Assembly: GCA_947631855.1 (NCBI GenBank)
Contig: CANRMX010000008.1
Coordinates: 1 to 52,861, forward strand
Source: an uncultured Clostridia bacterium
GTDB taxonomy: Bacteria > Bacillota > Clostridia > Oscillospirales > Acutalibacteraceae
DNA: 52,861 bases
Direction of reading: 5' to 3'
Shown here: in pieces, positions 1-52,861 of the stretch
Layout: each line of letters opens with the position of its first letter
How positions within the stretch are numbered: the stretch's first letter is position 1
The notes under the pieces: generated by a model
Seen by the model: the letters and a program-made list of their open reading frames with translations, nothing else
Databases searched by the model: none
What the model was told of the DNA's origin: nothing
Position numbers and translations under genes: made by a program

Positions 1-152
1 ACAGCATCCCTTACATTGTAGCACATGACCTTGGAGAGGGTCACTAAAAACTACTACTCTATAATACAAGGAGGCAAAAAGAACTTTACTTGTCTCGGCA
101 GGACTTTCCAGGGCTGGCTCACTGGCAGCGGGAAATAGTCCGCCCAATTGCT
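1..152. other. left edge, no gene recognised
   Basis: No supported gene lies in these 152 bases. On the plus strand there is a TATAAT hexamer (60-65) and an AAGGAGG sequence (69-75), but no -35 box at the right distance and no ATG or GTG within ribosome-binding range. The only downstream plus-strand reading frame starts at a TTG (90) and runs antisense through the metallopeptidase gene, so I do not call it. The segment may be the flank of a gene outside the window. Confidence 0.5.
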
Positions 153-1007
153 TTATCGGGACGCTTCCTCGGTGAAGTGGTGGGCGACTTGGGGGATATC
201 CCAGCCGATGAGCTCCTCAAAGGCGTGGGCCGCCAGCAGGCTGCGGACAAATCGTGCGCCCAGATAGTACCCCACATCGCCATGGCCCCGGTAGGAGACC
301 CAGTCGCCGAAATAGCGCTGATCGGCAAAGGTCATAGTGGGCAGGTCGCGGAGGAAATCCGCCTTGATCTCTTGCAGGTGGCTTGCGCACCAGGAACTCC
401 AGCCGTCCTTGTCCTGATGGTAGTAGTCGGGATCGCCTACCAGAATCTGCTCGAACACCATGGCGATCCCCTCCGTGAACAGCTGCCAGAGGAAGGAATC
501 GGCGGTGCTTTGGCCGGTTCTGTGCAGGACGCCGTACTGCGCCTGATAGCAGTGCCCCAGCTCGTGGTAGATGAGCCCGATCATGTCGTCCGGGCCGCAC
601 CAGCCCAGCTCCATGATCTTCTCGATCCCCAGCAGGATGGCCCGCCGCCCGCGGTATTCCGTCACCCACCCGGCGCCGTTGCACAGGCCCAGATAGAAGA
701 CGATATCCACATCCGGGCTCCTGCCGAATTGCGCCTGGATGCGGGCTTCCAGATTGGCCGTCGCCCGGCAAAAGGAATCGTGGGCCTTTTCCCGCAGGGC
801 GGGGGCGGTGGCCACGGCGTTCAGCACGGGGAGATAGTCCTGCTCCCAGGTGACTTGGCCGGTGCCCAATGTCTCCTGCACGTCCGCCGTGAGCACGGGC
901 AGGAGCCCCGGGAGGTTGGCCTCCAGATACGCCTGCCATTTGTCGCAGCGGAAGGCGGGGCCGTCGAAGGCGGCCAGCAGGGCGGGATAGGTATCGATGA
1001 TGTGCAT
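153..1007 (-). CDS. HExxH zinc metallopeptidase-like protein
   Basis: A predicted soluble protein of 284 residues with an HELGH motif at about residues 148-152, the zinc-binding and catalytic signature of zincin metallopeptidases. A glutamate in a TEGIA context about 31 residues after the first histidine could be the third zinc ligand, as in gluzincins. I see no signal peptide or membrane segment. I chose the ATG at 1007 because AGGAGA lies six bases upstream; an in-frame start further upstream has no ribosome-binding site and would run into the hairpin element. Substrate and pathway are unknown. It resembles loosely the DUF2268-type predicted Zn-dependent proteases, but that is inference from the motif alone. 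It lies downstream of an aldo/keto reductase remnant and a cloverleaf element. Confidence 0.8.
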   Translation of the reverse strand: MHIIDTYPALLAAFDGPAFRCDKWQAYLEANLPGLLPVLTADVQETLGTGQVTWEQDYLPVLNAVATAPALREKAHDSFCRATANLEARIQAQFGRSPDVDIVFYLGLCNGAGWVTEYRGRRAILLGIEKIMELGWCGPDDMIGLIYHELGHCYQAQYGVLHRTGQSTADSFLWQLFTEGIAMVFEQILVGDPDYYHQDKDGWSSWCASHLQEIKADFLRDLPTMTFADQRYFGDWVSYRGHGDVGYYLGARFVRSLLAAHAFEELIGWDIPQVAHHFTEEASR

Positions 1008-1036
1008 AGTTTCTCCTGTGAAGAATGCGCGGCTTG

Positions 1037-1124
1037 CCGCGCCCGCCGTCGGCTTCGCCAACGGGCGCTTTCCCGGAGGGAAAGCGCCGCCCGGGGCCCA
1101 AGGGCCCCGGGCGGGCGGGCGCGG
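1037..1124. repeat. cloverleaf-forming intergenic element A
   Basis: An 88-base GC-rich segment that can fold into a four-way junction. The closing stem is 11 bp (1037-1047 with 1114-1124). Inside are three hairpins: 1048-1062 (6 bp with one C.A mismatch that becomes G.T on the minus strand, loop 1054-1056), 1064-1088 (11 perfect bp, three-base loop) and 1090-1111 (10 perfect bp around AA). Only four bases in the junction are unpaired. The element starts 15 bases past the stop of the reductase remnant. It matches elements B (9162-9243) and C (39259-39344) in size and architecture but not in stem sequence. Whether it acts as DNA or as RNA is unknown. Confidence 0.7.
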
Positions 1125-1138
1125 GTGGGTGGAGCCGG

Positions 1139-1208
1139 TTACTCCAGCTTCGCCGCGCAGTCTTGCAGATATGTAATGATGGGCAGGTGCTGCGGACAGG
1201 CGCCCTCG
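1139..1208 (-). pseudogene. duplicated 3' end of aldo/keto reductase
   Basis: About 69 bases repeat the last 22 codons and stop of the reductase gene that ends at 1319, offset by exactly 180 bases. Only two bases differ (1151/1331 and 1196/1376), and both changes are synonymous, so the encoded tail (second ferredoxin cluster to the stop codon) is unchanged. Similarity ends abruptly at about 1208, and no reading frame leads into the copy. It is best read as the remnant of a second, paralogous reductase copy or of a partial tandem duplication. Confidence 0.8.
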
Positions 1209-1318
1209 CTCGTCAAACCGCTGCCTCTTGCCTTGGGCTGCCGCTGCTCACGGCCGCCGTACGGCTGTCGGCGGCGGTTCTCCTTGCCCGATAGCCAGTG
1301 TGAGGGCTTGGATATCCC

Positions 1319-2446
1319 TTACTCCAGCTTGGCCGCGCAGTCTTGCAGATATGTAATGATGGGCAGGTGCTGCGGGCAGGCGCCCTCACACTGGCCGCAC
1401 TGGATGCAGTCGGAGGCCTTGCCCTTGTCGTTGGTCACCCATGCGTAGCTGCGCTTTGCGCCCTCGCCCCGGTTAAAGAGCATATCGTCGTTGCGGACGG
1501 CGAAAATCTCCGGGATCGGGATGCCCATGGGGCAGCCCTCGGTGCAGTAGTGGCAGGCGGTGCACTTGATGGTATCCACCGCGTCCAGAGCGGCCCGGGC
1601 GGCCACGATCACCTGCTGCTCGGCCTCGGTCAGCGGATGGAAATCCTTCATATAGCTCAGGTTGTCCTCCATCTGCGCCAGGTTGGACATCCCCGACAGC
1701 ACGGTGATGATCCCCTCCAGGCTGGCCACATAGCGGATGGCCCAGGAGGCGCAGGACAGGTCGGGATTGGCCTTTTTGAAAATCTCCTGCACCTGGGGGA
1801 TGGGATTGGCCAGCGCGCCGCCCTTGATGGGCTCCATCACGGTGACGGACACGTTGTGCTTGCGGGCGATCTCCCAGCAGGCCCGGGAGGCCACATCGGG
1901 ATTCTCCCAGTCGGCGTAGTTGATCTGCAGCTGGATGAAGTCCACATCGGGATGGGCGGTCAGCAGCTCCTCCAGCAGATCGGGGTCCCCGTGGAAGGAG
2001 AAGCCGTAATGCTTGATGAGCCCCTTGGCCTTCTGCTCCTTCACGAAGTCCCACAGGCCGTAGTTTTCGTACACCGTGTAATTGTTGCGTTGCAGGGCGT
2101 GGAGCAGATAATAATCGAAATACCCAGCGCCGGTGCGCTGCAGGCTGATCTCAAACTGCTTCTTGGCCGTGGCCTCGTCCGGGCTGCCCAGCCAGGCGTT
2201 GAGCTTGGTGGCCAGGGTGTAGCTCTCCCGGGGATAGCGATCCACCAGGGCCAGCTTGATGGCCTCCTCGCTGCGGCCCTCGTCGTAGACATAGGCAGTA
2301 TCAAAATAGGTGCCGCCGGCCTCCAGGAACAGGTCCACCATCTGCTTCACCTGCTCCACATCGATGGCCTTGCCGTCCGCCAGTTTGGGCAGGCGCATCA
2401 GGCCAAAGCCCAGCTTAAACACGTCTTTTCCGAACCAATCTGACAT
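1319..2446 (-). CDS. aldo/keto reductase with C-terminal 2x[4Fe-4S] ferredoxin domain
   Basis: A 375-residue predicted oxidoreductase of the COG1453 type. The N-terminal TIM-barrel domain carries the usual aldo/keto reductase tetrad candidates: Asp49, Tyr54, Lys81 and His116. The C-terminal 80 residues hold two CxxCxxCxxxCP clusters (CTACHYCTEGCP and CIQCGQCEGACP) expected to bind two [4Fe-4S] clusters. The combination suggests a cytoplasmic redox enzyme exchanging electrons with ferredoxin-like partners; the substrate cannot be told. The ATG at 2446 has GGGAGG seven bases upstream, while a longer frame to 2620 has no support. It is transcribed alone from the promoter at 2496-2524. Its last 69 bases are duplicated downstream (1139-1208). 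Confidence 0.92.
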   Translation of the reverse strand: MSDWFGKDVFKLGFGLMRLPKLADGKAIDVEQVKQMVDLFLEAGGTYFDTAYVYDEGRSEEAIKLALVDRYPRESYTLATKLNAWLGSPDEATAKKQFEISLQRTGAGYFDYYLLHALQRNNYTVYENYGLWDFVKEQKAKGLIKHYGFSFHGDPDLLEELLTAHPDVDFIQLQINYADWENPDVASRACWEIARKHNVSVTVMEPIKGGALANPIPQVQEIFKKANPDLSCASWAIRYVASLEGIITVLSGMSNLAQMEDNLSYMKDFHPLTEAEQQVIVAARAALDAVDTIKCTACHYCTEGCPMGIPIPEIFAVRNDDMLFNRGEGAKRSYAWVTNDKGKASDCIQCGQCEGACPQHLPIITYLQDCAAKLE

Positions 2447-2495
2447 GATAATTCCTCCCTTTGGATTTGCGTGCCGCACCTTTCGCGGCCCTTTC

Positions 2496-2524
2496 AGTAT
2501 AACATTTTTGGCGTAAATTGTCCA
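2496..2524 (-). promoter_or_regulatory. sigma-A promoter of the aldo/keto reductase
   Basis: Read on the minus strand: TGGACA, 17 bases, TATACT. It lies about 50 bases before the reductase start and downstream of rlmH, so the reductase is not part of the walJ-rlmH unit. Confidence 0.7.
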
Positions 2525-2562
2525 TAAAAAACCTGCACAAAGATAATAAGGTTTGGCACTAT

Positions 2563-3033
2563 TTATTTGTGGTAGCGCGTTCCACGCAAAATCTGGAATC
2601 CCCGGTACAGCTGCTCGCACAGCAGGATGCGGGCCAGCTGGTGGGGAAACGTCATGGGGGAAAAGGAGATGCCCTGCCCGGCGGCTTTCACCTGGGGGGA
2701 CAATCCAAAGGAGCTGCCGATGACGAAGCTCACCGCCCCGGGATACTGCATGGCGTCGCCCAGCTTACTGGCAAAGTCCGGGGATGTCATTGTCTTCCCC
2801 TCGATGCACAGCGGGTACACCGTACCCTTGCACTTTTCCAAAATCGCCCGGCCCTCCTGCTCCAGCGCCGCGGCGATCTCCCCCGGCGTGGGGTCTTCGG
2901 GCAGGCGGGCCTCGGGCAGCTCCAGCAGCTGGAACTTGCACAGCGTCCCCAGCCGCTTTTCATATTCGGCGAAAGCCTGCCGCCAATACGTTTCTTTCAG
3001 CCTGCCCACACAGAGCATGCGCACCTCCAGCAT
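2563..3033 (-). CDS. rlmH: 23S rRNA (pseudouridine1915-N3)-methyltransferase RlmH
   Basis: A SPOUT-family methyltransferase of 156 residues, the usual RlmH length, that methylates pseudouridine 1915 in helix 69 of 23S rRNA using S-adenosylmethionine. The family's C-terminal features are clear: the FVIGSSFGLS loop of the trefoil knot and the LARILLCEQLYRGFQILRG...YHK ending. The ATG at 3033 has GGGAGGG six bases upstream. A second ATG five codons in is possible but has no ribosome-binding site. It starts 16 bases after the end of walJ, a gene order also known from other Firmicutes, so the two are probably co-transcribed. Confidence 0.96.
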   Translation of the reverse strand: MLEVRMLCVGRLKETYWRQAFAEYEKRLGTLCKFQLLELPEARLPEDPTPGEIAAALEQEGRAILEKCKGTVYPLCIEGKTMTSPDFASKLGDAMQYPGAVSFVIGSSFGLSPQVKAAGQGISFSPMTFPHQLARILLCEQLYRGFQILRGTRYHK

Positions 3034-3049
3034 TGCGTTCCCTCCCCGC

Positions 3050-3832
3050 TCAAAAAATGATGGAACTGCCGGTGGGATTCTCTGGTGCGGCGGCCTCCAG
3101 CACGAAATCCACATCCCGGACGGCCCCGGTGGCGGTGAGGGCCGCAAGGGCGGTCTCCAGCGCCAGGGCCGGGGTGTTGTTCTCCCGGCTCAGATGGGCC
3201 AGCAGGATGCGCCGGGTGCCGCTTTGGAGCAGCCCGGGCAGGAATTCCCCGCAGGCCGCGTTGGACAGGTGCCCGCGGCTGGACAGGATGCGGGCTTTGA
3301 GATACGCCGGATAGGGCCCGCTGCGCAGCATTTCCACATCGTGGTTGGATTCGATCACCGCCAGATCCGCGCCGTACAGATGCTCCTTCACCTCGTCCGA
3401 GACGTATCCCAGGTCGGTGGCCAGCGCAAACACCCGGCCGTCCTCCGTGCGGATGCGGTACCCCACCGGCTGGGCGCAGTCGTGGGAGGTGGCAAAGGGA
3501 GAAACCATCATGCCGGCCAGCACCATCCCCGGGGCAATCTCCAGGGCCTCCAGCCCCTCCAAGTCCCGGGACATGGCGCGAAGCGTCCCCAAAGAGCCAT
3601 ACACCCGCAGGCCATATTTCCGCGCCAGCACCCGCACCCCCGCGATGTGGTCGCTGTGCTCGTGGGTGAGCAGGATGCCCTGCACCGCCAGCGGGTCGAT
3701 GCCGCACTGCCGCAGCGCGCCTTCGATCTGCCGGGCACTGCGCCCCGCATCGATCAGCAGGCCCGTCTGGCGGCTGCCTATGTAATAGCTGTTGCCCGTG
3801 CTGCCGCTGAAAAGCGGACAGAGTCTTGCCAT
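3050..3832 (-). CDS. walJ: WalJ/YycJ-like MBL-fold metallohydrolase
   Basis: A 260-residue metallo-beta-lactamase-fold protein. The LTHEHSDHIAG segment is the metal-binding HxHxDH motif, and further ligands are offered by the TSHD and TDLG segments. The N-terminal SGSTGNSYYIG is typical of the YycJ/WalJ subfamily, which is linked to cell-wall or DNA metabolism in Firmicutes; the in-vivo substrate is not settled. The start at 3832 gives the usual N terminus and has a modest GGAAAGG upstream; an upstream extension would run into hairpin-forming sequence. The walRK two-component genes that often accompany it are not in this window. Confidence 0.9.
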   Translation of the reverse strand: MARLCPLFSGSTGNSYYIGSRQTGLLIDAGRSARQIEGALRQCGIDPLAVQGILLTHEHSDHIAGVRVLARKYGLRVYGSLGTLRAMSRDLEGLEALEIAPGMVLAGMMVSPFATSHDCAQPVGYRIRTEDGRVFALATDLGYVSDEVKEHLYGADLAVIESNHDVEMLRSGPYPAYLKARILSSRGHLSNAACGEFLPGLLQSGTRRILLAHLSRENNTPALALETALAALTATGAVRDVDFVLEAAAPENPTGSSIIF

Positions 3833-3852
3833 ACTATGCTTTCCTTTCCTAC

Positions 3853-4100
3853 GCATGGCGACCTTGTCGCCATGCTTTCGAGGGACAAACACGATCGCTG
3901 CGGCTCGCGATGCTCACCTTGCTCCGTGCTTTTTCCCCCGATTCCCTCTTTTCATCGAAAACCGGCTTGGCTTGCGCCCTAATGGACACCGCCTTCGCCG
4001 GTTTTCTCTCAAGGGGTCCCTACGGCTGCACATGTCAGCCGAAGGGACAAATTATCAATATTGCTTATTCGTTAGAATGGGAAAACCCAAAGGTTTTCCC
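3853..4100. other. hairpin-rich intergenic region between murA and walJ
   Basis: This gap of 289 bases (3833-4121) has no gene but several inverted repeats: a perfect 10-bp stem with three-base loop (3853-3875), 10-bp arms 3957-3966 and 3997-4006, a 13-position stem with one mismatch (4016-4028 with 4036-4048), and a perfect 9-bp stem (4079-4087 with 4092-4100). The last lies 22 bases past the murA stop and may end that transcript, although no T-run follows. I could not fold the region into the cloverleaf seen elsewhere. Confidence 0.55.
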
Positions 4101-4121
4101 CGCTTCCTGTTCTGTGTTGGA

Positions 4122-5408
4122 TCAGCCCATCTTGCGCAGCGGCGCGCTGTCCGGCGACTGGCTGCGGTAAATGTCCGCGCCCAGTCCCACCAGCTTCTCC
4201 ACGATGCGCTCGAAGCCGCGCTCGATATACTGCACGTCCTCCACCTGGGTCACCCCGGTGGCGGCCAGTCCCGCGATCACCATGGCCGCGCCGGCCCGAA
4301 GGTCCAGCGCCCGGACTTCCGCGCCCTTGAGGTTGTCCACCCCTTCGACCACCGCCATGTCCCGGTTCACCGTGATCTGCGCACCCATGCGCCGCAGCTC
4401 GTCCACATATTTGAAGCGATCCCAAATGCCGTCGTTGATGATGCTGGTGCCATGGGCAAAGGACAGCAGCGCCGTGATCTGGGGCTGCATATCCGTGGGG
4501 AAGCCGGGATGGGGCATGGTGCGCACGTTGCACCGGCGCAGAGCGTGATTGCACACCACCCGCACCGTGTCGTCCCCTTCCTCGATCACCGCGCCCATCT
4601 CCTCCAGCTTGGCGGTGATGGAATCCAAATGCTGGGGCGTGACGTTCTTCACCGTCACGTCGCCGCCGGTGGCGGCCGCCGCCACCATATAGGTGCCGGC
4701 CTCGATCTGATCGGGGATGATGGCATAGGCCGCGCCACGCAGCCGCTGCACCCCGTGGATGCGGATGGTATCGGTACCCGCGCCCCGGATGTCCGCCCCC
4801 AAAGTGTTGAGGAAGTTTGCCAGATCCACCACATGGGGCTCCCGGGCGGCGTTCTCGATCACCGTGAGACCCCGGGCCTTCACCGCCGTCAGGATGGTGT
4901 TCATGGTGGCGCCCACGGTCACCACGTCCATATAGATGTTGGCGCCGTACAGGCCCTGCTCCGCTTTCACGGTGATCAGGCCCTCGTCCATGCTGCACTG
5001 GCCGCCCAAAGCGGCAAAGGCTTTCAGGTGCTGGTCGATGGGCCGCACCCCGAAATTGCACCCACCGGGCAGCGGCACCACCGCGCTGCCGAAGCGGCCC
5101 AGCAGGGCGCCGATGAAATAATACGAGCCTCGAATGGTCTGGGCGCTCTTATCCCGCACGGTGTCGGTGTCGATGGTCCTGGGGTCCACCTCGATGGTGT
5201 GGCGGTCCAGGAACTGCACCGAAGCCCCCAGCTGTTGCAGCAGGTGGATCATCACGCCCACGTCGGAGACGTCGGGCAGGTTTTCGATGCGGCAGGGGGC
5301 GTCCGCCAGCACCGTGGCCGCGATAATGGGCAAGGCGGCGTTTTTCGCACCGCTGATAATAACTTCTCCGCTCAGGCGGTGGCCGCCGTGAATCACGTAT
5401 TTATCCAA
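4122..5408 (-). CDS. murA: UDP-N-acetylglucosamine 1-carboxyvinyltransferase MurA
   Basis: Transfers enolpyruvate from PEP to UDP-GlcNAc, the first committed step of peptidoglycan synthesis, in the cytoplasm. I chose the TTG at 5408, seven bases after AGGAAG. This gives 428 residues and places the substrate-binding Lys-Asn pair at residues 22-23, as in E. coli MurA. A GTG start at 5465 has no ribosome-binding site. The catalytic loop reads LPGGCNFGVRP with its cysteine at about 107, so the fosfomycin-target cysteine is present and this is not an Asp-type resistant variant. The gene appears monocistronic, with its own promoter at 5492-5520. Many Firmicutes have two MurA paralogues, and I cannot tell which one this is. 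Confidence 0.95.
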   Translation of the reverse strand: MDKYVIHGGHRLSGEVIISGAKNAALPIIAATVLADAPCRIENLPDVSDVGVMIHLLQQLGASVQFLDRHTIEVDPRTIDTDTVRDKSAQTIRGSYYFIGALLGRFGSAVVPLPGGCNFGVRPIDQHLKAFAALGGQCSMDEGLITVKAEQGLYGANIYMDVVTVGATMNTILTAVKARGLTVIENAAREPHVVDLANFLNTLGADIRGAGTDTIRIHGVQRLRGAAYAIIPDQIEAGTYMVAAAATGGDVTVKNVTPQHLDSITAKLEEMGAVIEEGDDTVRVVCNHALRRCNVRTMPHPGFPTDMQPQITALLSFAHGTSIINDGIWDRFKYVDELRRMGAQITVNRDMAVVEGVDNLKGAEVRALDLRAGAAMVIAGLAATGVTQVEDVQYIERGFERIVEKLVGLGADIYRSQSPDSAPLRKMG

Positions 5409-5491
5409 TATTACACTTCCTAACGCCAAAAAGGCAGGCGCTTTTGGCCTGTTGATTTTGTTCACGAAAGTTAGTATTTGACTGTCTTACA

Positions 5492-5520
5492 ATAATAATA
5501 CATTCCCGGGAAAAAGTCAA
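5492..5520 (-). promoter_or_regulatory. sigma-A promoter of murA
   Basis: Minus-strand TTGACT, 17 bases, TATTAT. This predicts a leader of about 75 bases before the TTG start and independently supports that start. Confidence 0.75.
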
Positions 5521-5654
5521 CAGTCCGTGCGATTTCACAAGACTTCGCAATTTGCCTTGTGAAAAGCGGACAAATCCCGCCACGCCGCGGTTTACAGAAT
5601 ATTCCGCACCGGGCGGGACGGGAAAAATCCGTGAAAAATTTTTTTGCCGCCGGC

Positions 5655-6365
5655 CTATTTTTTCTTAGGCACGATGGGCTTTTCCTCTCCCCGCAGCAGC
5701 CTGCCGATATTGGCCCGGTGCTTGATGAGCACCAGCCCGCCGATGAACAGCGCCGCCAGCGTGACGCAGACCAGATAGGGCAGCGACCGCCCGGCGTTGG
5801 TGGCAAGTGGGCTGCCGGCAAAATCAAAGAAAAAGGCGATGAGGAACGTGTACACCGGGTACAGGGCCGCGCAGACCACCGACGCCAGGGAGATGATGAA
5901 CTTGCTCAGCAGGAACACCAGCCCGAAGGTGGCCAGGATCAGCAGGAACACCCGCCAGTCCAGCAGGGCGATCATGGCCGCCGCCGTGACGATCCCTTTG
6001 CCGCCCCGGAAGCCAAAAAACACGGGATAGATGTGCCCCAGCACACAGGCCGTGCCCGCCGCCAGCTGGGCGTATTTCCAGAGCTCCGGGTAGATCGCGG
6101 CGTCCCGGGGCCCCAGCAGATGGATAAACAGCCCCGCAAGCAGCACCGCCGCCACGCACTTGACGAAATCCCCGATGAAGGTGAGCAGGGCGGGCAGCTT
6201 GCCCACGGAGCGCAGCACGTTGGTCATCCCGGCGTTGCCGCTGCCATAGGTGCGGATGTCCCCCTGGTGAAAGAGCCGGGTCAAGATGATCCCCCAGTTG
6301 ATGCTGCCCAGGAGATACCCCACAGCCGCAGAAAGCACCAGGGCCAGCAGGACGGTTCCAGTCAT
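5655..6365 (-). CDS. plsY: acyl-phosphate:glycerol-3-phosphate acyltransferase PlsY
   Basis: A membrane enzyme of 236 residues that transfers an acyl group from acyl-phosphate to glycerol 3-phosphate, giving lysophosphatidate for phospholipid synthesis. Family motifs are all visible: the N-terminal GSINWG, the GSGNAGMTNVLRSVG loop, the GDFVK segment and FRGGKGIVTAAA, between five or more hydrophobic helices. It ends in a lysine-rich PKKK tail. It starts 21 bases after der, with GGGGG upstream of the ATG, and the two are probably one transcript with the DUF512 gene. The partner PlsX is not in the window. Confidence 0.95.
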   Translation of the reverse strand: MTGTVLLALVLSAAVGYLLGSINWGIILTRLFHQGDIRTYGSGNAGMTNVLRSVGKLPALLTFIGDFVKCVAAVLLAGLFIHLLGPRDAAIYPELWKYAQLAAGTACVLGHIYPVFFGFRGGKGIVTAAAMIALLDWRVFLLILATFGLVFLLSKFIISLASVVCAALYPVYTFLIAFFFDFAGSPLATNAGRSLPYLVCVTLAALFIGGLVLIKHRANIGRLLRGEEKPIVPKKK

Positions 6366-6386
6366 GAAAAGACCCCCTTTTTGTTT

Positions 6387-7724
6387 TTATCGGTTCATCG
6401 TCTGATTCTGCTCCCCACGCTCCCGGATCACCAGCCGTACCGGCGTGCCCTCCAGCCCGAAGGTCTCCCGGATGCGGTTGATGAGGTACCGCTGGTAGGA
6501 GTAGTGGAACAGCTCGGCGTTGTTGCAGAAGCACACAAAGGTGGGCGGGCAGGTGGAAGCCTGGGTCATGTAGTAAATTTTGAGCCTGCGGCCCTTGTCC
6601 GTGGGCGGCTGCACCCGGTTCATGGCCTGGGCCAGCACATCGTTGAGGGCCCCGGTGGTCACCCGCATGGCGTTGCTGGCCGCCGCCGTTTGGATCCATT
6701 CAAACATCCTGTCCAGCCGCTGGCCGGTCTTGGCGGAAATAAACACCATGGGCGCGTAGGCCATAAAGGAGAGATCCTGCTCCAGCTTAGCCTGCATCTG
6801 GGCCATGGTCTTGTCGTCCTTTTCCACCGCGTCCCACTTGTTCACGCAGATCACGCAGCCCTTGCCCGCCTCATGGGCGATGCCGGCCACCTTGGAATCC
6901 TGCTCGGTGAAGCCCACCGTGGCGTCGATGAGGATCAGGCACACGTCGGCCCGCTCCACCGCCATTTCGGTGCGGAGATTGCTGTAGTGCTCGATGGCGT
7001 CCTCCACCTTGGATTTCCGCCGCAGGCCCGCCGTGTCGATGAAGGTGAACACCCCGTGGGCGTTTTCCACCACGGTATCCACCGCGTCCCGGGTGGTGCC
7101 GGCCACGTCGGAGACGATCACCCGGTTCTCGCCGCAGACCTTGTTCACCAGGGAGGATTTCCCCACGTTGGGCCGGCCGATCACCGCCACCCGGATGCCC
7201 TCGGTGTCCCCGTCCTCCTCCTCGAAGGAGAGCAGGTCGCACACCCGGTCCAGCAGGTCGCCGGTGCCGTGGCCGTGGACCGAGGAGACCATCACCGGGT
7301 CGCCCAGGCCCAGGGAATAGAATTCGTAAAATTCCGCAGGCGGCTCGCCGATGCTGTCGCACTTGTTCACACACAGCACCACCGGCCGGCCGCTTTTCAG
7401 CAGCAGCTGGGCCACCGCCTCGTCGTCCGCCGTGACGCCCGCCCGGACGTCGGTGACGAAGATGATGGCCTGGGCGGAATCGATGGCGATCTGGGCCTGC
7501 GCCCGCATCTGGCTCAAAAGCTCATCCCGGGAATTGGGCTCGATGCCGCCGGTATCCACCAGAGAAAAGGTGCGGTTCTGCCACTCCGCGGCGGCAAACA
7601 CCCGATCCCGGGTCACGCCGGGAGTGTCGTCCACAATGGACAGCCGCTTCCCTGCCAGTTTATTGAACAGGGTGGATTTCCCCACATTGGGCCGCCCCAC
7701 AATGGCGACGATCGGTCTGGACAA
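6387..7724 (-). CDS. der: ribosome-assembly GTPase Der (EngA)
   Basis: A 445-residue double GTPase needed for 50S subunit assembly. Two G domains in tandem each begin with GRPNVGKS (residues about 10-17 and 185-192), with DTAG/DTGG G3 motifs and NKCD/NKWD G4 motifs. A C-terminal KH-like domain follows (ending NQTMNR). The start codon is TTG at 7724 behind AAAGGGG, and the resulting N terminus MSRPIVAIVGRPNVGKS fits the family. It lies between the DUF512 gene and plsY, a common clostridial arrangement. Confidence 0.96.
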   Translation of the reverse strand: MSRPIVAIVGRPNVGKSTLFNKLAGKRLSIVDDTPGVTRDRVFAAAEWQNRTFSLVDTGGIEPNSRDELLSQMRAQAQIAIDSAQAIIFVTDVRAGVTADDEAVAQLLLKSGRPVVLCVNKCDSIGEPPAEFYEFYSLGLGDPVMVSSVHGHGTGDLLDRVCDLLSFEEEDGDTEGIRVAVIGRPNVGKSSLVNKVCGENRVIVSDVAGTTRDAVDTVVENAHGVFTFIDTAGLRRKSKVEDAIEHYSNLRTEMAVERADVCLILIDATVGFTEQDSKVAGIAHEAGKGCVICVNKWDAVEKDDKTMAQMQAKLEQDLSFMAYAPMVFISAKTGQRLDRMFEWIQTAAASNAMRVTTGALNDVLAQAMNRVQPPTDKGRRLKIYYMTQASTCPPTFVCFCNNAELFHYSYQRYLINRIRETFGLEGTPVRLVIRERGEQNQTMNR

Positions 7725-7760
7725 GGCCCTCGCCCCTTTCTTTCAAAAGAATCAACAAAT

Positions 7761-9125
7761 TTAGAAACCCGCACCCTCATAGGGATTGTGCCCCGGAAAG
7801 CCGCTGTCCTTAAGGCCCAGCATGGCCTCCAGATTTCCCCGCCCCGTGCCGCTCATTTTCCGCACGGGCACGCTTAGGGCGGTGCTCAATTCTTCCAGCG
7901 TCATATCGTCCAGGAAGATGTCCTCGTCGGCCTTGAGCATGGCATCCACGATCAGCAGCTCGTCGCCCAGGGCGCGGCCTTTCAGGTGCTTCACCAGGTC
8001 CTGCCCGGTGAGCAGCCCGGTGACGTTCACCGTGCCGCCGAAGAAATCGTTGTGGACGGGCACCAGCTCTACCGTTAAATTATGACATTTCCGCCGCAAT
8101 CCGTCAAGTACGCCGTCGATAAATTCCGCGCCGCCCTCGCCGGTGGGGATCGTCACTTTCCGGGGCGCTGGCAATTGCAGCAGGCCGGATGCTTCCGCTT
8201 CTTCCAGCGCCCAATCGAACTCGTCCTGGAAATTGCGGAGCATCCCCACGCCGTTTTCCAGCTGCGGGAAATCCTCATAAAAGTCCAGCTGCGGAATGGG
8301 CTGCCCCGCCAGCAGGTAGAATTCGTCCGAGGCGTACACCGTCCGGGCGCCCCGCGCCGCCAGGAATTTCTCCCCCCAGCGCTCCACGGCCGCCAGCACC
8401 GCCCGGGCGCCGGCGGAATCATAGGGCTCCAAGGGATACAGGCCCTCCCGGAAACGGGTGAGCCCCACGGGCACGCAGGCCACGCTCATGAGCCCCTCCC
8501 CCAGGGCAAACAGCTTCTCCAACGTGGATTCCAGCGCCGGGCCGTCGTTGAGCCCCGGGCACAGCACCAGCTGGCAGTTGAGCCGGATGCCGCCCTCCGC
8601 CAGACGGTACAGGTGGCGCAGGGACTCTCCCGCGAAGCGGTTGTGCATCATCTTGCACCGCAGGGCAGGGTCCATGGTGTGCACCGACACGTTGATGGGA
8701 CTGATGTGCATTTTCAGGATGCGGTCGATCTCCCGGTCGCTGATGTTGGTGAGGGTGATATAATTGCCGAACAGGAACGACAGCCGATCGTCGTCGTCCT
8801 TGAAATACAGCGTCTCCCGCATGCCCGGAGGCATCTGGTCGATAAAGCAGAACACGCACTGGTTCCGGCAGGCGTGCTGGCTGTCCATCAGGTACGTCTC
8901 GAATTCCAGCCCCAGCTCGGCGTATTGGGGCTTCTTCACTGCCACGGTGTAGTCTTCCCCATTCCGGGTGAGAACGAGCCGCAGTTCCCGCTCGGTCTCA
9001 TAAAAACGGAAATCCAGCACGTCGGTGATCTCGTTGCCGTTGATGGTGTGCAGCACGTCCCCGGCCCGGATGCCCGCCCCGGCCGCCTGACTGTTCGGGA
9101 CCACCCCGCTGATCTTGACCGCCAA
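7761..9125 (-). CDS. DUF512 family protein with PDZ-like domain and radical-SAM-type cysteine cluster
   Basis: A 454-residue protein. Residues about 1-60 form a PDZ-like domain (VVPNSQAAGAGIRAGDVLHTING). A CxxxCxxC cluster follows at about Cys86, Cys90 and Cys93 (ACRNQCVFCFIDQ), the [4Fe-4S] motif of radical SAM enzymes, and the C-terminal half is the DUF512 region. The start is TTG at 9125, eight bases after a full AGGAGG; the longer frame upstream would read through cloverleaf element B. The family sits next to der in many Clostridia and in cyanobacteria, and its reaction is unknown. No promoter could be found within the cloverleaf-bearing upstream gap. Confidence 0.88.
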   Translation of the reverse strand: MAVKISGVVPNSQAAGAGIRAGDVLHTINGNEITDVLDFRFYETERELRLVLTRNGEDYTVAVKKPQYAELGLEFETYLMDSQHACRNQCVFCFIDQMPPGMRETLYFKDDDDRLSFLFGNYITLTNISDREIDRILKMHISPINVSVHTMDPALRCKMMHNRFAGESLRHLYRLAEGGIRLNCQLVLCPGLNDGPALESTLEKLFALGEGLMSVACVPVGLTRFREGLYPLEPYDSAGARAVLAAVERWGEKFLAARGARTVYASDEFYLLAGQPIPQLDFYEDFPQLENGVGMLRNFQDEFDWALEEAEASGLLQLPAPRKVTIPTGEGGAEFIDGVLDGLRRKCHNLTVELVPVHNDFFGGTVNVTGLLTGQDLVKHLKGRALGDELLIVDAMLKADEDIFLDDMTLEELSTALSVPVRKMSGTGRGNLEAMLGLKDSGFPGHNPYEGAGF

Positions 9126-9161
9126 TCCGCTCACCTCCTGATCTTCTGCGCCGCCCGGCTG

Positions 9162-9243
9162 CCGGCGCCTCACGGGCTGCGCTTCGCGCAGCGGATGCTC
9201 CTGGAGCATCCGTCCCAAGCAGCGCTTGGGCGTGAGGTGCCGG
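9162..9243. repeat. cloverleaf-forming intergenic element B
   Basis: An 82-base segment that folds into a four-way junction. The closing stem has 13 bp (9162-9174 with 9231-9243, one G.T). Three perfect hairpins follow: 9176-9192 (7 bp, loop TTC), 9193-9211 (8 bp, loop CTG) and 9214-9230 (7 bp, loop AGC). Only three junction bases are unpaired: one before hairpin 1 and two before hairpin 3. Element C read on the minus strand has the same 13-bp closing stem and the same 1-0-2-0 spacing, and shares the junction letters CACGGGCTG and GGGCGTG. It sits between the rpmF terminator and the DUF512 start, so it may lie in that gene's leader. Confidence 0.75.
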
Positions 9244-9260
9244 GGTCCGGCGAGCGCCCA

Positions 9261-9292
9261 TGAAAAGAAAAGGGAACGCCGGCCGCGTTCCC
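9261..9292 (-). terminator. terminator of yceD-rpmF
   Basis: On the minus strand, an 8-bp perfect stem (9272-9279 with 9285-9292, five-base loop) is followed by a TTTTCTTTT run. It ends 25 bases beyond the rpmF stop and separates that operon from the DUF512 gene. Confidence 0.8.
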
Positions 9293-9316
9293 CTTCTCCA
9301 AGATTTCAGAATAAAC

Positions 9317-9499
9317 TTACGCTTCCTTGCGCACCACGGCACGGCCATTGTAGTAGCCGCAATTGCCGCACACGCGGTGAGGCGCGGTGTATTCCCCGCA
9401 ATGGGGGCACCGGGCCAGCGCGGGAGCCTGGAGCTTCCACACCTGAGAACGTCTCTTATTCTTCCTTGCACTCGAAAGTTTTCCCTTGGGGACTGCCAT
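9317..9499 (-). CDS. rpmF: 50S ribosomal protein bL32
   Basis: A 60-residue ribosomal protein. The N terminus MAVPKGKLSSARKNKRRS is characteristic of bL32, and the C-terminal half holds a zinc ribbon (CPHC...CGNC), so this is the zinc-binding form. GGGAGGTG precedes the ATG. It follows yceD by 53 bases, a conserved pairing, and is followed by a clear terminator. Confidence 0.97.
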   Translation of the reverse strand: MAVPKGKLSSARKNKRRSQVWKLQAPALARCPHCGEYTAPHRVCGNCGYYNGRAVVRKEA

Positions 9500-9552
9500 G
9501 AGAAACACCTCCCTATTTGATCTTATGGTCTTATCAACTTTGAAAAACGCCC

Positions 9553-10050
9553 CTACAACAGCGCCTGCAGCGCGGCCAGCCTGGGATCGACTTCCTGCTT
9601 CGGGCAGCCGCAGTCGCCCTGATTCAGGTTCTTCCCGCAGCGGGGACACAATCCCTTGCAGTCTTCCCTGCACAGGAATTTCCCCGGCAGGTCCAGCAGC
9701 ACGTCCTCCCGCAGCAGTTCGTCCAGCTCCACCTTGCCGTCGGGCGCAAGCACATACTCGTCGCCGTCCGGCTCGCCGCCGTTCATGCTCTGCACCACCG
9801 TGTGGGTGAATTCCCCCCGGTACCGCCGCTCCGTCATCTCGCCGCAGCGGTCGCAGGGCTTGCGCAGCACATAGCTCACCTGGGCCAGAAGCGCTGCCGA
9901 TCCGGCAAAGCCCCGGATACGCACCGCGGCCTCCGCGGCCTCCGGGAAGATCGGCGTCCCGTTCTCCAGCACATCGGAAAGGTCCAGCGTTACCGTGCTC
10001 TCTTCCCAGGGCGTGTCGTGCAGGAAATAGCGTTTTAAGTCAACAGTCAT
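9553..10050 (-). CDS. YceD/DUF177 family protein
   Basis: A 165-residue protein of the YceD (DUF177) family, usually encoded directly before rpmF, as here, and in some organisms linked to 23S rRNA or 50S metabolism. It shows two cysteine pairs: CDRCG in the middle, and CREDCKGLCPRCGKNLNQGDCGC near the C terminus, typical of clostridial members. The ATG at 10050 has GAGGT seven bases upstream and lies about 20 bases from the expected transcription start. Expression is driven by a perfect consensus promoter overlapped by a dyad (10063-10104). Confidence 0.9.
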   Translation of the reverse strand: MTVDLKRYFLHDTPWEESTVTLDLSDVLENGTPIFPEAAEAAVRIRGFAGSAALLAQVSYVLRKPCDRCGEMTERRYRGEFTHTVVQSMNGGEPDGDEYVLAPDGKVELDELLREDVLLDLPGKFLCREDCKGLCPRCGKNLNQGDCGCPKQEVDPRLAALQALL

Positions 10051-10062
10051 AGCAAACCTCAT

Positions 10063-10091
10063 GCCGTACCGATATATTATACCGGTACGGC
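10063..10091. promoter_or_regulatory. putative operator dyad over the yceD-rpmF -10 box
   Basis: Perfect 9-base arms GCCGTACCG (10063-10071) and CGGTACGGC (10083-10091) are separated by 11 bases holding the -10 hexamer. One arm covers the expected start point and the other lies in the promoter spacer, a geometry typical of a repressor site. No matching regulator can be named; the sequence is not the known FapR box. Confidence 0.6.
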
Positions 10092-10104
10092 TCAGTTTTG
10101 TCAA
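10076..10104 (-). promoter_or_regulatory. consensus sigma-A promoter of yceD-rpmF
   Basis: Minus-strand TTGACA, 17 bases, TATAAT: a perfect match to the consensus. The predicted start near 10069 leaves a leader of about 20 bases. Confidence 0.88.
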
Positions 10105-10156
10105 GGATTTTCTGCCAAAGGGCGCAAAACAAATTCTCCGGGGCGGCGCGGTTTCC

Positions 10157-10339
10157 CTATTTGCCGTCGCCCAGGAAAACGATCACCAGCCCCGCGATCC
10201 CCACGATGAGGCCCACCAAGCCCCAGTCCGGGTACCAGCCAATGCCAATGAAGCTGAACAAACTGTCAAAGGAGCTGTGGGCCAGGTTCAGCAGGATGCC
10301 AAACAGGATCAGCGCCACGCCCCGCAGCTGCTTTTTCAT
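10157..10339 (-). CDS. small two-helix membrane protein
   Basis: A 60-residue protein with two hydrophobic helices (about residues 7-20 and 38-57) joined by a short loop with an SFDSLFSF segment. An AGGAG sits eight bases before the ATG, formed by the last codons of the P-loop gene; only six bases separate the two genes, so translation is probably coupled. I do not recognise the family. It is the last gene of the pgi cluster. Confidence 0.7.
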   Translation of the reverse strand: MKKQLRGVALILFGILLNLAHSSFDSLFSFIGIGWYPDWGLVGLIVGIAGLVIVFLGDGK

Positions 10340-10345
10340 CTACGC

Positions 10346-10765
10346 TTACTCCTGGATATACTTTGCACAGCTTTCCGGGATCTCCTCACTGGAAAGGGAC
10401 ACGGAGAGCACGATATTGGCGCCGGATACCTTCCCCAGCTTCTCCAGGTCGCCGATAAAGCGCTCCAGATCAAAATCATCGGTGGCAGGGGTGACGATCT
10501 TCAACGTGGAGTCCACGAAAATGTCGGTGACGTCGTAGTTGCCCGCGCAGATGCCGCTGATGAAGCCGAACAGCGCCGGGGCCCCGGTGATGTCGTATTC
10601 GTCCGAATCCACCAGACGGGCCTTGTGGGGGATGTCATAGGTGAGCTTCATGCCCTTCTCGATCACCACCACGTTGCCGCCGGAGGACGCCAGAGCCGCG
10701 TTGACCTTTTCGATGAGCTTCTTGGTTTTGCCGGACCCTTTCTTGCCGATGAGTAATGAAATCAT
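10346..10765 (-). CDS. small P-loop NTPase-like protein
   Basis: A 139-residue protein with a Walker A motif GKKGSGKT at residues 7-14 and a hydrophobic strand ending in Asp (DIFVDS) that could serve as Walker B. It is too short for a full motor ATPase and lacks any helicase motif. Similar short clostridial proteins are sometimes labelled PilT-like, but nothing here indicates pilus function. AAGGAGAA precedes the ATG. It follows pgi by 66 bases that hold an 8-bp hairpin (10790-10811) without a T-run, and it is followed closely by a two-helix membrane protein. Confidence 0.8.
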   Translation of the reverse strand: MISLLIGKKGSGKTKKLIEKVNAALASSGGNVVVIEKGMKLTYDIPHKARLVDSDEYDITGAPALFGFISGICAGNYDVTDIFVDSTLKIVTPATDDFDLERFIGDLEKLGKVSGANIVLSVSLSSEEIPESCAKYIQE

Positions 10766-10831
10766 AACAGGTTCTCCTTTTCACTTTTTCGCCCGAAGTC
10801 CAGTTCGGGCGGGGATTTCTCAGTCTTGCGC

Positions 10832-12172
10832 TCAGTTGCTCAGACGCGCCTCCAGCACGGCCTTTGCCTCCTCATAGCCGGGCTTGCCCAGCAGCGCGAA
10901 CATATTCTTCTTGTAGCTCTCCACGCCGGGCTGGTCGAAGGGATTGACCCCCAGCATATAACCGGAAATGGCGCAGGCCTTCTCGAAGAAGTAGATCAGC
11001 TGCCCCAGGGTGTCCTCGCTGAAATCGGAGGCATGGAGCACCACATTGGGGACGCCGCCGTCGTTGTGGGCCAGCAGCGTGCCTTCAAAGGCCTTCTCGT
11101 TGACGAAGGCCATGGTGTGCCCGGCCAGATAGTTGAGGCCGTCCACGTCCACCGCTTCTTCCCCAAGGGTGATCTCATAGGCGGGCTGGTCGATGGCCAC
11201 CACCGTTTCAAACATCATCCGGCGGCCGTCCTGGAGATACTGCCCCAGGGAGTGGAGATCGGTGGAGAAGATCACCGAGGCCGGGAACAGGCCCTTTTGA
11301 TCCTTGCCCTCGCTCTCGCCATAGAGCTGCTTCCACCACTCGTTGAGCATGGCGCAGCGTGGCTCGTAGCTCACCATCACTTCCATGGCTTTGCCCTTGT
11401 TGTAGAGGATGTTGCGGATGGCGGCGTACTTGTAGCAGTCGTTCTTGGCCGGATCGGGATCGTCATAGATCTCGGCGGCCTTGGCGGCCCCGGCCATCAA
11501 CGCGTCGATATCCGCGCCGGCCACGGCGATGGGCAGCAGGCCCACGGCGGTGAGCACGGAGAAGCGGCCGCCCACGTTATCGGGCACCACGAAGGTCTCG
11601 AAGCCCTCCTCGTCCGCCAGGTGCTTCAGCGTCCCCTTGGCCCGGTCGGTGGTGCAGAAGATGCGCTCCCGGGCGCCCTCCTTGCCGTATTTTTCCTCCA
11701 GCAGCTCCCGGAACACCCGGAACGCGATGGCGGGCTCCGTGGTGGTGCCGGACTTGGAGATCATGTTGATGGAGATATCCTTCCCCTCGCAGATCTGCAC
11801 CAGCTCGCTGAGGGCGGTGGAGCTGATGGAATTGCCGGTGAAGTAGATGGCGGGAGAATCCCCACGGAGATCGTTGTAGCGGTCGGACTTCAAGAACTCG
11901 ATGGCGGCCCGGGCGCCCAGATAGGACCCGCCGATGCCGATGACGATAAACACGTCGGAATTGGAACGGACCTTGGCCGCTGCGGCCTTGATGCGGGCAA
12001 ATTCCTCCCGGTCGTAATCGGTGGGCAGATGGACCCAGCCCAGGAAATTGCTGCCCGGCCCCTTGCCGGAGGCCAGCAGCTCATGCGCGGCCCGCACCTG
12101 GGGCGCGATGGCCTCGTATTCGTGCTGTGCGATAAAATCTTTTAAGTATCCGTCGTTGAGCTTCAACGGCAT
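10832..12172 (-). CDS. pgi: glucose-6-phosphate isomerase
   Basis: A cytoplasmic glycolytic enzyme of 446 residues, the usual Firmicutes length, that interconverts glucose 6-phosphate and fructose 6-phosphate. Signature segments are present: [28 protein letters not shown] (phosphate binding) and VGGRFSVLT, with active-site His and Lys candidates toward the C terminus. AAAAGGAG precedes the ATG, and there is a dedicated promoter at 12227-12255. The two small genes downstream may share its transcript. Confidence 0.97.
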
Positions 12173-12226
12173 GCAAATGCACTCCTTTTTTCAGCCGCGG
12201 ATCATGGCCGCAGTCTTGCTGCTTCT

Positions 12227-12255
12227 ATTCTACAATAATTCAGAGCAATTTGCAA
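12227..12255 (-). promoter_or_regulatory. sigma-A promoter of pgi
   Basis: Minus-strand TTGCAA, 17 bases, TAGAAT, about 55 bases upstream of the pgi start. Confidence 0.65.
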
Positions 12256-12297
12256 GCCTCTTCTTTCATGGGTGGACAAACTCGCTTTTTCCCCACC

Positions 12298-13431
12298 CTA
12301 CCAGGAAAAGAAACAGCCCAGCAGGTACCGCAGCGCGGCGGAAAAGGTGACGGCCTCCACGTCCGCCGCCGCCGTGATCTCCACCGCGGCCGCATCCTCG
12401 CCGTTCACGGTGTATCGCACCCTGCCCACCACGTCGCCCTTGCGCACCGGGGCCGGGAGGCTCTCCGGCAGCTCGACGGTCTGCTCCACGCCGCCTGTTT
12501 CCGTGGATTGCAGCAAAATCTTGGGCATCTCCCCCACCTGGAGGGCCACGCTGTCCTCCAGGCCGCCGGTGACGGGCAGGGGCTCCAGCGCCGGGGATTC
12601 GGGGGTGGTCACCGCCCAATTGGCAAAGCCGTAGTCCAGCAGCGCCGCCGCATCCTGAAAGCGGTGGTCGGTGCTGTCCGCCCCTAAAATCACCGCGATC
12701 AGCGAAAGGCCGTCCCGCTCCGCCGTGGCTGTGATGCAGCTGCCCGCCTGGGACGTGGTGCCGGTCTTGAGCCCGGTGATGCCGTTGTAGCTGCGGATCA
12801 GCTTGTTGGTGTTGACCAGCTGGGTCTCCCCGTTCCGCACGTAGTCGATCCAGGTGAGGGTATAATCGAAAATCTGCTTATGGCCGATCAGCTCCCGGCT
12901 CATCAGGGCCACGTCGTAGGCGCTGGTGACATGGCCCGCCTCGTCCAGGCCGTTGCAGTTTTTGAACACCGTATCCGCCATGCCCAGTGCGGCGGCCTTC
13001 TCGTTCATCCGCTGCACGAAGGCCTCCTCGCTGCCGGCCACGTTCTCCGCCAGCACCACCGCCGCGTCGTTGGCGCTCATGATCACCGCCGCCTTGATCA
13101 GGTCGTCCACGGTCATGGCCTCGCCCTCTTTCAGCCAGATGTCCGATCCGCCCATGGAGGCCGCGTGGGCCGAGGCGGGCAGGGTATCGGTGAGGGCCAG
13201 CCGGCCGCTGTCAATGGCCTCGAAGGTCAGGCACAAGGTCATCACCTTGGTGATGCTCGCGCAGGGCCGCACAGCGTGGGCGTCCTTCTCGAACAGCACC
13301 CGCCCGGTGGAGGCTTCCATCAGCACCGCGGAAGGCGCGGTGAGCTCCACTGCGTCGCCAAGAGCGATGGGTGTGGGGACGAAAATCAACAGCAGGGTGA
13401 GCGCAAGCAGCAGACAGAGCAGTTTCTTCAT
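12298..13431 (-). CDS. D-alanyl-D-alanine carboxypeptidase (DacF/DacA-like, S11 family)
   Basis: A secreted or membrane-anchored penicillin-binding protein of 377 residues that removes the terminal D-Ala of peptidoglycan stem peptides. The N-terminal 25 residues are a signal sequence. The three active-site motifs are SITK (Ser59, Lys62), SAN (119-121) and KTG (222-224), followed by a C-terminal beta domain and a hydrophobic ending that could hold the protein to the membrane. I prefer the ATG at 13431, eight bases after AAAGGA; an ATG three codons earlier is too close to it. DacF in Bacillus is sporulation-specific, but I could not find a convincing sigma-F promoter here. Confidence 0.93.
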   Translation of the reverse strand: MKKLLCLLLALTLLLIFVPTPIALGDAVELTAPSAVLMEASTGRVLFEKDAHAVRPCASITKVMTLCLTFEAIDSGRLALTDTLPASAHAASMGGSDIWLKEGEAMTVDDLIKAAVIMSANDAAVVLAENVAGSEEAFVQRMNEKAAALGMADTVFKNCNGLDEAGHVTSAYDVALMSRELIGHKQIFDYTLTWIDYVRNGETQLVNTNKLIRSYNGITGLKTGTTSQAGSCITATAERDGLSLIAVILGADSTDHRFQDAAALLDYGFANWAVTTPESPALEPLPVTGGLEDSVALQVGEMPKILLQSTETGGVEQTVELPESLPAPVRKGDVVGRVRYTVNGEDAAAVEITAAADVEAVTFSAALRYLLGCFFSW

Positions 13432-13492
13432 GGGGATCATCCTTTCTCTTTCCTATCGTTCCTATATAGAAAGGATATGCCTCCCGCATACG

Positions 13493-13521
13493 GAAAAGAC
13501 CCCGGCGGTGGGCCGGGGTCT
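13493..13521 (-). terminator. terminator of the zinc-ribbon coiled-coil gene
   Basis: A perfect 10-bp stem (13497-13506 with 13512-13521), five-base loop, TTTT on the minus strand. It begins 18 bases after that gene's stop. Confidence 0.75.
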
Positions 13522-13538
13522 CGGGTCGATGAAAATCC

Positions 13539-13910
13539 TTATTCCTCGTCGGGCGTGAGCTTCGCGCCGCAATCGGCACAGTACGTCGCCGTGGAGGGGC
13601 TGGCCTTGCCGCAAACCGGGCAAATGACCTTGTTCTGCTTGTCGCCCAGCTCCCGAGTCACCGCAGCCAGCTGCGCCTTCACCTCTTCCAGCTCGGCGAT
13701 CTGCGCGGTGACGGCTTCGTCCCCGGCCAGCGCCTCGGCGCAATTCTCGGCCACATACTGGCCCAGCGTCTCATAGCGGCGGCGGATATCCGTGTTCAGC
13801 TCCGCCACGCTGATGCGCAGCTTGGAGGCGTCCACCAGCTTGCCGGCCTTCTTGCTCACGGCCTCGGCGGCAGATTTGGCGTTCACGACCACATCGTCCA
13901 AAATACCCAT
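13539..13910 (-). CDS. zinc-ribbon protein with N-terminal helical region
   Basis: A 123-residue protein. Residues about 1-90 are predicted helical and probably coiled coil (ELNTDIRRRYETLGQYV, AQIAELEEVKAQLAAVTREL). The C terminus is a zinc ribbon with CPVCG and CADCG pairs. This layout is common in Clostridia, but the role is unknown. A full GGAGG lies before the ATG. It has its own promoter (13964-13992) and terminator, so it is expressed alone. Confidence 0.85.
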   Translation of the reverse strand: MGILDDVVVNAKSAAEAVSKKAGKLVDASKLRISVAELNTDIRRRYETLGQYVAENCAEALAGDEAVTAQIAELEEVKAQLAAVTRELGDKQNKVICPVCGKASPSTATYCADCGAKLTPDEE

Positions 13911-13963
13911 GTAAAATTCCTCCTTTTTCAGTTGCCGGGAGACGACGCTCCCCTTATGCTGCT

Positions 13964-13992
13964 ATTATATCAGTCCGGCGGAAAAAAGTAAA
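13964..13992 (-). promoter_or_regulatory. sigma-A promoter of the zinc-ribbon coiled-coil gene
   Basis: Minus-strand TTTACT, 17 bases, TATAAT, about 50 bases before the start codon. Confidence 0.7.
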
Positions 13993-14046
13993 TAAATATT
14001 CTTTTACAAATTCATGAAAAATCCGTAAAAATTCGAGCGGCTCCGG

Positions 14047-14083
14047 AAACGAACAAGGCCCTCCCCAAACAGGAGAGGGCCTT
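14047..14083 (-). terminator. probable terminator of the CAP-SLH gene
   Basis: A perfect 9-bp stem (14055-14063 with 14075-14083). The minus-strand tail is GTTCGTTT, a weak T-run. It lies about 30 bases beyond the stop. Confidence 0.55.
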
Positions 14084-14113
14084 GGGTGGGCGTTTGCTTA
14101 CACGTCCAAATCT

Positions 14114-15250
14114 TTATGCCAGGTCTCGATACAGGAAGGTGACGCCCTGTCCACGGGTGCACTTCCCCTCCGGGCTAAAGGTGTCAGGCTCCATCCCCGT
14201 AGTGATGCCGTTTTCCACGGCCCACAGCACGGCGTCCGTGTAGTATTCCCCAGCCGGTACGTCTTTGAAGGGATTCTTGGTGGTGCCGGGAGCAGGCTTG
14301 CCTGCGTACCGCCACAGGAAGGTGACGATCTGCGCCCGGGTGCAGGCTTGGTTGGGACTGAAGGTGGTATCCTTGGTGCCGGTGGTGATGCCGTTCTCCA
14401 TCGCCCACAGCACGGCCTTGTAGTAGTATTCTTTTGCCGGCACGTCGGTGAAGCGGGTCGTGGTGGTCTTGGGCTCGGGTTCGCCGGCGCTTCTCCACAG
14501 GAAGGTCACGATCTGCGCACGGGTGCAGGGCTCGTTGGGGCTAAAGGTGAGCGGGGTGGTGCCAGTGGTCACGCCATTGGCCACGGCCCACTGGACTGCG
14601 TCATGGAAGAAATCGTTGCCTTTTACGTCCGTGAAATGCGGCGTAGGCATCCCTGTGTCTTCGATACCGGAATTCTCATATCCAAACTCCTGCACCCAGT
14701 AGTAATTGCCTTTGTAATAGAGGCAGGCGACGCCCACCGAAGTGAACTCCTCGTCCAGCATATTGCGGCGGTGGCCCTGGCCCTCATAGCCGTAGTTCTC
14801 CTCCGCCCACATCGTAAACGCATCCTCCGTTGTCAAGGTAAAAGACCCGCAGGCGATGTTCTCGCCCCAGCTGTTTATCCCCTGATAAACAACATCAAAG
14901 CACAGCGTGCCGTCCGGGCGGATATGGTTGAAGAGGATGCTCAACTCCGCCGCACGCCGGATGGCGATCTGCTCCAGCGCGTAGTCGTAGGTCAGCTCCT
15001 GCAGGCCGGTGACTTGCACCTTTTGGGTGTTGTCTTCGTTCCAATACCAGGCGTCCGGGCCGGTGCGGAAGTCGTTGATCATGTCCAGCATGGCGCGGGC
15101 GTCCGTTTGCAGGTAGGAACCTTCTGCCTGGATGGCTTTCACCTGGGCGTCCAGTTCCTCCGAAGTCATGGTGGCCGCGCTGGCGGCCAGGGGGATCATG
15201 GCCAGCAGCAGGGCCGCAGCCAGCAGGATGGAGAACAGCTTCTTTGTCAT
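14114..15250 (-). CDS. secreted CAP-domain protein with three SLH repeats
   Basis: A 378-residue exported protein. Residues 1-25 are a signal peptide with an AxA-type site. Residues about 45-205 form a CAP/SCP domain, shown by FNHIRPDG, WGENIACG and GQGHRRNML. Three S-layer homology repeats follow (each FTDV...AVxWAxxNGxTTG...TFSP...CTRAQIVTFLWR), which hold proteins to the cell wall. The last repeat is degenerate (CTRGQGVTFLYR) and ends the protein. The role of the CAP domain is unknown, and no protease motif is present. AAAGGAG precedes the ATG, with a good promoter at 15284-15313. Confidence 0.92.
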   Translation of the reverse strand: MTKKLFSILLAAALLLAMIPLAASAATMTSEELDAQVKAIQAEGSYLQTDARAMLDMINDFRTGPDAWYWNEDNTQKVQVTGLQELTYDYALEQIAIRRAAELSILFNHIRPDGTLCFDVVYQGINSWGENIACGSFTLTTEDAFTMWAEENYGYEGQGHRRNMLDEEFTSVGVACLYYKGNYYWVQEFGYENSGIEDTGMPTPHFTDVKGNDFFHDAVQWAVANGVTTGTTPLTFSPNEPCTRAQIVTFLWRSAGEPEPKTTTTRFTDVPAKEYYYKAVLWAMENGITTGTKDTTFSPNQACTRAQIVTFLWRYAGKPAPGTTKNPFKDVPAGEYYTDAVLWAVENGITTGMEPDTFSPEGKCTRGQGVTFLYRDLA

Positions 15251-15283
15251 GATTTTAGCTCCTTTCGGATATTCCTGTTTACA

Positions 15284-15313
15284 AGTATACACTGCCTGTG
15301 CGCCCGCTGTCAA
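15284..15313 (-). promoter_or_regulatory. sigma-A promoter of the CAP-SLH gene
   Basis: Minus-strand TTGACA, 18 bases, TATACT, about 40 bases before the start codon. Confidence 0.75.
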
Positions 15314-15364
15314 TGATCGAAACGAAAAAGGGCGCGGCGGTGCGATCGACCCGTGCACGGCCTA

Positions 15365-16825
15365 TCAGAGTTTGCAGACGTCGCGGTAAAACGCCGCGAT
15401 GCCCTGCTTGCGGGCCAGCAATTCTTCGTGGCGGGAAATGTATTCGTAGGGGTATTTGAAATTGAAGATTCGGGTCAGGGTATCGCCGGAAGGGTCCTTG
15501 AGCTTGGTGACGCCGCCCGCGCCGCAGGCGATCACCGTCAGTTCCTCGTCGGTGCTGTGGATGTTGTACGCGCACACCGTGCCGGGCTTTGCCCACCCGG
15601 TGTTTTCCAGATTCCCGGCGGTGCGGCTCTGGCGGTAGAGATAATAGGGCTGGTAGCCCGTCTCCGTGAGCCGCGCGATGGAATACTCCATCATGGCGGA
15701 GACTTCCTCCCGCCGGGCGTGGAGCGAAAGATCGCCGCCCTCGGTGATGAGATTCGCCGACCGCTTGAGGGCCAGGGAATGTACCGTCACGTTCTCCGCG
15801 CCCAGGGCGATCACCCCATCCAGGCTGTGCCGGAAGCCCGCCAGGGTATCCCGGGGCAGGCCCACGATCAGGTCGCAGTTGATTTGGGTAAATCCCGCCT
15901 GCCGGGCCAGCGCAAAGGCATCCAGCACCGCCTGTGCCGTGTGCCTGCGCCCGATGGCCCGCAGCACCTCGTCGGAAAGGGACTGGGGATTGATGCTCAC
16001 CCGGGTGACGCCGGCGGCGCGCAGGGCGGTGAGCTTCTCCAGATCGATGGTGTCCGGGCGGCCGGCCTCCACGGTGAATTCGGTGCAGCGGGAAAAATCA
16101 AACCCCTGCCGGATGGCCCCGCACAGCGCCGACAACTGCTCCGCCGTGAGGGTGGTGGGCGTCCCGCCGCCGATATAGACACCGGAAAGCGTGAGCCCCA
16201 AAGAGGCCGTGATCTCCGCGGTGCGAGCGATCTCCTCCAGCAGCAGGGCAAAATAGGGCTCCATCAGCTTCCTGGCCTGGGCCACGCTCTGGGACACAAA
16301 GGAGCAGTAGGAGCACCGGCTGGGGCAGAAGGGGATCCCCACATAGAGGCAGAAATCCCTGGGCCGCATGGCCGACACCACGGGCCGCTGGGCCCGCAGC
16401 GTCCTGTACGCCAGGTCGGCTTTGTCCTTGCTGACATGGCAGCGGGACCGGAATTTTTCCATCCCGGCCGCGTCACCCAATTCTTCACAGTATTGCCGGA
16501 GCAGCTTCACCGGGTGGATCCCCGTGAGCATGCCCCAGGCGGGAGTGATCCCCGTCAGCTCCCGCAGGGTGCGGTAGAGCAGATCGGTGAGAGAATATTC
16601 TTCCAGCGCCGCATGGGTCTCGCTGTGGGCGGCGGCGCGGCCTTCCCACACGGCCTTGACGGTGTATTGCCAGCCGCCGTCCGTTTCGGCGATCTCCGTG
16701 AGCACCCCCGCCCCACCGGCCAAGGGGTCGCCCTCCACCACCCGCACGGGACTGTACGGAAAGAACAGCCTGCACAGGTTCTCGCATTCATAGCGGAATC
16801 CGTGGCCCAAAAGCGCCAGTTCCAT
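15365..16825 (-). CDS. hemZ: coproporphyrinogen dehydrogenase HemZ-like radical SAM protein
   Basis: A radical SAM protein of 486 residues in the HemN/HemZ family. The CxxxCxxC cluster is at Cys167, Cys171 and Cys174 (FCPSRCSYC), followed by GVYIGGGTPTTL and the INCDLIVGLPRDTLAGF motif of the family. HemZ belongs with anaerobic coproporphyrinogen III oxidation, but no other heme gene is nearby, and such homologues may have other roles. The long N-terminal part before the cluster is typical of HemZ rather than HemN. A strong AAAGGAGGCG precedes the ATG at 16825, 20 bases after relA, so it is the third gene of the recJ-relA-hemZ operon. Confidence 0.88.
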   Translation of the reverse strand: MELALLGHGFRYECENLCRLFFPYSPVRVVEGDPLAGGAGVLTEIAETDGGWQYTVKAVWEGRAAAHSETHAALEEYSLTDLLYRTLRELTGITPAWGMLTGIHPVKLLRQYCEELGDAAGMEKFRSRCHVSKDKADLAYRTLRAQRPVVSAMRPRDFCLYVGIPFCPSRCSYCSFVSQSVAQARKLMEPYFALLLEEIARTAEITASLGLTLSGVYIGGGTPTTLTAEQLSALCGAIRQGFDFSRCTEFTVEAGRPDTIDLEKLTALRAAGVTRVSINPQSLSDEVLRAIGRRHTAQAVLDAFALARQAGFTQINCDLIVGLPRDTLAGFRHSLDGVIALGAENVTVHSLALKRSANLITEGGDLSLHARREEVSAMMEYSIARLTETGYQPYYLYRQSRTAGNLENTGWAKPGTVCAYNIHSTDEELTVIACGAGGVTKLKDPSGDTLTRIFNFKYPYEYISRHEELLARKQGIAAFYRDVCKL

Positions 16826-16845
16826 AGGCTCGCCTCCTTTGGGAT

Positions 16846-19056
16846 TCAGGAACGGTCGATGGAGACGACGCCCGGGATCTTGTTCAGCCGGTCGATGACG
16901 CTTTGCAGCTGGGGCAGGCCATTGATAGCAATGGTGGCGGTGATCACCGCGTGGTCGCCGCCCTTCTCCTGCCGGGCGTTGAGGTTGTGGATAAAGATGC
17001 GCATATTGGAAAGCTGCTGGGCCACGTCCGCCAGCAGGCCGCCCCGATCCAGCGCCAGGATGTGCAGGGTGGATTTGAAATTCTCCTTCACATCTCCTTC
17101 CCAATGGGCACGCACCCAGCGCTCCGGCTCGGGGCAAAAGGTCAGGTCCTGGGGCACGTTGCGGCAGCTGCGCTTGTGGATGGACACGCCAAAGCCCCGG
17201 GTGATAAAGCCGATGATCTCGTCCCCGGGCAGCGGATTGCAGCACCGGGAGAATTTGATGAGGCAGCCCTCCATGCCGTCCACCAGCACGCCGCCGGCGG
17301 CCTTGCGGTTGGGCTCGGCGGGCGGGATGTGCCGGTTCTGCACCACGGGCTGGTCGCCGCCGCCGGCCTTCACCAGCCGCTGGTATTCCTCCCGCACCCG
17401 GGGCATCACCTTCCACAGCTGAATGCCGCCGTAGCCGATGGCCGCATACAGGTCCTCGGCGGTGGTGCAGCTGTGCCGCTTGCCTACGCTTTCCAGAAGG
17501 AATTCCATCATCCCCGGCACCATGGAGATGCCGCTGCGGCGGAATTCCCGCTCCAGCTCGGCCTTGCCCTCGATGATGTTGTCCTCCCGCTTTTCCTTCT
17601 TGAACCAGGCCCTGATCTTGTTCCGGGCCTCGCTGGTGCGCACCAGCGTCAGCCAGTCCCGGTTGGGGCCCTTGCCCGCCTCCCGGGTGGTGAGGATTTC
17701 GATGATCTCCCCGGTCTTCACTTTATAATCCAGCGGCACGATGCGCTTATCCACCTTGGCGCCGATCATCCGGTTGCCCACCGCCGAGTGGATGGCGTAG
17801 GCGAAATCGATGACCGTGGAGCCCATGGGCAGGTCCACCACGTCCCCCTTGGGCGTGAAGACGAACACTTCCTCGGGCATCAGATCGCTTTTGATGGAGT
17901 GGACCAGATCGGTGACGTCCTCGCTCTCCGCCTGATTCTCCAGCATCTGCCGAATCCATGCCAGCCGGTCGTCCAGCTCGGAGGAATCGGACTCCTTGGC
18001 GGACATGCCCAGCTTATACTTCCAGTGGGCCGCGATGCCGTATTCGGCGGTCTGGTGCATCTCCCAGGTGCGAATCTGCACCTCGAAGGGGATGCCCGCC
18101 TTGGTGATCACCGTGGTGTGCAGGGAGCGGTACATATTGGGCTTGGGGGTGGAGATATAGTCTTTGAAACGGTTGGGCAGGGGCCGGAACATATCGTGGA
18201 CGATGCCCAGCACGTTGTAGCAGTCCTCGATGGTGTCCACGATCACCCGCATGGCGTAGATGTCGTAAATCTCCTCGAAGCTCTTGCCCTGGATGAACAT
18301 CTTGCGGTAGATGCCGTAGACGCTCTTCACCCGGCCCTCGATATACACGTTGGGCACCGACTGCTCCACCCGCTCCCGGATGAGGGCCTTGGTGTCCTCC
18401 ACGAACTGCCTGCGCTCGCCGCCCCGCAGCTCCAAATCGTGCTGGATCTCCCGATACGCCTCGGGGTCCAGATACCGCAGGGAGACGTCCTCCATGAAGT
18501 CCTTCACCCGGCGGATGCCCAGCCGGTGGGCGATGGGCGCGTACACCTCGATGCACTCCACCGCCTTGTCCCGCTGCTTCTGGGGCGACACATAATCCAG
18601 GGTGGCCAGATTGTGCATCCGGTCGGCAAATTTGATGATGATCACCCGGATATCCTCCGCCATGGCCATCAGCATCTTCCGCAGGTTCTCCGCCTGCTGC
18701 TCCTCCCGGGAGGAATAGGGGATGCGCCCCAGTTTGGTGACGCCATCCACCAGCTGGGTGACCTCCTTGCCAAAAGCCCGGGTCAGCTCCTCGGTGGTGC
18801 AGTCGGTGTCCTCCACCACATCGTGGAGCAGCCCCGCCATCACCGATTCCGTATCCATGCCCAGGCCCACCAGGATCGCCGCCACCGACAGGGGATGGAT
18901 GATATACGGCTCGCCGGAGCGCCGCATCTGGCCCCCGTGCTTGTCGTTGGCCATGTCATAGGCCCGGCGTATCCTGTCCGTGTCGTATTCCTTGCCGCTT
19001 TCGGCGATGATCTTCTCCAGCTCCTCATAGGCGCTGATCTTCACGACCAGTTCCAT
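16846..19056 (-). CDS. relA: bifunctional (p)ppGpp synthetase/hydrolase (Rel/RSH)
   Basis: A long RSH enzyme of 736 residues controlling the stringent response. Domain order: HD hydrolase (His40, His54, HDVVED at 78-83), synthetase (KSVYGIYRKM, then RFKDYIS, the RxKD form of bifunctional enzymes), TGS (EVFVFTPKGDVVDLP), helical and zinc-finger region with the KFSRCCNPLPGDEI segment, and a C-terminal ACT domain. Both catalytic halves look intact. Its ATG overlaps the recJ stop by one base (TGATG), with AAGGAGGG upstream, so the two are translationally coupled. The apt and dtd genes found in this cluster in Bacillus are absent. Confidence 0.96.
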   Translation of the reverse strand: MELVVKISAYEELEKIIAESGKEYDTDRIRRAYDMANDKHGGQMRRSGEPYIIHPLSVAAILVGLGMDTESVMAGLLHDVVEDTDCTTEELTRAFGKEVTQLVDGVTKLGRIPYSSREEQQAENLRKMLMAMAEDIRVIIIKFADRMHNLATLDYVSPQKQRDKAVECIEVYAPIAHRLGIRRVKDFMEDVSLRYLDPEAYREIQHDLELRGGERRQFVEDTKALIRERVEQSVPNVYIEGRVKSVYGIYRKMFIQGKSFEEIYDIYAMRVIVDTIEDCYNVLGIVHDMFRPLPNRFKDYISTPKPNMYRSLHTTVITKAGIPFEVQIRTWEMHQTAEYGIAAHWKYKLGMSAKESDSSELDDRLAWIRQMLENQAESEDVTDLVHSIKSDLMPEEVFVFTPKGDVVDLPMGSTVIDFAYAIHSAVGNRMIGAKVDKRIVPLDYKVKTGEIIEILTTREAGKGPNRDWLTLVRTSEARNKIRAWFKKEKREDNIIEGKAELEREFRRSGISMVPGMMEFLLESVGKRHSCTTAEDLYAAIGYGGIQLWKVMPRVREEYQRLVKAGGGDQPVVQNRHIPPAEPNRKAAGGVLVDGMEGCLIKFSRCCNPLPGDEIIGFITRGFGVSIHKRSCRNVPQDLTFCPEPERWVRAHWEGDVKENFKSTLHILALDRGGLLADVAQQLSNMRIFIHNLNARQEKGGDHAVITATIAINGLPQLQSVIDRLNKIPGVVSIDRS

Positions 19057-21122
19057 CAGACGCCCTCCTTTCCCGAAGCCTCCGTCTGTGCCCGCAGCCG
19101 CGCCAGCACCTCGGAAGCGAATATATCCACTTTCTGCTCCATCTTCGGCACCCGAATCTTCAGCGCCTCGTCGCCCTCCACGGCGATCAGGCCCCGCTCC
19201 TCCAGAATATCCAGACAGCTGAGCAGCCGGCCCAGATGGAAGCCCTTCCCCTGCAGCGTCCCCAGCAGCGTCAGGGGCGTCACCGGCCTGCCCTGCAGGG
19301 CCTGCAGCTGCCGGTACAATACCGCCAGCGTCTGCCGGTCCGGGGTCAGCGCCCCGGCCTCCGATGCGCTGAGCGTCTCTCCCCGGCGGAATTTCTCATA
19401 CAGCCGGTAGGTATGTATACATTCCTCGTCCGAAAGCGCGGACAGGCGGATGTCCCGCACGTTCACCGTCATCTCCGGCTTGCCCCGGAATTCCCGGAGA
19501 TCCAGCTGCACCGCCAAATCCACCCGGTCGCCGATGCCATAGGGGAATTCCTCCGGCGCCGTGCCGAAGCGCATCCCGGTGAGGAAGGCGTTCCCTTTCC
19601 GGAAAGCCAGCCGCAGGTGCCTGCCGCCGCCCACCGGGGTGATCTCCCGGAGCTCCATGCCGAACAGCCCGAAGGTGGGCCGGGGATTCCCCACGCCGAA
19701 GGGCTCCAGCGCCGCCATGTCCCGGGGCATCTCCACGCTGATGGCCGCCGGATTCAGCCGGCAGTCGATGGGCAGCGTCATGGCGGGCATTTCCGGGCAG
19801 ACCCGCCGGGCATAGGCGTTGATCTCCGCCCGGAATTCTCCGATCTGCCCGGCGCGGATAGTCACGCCCGCCGCCATGGGGTGGCCGCCGAAGCGTTCCA
19901 GCAGCCGGGCGCAGGCGGAGACCGCATCGAACAGAGAAAAGCCCTCCACGCTGCGGCCGCTGCCCTTGGCGGCGTCGCCGTCTTTGGAGATCACGAAACA
20001 GGGCTTGCCGAAGCGCTCGGTGATCCGGGCGGCCACGATCCCCAGCACCCCGTGGTGCCAGCCCTCGCCGTCCACCACGATCACCCGGCTGAAAAGCAGC
20101 TGGGGGTCCCGGCGAATCTTCCCCATGGCCTCGGCGGAGATCTCCGCCTCCACCTCCCGGCGGCGGTCGTTTTCGCCCAGAATCTCCTGGGCAAGAGGCA
20201 GGGCCTCCTCGCTGTCCTCGCAGCACAGCAGCCGCACCGCCCGTTCCGGCGCGCCCATGCGCCCGGTTGCGTTGATCCGCGGGATCACCGTGAAGGCCAG
20301 GTCGGAGGCCGTCAGCGCCCGGCCCGCGCCGTCCTGCCCCAGCAGGGCGGAAAGCCCCGGCCGGCCGCCCCGCAAAATGCCCCGCAGGCCCATCTGCACG
20401 ATCAGCCGGTTTTCTCCGCGCATCAGCACGGAATCGCCCACCGTGCCCAGAGCTGCCAGATCGCCGTATTCCTCCAACACACTTTCCGCGTCCCCGTCCT
20501 CCAGCGCCATCAGCAGCTTCAGCGCCACGCCTGCGCCGGAAAAATCTTTGAAGGGACTTTCGTCGTCTGCCCGGTAGGCGTCCACCACGGCCACGGCGGC
20601 CGGCAGCTTTTCATGGGGCCGGTGATGGTCCGTCACCACCACGTCCATGCCCAGGGAATTGGCCAGGGCCACCTCCTCCACCGAGGAAATGCCGTTATCC
20701 ACCGTGACGATGAGCTTCACCCCCTGCCGGTGCAGGGCCTCCACCGCGGGGCTGTTCATGCCGTAGCCCTCGCCCTCCCGCTGAGGGATGTAGTAGAGCA
20801 CGTCCGCGCCCATGGCCTGCAGATAGGTGAACAGCATGGCCGTGGAGGTGACGCCGTCGGCGTCGTAATCGCCGTACACCGCGATGCGCTCAAAGCCGTC
20901 GATGGCCCGGCGGATGCGCTCCACCGCCCGGTCCATGTCCTTCATCAGGAAGGGATCGGAGAACCCGGCTGCGCCGTGCAGGGCGGCGGCCACGGCTTCG
21001 TCCGTCCGCACGCCCCGAATCTCCAGCAGCATCGCCAGGAAAAACGGGATGGAATACCGCTCGGCCAGCTGCGCCGCCCGGTCCCGGTCCAGCGGAGCGA
21101 CCACCCATTTCTTCACGTTCAC
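19056..21122 (-). CDS. recJ: single-stranded-DNA-specific 5'-3' exonuclease RecJ
   Basis: A 688-residue DHH-family exonuclease acting in recombination and mismatch or base-excision repair. DHH motifs: VYGDYDADGVTST (Asp85, 87, 89), VTVDNGISS and VVVTDHHRPHE (165-167). The DHHA1 motif GGHPMAAG lies near residue 405, followed by the OB-fold domain and a further C-terminal extension with winged-helix-like sequence, as in Firmicutes RecJ. The start is GTG at 21122 with GGAG nine bases upstream; a second GTG two codons later is an alternative. It is the first gene of recJ-relA-hemZ, behind the promoter at 21172-21200. Confidence 0.94.
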   Translation of the reverse strand: MNVKKWVVAPLDRDRAAQLAERYSIPFFLAMLLEIRGVRTDEAVAAALHGAAGFSDPFLMKDMDRAVERIRRAIDGFERIAVYGDYDADGVTSTAMLFTYLQAMGADVLYYIPQREGEGYGMNSPAVEALHRQGVKLIVTVDNGISSVEEVALANSLGMDVVVTDHHRPHEKLPAAVAVVDAYRADDESPFKDFSGAGVALKLLMALEDGDAESVLEEYGDLAALGTVGDSVLMRGENRLIVQMGLRGILRGGRPGLSALLGQDGAGRALTASDLAFTVIPRINATGRMGAPERAVRLLCCEDSEEALPLAQEILGENDRRREVEAEISAEAMGKIRRDPQLLFSRVIVVDGEGWHHGVLGIVAARITERFGKPCFVISKDGDAAKGSGRSVEGFSLFDAVSACARLLERFGGHPMAAGVTIRAGQIGEFRAEINAYARRVCPEMPAMTLPIDCRLNPAAISVEMPRDMAALEPFGVGNPRPTFGLFGMELREITPVGGGRHLRLAFRKGNAFLTGMRFGTAPEEFPYGIGDRVDLAVQLDLREFRGKPEMTVNVRDIRLSALSDEECIHTYRLYEKFRRGETLSASEAGALTPDRQTLAVLYRQLQALQGRPVTPLTLLGTLQGKGFHLGRLLSCLDILEERGLIAVEGDEALKIRVPKMEQKVDIFASEVLARLRAQTEASGKEGV

Positions 21123-21171
21123 CCGTCTTCACTCCATTCCCTTTTGCACACTGATTGAAAACTAAATAAAT

Positions 21172-21200
21172 AGTATACCACGCCCGCAGGAAACTTGCAA
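21172..21200 (-). promoter_or_regulatory. sigma-A promoter of recJ-relA-hemZ
   Basis: Minus-strand TTGCAA, 17 bases, TATACT, about 45 bases before the GTG start of recJ. Confidence 0.75.
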
Positions 21201-21245
21201 GGGCGGGCCCGCATTTTTCGCGGCTGTTCGTAAAGCAGAACTGCT

Positions 21246-22850
21246 TTACGGTTTTTCATTTGCCGAGGTAAGCACCGCTTCTGCTGCCCGGATGCCGTCC
21301 ACCGCGGCGGAAACGATGCCGCCCGCATAGCCCGCGCCCTCGCCGCAGGGATAGAGCCCTTTAGCCAGCGGCGATTGGAGCGTCCCATCCCGCAGGATGC
21401 GCACCGGCGAAGAACTGCGGGTCTCCGGCCCGGTGAGCAGTGCCTCCGGGTGGTCGAACCCCGGCAGCTGGCGGCCCAGGATCGGGAGGGCCTGCCGCAT
21501 GGCCTCCGTGACGAAATCCGGCAGACAGCCGTCCAGTGCGGCAAAGGTCACCCCGGGCAGGTAGGTGGGCTGCACCGACCCGCCGCCTCGGGAGGGCCTG
21601 CGGGCCAGGAAATCCCCCACCAGCTGGGCGGGCGCGTTGTAGTTTTCCCCCGCCAATCGGTAGGCGGCCTGCTCGATCTGCCGCTGGAAGGCCACTCCCG
21701 CCAAGGGCCCTTCCCCGCCGAAATCTCCCGGCCCGACCCCCACCAGCAGGGCCGCGTTGCTGTTCGCGCCGTCCCGGGCGTAGGCGCTCATGCCGTTGGT
21801 CACCACGCCACCCGGCTCCGAGGCCGCGCCGGTGACCATGCCGCCGGGACACATGCAGAAGGTGTACACGCCCCGGCCGCTGGGCAGGTGGCAGCTGAGC
21901 TTGTAATCCGCCGCGCCCAGGGCGGGATGGCCCGCGAAATCCCCATACCGCGCACGGTCGATCTGTTCCGCCGGGTGCTCGATCCGCGCCCCCACCGAAA
22001 ACGCCTTGGGCTCCATGGGCAGCCCCAGGCGGTGCACCGTCTCGAAAATATCCCGGGCGCTGTGGCCCGTGGCCAGAATGATGCGGTCGCAGTCGAGGAT
22101 TTCTTCTCCGTAAGGCCGCTCGACTTTACACCCGCAGATTTTCCCGTCCCGAAGGAGGAAGCCCGTCACCCGGCTGGAAAACCGCACTTCTCCGCCCAGC
22201 CGGAGAATTTCCTGCCGCAGGGCGCGCACCACGCCGGGCAGGCGGTCGGTGCCGATGTGGGGCTTTGCGTCCGTCAAAATCGCCTCCGGCTCACCGAACC
22301 GCACCAGCTCCTCCAGCACCTTGCGGATGCGGGCATCCCCTGTGCCGGTGGTGAGCTTGCCATCGGAAAACGCCCCCGCGCCGCCCTCGCCGAACTGCAC
22401 GTTGCTCTCCGGGTCCAGCGCCCGATCTCGCCAGAAAGCCGCCACGGACTTTTGCCGTTCCTCCACGGGCAGGCCCCGCTCCAGCACGATGGGCTGCTGG
22501 CCGCACTGGGCCAAAATCAGCGCCGCGAACATCCCCGCCGGGCCGAAGCCCACCACCACCGGCCGCTGCGTCAAGGGCGCATACTCCGGCAGCGCATAGC
22601 GATATCGCTCCATCCGGCGGACGGCAGGATCCCGCACCCGGGCCAGCACTCCGGCTTCGCTGCCGGTCAGCGTCACTTCCGCCGTGCAGACGAAATGCAC
22701 ATCGGTTTTTCGCCGGGCGTCCACGGATTTCCGGGCGATGCGCACGCTTTCCAGGGCGGAAATCGGCACCCGCAGCTTTTTCGCCACGGCCCGCCACAAA
22801 TCTTCCCCGGTGAAATCCAGCCCCAGCCGAAGGCCGCCCACGCCGATCAT
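21246..22850 (-). CDS. FAD-dependent dehydrogenase (COG2509 type)
   Basis: A 534-residue flavoprotein. After an N-terminal domain of about 95 residues comes the dinucleotide-binding motif VVVGFGPAGMFAAL, then VQFGEGGAGAFSDGKL, and near the C terminus GLYPCGEGAGYAGGI, the second FAD contact. These match the uncharacterised FAD-dependent dehydrogenases of COG2509; the substrate is unknown. Its start overlaps the stop of the next flavoprotein gene by four bases (ATGA), so the two are co-translated and may act together. The stop codon lies in a perfect 10-bp inverted repeat (21229-21250) that lacks a T-run on this strand. Confidence 0.9.
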   Translation of the reverse strand: MIGVGGLRLGLDFTGEDLWRAVAKKLRVPISALESVRIARKSVDARRKTDVHFVCTAEVTLTGSEAGVLARVRDPAVRRMERYRYALPEYAPLTQRPVVVGFGPAGMFAALILAQCGQQPIVLERGLPVEERQKSVAAFWRDRALDPESNVQFGEGGAGAFSDGKLTTGTGDARIRKVLEELVRFGEPEAILTDAKPHIGTDRLPGVVRALRQEILRLGGEVRFSSRVTGFLLRDGKICGCKVERPYGEEILDCDRIILATGHSARDIFETVHRLGLPMEPKAFSVGARIEHPAEQIDRARYGDFAGHPALGAADYKLSCHLPSGRGVYTFCMCPGGMVTGAASEPGGVVTNGMSAYARDGANSNAALLVGVGPGDFGGEGPLAGVAFQRQIEQAAYRLAGENYNAPAQLVGDFLARRPSRGGGSVQPTYLPGVTFAALDGCLPDFVTEAMRQALPILGRQLPGFDHPEALLTGPETRSSSPVRILRDGTLQSPLAKGLYPCGEGAGYAGGIVSAAVDGIRAAEAVLTSANEKP

Positions 22851-24079
22851 GCTTTGCCTCCCCGGCCCGCGGCCTCGCCCGCCAGCAGCCCGGTGGCCCA
22901 GGCCCAGTGGAGGTTGTACCCGCCGCAGTCGCCGTCCACGTCCAGCAGCTCTCCCGCCAGATACAGCCCCGGACAGCGCAGGGACGCCATGGTGGTTTCA
23001 TCGATCTCCCTCAGCGGCACGCCCCCGGCGGTGACCTGGGCGGCCTCCCAGCCCGCCGGGCCGGTGATGGGAAATTCAAAATGCTTCACCGTCTCCACGG
23101 CCCGGGCAAGCTCGCTTTCCGTGAGCCGGGCGATGGTCTTTTCTCTGGGCAGGCCGGCGGCTTTGGCCACCTCCTGCCCCATGCGCACCGGCAGCGCCCC
23201 CGCAAAAAGCTCTCCTGCCGGAAGAGCAGGCCGGGCAAGCCGCAGGTTCTGCAAATACTCGGCCACGGCACAAGCGTCCAGCGATTCCAGCAGATCCAGC
23301 GAAACCGCCAGCGGGCCGCCTTTCGCCGCCCGGAGGCGGGCGGATAAATTAAAAATACAGATGCCGGAGAGCTGCCCTTCGCCGAAGATCACCTCGCCGC
23401 TTTCGCTGTAAATCTCCTCGCCTTTACATAGCAGGGAGGCTTTCGCCCGGCAGCGCACCCCTTTCAGCGCGCCGCACACCTTGGATGGGCTCTTGAGCGG
23501 CGCCAGCGCCGGGCTGAGGGCCGTCACCGAATGGCCCAGCAACCGGGCCAGCCCGTAGCCGCCCGCCTTGCAGGAGAGCTTGGGCGCCGCCTTGCCCCCG
23601 CAGGCCAGGATCACCCGCTCCGCCCGGAGGCACGCACCCTGCCCGCCGGTGATGCGAAAACCGTCGGGCTCCGGCGCGACAGCGTCCACCGGGAAATCGG
23701 CGCAAATCTCCACCCCGGCCTCTTCGCAGGCCGACCACAGCGCCCGCAGCACCGAGGCGGCCTGCAGGCTGTTGGGATACACCCGGCCCTTGCCGTCGGC
23801 CCGGCACAGCAGGCCGATGGCTTCAAAGGCGCGAATCACCCGGTCGGCAGGAAAGGAATCCAGCACCGCCGCGATTTTTTGATCGTCTCCCCGGTAATGT
23901 TCGGGGCCGATGGCCCGATTGGTCAGGTTGCACCGGCCGTTCCCCGTGGACAGCAGCTTCTTCCCCGGCCTGGGATTTCCCTCCAGCAGCACCGTCTCCG
24001 CCCCGCACCGGGCGGCTGTCCGGGCGGCCATCAGTCCCGCCGCGCCGCCGCCGATCACCGCCACATCCCAGCGCTTCAT
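22847..24079 (-). CDS. HI0933-family flavoprotein (BaiN/RdsA-like)
   Basis: A 410-residue FAD/NAD(P)-binding protein of the HI0933 (YhiN) family. The N terminus VAVIGGGAAGLMAARTAA is a Rossmann FAD motif. KKLLSTGNGRCNLTN is the family signature, and the C-terminal LYLAGELLDVDGDCGGYNLHWAWATG closes the FAD site. Some relatives (BaiN) reduce bile-acid intermediates, but the family is broad and I would not assign that here. The gene directly abuts the exporter-like gene upstream and overlaps the COG2509 gene downstream, forming a three-gene unit. Confidence 0.92.
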   Translation of the reverse strand: MKRWDVAVIGGGAAGLMAARTAARCGAETVLLEGNPRPGKKLLSTGNGRCNLTNRAIGPEHYRGDDQKIAAVLDSFPADRVIRAFEAIGLLCRADGKGRVYPNSLQAASVLRALWSACEEAGVEICADFPVDAVAPEPDGFRITGGQGACLRAERVILACGGKAAPKLSCKAGGYGLARLLGHSVTALSPALAPLKSPSKVCGALKGVRCRAKASLLCKGEEIYSESGEVIFGEGQLSGICIFNLSARLRAAKGGPLAVSLDLLESLDACAVAEYLQNLRLARPALPAGELFAGALPVRMGQEVAKAAGLPREKTIARLTESELARAVETVKHFEFPITGPAGWEAAQVTAGGVPLREIDETTMASLRCPGLYLAGELLDVDGDCGGYNLHWAWATGLLAGEAAGRGGKA

Positions 24080-24574
24080 TCAGATCACCCGGCCCAATAC
24101 GCCGTAGCTCAGCAGGCACATGATCACGTCGGCGATGAAGGAGCCCACCGCCACCGACAGCATGGCGAATTTGAAATCCATCTTCATCAGCGCCGCCGCC
24201 AGAGAGCCTGTCCACGCGCCGGTGCCCGGCAGCGGGATCGCCACGAACAGCATCAGCCCCAGGGTCTCATAGCGGTTGATCTTGTCGAATTTGCTGCGGC
24301 CCTTGGCCTCCAGCCGATCCACCAGCTTCACGAAGCGGGTGTTGCGCAGCCGGTCGAAGATGCGGTTCAAAAACAGCAGGATCAGGGGCACCGGCAGCAG
24401 CGTGCCCGTCAGGCAGATGAAAAACGCCGGGAGCATGTCCACCTTCAACAGGGTGGCCGCCAGGATGCCGCCCCGCAGCTCGATCACCGGCAGCAGCGAC
24501 AGCACAAACACCGTCAGCTCCGCCGGAATGGTATTCTTGAAGAAATTCACCAGCGCCCCTACGATCCCTTCCAT
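24080..24574 (-). CDS. small multidrug-export-family membrane protein (COG2426)
   Basis: A 164-residue membrane protein with about four hydrophobic helices and a basic cytoplasmic loop (RLEAKGRSKFDKINRYE). The PVIELRGGILAA and IPLPGTGAWTGSLAAAL segments are typical of the Sm_multidrug_ex family. Its name comes from distant similarity, and transport has not been shown for most members. GAGGGG lies before the ATG. The stop TGA directly abuts the ATG of the HI0933-type flavoprotein gene. Confidence 0.85.
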   Translation of the reverse strand: MEGIVGALVNFFKNTIPAELTVFVLSLLPVIELRGGILAATLLKVDMLPAFFICLTGTLLPVPLILLFLNRIFDRLRNTRFVKLVDRLEAKGRSKFDKINRYETLGLMLFVAIPLPGTGAWTGSLAAALMKMDFKFAMLSVAVGSFIADVIMCLLSYGVLGRVI

Positions 24575-24633
24575 ACAATGCCCCTCTTTCTTGTACTTTT
24601 CGACTTCTTTCGTGCGGTTTCTATTGTACAGGG

Positions 24634-24665
24634 AATTCCCGGAAAGATATTTCTCTCCGGGAATT
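24634..24665 (-). terminator. hairpin after the deacetylase gene
   Basis: A perfect 10-bp stem (24634-24643 with 24656-24665) with a 12-base loop, ten bases past the deacetylase stop. There is no T-run, so termination is uncertain. Confidence 0.45.
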
Positions 24666-24674
24666 ATAGGTTAT

Positions 24675-25484
24675 TTATTCATGAGAACAGTATTCCTCTA
24701 AGTTGCCGAAAGTATACCCCATCTCCTCCCAGCGGGTGAGCAGCTCGTCGAGGATCGCCCCGTTGGTGGCCGAAGTGCTGTGGAGCAGCACCACCGCGCC
24801 CGGGTGGATCCGGGGCAGCAGCTTGGCAAAGGCTTCCTCCCGGGTGGGCTGATCGTTTTCGTACCAATCCACATAGGCAAGGCTCCAGAATACCGTGTGG
24901 TACCCCAGCTCTTGGGCCATTTGCAGGTTGCTCTCGCAGAATTTGCCCTGGGGCGGCCGGTAGAGCCGGGACATCTCCCCGCCGGTGACGGCCCGGTAGG
25001 CGGCCTCGTTCTGCTCCAGCTCCGCCCGGAAGCTGGCTTTGTCGGCGATCTTGGACATATCCGGGTGGCTGTAGGTGTGATTGCCCACCGTGTGGCCCTC
25101 CGCCACCATGCGCCGCACCAGCTCCGGCTGGGTCTCCAGATAATTCCCCACCAGAAAGAACGTGGCCTTCACCCCGTGCTTTTTCAGCGCGTCCAGAATG
25201 GGCGCCGTGTTGCCGTTTTCAAAGCCCGCGTCGAAGGTGAGGTACAGCACCTTTTCCTCCGTGTCCGCCCGGTACAGGGCGTCGTATTGGGCCAGATACT
25301 CCGGCGTGGCGTTGCCGATGGGCGCCGCGCCCTCCGTCTGGAAGCTGAGCCCCCAGTTGGTGATCTCCCCGCTGGCCGGCACCGCGCCGTCTCCGGCCCT
25401 GTGGGCCGCGCCCGCGACCCCCAGCAGCAGTGCCCCCAGTGCCACCAGCAGCACCCGCCGCCGTTTGATCCGCATTCCCCGCAT
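24675..25484 (-). CDS. pdaA: polysaccharide deacetylase, PdaA-like
   Basis: A 269-residue protein with an N-terminal signal or anchor helix after a basic start (MRGMRIKRRR). The NodB-type domain shows LTFDAGFENG (metal-binding Asp and catalytic Asp region), NHTYSHPD (HxxxH), RPPQGKF and a final HPGAVVLLHS. PdaA makes muramic delta-lactam in the spore cortex. The AGFENG form and the extended N-terminal domain favour PdaA over chitin deacetylases. I chose the ATG at 25484 because AAGGGGAG lies six bases upstream. Other sporulation genes in the window (spoVFA, spoVFB) fit this role, but no sigma-G promoter is convincing. Confidence 0.85.
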   Translation of the reverse strand: MRGMRIKRRRVLLVALGALLLGVAGAAHRAGDGAVPASGEITNWGLSFQTEGAAPIGNATPEYLAQYDALYRADTEEKVLYLTFDAGFENGNTAPILDALKKHGVKATFFLVGNYLETQPELVRRMVAEGHTVGNHTYSHPDMSKIADKASFRAELEQNEAAYRAVTGGEMSRLYRPPQGKFCESNLQMAQELGYHTVFWSLAYVDWYENDQPTREEAFAKLLPRIHPGAVVLLHSTSATNGAILDELLTRWEEMGYTFGNLEEYCSHE

Positions 25485-25544
25485 ACAGCTCTCCCCTTTC
25501 TGTTCCACCTGTATGCGGGCCCGCGAAAAAATAGCACGGCCGCA

Positions 25545-25573
25545 TTGCCTTTGGGGGCAAATTATGCTATCAT
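25545..25573 (+). promoter_or_regulatory. sigma-A promoter of the two-component operon
   Basis: TTGCCT, 17 bases, TATCAT on the plus strand, about 95 bases before the response-regulator start and in the divergent gap with the deacetylase. Confidence 0.55.
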
Positions 25574-25666
25574 CGTCTGGTCAGGGCAAAAATATAAGGG
25601 TTTTGTAAGATTTTTGTGGGGAGCCTGTAAGGAAGACCGGCTATTCTTTTCTTCGGAGGGATGCGT

Positions 25667-26374
25667 ATGGAATCGCTGCTGGACAAAAACATACTGGTGG
25701 TGGACGACGACCGGGAGATCGTGCGGGCCATCGCGCTGAATCTGGAGCAGGAGGGGTACACGGTCTTCAAGGCCTACGACGGGCTGGAGGCGTTGGATAT
25801 CGTCACCACCCGGCCGGTGCACCTGATCATCATCGACGTGATGATGCCCAAGCTGGATGGGCTTTCCACCATCCTGCGGCTGCGGGAATCCAAAAATCTG
25901 CCCATCATCGTGCTCTCCGCCAAAAGCGAGGATACCGACAAGGTGCTGGGGCTTTCCATGGGCGCAGACGATTACGTCACCAAGCCCTTCAATCCCATGG
26001 AGCTCACCGCCCGGGTGAAATCCCACCTGCGGCGGTACATGAGCCTGGGGGATATCCACACCGGCGGCGGCAACGTGCTGGTCAACGGCCGGTTCACCTA
26101 CAATCTGGACGAACGGGTGCTCTATGCCGACGGCGAGCCGGTGAAGCTCACCGCCACGGAGACCAAGATCATGGAGCTGTTCATGCGCAACCCCGGGCGT
26201 ATCTTTCCCGCCGAGGAGATCTACAGCCGGGTCTGGAACGAGGACGCCTACTCGACGGAAAATACCGTGATGGTACACATTCGGCGCATTCGGGAGAAGA
26301 TCGAGCTGAACCCGAGCGCCCCGGAATATCTAAAGGTGGTGTGGGGCATTGGCTACAAACTTGAAAGAAAATAA
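25667..26374 (+). CDS. OmpR/PhoB-family response regulator (VanR-like)
   Basis: A 235-residue DNA-binding regulator. The receiver domain has the acidic pocket VVDDD, the phospho-acceptor Asp57 (LIIIDVMMPKLDG), a conserved Ser/Lys pair (LSAKSED) and the switch Lys (VTKPFNPMEL). The C-terminal winged helix ends HIRRIREKIELN...VWGIGYKLERK. I chose ATG 25667 with GGAGGG six bases upstream; the ATG at 25661 touches the ribosome-binding site. The gene overlaps the kinase gene by 26 bases. Similarity to VanR-type regulators does not imply glycopeptide resistance. Confidence 0.93.
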   Translation: MESLLDKNILVVDDDREIVRAIALNLEQEGYTVFKAYDGLEALDIVTTRPVHLIIIDVMMPKLDGLSTILRLRESKNLPIIVLSAKSEDTDKVLGLSMGADDYVTKPFNPMELTARVKSHLRRYMSLGDIHTGGGNVLVNGRFTYNLDERVLYADGEPVKLTATETKIMELFMRNPGRIFPAEEIYSRVWNEDAYSTENTVMVHIRRIREKIELNPSAPEYLKVVWGIGYKLERK

Positions 26375-28007
26375 CGGCGGCGGCAGCTTCGTCTTCAAAG
26401 GGGTGCTGTCCTGGGTCAGCGCGCTGCTGCTGTTGATCCTGGCCTCGGCGCTGGTGGGCCTGGGCATCGCGCTGCTCATCGACTTCAGCCTCTGGCGGGA
26501 CCTGTCGGATTTCATCATCGGCCTGCGGTATTATCCCCACGAGCTGGGGCTGTCCGTCACCATGCTGACGCTGTATGCTCTGGCGGTGCTGGGCATCCTC
26601 GCGCTGCTGCTGTTCTTCACCTTCGGCTTCCGCAAGGCGCGGCGCGCCATCGAATCCGCCGTGGGCCGGGCGCTGGGGCATATCTGGGTGGAGGTGAAGC
26701 TGGCGGCGCTGGCGGTGATCTATCTGCCCCTGTCGGTGACGATCTTCCGCAGCCTCTCCTGGGGCTGGTACGAGCCCACCGTGCTGATTTTGCTGCTGCC
26801 CTACTATGTGCTGGGGGTGTACTTCCTGTGTCTGGATATCGGCAAAAACCGCCGGTATTTCGGCCACAATATCGTCCACTCGGTGACGCGCCTGATCGCC
26901 ACCTGCAGATCCTTTGCCACCCTGGAGGAAAAGGCCATGCGCCGGGCCATCGCCTTCTGCGCGGTGCCCCTGTTCTTCCTGGGCGCGTCGGTGGCGCTGT
27001 TCGGGTTTTTGGTGTGGCCGATGGACAGCTATCTGGACAGCGACTATCTCTTCGTGCTGCTGCTGATGATCCTCGGCACCGCCGCCACCGCGGGCACCGC
27101 CGCCTGGTATCTGCGGGAGACCCGCCGGAAGGAGCGGGAACTGATGGCACTGGCGGCGCAGATCAACGAGATCTATGGGGGCAATCTGGACGCGGTGAAC
27201 CGGGTGCCCTTTACCTCCGAGCTGTACCACAGCGCGGTGCAGCTGAACATGATCCGCACGGGCATCGAGCGGGCGGTGGACGAGGGCGTGCGGGCGGAGC
27301 GCACCAAAGTGGAGCTCATCACCAACGTGTCCCACGATATCAAGACGCCGCTGACCTCGGTGATCAGCTACACGGAGCTGCTGAAAAAGGAGCCCGGCCT
27401 CTCCGAGCAGGCGAAGGATTATGTCAACATCCTTTCGGTGAAGGCGGAGCGGCTGAGCCAGATCGTGCAGGACGTGTTTGAAGTGTCCAAGGCGGCCACC
27501 GGGAATATCACCCTGAATATGGAGGAGCTGGATCTGGGCAGACTGCTCCAGCAGACCTTTGCGGAAATGGCAGAAACACTGGAGAAGACTTCCCTGGTCT
27601 GGCGGATCGACATCCCCGACGCCCCCATGCCCATCTACGCCGACGGCCAGCGGATGTACCGGGTGTTCCAGAATCTCATCCGCAACTGCGCCCAGTATTC
27701 GCTGGAAGGGTCCAGAGTTTATGTAAACTTAAAAGCCGAAAACGGACGGGCGGTGGCCACCCTGCGGAACATCTCCAAGGCGGAGCTCACCGTCTCCGGC
27801 GAGGACTTGGTGGCGCGGTTCGTCCGGGGCGACCAGAACCGCACCACCGAGGGCAGCGGGCTGGGGCTGTCCATCGCCCAGAGCTTCACCGAGGCCTGCA
27901 GCGGCCGGCTGTCGGTTTCCACCGACGGCGACCTGTTCACCGTCACCGTGGACTTCCCGCTGCTCCCGGCCCAGCCCCAGCCGGAGGAAGGGGCGGAACC
28001 CCAATAA
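26349..28007 (+). CDS. multi-pass membrane sensor histidine kinase
   Basis: A 552-residue kinase with about six membrane helices in the first 255 residues, a short linker, an H-box (NVSHDIKTPLTS, His329), an N-box (NLIRNCAQYS) and GSGLGLSIAQ as the G2 box. The usual DxGxG G1 motif is not seen; the segment reads NISKAEL...ARFVRGD, a form common in VanS-like clostridial kinases. The start is TTG at 26349 inside the end of the regulator gene; another TTG at 26361 is possible. The large membrane part without an extracellular domain suggests intramembrane or cell-envelope sensing. The overlap with the regulator means coupled translation. Confidence 0.9.
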   Translation: MATNLKENNGGGSFVFKGVLSWVSALLLLILASALVGLGIALLIDFSLWRDLSDFIIGLRYYPHELGLSVTMLTLYALAVLGILALLLFFTFGFRKARRAIESAVGRALGHIWVEVKLAALAVIYLPLSVTIFRSLSWGWYEPTVLILLLPYYVLGVYFLCLDIGKNRRYFGHNIVHSVTRLIATCRSFATLEEKAMRRAIAFCAVPLFFLGASVALFGFLVWPMDSYLDSDYLFVLLLMILGTAATAGTAAWYLRETRRKERELMALAAQINEIYGGNLDAVNRVPFTSELYHSAVQLNMIRTGIERAVDEGVRAERTKVELITNVSHDIKTPLTSVISYTELLKKEPGLSEQAKDYVNILSVKAERLSQIVQDVFEVSKAATGNITLNMEELDLGRLLQQTFAEMAETLEKTSLVWRIDIPDAPMPIYADGQRMYRVFQNLIRNCAQYSLEGSRVYVNLKAENGRAVATLRNISKAELTVSGEDLVARFVRGDQNRTTEGSGLGLSIAQSFTEACSGRLSVSTDGDLFTVTVDFPLLPAQPQPEEGAEPQ

Positions 28008-28013
28008 ACGCCT

Positions 28014-28544
28014 ATGAAATACCTGATAGATTTTGCTGTTTTGGCTTTTCTTTATTTCTTGGTCTTTTTCCCGCGATGGAAAAAGCAAAGCAGGGACAGG
28101 CTGCTGGTCAATACGCTCATGTATCTGTATCTTTCCCTTGTGCTGTTTGTTACCTTGATGCCGATCCTGGCTGCTTTGCCGTTTGTGTTCAACCACCCTT
28201 ATTCACCGATGAATACGATCCCATTTGTAGATGTTTTCATGGGCCGAGGGGATTTTATCCGACAGGTCGTATTAAATGTCTTTATGACCGTCCCATTTGG
28301 GTTTCTGTTTCCTCTGACCGGGAATCGGGCCGGTAAATTCGGCCAGACGGTATTATGCTGTATCCTCATGAGCCTTGGGATTGAACTGCTGCAGCCCCTC
28401 ATCAATGGCTTTCGGTCTGCGGATATCACAGATGTTATTACCAATGCTGTCGGCGGCGTGATCGGATACGGTTTGTATATTCTTTGCAGGCCTGCTGTGT
28501 TTTGGCTTTTAGACCGCCTAAAAAGACAAAGTCCGCATGGATAG
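28014..28544 (+). CDS. VanZ-family membrane protein, low GC
   Basis: A 176-residue protein with four or five hydrophobic helices and VanZ-family landmarks: MNTIPFVDVF, NVFMTVPFGFLFP, SLGIELLQPL, and RSADITDVITNAVGGVIGY. It starts six bases after the kinase stop with no clear ribosome-binding site, so translation probably reinitiates. Its GC content is visibly lower than all neighbours (roughly half, with many TTT, CTT and ATT codons), suggesting later acquisition. VanZ proteins are associated with low-level teicoplanin resistance in enterococci, but most relatives have no known role. A second, GC-rich VanZ-like gene lies at 34386-34880. Confidence 0.88.
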   Translation: MKYLIDFAVLAFLYFLVFFPRWKKQSRDRLLVNTLMYLYLSLVLFVTLMPILAALPFVFNHPYSPMNTIPFVDVFMGRGDFIRQVVLNVFMTVPFGFLFPLTGNRAGKFGQTVLCCILMSLGIELLQPLINGFRSADITDVITNAVGGVIGYGLYILCRPAVFWLLDRLKRQSPHG

Positions 28545-28562
28545 CCATTCATTTGCCCCGAA

Positions 28563-28597
28563 AAGAAAAAGTCCGCACCCAAGTCGGTGCGGGCTTT
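28563..28597. terminator. bidirectional terminator between VanZ-like and zinc-ribbon genes
   Basis: A 12-bp stem with one G.T pair (28568-28579 with 28586-28597). The plus strand continues ACTTTTAT and the minus strand TTTTTCTTTT, so it can end both converging transcripts. Confidence 0.8.
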
Positions 28598-28616
28598 ACT
28601 TTTATGTGCGGATCGA

Positions 28617-29099
28617 TCACATCCCCAGCAGGGTCCTGACCCAATTGGCAAAGGCGTCTGCGCCGAAGACCGCGGCCATCACCAGCAGCAGGAACGCCGT
28701 CACCGAGAGGATCTCCAGCACGATGCGCTTTCTCGGCGGCACGCTGTCGGCGGGGTCGTCCTCGGTGAGGGCGTTGGCCCGGTCGATCTCCTCCTTCAGC
28801 GCGGCGGAGAGGGCCTGGGCGGTGGGCAGATCGCCATAGCGGACGTAGATGTTCTGGTCGGTGGGCAGCAGCGCGGCGTCCTGGGGCGCGGCGGAATAGC
28901 TGCCTCCACAGGGGGAAAGCTCAAAGGTCAGGCCCGCCGTTTCCAGCTGCTGGGCAAGCCGGGCCGCCGTGTATTCGTCGGCGCGGTGCAGCAGCACCAG
29001 ATCGTCCTCATGGGCCGCCCGCAAGCGGGAATTTTTACAGGCCGGGCAGCGCTTGACGGTGTCCTCGCAGAGCCGCCGGCACCGGGCGCAGTATAACAT
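28617..29099 (-). CDS. zinc-ribbon protein with DUF2007-like region and C-terminal membrane helix
   Basis: A 160-residue protein. The N terminus holds a zinc ribbon (CARC...CPAC), the middle (about residues 30-90) resembles the DUF2007 fold of putative signal-transducing proteins (LLHRADEYTAARLAQQLETAG), and one membrane helix lies near the C terminus (about 132-152). The function is unknown. I chose ATG 29099 with AGGTGA upstream; the frame extends upstream without a ribosome-binding site. It has its own promoter at 29169-29197. Confidence 0.8.
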   Translation of the reverse strand: MLYCARCRRLCEDTVKRCPACKNSRLRAAHEDDLVLLHRADEYTAARLAQQLETAGLTFELSPCGGSYSAAPQDAALLPTDQNIYVRYGDLPTAQALSAALKEEIDRANALTEDDPADSVPPRKRIVLEILSVTAFLLLVMAAVFGADAFANWVRTLLGM

Positions 29100-29168
29100 A
29101 CGATCACCTGCATTTCGCGGTGGAGTCCCATCCGCCTTTTCCACGAAAAAGGTCGTAGGCTTTGCCCT

Positions 29169-29197
29169 ATTATACCAGAATCTGCGCCCTGCCGCAA
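29169..29197 (-). promoter_or_regulatory. sigma-A promoter of the DUF2007-like gene
   Basis: Minus-strand TTGCGG, 17 bases, TATAAT, starting just past the spoVFB stop, about 70 bases before the gene. Confidence 0.65.
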
Positions 29198-29201
29198 CCC
29201 C

Positions 29202-29765
29202 TTATCGGAACACCGGCTGCAGCTGCCTGCCGTCCAGCGCCGCCGCAACGGTCTCCTCCAGCAGGGAGAAATCCGCCACCAGAGAGAAAGGCTTCTTCTC
29301 CGGGTCGTCCTGCCGCAGCGGCGTGAGATACACGTTTTTGGTGTTGAGCAGCCGCATCAGGTTGGGGCCGGACGCCCCCAGGGAATCGTTGCTGGCCACG
29401 CACAGCACCACCGGGATGCCGATCCTCAGGCAGGATTTCACCGCCATGGTCACCGCCGTGTCGGTGATCCCGCCCGCCAGCTTGGAGAGGGTATTCCCGG
29501 TGCAGGGGCAGACGCACATCAGGTCCACCAGCCGCTTGGGCCCGATGGGCTCCGTCTCCACGAGGGTGTGCAGCACCTCGCGGCCGGAGATCTCCCGGGC
29601 CCGGGCAATGAAATCCGCCGCCTTGCCGAACCGGGTGTCGGTGGCAAAGGCGTTTTGGGACATCACCGGCACGATCTCGTACTCCCTGCGCAGCCGCGCC
29701 ATCTGCTCCAGCGCCTGAGCCATGGTGCAGAAGGAGCCGCACAGGGCAAATCCCACAGTTTGCAT
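29202..29765 (-). CDS. spoVFB: dipicolinate synthase subunit B (SpoVFB)
   Basis: A 187-residue flavoprotein-like subunit (TVGFALCGSFCTMAQAL; VDLMCVCPCTGNTLSKLAGGITDTAVTMA) that, with SpoVFA, makes dipicolinic acid in the mother cell from a lysine-pathway intermediate; dipicolinate is then loaded into the spore core. The ATG at 29765 has GGATGG upstream. It follows spoVFA by 15 bases. Its presence is direct evidence of endospore formation in the host lineage; some Clostridia use an Etf-type enzyme instead. Confidence 0.94.
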   Translation of the reverse strand: MQTVGFALCGSFCTMAQALEQMARLRREYEIVPVMSQNAFATDTRFGKAADFIARAREISGREVLHTLVETEPIGPKRLVDLMCVCPCTGNTLSKLAGGITDTAVTMAVKSCLRIGIPVVLCVASNDSLGASGPNLMRLLNTKNVYLTPLRQDDPEKKPFSLVADFSLLEETVAAALDGRQLQPVFR

Positions 29766-29780
29766 GGATATCCATCCTTT

Positions 29781-30632
29781 CTATGATTCCGCAAGCATCC
29801 GGGCGGCGGTGCGCCAGATCAGCTCCCCGGCGGCCTTGGGCGCGGTGCGGCCGGGCAGGCCGGGCAGCTCCGTCACCTTGAGCCCCAGTCGGCGGGCGGC
29901 GAGCTGGTCGATCCCACCGGGTGCGGAGGCCAATTCAAACACCGCCGCGCCGGGCGCCAGCCGGGCCAGTTGTTTCTCTCCCAGCACTAGGGCAGGCACG
30001 GTGTTGAAAATCAATTCGTACCCCGCTCCCATGGCGTCAAAGGAAAGGGCCCCGCAGCCCATGCCCCGGAGCAGCACCCGATCGGCGGGCTTGCGGGCGC
30101 AGCAATCCACCTGGGCGCCCAGGGCGTGCAGGAGCCTGACCAGCGCCTTGCCGATCCGCCCGAAGCCCGTCACCAGCGCCTTTGCGCCGCCCAGCGCGCC
30201 GGGATATTCCAAGATCGCCGCGGCCACGGCCCCTTCGGCGGTGAGCAGGGCGTTGCCGGTGAGCAGTTCTTCCCGGTCATAGTAATCCAGCAGCGCCGTT
30301 TCCGCCCAGAAAGGCGAGGAATCCCGCAGCCTGCCCACCATGCCCCCCAGCACCCGCTTGCCCCGCATCGCCTTGGCCAGGCCGTCTCCCAGCGGGATGG
30401 GCTCCGCCGCCAGCGGGGCGTTCAGCGTCCGGCCGTCCCGGGTGGCGGGCAGGGGCAGGAGGAGCACGTCGCAGGCCGCCAGCAGGTCGGCCACCGATAC
30501 CACGGGCATCTCCCCCGTATCGGCGCGGTCCAGCCCCGCCAGCAGCACGTGTTCGCCGTCCGCTATCGCGGCCCTGGCCAGATACACCTGCCGCCCGTCG
30601 CCGCCGAGGATGCCCAGCCGTCTCTCTCCCAT
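29781..30632 (-). CDS. spoVFA: dipicolinate synthase subunit A (SpoVFA)
   Basis: A 283-residue oxidoreductase subunit. The N terminus (RLGILGGDGRQVYLA) is the family signature, and the NAD(P)-binding motif ALVTGFGRIGKALVRLL lies at about residues 150-166. It pairs with SpoVFB to form dipicolinate from 4-hydroxy-tetrahydrodipicolinate. It is first in the two-gene operon, and the upstream -10 and -35 sequences fit sigma-K, as known for Bacillus spoVF. Confidence 0.94.
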   Translation of the reverse strand: MGERRLGILGGDGRQVYLARAAIADGEHVLLAGLDRADTGEMPVVSVADLLAACDVLLLPLPATRDGRTLNAPLAAEPIPLGDGLAKAMRGKRVLGGMVGRLRDSSPFWAETALLDYYDREELLTGNALLTAEGAVAAAILEYPGALGGAKALVTGFGRIGKALVRLLHALGAQVDCCARKPADRVLLRGMGCGALSFDAMGAGYELIFNTVPALVLGEKQLARLAPGAAVFELASAPGGIDQLAARRLGLKVTELPGLPGRTAPKAAGELIWRTAARMLAES

Positions 30633-30667
30633 CGCTCATCCCGCCTTTTCTCCCTTTCCGGATACTG

Positions 30668-30696
30668 TATTCTATGGCGGCGGCGGGGCTTTGGTG
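30668..30696 (-). promoter_or_regulatory. sigma-K-like promoter of spoVFA-spoVFB
   Basis: Minus-strand CACC, 16 bases, CATAGAATA: a match to the late mother-cell pattern (HACM, 16-17 bases, CATAnnnTA). It ends about 36 bases before the spoVFA start. Confidence 0.65.
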
Positions 30697-30761
30697 CGCC
30701 GCATCGGACGAAAAAAACGCTTTTTTCAAAAGAAAGGCTTTATTTTACCGCCTTTTGGCAA

Positions 30762-30767
30762 TATAAT
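30762..30767 (+). promoter_or_regulatory. -10 element of the murC promoter
   Basis: A perfect TATAAT about 45 bases before the murC start. The region 17 bases upstream (TTTATT) is a poor -35 box, so the promoter may be weak or activated. A GGGCG-CTGA-CGCCC hairpin (30774-30787) falls at the start of the leader. Confidence 0.5.
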
Positions 30768-30812
30768 AGTACCGGGCGCTGACGCCCGATTCCAAACCAT
30801 GAGGTGATCCCT

Positions 30813-32186
30813 TTGAATAATATTCTCGATCAGGTGCACAAGCTGCACTTTGTGGGCATTGGCGGCTCGGGTATGTGCCCCATCGCCGAAATTTTGCTCC
30901 ACAAGGGCTATGCCCTCTCCGGCTCCGATATGAACGAATCCGACACGCTGGAGCGGGTGCGGGGCTACGGAATCCCGGTGTATATGGGCCATCGGGCGGA
31001 AAACATCGGCGACGCCCAGTGCGTGGTGTACACCTCCGCCGCCAAGGCCGACAACCCCGAACTGGTGGCCTCCCGGGAGCGGGGCATCCCCACGCTGGAG
31101 CGCTCGGTGATGCTGGGGATGCTCACCCAGAAATTCGGCTGCCCCGTGGGCGTGGCCGGCACCCACGGCAAGACCACCACCACCGCCATGCTTACGCAGA
31201 TCCTCATCGAGGCCGGGCGGGACCCCAGCGCCATCATCGGCGGCAAGCTGCCCCTGCTGGGCAGCAACAGCCGGGTGGGCAAAAGCGATCTGCTGGTGGT
31301 GGAGGCCGACGAATATGTGGAGACCTTTTTGCAGCTGCACCCGGCGGTGTCGGTGCTGCTGAATCTGGACGCCGATCATCTGGACTATTACAAGGAGATC
31401 GGGAACATCGTGAAAGCCTTCCGGCAGTTTGCCCGGCAGACTTCCCGGGCGCTGATCGTGAACGGCGAGAGCCCGCGGGTGCTGGAGGCCCTGGAGGGCG
31501 TGGAAGGCAAGGCGGTGTCCACCTTCGGGCTGGGCGATGGGAATGATTACCACCCCCGGGAGATTCGGGTGCTTCCCGGCACCCGGCGGGCCTTCACCCT
31601 GATGCACGGCGGCGAAGCGCTGGGAGAAGTGGAACTGCAAGTGCCCGGGGAGCACAATCTGCTCAACGCCCTGGCGGCCGCAGGGGCGGCCCATGTGCTG
31701 GGGGTGGACGGGGGCTCGATCTGCCGCGCCCTCAGCAATTTCACCGGCGTGCACCGGCGCTTTGAGATTTTGGGGCGGTTCGGCGGCGTCACCGTGGCGG
31801 ACGATTTCGCCCACCACCCCACCGAGCTCACCGCCACCCTCACGGCGGCCATGTCCATGGGGTACCGCGCGGTGTGGGCGGTGTTCCAGCCCCACACCTT
31901 TTCCCGCACCTTCACCCTGCTGGACGACTTCGCCAAGGCGCTGTCCATCCCCGACCACGTGGTGATGACGGAGATTTTGGCGGTGCGGGAGGAAAATCTC
32001 TACGGCATCCACACCAGCGACCTGGCCGCCAAAATCCCCGGCAGCGTGTGGTTTTCCAGCTTTGAGGAGATCGCCGACTACGTGATGGCCCGCGCCGGTG
32101 ACGGGGATTTGATCCTCACCCTGGGCGGCGGCGATATCTACAAATGCGCCAATCTTGTCGTGGAGCGGTATCGGGAGAGGCAATAG
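30813..32186 (+). CDS. murC: UDP-N-acetylmuramate--L-alanine ligase MurC
   Basis: An ATP-dependent Mur ligase of 457 residues adding L-Ala to UDP-MurNAc in the cytoplasm. The N-terminal domain begins KLHFVGIGGSGMCPIAE. The ATP loop is GTHGKTTTTAM, with NLDADHLDYY and HRRFEILG segments typical of MurC. I chose the TTG at 30813 with GAGGTGATCCC upstream; a GTG three codons earlier overlaps the ribosome-binding site. It is a single gene, with a strong terminator at 32202-32248. Confidence 0.95.
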   Translation: MNNILDQVHKLHFVGIGGSGMCPIAEILLHKGYALSGSDMNESDTLERVRGYGIPVYMGHRAENIGDAQCVVYTSAAKADNPELVASRERGIPTLERSVMLGMLTQKFGCPVGVAGTHGKTTTTAMLTQILIEAGRDPSAIIGGKLPLLGSNSRVGKSDLLVVEADEYVETFLQLHPAVSVLLNLDADHLDYYKEIGNIVKAFRQFARQTSRALIVNGESPRVLEALEGVEGKAVSTFGLGDGNDYHPREIRVLPGTRRAFTLMHGGEALGEVELQVPGEHNLLNALAAAGAAHVLGVDGGSICRALSNFTGVHRRFEILGRFGGVTVADDFAHHPTELTATLTAAMSMGYRAVWAVFQPHTFSRTFTLLDDFAKALSIPDHVVMTEILAVREENLYGIHTSDLAAKIPGSVWFSSFEEIADYVMARAGDGDLILTLGGGDIYKCANLVVERYRERQ

Positions 32187-32201
32187 CCGAAAGCATACGA
32201 A

Positions 32202-32248
32202 AACAGCGTCCTGTTCACCAAAAGGGGATAGGACGCTGTTGATTTTTT
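32202..32248 (+). terminator. terminator of murC
   Basis: A perfect 11-bp stem (32202-32212 with 32230-32240), then GATTTTTT. The minus strand has a shorter TTTT, so it may also end the converging phosphorylase transcript. Confidence 0.85.
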
Positions 32249-32265
32249 CCGATCCTTCCAGAGGG

Positions 32266-33039
32266 CTATCGGCCCGCCGCCATCCGCTTCAGCGCGCCCA
32301 GCGCCGCCGCAAAGTAGAGGTCTTCCGCGCCCATGCCGTGGTCGGAGAGGTTCCGTTTGTCCCACTGAGTGCCGGCCAGAGAATCCCCCGCCCAGAGCAG
32401 CTGGGCAAAAGACACGCCCCGGAACTTGGCCACCGCCGCCATGGAGGCACATTCCATCTCCACCACAGCGCAGCCCCGGGCCTTGTTTTGGGCGATCTTC
32501 CCCGGCGTCTCCCGATAAAAGGCATCGGTGGTCCAGGTCTTGGTGCGGGCATAGGGCGCCCCCAGCGCCTCCAGCGACGCGCACAGCGCGTGGATTGCGC
32601 TGCCGTCCAGCGCCACCTCGTCGGCGGGCGGCAGGTAGTGGTAGCTGACGCCCTCGTCCCGCACCGCCGCCTGTGGGACGATCAGGCGCCCGGCGGTCAG
32701 CTCGTGCACCAGCACTCCGCAGCTGCCCACCGCCAGAAAGCGCTGCACGCCCATGGCGATCATCTCCTCCATATAGCCCGCTGCTGCAGGCCCGCCCAGC
32801 ATCATGCTGACCAGCGCAAAGGGGAAACCGTCCTCCGCCGTGCAGCGGTAGATGGGCCTGTCCCCGCAGACGCTTTTTGCGAAGGCCACGGGCTGGGCCC
32901 GGTACTTTTCCAGAGAGGCGCGCACCATGTCGTCGGCGAACAGCAGCACGGCGTCCCGGGGCATAGCCTCCACCGGCGGAATCTGCTCCTCCGGGTTGAT
33001 GAGCGCCTTGGGATTGGGGTCAAATTCGATGGGACACAT
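32266..33039 (-). CDS. nucleoside phosphorylase (uridine phosphorylase-like)
   Basis: A 257-residue member of the PNP/UDP phosphorylase family I, which splits nucleosides with phosphate into free base and (deoxy)ribose 1-phosphate. Recognisable parts are VGSCGVL (phosphate and ribose contact) and VVEMECASMAAVAKFRG, the VxMExxA nucleoside motif. The overall pattern is closest to uridine phosphorylases, but purine specificity cannot be excluded. GGAGGCGG lies before the ATG at 33039. It is transcribed alone from a perfect promoter at 33070-33098. Confidence 0.85.
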   Translation of the reverse strand: MCPIEFDPNPKALINPEEQIPPVEAMPRDAVLLFADDMVRASLEKYRAQPVAFAKSVCGDRPIYRCTAEDGFPFALVSMMLGGPAAAGYMEEMIAMGVQRFLAVGSCGVLVHELTAGRLIVPQAAVRDEGVSYHYLPPADEVALDGSAIHALCASLEALGAPYARTKTWTTDAFYRETPGKIAQNKARGCAVVEMECASMAAVAKFRGVSFAQLLWAGDSLAGTQWDKRNLSDHGMGAEDLYFAAALGALKRMAAGR

Positions 33040-33069
33040 GGCGCCGCCTCCTTTGTGGGAATTTGCCTG

Positions 33070-33098
33070 ATTATAGCACAGGGCGGAATCCCTGTCAA
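33070..33098 (-). promoter_or_regulatory. consensus sigma-A promoter of the nucleoside phosphorylase
   Basis: Minus-strand TTGACA, 17 bases, TATAAT, about 30 bases before the start codon. Confidence 0.88.
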
Positions 33099-33267
33099 CC
33101 TTTGCGGCCCACGGACGATGATTGGCCTTCTTCCCGCAAAAGTACAAAGTGGGTTTCGCGACTGGGAGCGTTTTTTTTCATATCCCGCCAGCGCACGCAA
33201 ACGTGCGCGCCCCGCGTCGTGGCAGCGGGCCCTGCCCGCCACCGGTGCGGCTGGGTTTTCTTTCAAA

Positions 33268-33300
33268 TTATATCCCCCGCCCGAAGGGCGGGGGATATAA
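33268..33300 (-). terminator. long perfect hairpin after the MreB-like gene
   Basis: A 15-bp perfect stem (33268-33282 with 33286-33300) around a GAA loop, starting five bases past the MreB-like stop. The minus-strand tail is TTTGAAAG, only a short T-run, so termination is likely but not certain. Confidence 0.65.
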
Positions 33301-33304
33301 AAAA

Positions 33305-34333
33305 TCAACTATATGCCACCAGAGGATTCATCTTGCCTCCGCCGGTGCGGCTGTCGATCTTGTCGATATACCGGATGGCTTTGCCCGCGCCCAGCACCAC
33401 GCAGTCCTGGGGATTCTCCTCGGTGACCACCGGGATCTTGGTCTTCTTGGAGAGCAGGGTGGAGAAGCCATACAGATTCGCCGAGCCGCCGGTGAGATAG
33501 ATGCCGTCGGTGAAGATGTCCGCCAGAAGCTCCGGCGGGGTCTCCTCCAGCGTGGACTGCACCGTGCGGATGATGTTGATGGCCGGTTCGATCAGGGCCT
33601 CCAGCATTTCGTCGGAATTCATGGTGGTGGTCATGGGCAGGCCGTTCATGGCGTTGCGGCCCTTGAGGGTGTATGTCAGCAGCTCCTTTCGGGGGTACGC
33701 GCAGCCGATGGCGATCTTCGCGTCCTCCGCCATGCGGTCGCCGATCATCAGATTGAACTTCCTGCGGACATAGCGGACAATGGCGTCATTGAAATCGTCC
33801 CCAGCGATGTGGATGGAATTGGCGATGGTGATGCCGTTGAGGGAGATCACCGCCATATCGGTGGTGCCCTGGCCCACGTCCACGATCATGGTGCCGTGGG
33901 GCACGGAGATATCCACCCCCGCCCCGATGGCCGCCGCCACCGGCTCCTCGATGAGGCACACCTTCCGCACGCCCGCCGACCCGATGGCATCCACCACCGC
34001 CCGGCGCTCTACCTCGGTGAGGCCGCAGGGCACGCTGACCACCACCCGCGGCATGAACACCCGGGAAGGGTTGAGCTTTTTGAGATAGTACCGGATCAGG
34101 TGCTCGGCCATGGAGAGATCGGAGATCACGCCGTTTGCCAGCGGCCTGGCCACGGTGATCCGGCTGGAGGTGCGCCCCAGCATATCATAGGCCGCCGACC
34201 CGATGGCGATGACCTCGTCCGTCAGGTTATCCACGGCGATGATGGAGGGCTCGCACAAAATAATGCCCTTGCCTTCCATATAGACCCTGAAACTGGAAGT
34301 GCCCAGATCAATGGCGATATCGTTTCCAATCAT
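33305..34333 (-). CDS. MreB/Mbl-family rod-shape actin homologue
   Basis: A 342-residue bacterial actin. ATP-site motifs: phosphate 1 IAIDLGTSSFRVY, phosphate 2 TMIVDVGQGTTDMAVIS, and the adenosine motif GIYLTGGSANLYG. It guides cell-wall insertion at the membrane. It stands alone without mreC or mreD, so it is more like the Mbl or MreBH copies of Firmicutes than the mreBCD gene; I give no symbol for that reason. The ATG at 34333 has AGGA-type sequence upstream and a clear promoter at 34380-34408. Confidence 0.92.
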   Translation of the reverse strand: MIGNDIAIDLGTSSFRVYMEGKGIILCEPSIIAVDNLTDEVIAIGSAAYDMLGRTSSRITVARPLANGVISDLSMAEHLIRYYLKKLNPSRVFMPRVVVSVPCGLTEVERRAVVDAIGSAGVRKVCLIEEPVAAAIGAGVDISVPHGTMIVDVGQGTTDMAVISLNGITIANSIHIAGDDFNDAIVRYVRRKFNLMIGDRMAEDAKIAIGCAYPRKELLTYTLKGRNAMNGLPMTTTMNSDEMLEALIEPAINIIRTVQSTLEETPPELLADIFTDGIYLTGGSANLYGFSTLLSKKTKIPVVTEENPQDCVVLGAGKAIRYIDKIDSRTGGGKMNPLVAYS

Positions 34334-34379
34334 CCGATCCTGTCCTCTCACAAACTGAAATCCGTGCAGATACAAATTT

Positions 34380-34408
34380 AGTATATCATATCCGCGGGCT
34401 TTTTTCAA
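34380..34408 (-). promoter_or_regulatory. sigma-A promoter of the MreB-like gene
   Basis: Minus-strand TTGAAA, 17 bases, TATACT. It overlaps the last codons of the VanZ-like gene. Confidence 0.7.
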
Positions 34409-34880
34409 CACCCAAAACGCGGGCCCGCAGGCGGCGGAAAATCCACAGCCCGGCGGCCGCCAGCAGCACCCCGGCGACGCCGCCCAGCACGTCCAGGCCT
34501 GTCTCGTCCCACTGGAGGTGCCTGCCGGGGATGTTGATCTTGCAGACCTCGGCCAGCACGGCCGCCCCGGCCACGAACAGCGCCGTCAGCGCCATGCCCA
34601 GCCCCTTCCGCCGGGTATGGGAGGCCCCCACCGCAGCAGCCGCCAGGAACCCCTCCACGAAGAAGATGCCCACATGGGCCAGCAATCGCAGCCGCCGGTG
34701 CAGGCTGGTCAGGCCCCAGGAAATGCCGAAATCCTGCAAAATTCCGTGCAGCCACCGGGCGATCCGCCAGCTGAGCCCCACCGTTTTCGCCCCGGTCTGC
34801 CAGGAGAGGAACAGGCACACGGCCAGCCACCCCAGGGCGGCCGCCGTCAGCACGATCTGCAGCGCTTTTCTCATTCGCAT
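34386..34880 (-). CDS. VanZ-like membrane protein, GC-rich
   Basis: A 164-residue protein with about four hydrophobic helices. The C-terminal part (INIPGRHLQWDETGLDVLGGVAGVLLA) fits the conserved R...D...N/GG..G ending of VanZ-like proteins. The start is ATG 34880 (four bases after GGAGG) or ATG 34874 (ten bases). It begins 23 bases after recD2, in the same transcript. Its function is unknown. It is not a close relative of the VanZ-like protein at 28014-28544 and has the native base composition. Confidence 0.75.
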   Translation of the reverse strand: MRMRKALQIVLTAAALGWLAVCLFLSWQTGAKTVGLSWRIARWLHGILQDFGISWGLTSLHRRLRLLAHVGIFFVEGFLAAAAVGASHTRRKGLGMALTALFVAGAAVLAEVCKINIPGRHLQWDETGLDVLGGVAGVLLAAAGLWIFRRLRARVLGVEKSPRI

Positions 34881-34903
34881 CCCGCCTCCTCCGTTGGGGT
34901 TTC

Positions 34904-37126
34904 TCAAACGATCTCGTCCTTGCCGTCCCGCAGAAGCAGCTTGCCCAGCCCGGTATACCGCCGGGTCTTGCGGTCGTTCTCGATCATCTTCCGCAGCACG
35001 GCCACTTCGCCCACCAGGATCAACAGCTGCTTCGCCCGGGTGATGCCGGTATACAGCAGATTGCGGTAGCACAGCTGGCTGGGCGTCCGCAGCACCGGGA
35101 GGATCACCGCCGGGAATTCGTTGCCCTGGCTCTTGTGCACCGTCACCGCGTAGGCGGGCTCCAGCTCGTCCTGGGCGCGCTCGAAATCGTAGAGCACGTC
35201 CTTGTCGTCGATGCGCACGTGCAGCGCGCCGCCGGGCCGGTCGATGGCGGTGACCACACCCATGTCCCCATTGAACACGCCTTCGCCGCCGGTGCCGTCC
35301 TCCCGGGACCAGGGCAGGTCGTAATCGTTGCGCACCTGCATCACCTTGTCCCCCAATCGGAAGATCGCGCCGCCCAGCTTCACCTCCGGCTTGCCCTTTT
35401 CGGCGGGATTGATGGCCTCCCGCAGCAGCTTGTTCAGCTCCACGGTGCCCAGGTCGGCTTTCCGGCCGGGGCAAAGCACCTGGATATCCGTCACCGGCGA
35501 CAGGCCATAGCTTTTGGGCAGACGCTTTGCGCAGAGGTCCACGATCAGCTGCCGGGCGGCCTCGGGCTCGGACTGGGGCAGGAAGAAAAAATCCCCGTCC
35601 CTGCGCCGCAGCTCGGGCAGGGCGCCGCCCACCACCCGATGGGCATTGGTGACGATCAGGCTCTCCATGGCCTGCCGGAAAATTTCCTTGAGCTGCACCG
35701 TGGGAAACAGCCCGGAGGCGATCAGGTCCCCCAGCACGTTCCCCGCGCCCACCGAGGGCAGCTGGTCGCTGTCGCCCACCAGAATCAGCCGGCAGGAAAG
35801 GGGCAGCGCCCGCAGCACGCTCTCGAAGACGTAGGCATCCACCATGGACAGCTCATCGATCACCAGGCAGTCGCACTCCAGCGGATTGCGCTCGTTGCGG
35901 GTAAACACCGGGTTGTCGTGCTCGTCCCAATCCACTTGCAGCATCCGGTGGAGGGTCTTTGCCTCCCGGCCGGTGACTTCGCTCATGCGCTTGGCGGCAC
36001 GGCCCGTGGGCGCCGCCAGATACACCTTCTCCCCTGCCCGCTCCAGCAGCTGGATGATGGCGTTGAGGGTGGTGGTCTTGCCGGTGCCCGGCCCGCCGGT
36101 GAGGATCAGGATGCCCTGCCCCAGGGCGGCCTCCACCGCCTCCCGCTGCTTGTCCGCATAGCGGATGCCCCACTGCTGCTCCAGCTGGGCCAGCTGGTCG
36201 GGCGTGCCGGTGATGGCCTTGGGGGGCATCCGCAGCATGGATTTCATCCGGGCGGCGATATAGCTTTCCCCTGCATACTGCTCCTTGAGGAACAGGAACT
36301 GCCGCTCGTCGAACTCCTCCGCGGCGATCTGGAAATTCTGGGTGAGGGTGTACACCGCGTCCCGCACGGCCTCCGTCTCCACCCCCAGCAGCTGGGCCGC
36401 CGCCCGCACCAGCTTGTCCGCAGGCAGGCAGGTGTGGCCGTTGTTCAGGTTGTGCCGCAGCACATAGAGCACGCCCGCCTGCACCCGGCTGGCGTCGTCC
36501 CGGGGCATTTCCATGGATTCGGCAATGGCGTCGGCGATGTCGAAGCTGATATCCAGCCCTGCGCCGCAGAGGCAGTAGGGATCGCTCTGGATGCACGCCA
36601 CCGAGGCCTCGCCGAAGGCTTTCCACACCAGCACCGTTTCCTCGGGCCGCACGCCATAGGCCCCCAGAAAGGCCATCAGCTCCCGGATGCCGTACACGCG
36701 CTTCAGCTCCTCGCTGATCTCCCGGGCCTTCTCGGGAGAGATGCCCTTGATCTGGGCCAGGCGGCCGGGGTCTTCCTCAATGACGGTGAGGGCCTGGGCG
36801 CCGAAGGCATCGATGATGCGCCGGGCCATGGCCGGGCCGATGCCCTTCACCGCCCCCGAGGACAGGTATTTCAGCATGGCGGCGGTGGTGGCGGGGCGGG
36901 CGCGCTCAAAGGCCTCCGCCTTGAACTGGTCGCCGAAGGAAGGGTGGCTGGTCCACGTGCCGTAGACCTGCAATTCCTCCCCCTCGCTGACGAACGGAAA
37001 AGCCCCCACAACGGTGACGACTTCCCCGCCGGCGGCCATTTCCAGCACGGTATATTGATTTTTGTCGTTGTGGTACACCACGTGCTCCACGGTGCCCTTC
37101 AGCTCCAGCAATCCGTTCTCCGCCAA
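34904..37126 (-). CDS. recD2: RecD2-type superfamily 1 helicase
   Basis: A 740-residue 5'-3' DNA helicase of the RecD2 (RecD-like, RecBC-independent) family. N-terminal OB and helix-hairpin-helix regions (VKGIGPAMARRIIDAFG) precede the motor: Walker A GGPGTGKTTTLN, motif II VIDELSMVD, a VHKSQGNEFPAVILP motif, and a final TGITRAKQLLIL. The start is TTG at 37126, one base after the stop of the small gene upstream (TGA-A-TTG), with AAAGGA nine bases before it, so translation is coupled. It probably acts in recombinational repair. Confidence 0.94.
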   Translation of the reverse strand: MAENGLLELKGTVEHVVYHNDKNQYTVLEMAAGGEVVTVVGAFPFVSEGEELQVYGTWTSHPSFGDQFKAEAFERARPATTAAMLKYLSSGAVKGIGPAMARRIIDAFGAQALTVIEEDPGRLAQIKGISPEKAREISEELKRVYGIRELMAFLGAYGVRPEETVLVWKAFGEASVACIQSDPYCLCGAGLDISFDIADAIAESMEMPRDDASRVQAGVLYVLRHNLNNGHTCLPADKLVRAAAQLLGVETEAVRDAVYTLTQNFQIAAEEFDERQFLFLKEQYAGESYIAARMKSMLRMPPKAITGTPDQLAQLEQQWGIRYADKQREAVEAALGQGILILTGGPGTGKTTTLNAIIQLLERAGEKVYLAAPTGRAAKRMSEVTGREAKTLHRMLQVDWDEHDNPVFTRNERNPLECDCLVIDELSMVDAYVFESVLRALPLSCRLILVGDSDQLPSVGAGNVLGDLIASGLFPTVQLKEIFRQAMESLIVTNAHRVVGGALPELRRRDGDFFFLPQSEPEAARQLIVDLCAKRLPKSYGLSPVTDIQVLCPGRKADLGTVELNKLLREAINPAEKGKPEVKLGGAIFRLGDKVMQVRNDYDLPWSREDGTGGEGVFNGDMGVVTAIDRPGGALHVRIDDKDVLYDFERAQDELEPAYAVTVHKSQGNEFPAVILPVLRTPSQLCYRNLLYTGITRAKQLLILVGEVAVLRKMIENDRKTRRYTGLGKLLLRDGKDEIV

Positions 37127-37127
37127 T

Positions 37128-37472
37128 TCACACGATCCTTTCCCCGAAAAGCCGCTCCAAAGGCGGCAGGTTCTCCTTTGCATAGACCTGCAGAAAGGGG
37201 TATTCGCGCCCCAGCAGCGTGCAGATCTGCACCGTCTCCCAGTCGCCGCCATCGATGAGGCACACCAGCCGACAGGGCGCGCGCATCCACCGCAGCCGCT
37301 GGGCCGCCGCCCGCAGGGTGGATTCGCAATCCTCCGGGCCCTGGGGCGCGGCGATCAAAATCAACGGGTGCTGCTCATCGGGCCGCAGGCTGCGGAAGCT
37401 CCCCCTGCGCACCCCTTCCACGCCAGCAAGCACGGCCAGCAGCCCGCACACTGCGATCAACAAAACCTTCAA
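37128..37472 (-). CDS. small membrane-anchored protein of unknown function
   Basis: A 114-residue protein with one N-terminal hydrophobic helix (about residues 2-18, possibly a signal anchor) and a soluble remainder (LILIAAPQGPEDCESTLRAA...LVCLIDGGDWETVQICTLLG). The alternating hydrophobic strands suggest a small alpha/beta domain. I do not recognise a family. I chose TTG 37472 with GAGGTG upstream; a GTG three codons earlier is possible. It is directly upstream of, and coupled to, recD2, but no role in repair can be claimed. Confidence 0.7.
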   Translation of the reverse strand: MKVLLIAVCGLLAVLAGVEGVRRGSFRSLRPDEQHPLILIAAPQGPEDCESTLRAAAQRLRWMRAPCRLVCLIDGGDWETVQICTLLGREYPFLQVYAKENLPPLERLFGERIV

Positions 37473-37523
37473 ACCGCTCACCTCGCTGCACCATCCTATG
37501 CGCGGCGGCGGGATTTTGTGCCC

Positions 37524-38708
37524 TTACAGCGCCTGCACCGCGTCCAGCAGCGCCTGCGCCCGGTCCCGGCGCTCCCACGGCACGTCCAGATCTTCCCGGC
37601 CCATGTGGCCATAGGCGGCCAGCTGCTGATAGATGGGGCGGCGGAGATCCAGATCCCGGATGATCGCCCCGGGCCGCAGATCGAACACCTGCTGGATGGC
37701 CTTCGTCAGCACCTCGTCGGGCACCTGCCCGGTGCCGAAGGTATCGGCCATCACCGAGACGGGCCGGGCCTTGCCGATGGCGTAGGCCAGCTCGATCTCG
37801 CAGCGCCTGGCCAGCCCCGCCGCCACGATGTTCTTCGCCACCCAGCGGGCCGCGTAGGCCGCCGAGCGGTCCACCTTGGTGGGGTCCTTCCCGGAGAAAG
37901 ACCCGCCGCCATGCCGGCCCCAGCCGCCGTAGGTATCCACGATGATCTTCCGCCCGGTGAGGCCCGTATCCCCTGCCGGCCCGCCGATGACGAACCGCCC
38001 GGTGGGGTTGATATAGATGCGGGTCTCCCCGTCCATCAGCGCCGCCGGGATCACCGGGCGGATCACCTGCTCCAGCACGTCCGCCTGCAATTGAGAGAGG
38101 GTCACATCCTCGCTGTGCTGGGTGGAGACCACGATGGCCGCGATGCGCTTCACGGCTTCGCCGTCGTATTCCACGGTGACCTGGGTCTTGCCGTCGGGCC
38201 GGAGATAGGGCAGGGTGCCGTCCTTGCGCACCTGGGCCAGGCGCTTCGCCAATCCGTGGGACAGGGAAACGGACAGGGGCATCAGCTCCGGGGTCTCGTC
38301 GCAGGCGTAGCCGAACATCATCCCCTGATCGCCCGCGCCGGTGCGGCTCAGCTCGTCTCCTTCTTCCCCGTTCCGGGCCTCCAGCGAAGCGTTGACCCCC
38401 ATGGCGATATCTGGCGACTGCCCGTCGATGGAGGTGAGGATGCCGCAGGTGTTGCCGTCAAAGCCCTTGTCCGGGCCGTCGTAGCCGATCTCCCGCACCA
38501 CCCGGCGCACGATGGCGGGCACGTCCACCCAGCAGGTGGTGTTGAACTCGCCCATCACATGGATGACCCCGGTGGTGGCGGTGGTCTCCACGGCCACGTG
38601 GGCCGCCGGGTCTTTCGCCAGGATCGCGTCCAGCACCGCATCGGAGATCTGGTCGCAGACCTTGTCGGGATGCCCCTCGGTGACGGATTCGGAAGTAAAC
38701 AGTTTCAT
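37524..38708 (-). CDS. metK: S-adenosylmethionine synthetase MetK
   Basis: A 394-residue cytoplasmic enzyme making SAM from methionine and ATP. Motifs: [17 protein letters not shown] near the N terminus, [12 protein letters not shown] (about 115-126) and [19 protein letters not shown]. The ATG at 38708 lies seven bases after AGGAG; an ATG two codons earlier is too close. Upstream is a SAM-I riboswitch with an overlapping terminator (38751-38888), so expression should fall when SAM is plentiful. The promoter is far upstream (39176-39204), giving a leader of about 460 bases. Confidence 0.97.
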
Positions 38709-38750
38709 AGTCATTCTCCTTTGATTCTCCTGATGGAGGATTGATTCTAT

Positions 38751-38783
38751 GCAAAAAAGGCTCTCGCAAATATCGAGAGCCTT
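38751..38783 (-). terminator. riboswitch-controlled terminator in the metK leader
   Basis: Minus-strand stem of 10 perfect bp (38757-38766 with 38774-38783), seven-base loop, then TTTTTT. Its GAGAGC/GCTCTC stem can compete with the 5' strand of the SAM-I aptamer, as expected of an S-box attenuator. Confidence 0.88.
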
Positions 38784-38790
38784 CAAAAGC

Positions 38791-38888
38791 CTCATCTTTC
38801 GGTTTTCACCGCAGGAATTGGCACCTTACAGCTTTCGCCACAGGTTGCCGGGCATCACAGGGCCTGTCCCTCCGCCGCTCTCGATAAG
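38791..38888 (-). ncRNA. SAM-I (S-box) riboswitch aptamer
   Basis: Read on the minus strand, the S-box landmarks come in order: CTTATCGAGAGC, GGAGGGAC, GGCCC, TGATGCCCGGCAACC, AAGGTGCCAATTCC and GAAAGATGAG. The first and last elements pair (CTTATC with GATGAG) as P1. It is known to bind S-adenosylmethionine and to favour termination. It lies about 80 bases before metK and directly before the terminator. Confidence 0.95.
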
Positions 38889-38889
38889 G

Positions 38890-39142
38890 GGGCGTGACGC
38901 CCCGTTCAAGACGCGGGTGCAAATGAGCACGGGCGTTGAATGTGCGGCACGCGGTATTCGTTTGTTGAGGATCGTTCATGAGCTGGGCGTGACGCTCCAT
39001 CCAAGACGCGCGTGAAAGTTCACACGCTACGTTGGTAAGCAGCACGCGGTATTCGTTTGTTGAGGGTCGTTCATGGGCTGGGCGTGACGCCCTTTTCACG
39101 TCGCGGGTGCAGATGAGCACAGGCATAAACTATGCGGCAGCG
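38890..39142. repeat. 95-base tandem repeats in the metK leader
   Basis: Three direct repeats with an exact 95-base period begin at 38890, 38985 and 39080, each with GGGCGTGACGC. Units 1 and 2 are full length and nearly identical over about 45 bases (CACGCGGTATTCGTTTGTTG onward). Unit 3 matches unit 1 over about 60 bases and then stops. Each unit starts with a small GGGCG-TGA-CGCCC-type dyad. The period is not a multiple of three, so the repeats are not coding. They lie between the metK promoter and the riboswitch and would be transcribed. Confidence 0.85.
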
Positions 39143-39175
39143 CCCATGGCCACGGCACAGTTTCAGCGTTTCTTC

Positions 39176-39204
39176 ATTATAACAACCGGCGGGAATTTTG
39201 TCAA
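39176..39204 (-). promoter_or_regulatory. consensus sigma-A promoter of the metK leader
   Basis: Minus-strand TTGACA, 17 bases, TATAAT. Just upstream of the -35 box is CCGTACCG (39207-39214), the same eight bases found in the arms of the yceD operator dyad. Confidence 0.88.
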
Positions 39205-39258
39205 TACGGTACGGAAAAAATCCGAAAAAACATTCGAGTTGCCTGCACCGCCCGACCG

Positions 39259-39344
39259 CCCGCGCCGCACGCCCGGCCCCAGAGGGGCCGGGCGCGGGCC
39301 CGAAGGGCCCGGCTGGGCCTGCGGCCCAGCCCGTGCGGCGCGGG
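39259..39344. repeat. cloverleaf-forming intergenic element C
   Basis: An 86-base, extremely GC-rich segment forming a four-way junction. The closing stem has 13 perfect bp (39259-39271 with 39332-39344). The hairpins are 39272-39292 (9 bp, loop AGA), 39295-39311 (7 bp, loop GAA) and 39312-39330 (8 bp, loop TGC). Only three junction bases are free. Read on the minus strand, its spacing (1-0-2-0) and the closing-stem length equal those of element B. It lies between the tuf terminator and the metK promoter, so it may not be transcribed with either gene. Confidence 0.78.
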
Positions 39345-39378
39345 GCTGCCGCCAGCAGGCAGTCCGTGAAGCGTCCGC

Positions 39379-39414
39379 AAAAAAGGGCACACGGAGCGAC
39401 CCGTGTGCCCTTTT
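39379..39414 (-). terminator. terminator of tuf
   Basis: A perfect 14-bp stem (39381-39394 with 39401-39414), six-base loop, TTTTTT on the minus strand, about 40 bases past the tuf stop. Confidence 0.92.
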
Positions 39415-39456
39415 GCAGTTCAATTGGGTTTCCCCTTGCGGGGTGCCTCGCGATGC

Positions 39457-40659
39457 TTAGGAATTGATCGCGGTGACAACGCCGGAGCCAACGGTGCGGC
39501 CGCCTTCACGGATAGCGAAGCGCAGGCCCTCTTCGATGGCGATGGGGGTGATCAGCTCAACGTCCATGACCACGTTGTCGCCGGGCATGCACATCTCGGT
39601 GCCCTCGGGCAGGGAGATGACGCCGGTCACGTCGGTGGTACGGAAATAGAACTGAGGACGATAGTTGTTGAAGAACGGGGTGTGACGGCCGCCTTCATCC
39701 TTCTTCAGCACGTAAACCTGGCCGGAGAACTTGGTGTGGGGATGGATGGAGCCGGGCTTGGCCAGCACCTGGCCGCGCTCGATCTCGTTGCGCTGCACGC
39801 CGCGGAGCAGCACGCCGATGTTGTCGCCAGCCTCGGCGAAGTCCAGCAGCTTGCGGAACATCTCGATACCGGTAACGACGGTGTTGCGGGTCTCGTCGGT
39901 GAGGCCAACGATCTCCACGGTGTCGCTCATCTTCAGCATACCGCGCTCCACACGGCCGGTGGCCACGGTGCCGCGGCCGGTGATGGTGAACACGTCCTCA
40001 ACGGGCATCAGGAAGGGCTTCTGATCGTCGCGCTCGGGGGTGGGGATATAGCTGTCCACAGCGTCCATGAGCGCCAGGATGGAAGCATACTCGGGAGCGG
40101 TGGGATCACTGGCGGAGGACTCCAGCGCCTGCAGAGCAGAACCGCGGATGATGGGGGTGTCGTCGCCGGGGAAATCGTACTCGTCCAGCAGCTCGCGGAC
40201 TTCCATCTCCACCAGATCCAGCAGCTCCTCGTCGTCCACCTGGTCCACTTTGTTCAGGTACACCACGATATAGGGCACGCCCACCTGACGGGAGAGCAGG
40301 ATGTGCTCACGGGTCTGGGGCATGGGGCCGTCGGCGGCGGAAACCACCAGGATAGCGCCGTCCATCTGGGCAGCACCGGTGATCATGTTCTTCACGTAGT
40401 CGGCGTGTCCGGGGCAGTCAACGTGGGCATAGTGACGGTTGTCAGTCTCATATTCCACGTGGGCGGTGTTGATGGTGATGCCGCGCTCGCGCTCCTCGGG
40501 AGCCTTGTCGATCATGTCATAGGCCTCGTACTTGGCCTGGCCCTTCATGGCCAGCACCTTGGTGATGGCGGCGGTGAGGGTGGTCTTGCCGTGGTCAACG
40601 TGGCCGATGGTGCCGATGTTTACATGGGGCTTGGTTCTTTCAAATTTTGCTTTTGCCAT
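39457..40659 (-). CDS. tuf: elongation factor Tu
   Basis: A 400-residue translation GTPase delivering aminoacyl-tRNA to the ribosome. G1 is GHVDHGKTT, with [12 protein letters not shown] (G3) and the NKVD (G4) region, followed by the two beta-barrel domains and the C-terminal [12 protein letters not shown] strong AAGGAGG precedes the ATG. Although downstream of fusA, it has its own promoter (40713-40741) and a very strong terminator, which allows separate high expression. Confidence 0.98.
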
Positions 40660-40712
40660 TGGGATTTGCCTCCTTATCAGGCTGGAAATTTTTTTAGGCT
40701 TTCCTACGTTTC

Positions 40713-40741
40713 ATTGTACCAACAACGCGTAGAAAAATCAA
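40713..40741 (-). promoter_or_regulatory. sigma-A promoter of tuf
   Basis: Minus-strand TTGATT, 17 bases, TACAAT in the 96-base fusA-tuf gap. Confidence 0.7.
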
Positions 40742-40755
40742 GCGGTTTTTGGATT

Positions 40756-42852
40756 TTAATCGGACTTTTTGCCTCTGGTGGAAATAATGCCTTCGGAAAT
40801 GTTCTTGGGCACCTCCGCGTAGTGGGCGGGTTCCATGGTGTACTGGCCGCGGCCCTGGGTCTTGGAACGCATATCGGTGGCGTAGCCGAACATATCGTTC
40901 AGCGGCACCTCCGCGTTGATCTGCTGGGCGCCGGGAATGGCGTCCATGCCCAGGATCATGCCGCGCCGGGAGTTCAGGTCGCCGATGACGTCGCCCAGAT
41001 ATTCCTCCGGGGTGATCACCGTCACCTTCATGATGGGCTCCATCAGCACGGGATCGGCCTTGCGCATGGCCTCCTTGAAGGCCATGGAGCCGGCGATCTT
41101 AAAGGCCATTTCGGAGGAGTCCACCTCGTGGTAGGAGCCGTCGTACAGCGTGACCTTTACATCCACCACGTTGTACCCGGCCAGCACCCCGGCCTGCATG
41201 GCACCCTGGATACCCTGATCCACGGCGGGGATATACTCCTTGGGCACGGCGCCGCCCACCACCGCGTTGACGAACTCGTACCCCTGGCCGGGGTTGGGCT
41301 CGATGCGGATCTTGACGTGGCCGTACTGGCCCTTACCGCCGGACTGACGGGCATACTTGGTGTCCACGTCGGCGTTCTTACGGATGGTCTCCTTGTAGGC
41401 CACCTGGGGCTGACCCACGTTGGCCTCCACCTTGAATTCCCGCAGCAGACGGTCCACGATGATCTCCAGATGCAGCTCGCCCATGCCGGCGATGATGGTC
41501 TGGCCCGTTTCCTCGTCGGTGTAGGCCTTAAAGGTGGGATCCTCCTCCGCCAGCTTGGAGAGGGCGATGCCCATCTTCTCCTGGCCGGCCTTGGTCTTGG
41601 GCTCGATGGCCACACGGATCACAGGCTCCGGGAACTCCATGGACTCCAGAATGACGGGATGCTTCTCGTCGCAGAGGGTGTCGCCGGTGGTGGTGTTCTT
41701 CAATCCCACCGCCGCGGCGATGTCCCCGGCGTACACGTGGTCGATGTCCTTCCGGTCGTTGGCGTGCATTTGCAGGATGCGGCCCATCCGCTCGTCGTGG
41801 TCCTTCACGGAATTGTACACGGTGGAGCCGGCCTCCAGATGCCCGGAATAGACCCGGAAGAAGCACAGCTTGCCCACGTAGGGGTCCGTGGCGATCTTGA
41901 ACGCCAGGGCCGCGAAGGGCTCGTCGTCGGACGAATGGCGGACTTCCTCCTCCCCGGTCTCGGGATTGGTGCCGTTGATGGCGGGCACATCCACGGGAGA
42001 GGGCATATAGTCCACGATGGCGTCCAGCAGCTTCTGCACGCCCTTGTTGCGATACGAGGTGCCGCACACCACCGGCACCATGTGGTTGGCGATGGTGGAT
42101 TTGCGGATGCAGCCTTTGATCTCCTCGATGGTGAGCTCCTCGCCGGACAGGTATTTGTCCATCAGGTCGTCGTCCTGTTCGGCCACGTGCTCCACCATTT
42201 CGGTGTGATATTTTTCGGCCAGCTCCCGCATATCCTCCGGGATCTCCTCCTGGCGGATGTCCTTGCCCAGTTCGTCGTAGTAGACGTAGGCCTTCATCTC
42301 CACCAGGTCGACAATGCCCTTGAACGTATCCTCACTGCCGATGGGCAGCTGGATGGGGACCGCGTTGCACTTGAGGCGATCCTTCATCATCTGCACCACG
42401 CGGTAGAAGTCGGCGCCCATGATGTCCATCTTGTTGACATAGGCCATGCGGGGCACCTTGTACTCGTCCGCCTGGCGCCACACGGTCTCGGACTGGGGCT
42501 CCACGCCGCCCTTGGCGCAGAACACCGTCACGGAGCCGTCCAGCACACGCAGGGAACGCTGCACCTCCACGGTGAAATCCACGTGGCCGGGGGTGTCGAT
42601 GATGTTGATGCGGTTCTGCCGCCCATAGTGGTCCGGCCAGAAACAGGTGGTGGCGGCGCTGGTAATGGTAATGCCGCGCTCCTGCTCCTGGGCCATCCAG
42701 TCCATGGTGGCCGCGCCCTCATGCACCTCGCCGATCTTGTAGTTCACGCCCGTGTAGTACAGGATACGTTCGGTGGTTGTGGTTTTACCGGCATCGATAT
42801 GGGCCATGATGCCGATATTTCGAGTTTGTTCAAGTGGTACCTGACGTGCCAT
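40756..42852 (-). CDS. fusA: elongation factor G
   Basis: A 698-residue GTPase driving translocation. G1 [16 protein letters not shown]3 [12 protein letters not shown] and G4 NKMD are all present, with the later domains including [13 protein letters not shown]. The C terminus ([12 protein letters not shown]) is slightly unusual but of normal length. It follows rpsG by 33 bases in the str operon. Confidence 0.98.
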
Positions 42853-42885
42853 GATTTCCTCCTGGTTCTCTCCTTACTCTGGCCA

Positions 42886-43356
42886 TTACCATCTGTAATG
42901 TGCGAAGGCCCGGTTGGCCTCTGCCATTCTGTGCGTATCCTCACGGCGCTTTGCCGCGCCGCCCGTGCCATTGCTGGCGTCGAGGATCTCGCCGGCCAGA
43001 CGTTCCTGCATGGTACGTTCAGACCGCTGTCTCGCAAAGGTGGTGATCCAGCGCAGGCCCAGGGTCTGCCGCCGCTCGGGGCGGACCTCCATGGGCACCT
43101 GGTAGTTGGAGCCGCCCACACGGCGGGACTTACATTCCAGGCTGGGCATCACGTTTTCCATTGCCTGTTCAAAGACTTCCAAGGGCTCCTTGCCGGTCTT
43201 TTCCTGCACGATGCCGAACGCACCGTACACGATCTTCTGGGCGACGCCCTTCTTGCCGTCGAGCATCACGTTGTTCACCAGCCGGGTGACCAGCTTGGAG
43301 TGGTACAGAGGATCGGGCAAAACATCACGCTTTGCAACATTGCCTCTTCTTGGCAT
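42886..43356 (-). CDS. rpsG: 30S ribosomal protein uS7
   Basis: A 156-residue protein starting [16 protein letters not shown], the usual uS7 N terminus, with [24 protein letters not shown] in the middle. It binds the 3' domain of 16S rRNA. AAGGAGGG precedes the ATG. The gap to rpsL is 149 bases and has a short 6-bp hairpin (43394-43409). In E. coli uS7 represses translation through this intercistronic region; whether that holds here is unknown. Confidence 0.97.
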
Positions 43357-43505
43357 ACTCTTCCCTCCTTCATAGAATGATATCATCGGTACTCGGGGAG
43401 TTCTCCCCGTGGCCAAAGGCAGTTTTACCGGACCCTGTGGATCTATCAATAAAATGCCTTCCCAAATTGCTTGGGGGCCACAAAATCACTTGCAGACGGG
43501 CCGGA

Positions 43506-43928
43506 TCACTTCTTGCCGGCCTTGGGGCGCTTGGCGCCATACTTGGAGCGGGCCTGCATACGCTTGGCGACGCCCTGGCTGTCCAGCGTGCCGCGGATGA
43601 TGTGGTACCGCACGCCGGGCAGATCGCGCACACGGCCGCCGCGCACCATCACCACGCTGTGCTCCTGCAGGTTGTGTCCAACCCCGGGGATATACGCCGT
43701 GACCTCGATGCCATTGGAGAGACGGACCTTCGCGACCTTCCGCAGCGCCGAATTGGGCTTCTTGGGGGTGAGTGTCTTCACCGTGGTGCACACGCCGCGC
43801 TTCTGGGGGGAATCCTGATCGATAGCTGCACGCTTCTTGGAATTCCAGCCGCGGTTGAGCGCAGGGGCCTTGCTTTTCTTCTCCACTGCGGAACGTCCGG
43901 TGTGGATCAGCTGGTTAAAAGTAGGCAT
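43506..43928 (-). CDS. rpsL: 30S ribosomal protein uS12
   Basis: A 140-residue decoding-centre protein, in the longer range for uS12 because of a basic insert ([17 protein letters not shown]) before [29 protein letters not shown] holds both lysines at the classical streptomycin positions, so no resistance change is seen there. AAAGGAGG precedes the ATG. It is first in the rpsL-rpsG-fusA operon. Confidence 0.97.
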
Positions 43929-44030
43929 TGTTTTCCTCCTTTCCTCAAAGATGTCTATGTGAATGCCTGCGGAAAGCCGCACGCTTCGCATACGGGAAAT
44001 GGTACGATCCGTACACACAACCGGTGGGCC

Positions 44031-44050
44031 TCCGGGGATCTTTCCCCGGA
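44031..44050 (-). other. hairpin in the rpsL leader
   Basis: A perfect 8-bp stem (44031-44038 with 44043-44050) with four-base loop, just downstream of the rpsL start point. A second small dyad (44002-44006 with 44010-44014) follows. Together they may form a leader structure of the str operon; no regulator is implied. Confidence 0.5.
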
Positions 44051-44065
44051 AACCTCCAGTCTAAG

Positions 44066-44095
44066 AGTATAGCATTTCCAATTTGGGTTTGTCAA
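44066..44095 (-). promoter_or_regulatory. sigma-A promoter of rpsL-rpsG-fusA
   Basis: Minus-strand TTGACA, 18 bases, TATACT, about 140 bases before rpsL. Confidence 0.78.
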
Positions 44096-44142
44096 CCCCA
44101 CAAAAGGGCTGTTTTCCCGGTTTTTTCTCGCCGATGGGCCGC

Positions 44143-47100
44143 TCAGATGCCGGCGGCGGGCTCGGCGGATGGGGCGGTCTCCTCCGTGGGGAAGCTCACC
44201 TCTTCGGCAGGGCTCTCTCCGCCTTCGCTGGGCAGGATGTCCACCTCGCTGTAGCACTTCATGCCCGTACCGGCGGGCACCAGCTTGCCGATGATCACGT
44301 TCTCCTTCAGGCCCATCAGCGTGTCCACCTTGCCCTTGATGGCGGCGTCGGTGAGCACCCGGGTGGTCTCCTGGAAGGAGGCGGCGGACATGAAGGAATC
44401 GGTGGCCAGAGAAGCCTTGGTGATGCCCAGCAGGATGGGCGTAAACGTTGCCTCCCGCAGGCCCTCTTCCCCGGCCTCCAGCCGGGCTTTGATCTGCTCG
44501 TTGGCGCTGTAGATCTGATTCTTATCCACCAGCGCGCCCAGCATCAGATCGGTATCGCCCGGGTCGTCCACCCGCACCTTGCGGAGCATCTGGCGCACGA
44601 TGATCTCGATATGCTTGTCGTTGATGTCCACGCCCTGCATCCGGTACACCCGCTGCACTTCGGAGATCAGATAGTTCTGCACTTCCTCGGTGCCGCTGAT
44701 GTTCAGCAGGTCGTGGGGATTCACGGAGCCCTCGGTGAGCCGGTGGCCCCGCTTGATATACTGCCCCTCCTCCACGGTGACCCGGGAGGCAAAGGGGATC
44801 AGATAGGAACGGCTCTCGCCGTCTTCGTCGTTGGTGACCACCACATGGCGGTTCTTCTTGATCTCCTCGAAGGAGACCTTGCCGTCGATCTCGCTGAGGA
44901 TGGCCACGTGCTTGGGCTTGCGGCCCTCAAACAGCTCGTCGATACGGGGCAAGCCCTGGGTGATGTCCTCGGCGCTGGCCACGCCGCCGGTGTGGAAGGT
45001 ACGCATGGTCAGCTGGGTGCCGGGCTCGCCGATGGACTGGGCCGCGATGATGCCCACGGCCTCGCCCACCTGTACGGGCTGGCCGTTAGCCAGGGACGCG
45101 CCATAGCACTTGCGGCACACGCCGTTCTTGGCCCGGCAGTGCAGCACGGAACGGATCTTCACCCGCTCGGCCCCGGTGGCGATGATCTTCTCCGCATCGG
45201 CGGCGGTCATCATCTTGTCCTTGGAGACCAGCACATTGCCGTCGGCGTCGGTGAAATCCTCCACCAGGTACCGGCCCGTCAGGCGCTCCTGCAGCGTCTC
45301 GATGGACTCGGGGCCGGAGGTGATGGCAAAGACTTCCAGGCCCTCGGTGGTGCCGCAGTCCTCCTCCCGGATGATGACCTCCTGGGAAACATCCACCAGA
45401 CGGCGGGTGAGGTAGCCGGAGTCCGCGGTGCGCAGGGCGGTGTCGGTCAGGCCCTTGCGGGCGCCGCGGGAGGAGATGAAGTACTCCAGCACGTTCAGGC
45501 CCTCGCGGTAGTTGGCGCGGATGGGAATTTCAATGGTCTTGCCGGAGGTGTTGGCGATCAGGCCGCGCATGCCCGCCAGCTGGCGGATCTGGCTGATGCT
45601 GCCGCGGGCGCCGGAGTCGGCCATCATATAGATGGGGTTGTATTTGTCCAAGCCGCGCTGCAGGGCGGCGGTGACGTCGTCGGTGCACTTTTCCCAGGTG
45701 CGCAGCACGGCGTTATAGCGCTCGCTCTCGGAGAGCAGGCCCTCGTTGAATTCTTCGGTGATCTCATCGATCTCCCGGGCGGCGGCCTTCAAAAGCTCAG
45801 GCTTTTCCGGCGGCGTGGTGGCGTCGCTCAGGGACACGGTGATGCCGCTGACGGTGGAATACCGATAGCCCTGGGCCTTGATGTCGTCCAGCACCTCGGC
45901 GGTGCGCTCGGTGCCGTGGACCTGGATGCACTTGGCGATGATCTCCCCCAGCTTCTTGCCGCTGACCAGGAAGCCCACCTCGAACTGCAGCGCACCCTCG
46001 GGGGCGGAACGGTCCACATAGCCCAGATCCTGCGGGATGGGGCGGTTGAAGATCATCCGGCCCACGGTGGTATCCACCAGGCCCGTGACGGTCTCGCCGT
46101 TAAATTCCGCGGTGCGGCGCACCCGAATCTTGGCATGGAGGCTGACCACTTTGGCATCGTAGGCCATCAGCGCCTCATCCATGTCCCGGAACACCCGGCC
46201 CTCGCCGGGCTCGCCCTCTTTTTCCAGCGTCAGGTAGTAGCTGCCCAGCACCATGTCCTGGGTGGGCACCGTGACGGGCCGGCCGTCGGAAGGCTTCAAC
46301 AGGTTGTTGGCGGCCAGCATCAGGAACCGGGCCTCGGCCTGGGCCTCGGCGGAAAGGGGCACGTGCACGGCCATCTGGTCGCCATCGAAGTCGGCGTTGT
46401 AGGCGGTGCACATCAGGGGATGGAGCTTCATGGCGCGGCCCTCCACCAGCACGGGCTCAAAGGCCTGGATGGACAGGCGGTGCAGCGTGGGGGCGCGGTT
46501 CAACAGCACGGGGTGGTCCTTGATGACCACTTCCAGCGCGTCCCACACCTCGGGGCGGCTGCGCTCCACGGATTTCCGGGCGGCCTTGATGTTCCCCACC
46601 GCGCCGGTCTCCACCAGCCGCTTCATCACGAAGGGCTTGAACAGCTCCAGCGCCATCTCCTTGGGCAGGCCGCACTGGTACATTTTCAGCTCCGGCCCCA
46701 CCACGATGACGGAACGGCCGGAATAGTCCACGCGCTTGCCCAGAAGGTTCTGGCGGAAACGCCCCTGCTTGCCCTTGAGCATATCGGACAGGGACTTGAG
46801 GGGCCGGTTGTTGGGGCCCGTCACCGGGCGGCCCCGGCGGCCGTTGTCGATCAGCGCGTCCACGGCCTCCTGGAGCATCCGCTTTTCGTTGCGCACGATG
46901 ATGTCCGGCGCGCCCAGCTCCAGCAGCCTTTTCAAACGGTTGTTGCGGTTGATGACCCGGCGGTACAGGTCGTTCAAATCGCTGGTGGCGAAACGGCCGC
47001 CGTCCAGCTGCACCATGGGCCGGATATCCGGCGGGATCACGGGGATCACATCCAGCACCATCCACTCGGGGCGGTTGCCGGACAGCCGGAAGGATTCCAC

Positions 47101-47736
47101 CACCTCCAGCCGCTTGAGCAGCCGCATCCGCTTCTGGCCGGTGGTGTTCTCCAGCTCTTCCTTGAGCTGTTCGGACAGTGCCTCCACGTCGATCTCTTTC
47201 AGCAGCTTCTGGATGGCCTCGGCGCCCATGCCGGCCTCGAAATCGTCCTCATATTTTTCCTTGAGGTCCCGATATTCTTTTTCGGTGAGGGTCTGATATT
47301 TGCTGATCTCCCGCACGTCGCCGGGATCGGTGACGATATAGGAGGCGAAATACAGCACCTTCTCCAACACGCGGGGGGAGACGTCCAAGATCAGCCCCAT
47401 GCGGGAGGGGATGCCCTTAAAGTACCAGATGTGGGAGACCGGGGCCGCCAGTTCGATGTGGCCCATGCGCTCCCGGCGCACCTTGGCCCGGGTGACCTCC
47501 ACGCCGCAGCGCTCGCAGATCTTGCCCTTGTAGCGGATGCGCTTATACTTGCCGCAGTGGCACTCCCAGTCCTTGGTGGGCCCGAAGATGCGTTCGCAGA
47601 ACAGGCCGTCCCGCTCAGGCTTGAGGGTGCGGTAGTTGATGGTCTCCGGCTTTTTCACTTCGCCGTAGGACCATTCCCGGATCTTTTCAGGAGAAGCCAG
47701 GCCGATCTTAATGGACTCAAAGGTGTTAAATTCCAT
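44143..47736 (-). CDS. rpoC: RNA polymerase subunit beta'
   Basis: The catalytic subunit of RNA polymerase, 1197 residues. The N-terminal zinc ribbon ([20 protein letters not shown]), the magnesium-binding [16 protein letters not shown] and the bridge-helix/trigger-loop region are intact. There is no large lineage insertion. The C terminus is acidic and proline-rich ([19 protein letters not shown]). AGGAGG lies before the ATG, 17 bases after rpoB. No strong terminator follows; the str operon promoter begins 48 bases later. Confidence 0.98.
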
Positions 47737-47753
47737 GGATTCATCCTCCTGTT

Positions 47754-51506
<3,753 letters not shown>

Positions 51507-51619
51507 TGGCACAGCCACTCCATTCTAATTCTATTATTTTTATACCCGCAAGACAAAGGCCCCTGCCGCGAAAACCGCTAAAATCTTCCCGTCCCCGACA
51601 AAATATTTTGTTTAGCATC

Positions 51620-51648
51620 TTGATTCTTCCGAAGACCTGTGCTATACT
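51620..51648 (+). promoter_or_regulatory. sigma-A promoter of the rightmost plus-strand gene
   Basis: TTGATT, 17 bases, TATACT on the plus strand, about 140 bases before the gene at 51788. It faces the rpoB promoter, and the two predicted transcripts overlap by some 30 bases. Confidence 0.7.
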
Positions 51649-51695
51649 ATTTTCCGGGAATCGGGGCTACTTTGCCTATTATGAAGCAGTATATT

Positions 51696-51724
51696 ATTAT
51701 ATCCTAGCCCCGTCTTGCTGTCAA
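51696..51724 (-). promoter_or_regulatory. consensus sigma-A promoter of rpoB-rpoC
   Basis: Minus-strand TTGACA, 17 bases, TATAAT: a perfect match. Confidence 0.9.
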
Positions 51725-51787
51725 GCATTTTTTGCAAATTTCCCGGTTTATTTTTTTGCGCATTTTTCAGAGGGAGCACAGGATTCC

Positions 51788-52774
51788 ATGGGGTTTTTGT
51801 CATTCCATCAGCGCTATTATGCCGCGGCGCTGGATCGTCTGGAGAGCGGGCCGCCGGGCAGGGCCGAACTGTACGAGGCCGGGCAGCTGCTCAAGCTGCT
51901 GGACGACCTGGTGGACGAGGGCTATCCTCTGCTCAGCCGCACCCTGGAGGAGACCTGCGGCGCGGTCTCCCGGCTGCACGCCCTGTTGGAAACCCATCAC
52001 GGGACGGTGTTCCCCATCCAGAAAAAGCTCCTCGCCGCCACAGCCTACGGCCAGAAAGATGTGGAGCCCCAGGCGGTTTGCGCCCTTCTGCTGGCCCGGG
52101 TGCGAGCGGGAGTCCCTGCTTCGGCGGACCCCTTTCTCTCTGACCTGCGGGCCTACTGCCGGTGGCTGCCCCATGGATCCGACACCGCCACCGTGTTCCT
52201 GCTGCGGGACGCCTTTCTGCCCTATCTCTATTGCGTGAACATGGGCTGGGACGATCTCTACCCGTGGGTGATCAACCGGGATTTTCTCGCACAGGCCGCC
52301 GGAGACGGGGCCGACGATCTGCTGCGAATGCCCATCTATGAGGCGCTGGAGAGCGGCGCCCGGGACTACGCAGCCTTCGCGGATTTCTGCCTGCCCCGCA
52401 TCCGTCAGGCGCTGGGCCGGTACCCGGCGCTGGAGCGGACTTTGCGGGAACTGCTGGAGGCCATCCCGGCGAAAAAACTGCTGGTGGTGGAGTCCGGCTA
52501 TTGCGGGACGATCCCCCTGACTTTAGCCGCCCTGGACGACCGGGTGGATTTCCGGCTGTACACCACGGCTCCGTTTTTGTATTCCGTTTACCGGGACAAG
52601 ATATTTTGCCGGCGGTACGAGCAGATTCGCTCCTTCGAGACCCTGTACGCCCAGGACGCCTTGATGCGGTTTTCCGCCTTGCGCGGCGGCCGCTTCTATG
52701 TGCGCACCGCCGCCGATGAGACCGTCTGGGCCCGCGCCGCCGGTGAAGCCGCCGCCCTGCTGGCCTCGCCATAA
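51788..52774 (+). CDS. uncharacterised protein, possibly HAD-superfamily-like C-terminal part
   Basis: A 328-residue predicted soluble protein that I cannot assign to a family. The first half is helical (LYEAGQLLKLLDDLVDEGYPLLSRTLEE). The second half contains LLVVESGYCGTIPLTLAAL followed by VDFRLYTTAPFLYSVY, a pattern vaguely like the Asp/Gly-rich core of COG5610-type HAD proteins, but the nucleophile Asp is absent. The start is ATG 51788; the frame is open upstream to 51506, but the promoter at 51620-51648 excludes a longer product. A purine-rich GAGGGAG lies 11 bases away. It is a single gene with a good terminator. Confidence 0.75.
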   Translation: MGFLSFHQRYYAAALDRLESGPPGRAELYEAGQLLKLLDDLVDEGYPLLSRTLEETCGAVSRLHALLETHHGTVFPIQKKLLAATAYGQKDVEPQAVCALLLARVRAGVPASADPFLSDLRAYCRWLPHGSDTATVFLLRDAFLPYLYCVNMGWDDLYPWVINRDFLAQAAGDGADDLLRMPIYEALESGARDYAAFADFCLPRIRQALGRYPALERTLRELLEAIPAKKLLVVESGYCGTIPLTLAALDDRVDFRLYTTAPFLYSVYRDKIFCRRYEQIRSFETLYAQDALMRFSALRGGRFYVRTAADETVWARAAGEAAALLASP

Positions 52775-52778
52775 ATGC

Positions 52779-52812
52779 GTATCCCCCACCGCACGGTGAG
52801 GGATACTTTTTT
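52779..52812 (+). terminator. terminator of the rightmost gene
   Basis: A 7-bp outer stem (GTATCCC with GGGATAC, 52779-52806) with a further inner CACCG/CGGTG stem, followed by six T residues. Confidence 0.88.
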
Positions 52813-52861
52813 GTTTGTTGGCGCGAGCCACGCGAAGTTCATGTTTCCGGGCTGAGCCCAC
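52813..52861. other. right edge, nothing recognised
   Basis: The last 49 bases hold no start codon with a ribosome-binding site and no clear structure. Confidence 0.5.

Follow-up and report, generated by a model that had tools for sequence, protein, structure and literature searches.

Dispersed cloverleaf-folding repeats with paired stem-arm changes in an uncultured Clostridia bacterium and related genomes

We describe a dispersed family of extragenic elements of about 80–100 bp, which share a cloverleaf fold (a closing stem around three hairpins), change their stem arms in pairs, frequently lie close behind stop codons, and have been gained or lost between species. The reading we favor, with belief and doubt in equal measure, is that they represent a new architecture among REP-like DNA repeats, a cloverleaf in which hairpin-templated repair, together with selection, keeps the arms complementary.

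The family was recognized from three elements in a window of 52,861 nucleotides (the whole stretch of DNA that was analyzed) from the genome here called G000. The elements and their neighboring features are as follows.

1037–1124: element A; closing stem 1037–1047/1114–1124, hairpins 1048–1062, 1064–1088, and 1089–1112
1139–1207, minus strand: 69-nt duplicate, 97% match to 1319–1387, where the gene on the right-hand side of element A ends, stop codon included
9162–9243: element B; closing stem 9162–9174/9231–9243, hairpins 9176–9192, 9193–9211, and 9214–9230
9263–9291, minus strand: terminator-like hairpin, identified from the sequence, that separates element B from the small gene at 9317
39259–39344: element C; closing stem 39259–39271/39332–39344, hairpins 39272–39292, 39295–39309, and 39310–39330
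39381–39414, minus strand: terminator-like hairpin separating element C from an EF-Tu-like gene (inverted repeat I9, with an A-run at its left on the plus strand)

Element A, whose helix register is ambiguous, ends 14 nt from the start of the duplicated gene tail (1139). Element B lies 73 nt past the stop of the right-hand gene (9317), which we take to be rpmF-like, and element C lies 112 nt past the stop of the EF-Tu-like gene (39457), in both cases with the terminator-like hairpin in between.

The three segments had been predicted to fold as cloverleaves, and they folded far better than shuffled sequences both as RNA and as DNA. Folded as RNA with their flanks, A, B, and C had z-scores of −4.9, −5.7, and −4.5 on the plus strand (equalled by 0, 0, and 1 of 200 shuffles) and −7.0, −5.9, and −5.1 on the minus strand (0 of 200 shuffles each); folded as DNA and trimmed to their ends, they had z-scores of −5.2, −7.4, and −7.7 (0 of 200 each). 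A descriptor scan of the window returned exactly A, B, and C as three-hairpin structures, plus a weak two-hairpin structure at 19400–19453 with 18 pairs. From 100 block shuffles of the window, the total yield was one three-hairpin structure with at least 26 pairs, another with 20–25 pairs, and one four-hairpin structure. The features said to be shared by B (plus strand) and C (minus strand), namely CACGGGCTG, GGGCGTG, and a 1-0-2-0 junction, were present in both but proved to be traits of some copies only, and closing stems elsewhere in the family differ from the B/C stem. Across the family, loops ranged from 2 to 8 nt and were 3 nt long in 149 of 228 cases. In an Rfam search of the window, a SAM riboswitch after element C, outside the elements, was the only match to pass the gathering cut-off. 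The SAM riboswitch was found again when eight element-bearing loci were searched, and no family exceeded its cut-off on an element; one sub-threshold match overlapped an element in locus L193 (E 0.063, 22.1 bits vs a cut-off of 48).

Further copies in the same genome, on which the original prediction had been staked beforehand, were found by a structural scan, with 14 elements in 672,861 of the 1,842,615 bp of G000. The sister species G004 had at least 51 distinct sites in the DNA sampled, arranged in mosaics, and G043 had 11 elements in 176,306 bp; a few elements were identified in G011 and G040 by a descriptor scan of sampled stretches. Among structures with at least 24 pairs in 1,027,867 bp of G000, G004, and G043, 35 had three hairpins, six had two, none had four, and one had five. 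The presence of elements was patchy between species: three of eight comparable sites carried an element in both G000 and G004. The flanks of the genes neighboring B and C yielded none in other genomes under the strict descriptor (54 loci, 219,894 bp). Model R1 had matches in 3 of 29 genomes, and model R2 in 4 of 29 at the genus level (at most 150 of 1,480–5,307 candidates scored per genome) and in 1 of 295 at the order level, which was the genome of the window itself (15 candidates scored per genome). These model searches are weak negatives; model R2 missed the elements that the descriptor found in G011 and G040. A genome-contig scan returned a single distant MAG locus, which lacked an element, and viral contigs gave no match to one pattern and two matches to another, neither with the cloverleaf fold. 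A GGGAGGYGGGTGGG tail was rejected as a family trait and belongs to the G004 subfamily. Paired G004 copies were also considered as possible borders of a gene cassette, but the two intervals read were repeat mosaics with no convincing gene, and this view was abandoned.

The stems of these elements differ in a paired manner. Of the 313 cells scored in 11 diverse elements, 92.7% were paired, and 50 changes were two-sided vs five one-sided; none of 500 shuffles was as high on any measure, and pairing was 50–53% when the alignment was slid, with the structure taken from those very 11 sequences. Alignment A9 was fitted to the structure of the model. Among 39 G004 copies, 99.2% of 1320 cells were paired, with 128 two-sided vs 15 one-sided cells. 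The two sides of a stem change together though the letters vary between copies, which indicates that the shape is being kept, as expected from the original proposal of a dispersed family with one fold, differing stems, and compensatory change rather than drift.

The G004 copies showed where these changes fall. In hairpin 1, both sides had changed in 11 of 11 pairs, including G-C/C-G swaps with no wobble step, and the closing stem and middle hairpin were nearly invariant. The per-site difference in the 5′ arm of hairpin 1 was 0.405, vs 0.006 in the closing stem and 0.009 in hairpin 2 (38 copies) and 0.277 in the flank (17 copies). Recent copying may be part of the reason why the closing stem and hairpin 2 are fixed, and the hairpin-1 variants recur in several related groups, so that independent events are fewer than the cell counts. 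Intermediates were also present (one-sided cells numbered 15 in the 39 G004 copies and 5 in the 11 diverse elements, unpaired cells 11 and 23, respectively), and ordinary mutation plus selection therefore contributes as well.

In G000, nine of the 14 elements lay 3–19 nt behind a stop codon, compared to 9.9% of random positions within 30 nt (p about 1e-6). Stop-codon proximity was weaker in G043 (4 of 11 elements within 30 nt, p 0.04) and in long stretches of G004 (2 of 5, p 0.07). The main rival to the DNA-repeat reading starts from this position and holds that the elements work as RNA at mRNA 3′ ends, where the cloverleaf would block 3′ exonucleases or read-through and selection would act on the RNA fold alone. 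In three of the nine stop-proximal elements, a scan found a same-strand terminator-like hairpin up to 260 nt further on, so that they would be transcribed, and the RNA folds are very stable. However, antisense folds were about as stable as sense folds, a terminator-like hairpin precedes both B and C on the side of the gene, and a patchy presence between species does not favor such a role. The elements are not intrinsic terminators themselves, because none of the 144 ends examined was followed by a T-run.

Loops and pair types also bear on this rival. GNA or TNC was found in 101 of 149 element triloops vs 208 of 1077 chance triloop hairpins, and these tight loops set the elements apart from each genome's own terminators in G000 (24 of 35 vs 5 of 23) and in G004 without its subfamily (17 of 38 vs 0 of 8), the difference in G043 being not significant (7 of 20 vs 1 of 12); the comparison sets comprised chance hairpins and terminators. 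Only 31 of 2830 opposed positions were non-Watson-Crick (11 A-C, 7 G-T, 13 other), and on the gene strand G-T pairs were no more frequent than A-C pairs (5 vs 7), an argument weakened because the descriptor demands near-perfect Watson-Crick stems and imperfect copies are under-sampled. Together, the tight triloops and the lack of a G-T excess point, short of proof, to the DNA form as the one that matters, and we consider the 3′-end RNA explanation unlikely, at roughly one chance in a few.

Mobilization as classical REP/BIME elements by a RAYT (Y1) transposase, which the original prediction had raised, is improbable. The high copy number, the extragenic and palindromic character, and the mosaics of G004 would fit it, and G011 and G040 carry elements together with four PF01797 matches each. 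However, PF01797 had no match in G000 (81% complete), G004 (97%), or G043 (85%), the three richest carriers found, and the unit is 80–100 bp with three hairpins rather than 20–40 bp. Within 12 nt of an end, outward GTAG and CGTC tags accompanied 3 and 6 of 72 elements, no more commonly than 100 nt further out (5 and 5 of 72). Neither RAYT nor IS110 tracked the elements, and IS110 too was rejected; of 10 genomes, eight had IS110 matches (five of them above the cut-off), and these were most numerous in G022, where 40 kb contained no element.

A role as structured leader (5′ UTR) RNAs that control the following gene, another early suggestion, is very improbable: B and C do lie upstream of the next minus-strand gene, and a SAM riboswitch follows C, but the usual place of the elements is behind stop codons, five of the 14 in G000 sit between converging genes with no downstream gene start, and none of the elements matched an Rfam family above its cut-off. 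The possibility that GC-rich DNA (window GC 59–68%) folds this way by chance can be set aside, being refuted by the shuffle controls and the covariation, and 40 kb of G023, GC-rich like G043, contained no elements.

Among the options first proposed, a putative mobile DNA hairpin or cruciform fits best. We picture a REP-like repeat, probably non-autonomous, with dispersed copies that would fold as a cruciform or as single-stranded DNA at the replication fork. Arm complementarity may be kept by hairpin-templated copying together with selection for the fold; template switching is reported to be able to generate and preserve perfect hairpins (PMC8794818). A trans-acting factor may recognize the closing stem and middle hairpin, which change slowly, and so spread the element, which might settle behind stop codons because the place is harmless or is itself the target. 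More tentatively, and with the balance against it, the elements may constitute a new class of single-stranded DNA cloverleaf, in which the closing stem and middle hairpin form a fixed part for recognition, and another hairpin is hypervariable, its arms co-changing faster than the surrounding DNA. DNA-templated arm copying would then rewrite the stems while keeping the fold, and a putative non-RAYT enzyme would spread the element.

Like the GTAG- and CGTC-tagged REP/BIME repeats, as characterized in PMC2817692 and PMC3733652, the elements are short, palindromic, extragenic, species-specific, present in many copies, and sometimes arranged in mosaics; CGTC REPs also occur without a known dedicated transposase (PMC3733652). 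A REP/BIME unit is a single stem-loop of 20–40 bp, whereas the elements here have three hairpins inside a closing stem, show no enriched GTAG or CGTC tag, are not accompanied by a RAYT gene in the three carriers found to have most of them, and vary their stems between copies while keeping the fold. The prokaryotic stem-loop families of PMC2267715 are likewise dispersed and able to fold, but they were grouped by sequence similarity, whereas our elements share a fold. Among open-access PMC articles, we found no paper on such cloverleaf elements. Intrinsic (rho-independent) terminators are also stable hairpins behind genes, but our elements have four helices, GNA-rich triloops, and no T-run at the 144 ends. 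Integron attC sites vary in sequence while their folded single-strand form is conserved, and they carry GTTRRRY/RYYYAAC core boxes. The elements resemble them in the former respect but differ in lacking the box pair (0 of 72), in having three hairpins, and in lying behind ordinary genes. One recent subfamily in one genome offers many copies in which both arms of one stem have changed and neighboring stems have not. Whether compensatory changes arise as two separate hits favored by selection or in a single templated event, a long-standing question, is therefore directly testable in such copies, and the elements widen the range of REP-like repeats to include a form that has three hairpins and no known transposase.

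Direct reading of the window bore out the three folding segments of the original prediction, elements A, B and C, each of which consists of a closing stem around three hairpins and folds far better than its shuffles, both as RNA and as DNA. An Rfam scan of the window and eight loci with elements gave no family at its cut-off on any element.

Element A, 1037-1124: 14 nt away lies the neighbouring gene's stop codon in its duplicate form
Element B, 9162-9243: 73 nt from a stop codon, past a terminator-like hairpin
Element C, 39259-39344: 112 nt from a stop codon, past a terminator-like hairpin

Adjoining A, a 69-nt direct duplication (97%) of the gene end (1139-1207 versus 1319-1387, 180 nt apart) is accompanied by a perfect 14-nt inverted repeat (1294-1307 with 1382-1395); together they look like a replication template-switch scar. 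Repeated GCGGTATTCGTTTGTTGAGGRTCGTTCATG units (about 38930-39130) separate C from a SAM riboswitch (38789-38890, minus strand).

Further copies were sought with a descriptor that requires a closing stem and a chain of hairpins, each hairpin stem having 5 pairs or more and each junction no more than 3 unpaired bases. In 452,861 bp of the window's genome (G000; the window plus 20 arbitrary stretches) the search turned up 10 structures with three hairpins and 5 with two; a single block-shuffled version of this DNA gave none. Among structures of at least 24 pairs in stretches of at least 9 kb, there were 14 three-, 5 two- and 1 five-hairpin structures in G000 (672,861 bp), 10, 0 and 0 in the sister species G004 (178,700 bp), 11, 1 and 0 in a third carrier, G043 (176,306 bp), and no four-hairpin structures in any of them, the G043 and G000 densities being biased upward because some G043 and two later G000 stretches were picked around model matches. 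The expected additional copies in the genome and its relatives were found: across all the DNA examined from these three genomes, the distinct elements of 26 pairs or more numbered 76, with 14 in G000, 51 in G004 (at 51 different places) and 11 in G043. When 24 of the 26 other genomes of the genus were sampled (868,775 bp), the descriptor found three elements in G011 (one AT-ended and perhaps something else), one in G040 and none in the remaining 22. Sampling beyond the genus but within the family covered 19 genomes and 321,603 bp and gave no element; two of these short stretches contained no G or C and were therefore probably read as N. GC content as the sole cause of the folds was ruled out, because 40 kb of G023, as GC-rich as G043, held no element by the descriptor.

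Other two-hairpin elements were also seen. A Y-shaped one, CCCTCAGTC...GACAGCTCCCC...GGGGAGCCTAAGGG, lies at L220:9827-9884 in G014, and elements like it are common in gut Clostridia. Two almost identical AT-rich ones (L023:9640-9694 and 9741-9795) lie ~100 nt apart in G000.

There is strong evidence of selection for, or upkeep of, the element fold. The anticipated covarying base pairs were seen when 11 diverse elements, drawn from G000 and G004, were compared, with 50 two-sided versus 5 one-sided changes; against a reference structure derived from these same 11, 92.7% of 313 cells were paired and 23 were unpaired. None of 500 shuffles scored as high, and slid structures paired at 50-53%.

A G004 subfamily with the closing stem CCGTCTCGC (51 model matches, 39 distinct rows) had 99.2% of 1320 cells paired, with 128 two-sided changes, 15 one-sided changes and 11 unpaired cells; independent events are fewer than these cell counts because changes come in groups. 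Both sides were altered at all 11 pairs of hairpin 1, and no variation was seen at 7 of the 9 pairs in the closing stem or at 6 of the 7 in hairpin 2. Across 38 copies, differences per site were 0.405 in the 5' arm of hairpin 1 (24 distinct arms), 0.006 in the closing stem, 0.009 in hairpin 2, 0.064 in hairpin 3 and 0.051 in the tail; flank divergence was 0.277 (first 100 aligned columns of 17 copies sharing one flank kind). Therefore, one part is near-fixed, and a single hairpin evolves more quickly than the DNA around it, yet remains paired. Many copies occur in pairs roughly 550-1080 bp apart, have two kinds of 3' flank and, in the intervals that were read, are embedded in mosaics of other repeats that appear to be non-coding, which suggests that the subfamily was amplified together with neighbouring DNA. 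Two such ~1 kb intergenic mosaics (L086:2200-3600 and L087:13300-14450) contain several repeat modules and two cloverleaves each.

At eight comparable sites, G000 and G004 both carried an element in three and did not both carry one in five (gene names such as EF-Tu-like, rpmF-like and antiporter-like are our reading of the sequences).

Comparable sites in G000 and G004.
L019/L156: follows an antiporter-like gene whose protein is 80% identical; element in both, very different sequence
L020/L172: behind a second gene (68%); element in both, hairpins plainly homologous
A/L167: one neighbour matching at 53% identity, the other different; element in both
C: 91% identical gene; element not in both
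B: element not in both
L120, L159 (51% only) and L160 of G004: element not in both

The antiporter-like gene occurred in 13 genomes, with an element behind it in G000 and G004, none in 10, and no readable stop in one. Behind the L020/L172 gene, no element was found in G011, G040 or G043. Elements can therefore be old with a conserved shape, and they can also be missing at the corresponding site in relatives. Behind the antiporter-like gene of G016 (L279) lies a palindromic repeat, TGTCATCCTGA...TCAGAATGACA, which we take to be a widespread type; G016 also carries a Y1 transposase match.

With genes called by codon composition, which misses small genes, 9 of 14 G000 elements, A not among them, lay 3-19 nt past a stop codon, the rate within 30 nt for elements placed at random between genes being 9.9% (p ~1e-6). 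With the same 30-nt limit, the G043 count was 4 of 11 (p 0.04); in G004, with the subfamily left out, the long stretches gave 2 of 5 (p 0.07), and adding short loci gave 9 of 18, a count without a control. Three of the nine G000 elements (L017, L018:12016 and L019) were followed within 260 nt by a same-strand terminator-like hairpin.

As to DNA or RNA form, 101 of 149 element triloops were GNA or TNC, versus 208 of 1077 in background triloop hairpins. Compared with terminator-like hairpins, and leaving out the G004 subfamily, the counts were 24/35 versus 5/23 in G000 (p 0.001), 17/38 versus 0/8 in G004 (p 0.02) and 7/20 versus 1/12 in G043 (p 0.2). A passage of PMC6479982 cites work on the extraordinary stability of GNA loops in DNA. 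Read on the strand of the neighbouring gene, the hairpin 1 loop was TNC eight times and GNA once, and that of hairpin 3 was GNA nine times and TNC twice, a symmetry that reads the same on both strands. Only 31 of 2830 opposed positions were non-Watson-Crick, and G-T was not in excess on either strand, an absence of limited weight because the descriptor favours perfect stems. We lean towards a process acting on the DNA with the help of template switching, a mechanism reported to create and maintain perfect hairpins (PMC8794818).

IS110 was rejected as the mover, since its occurrence across ten genomes does not track the elements. A co-occurring RAYT-like transposase, suggested as something to look for, was not found either, with no PF01797 (RAYT) match in G000, G004 or G043. 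We infer mobility, a binding protein, a function and upkeep at the DNA level. The elements form a real REP-like repeat family with a new architecture.
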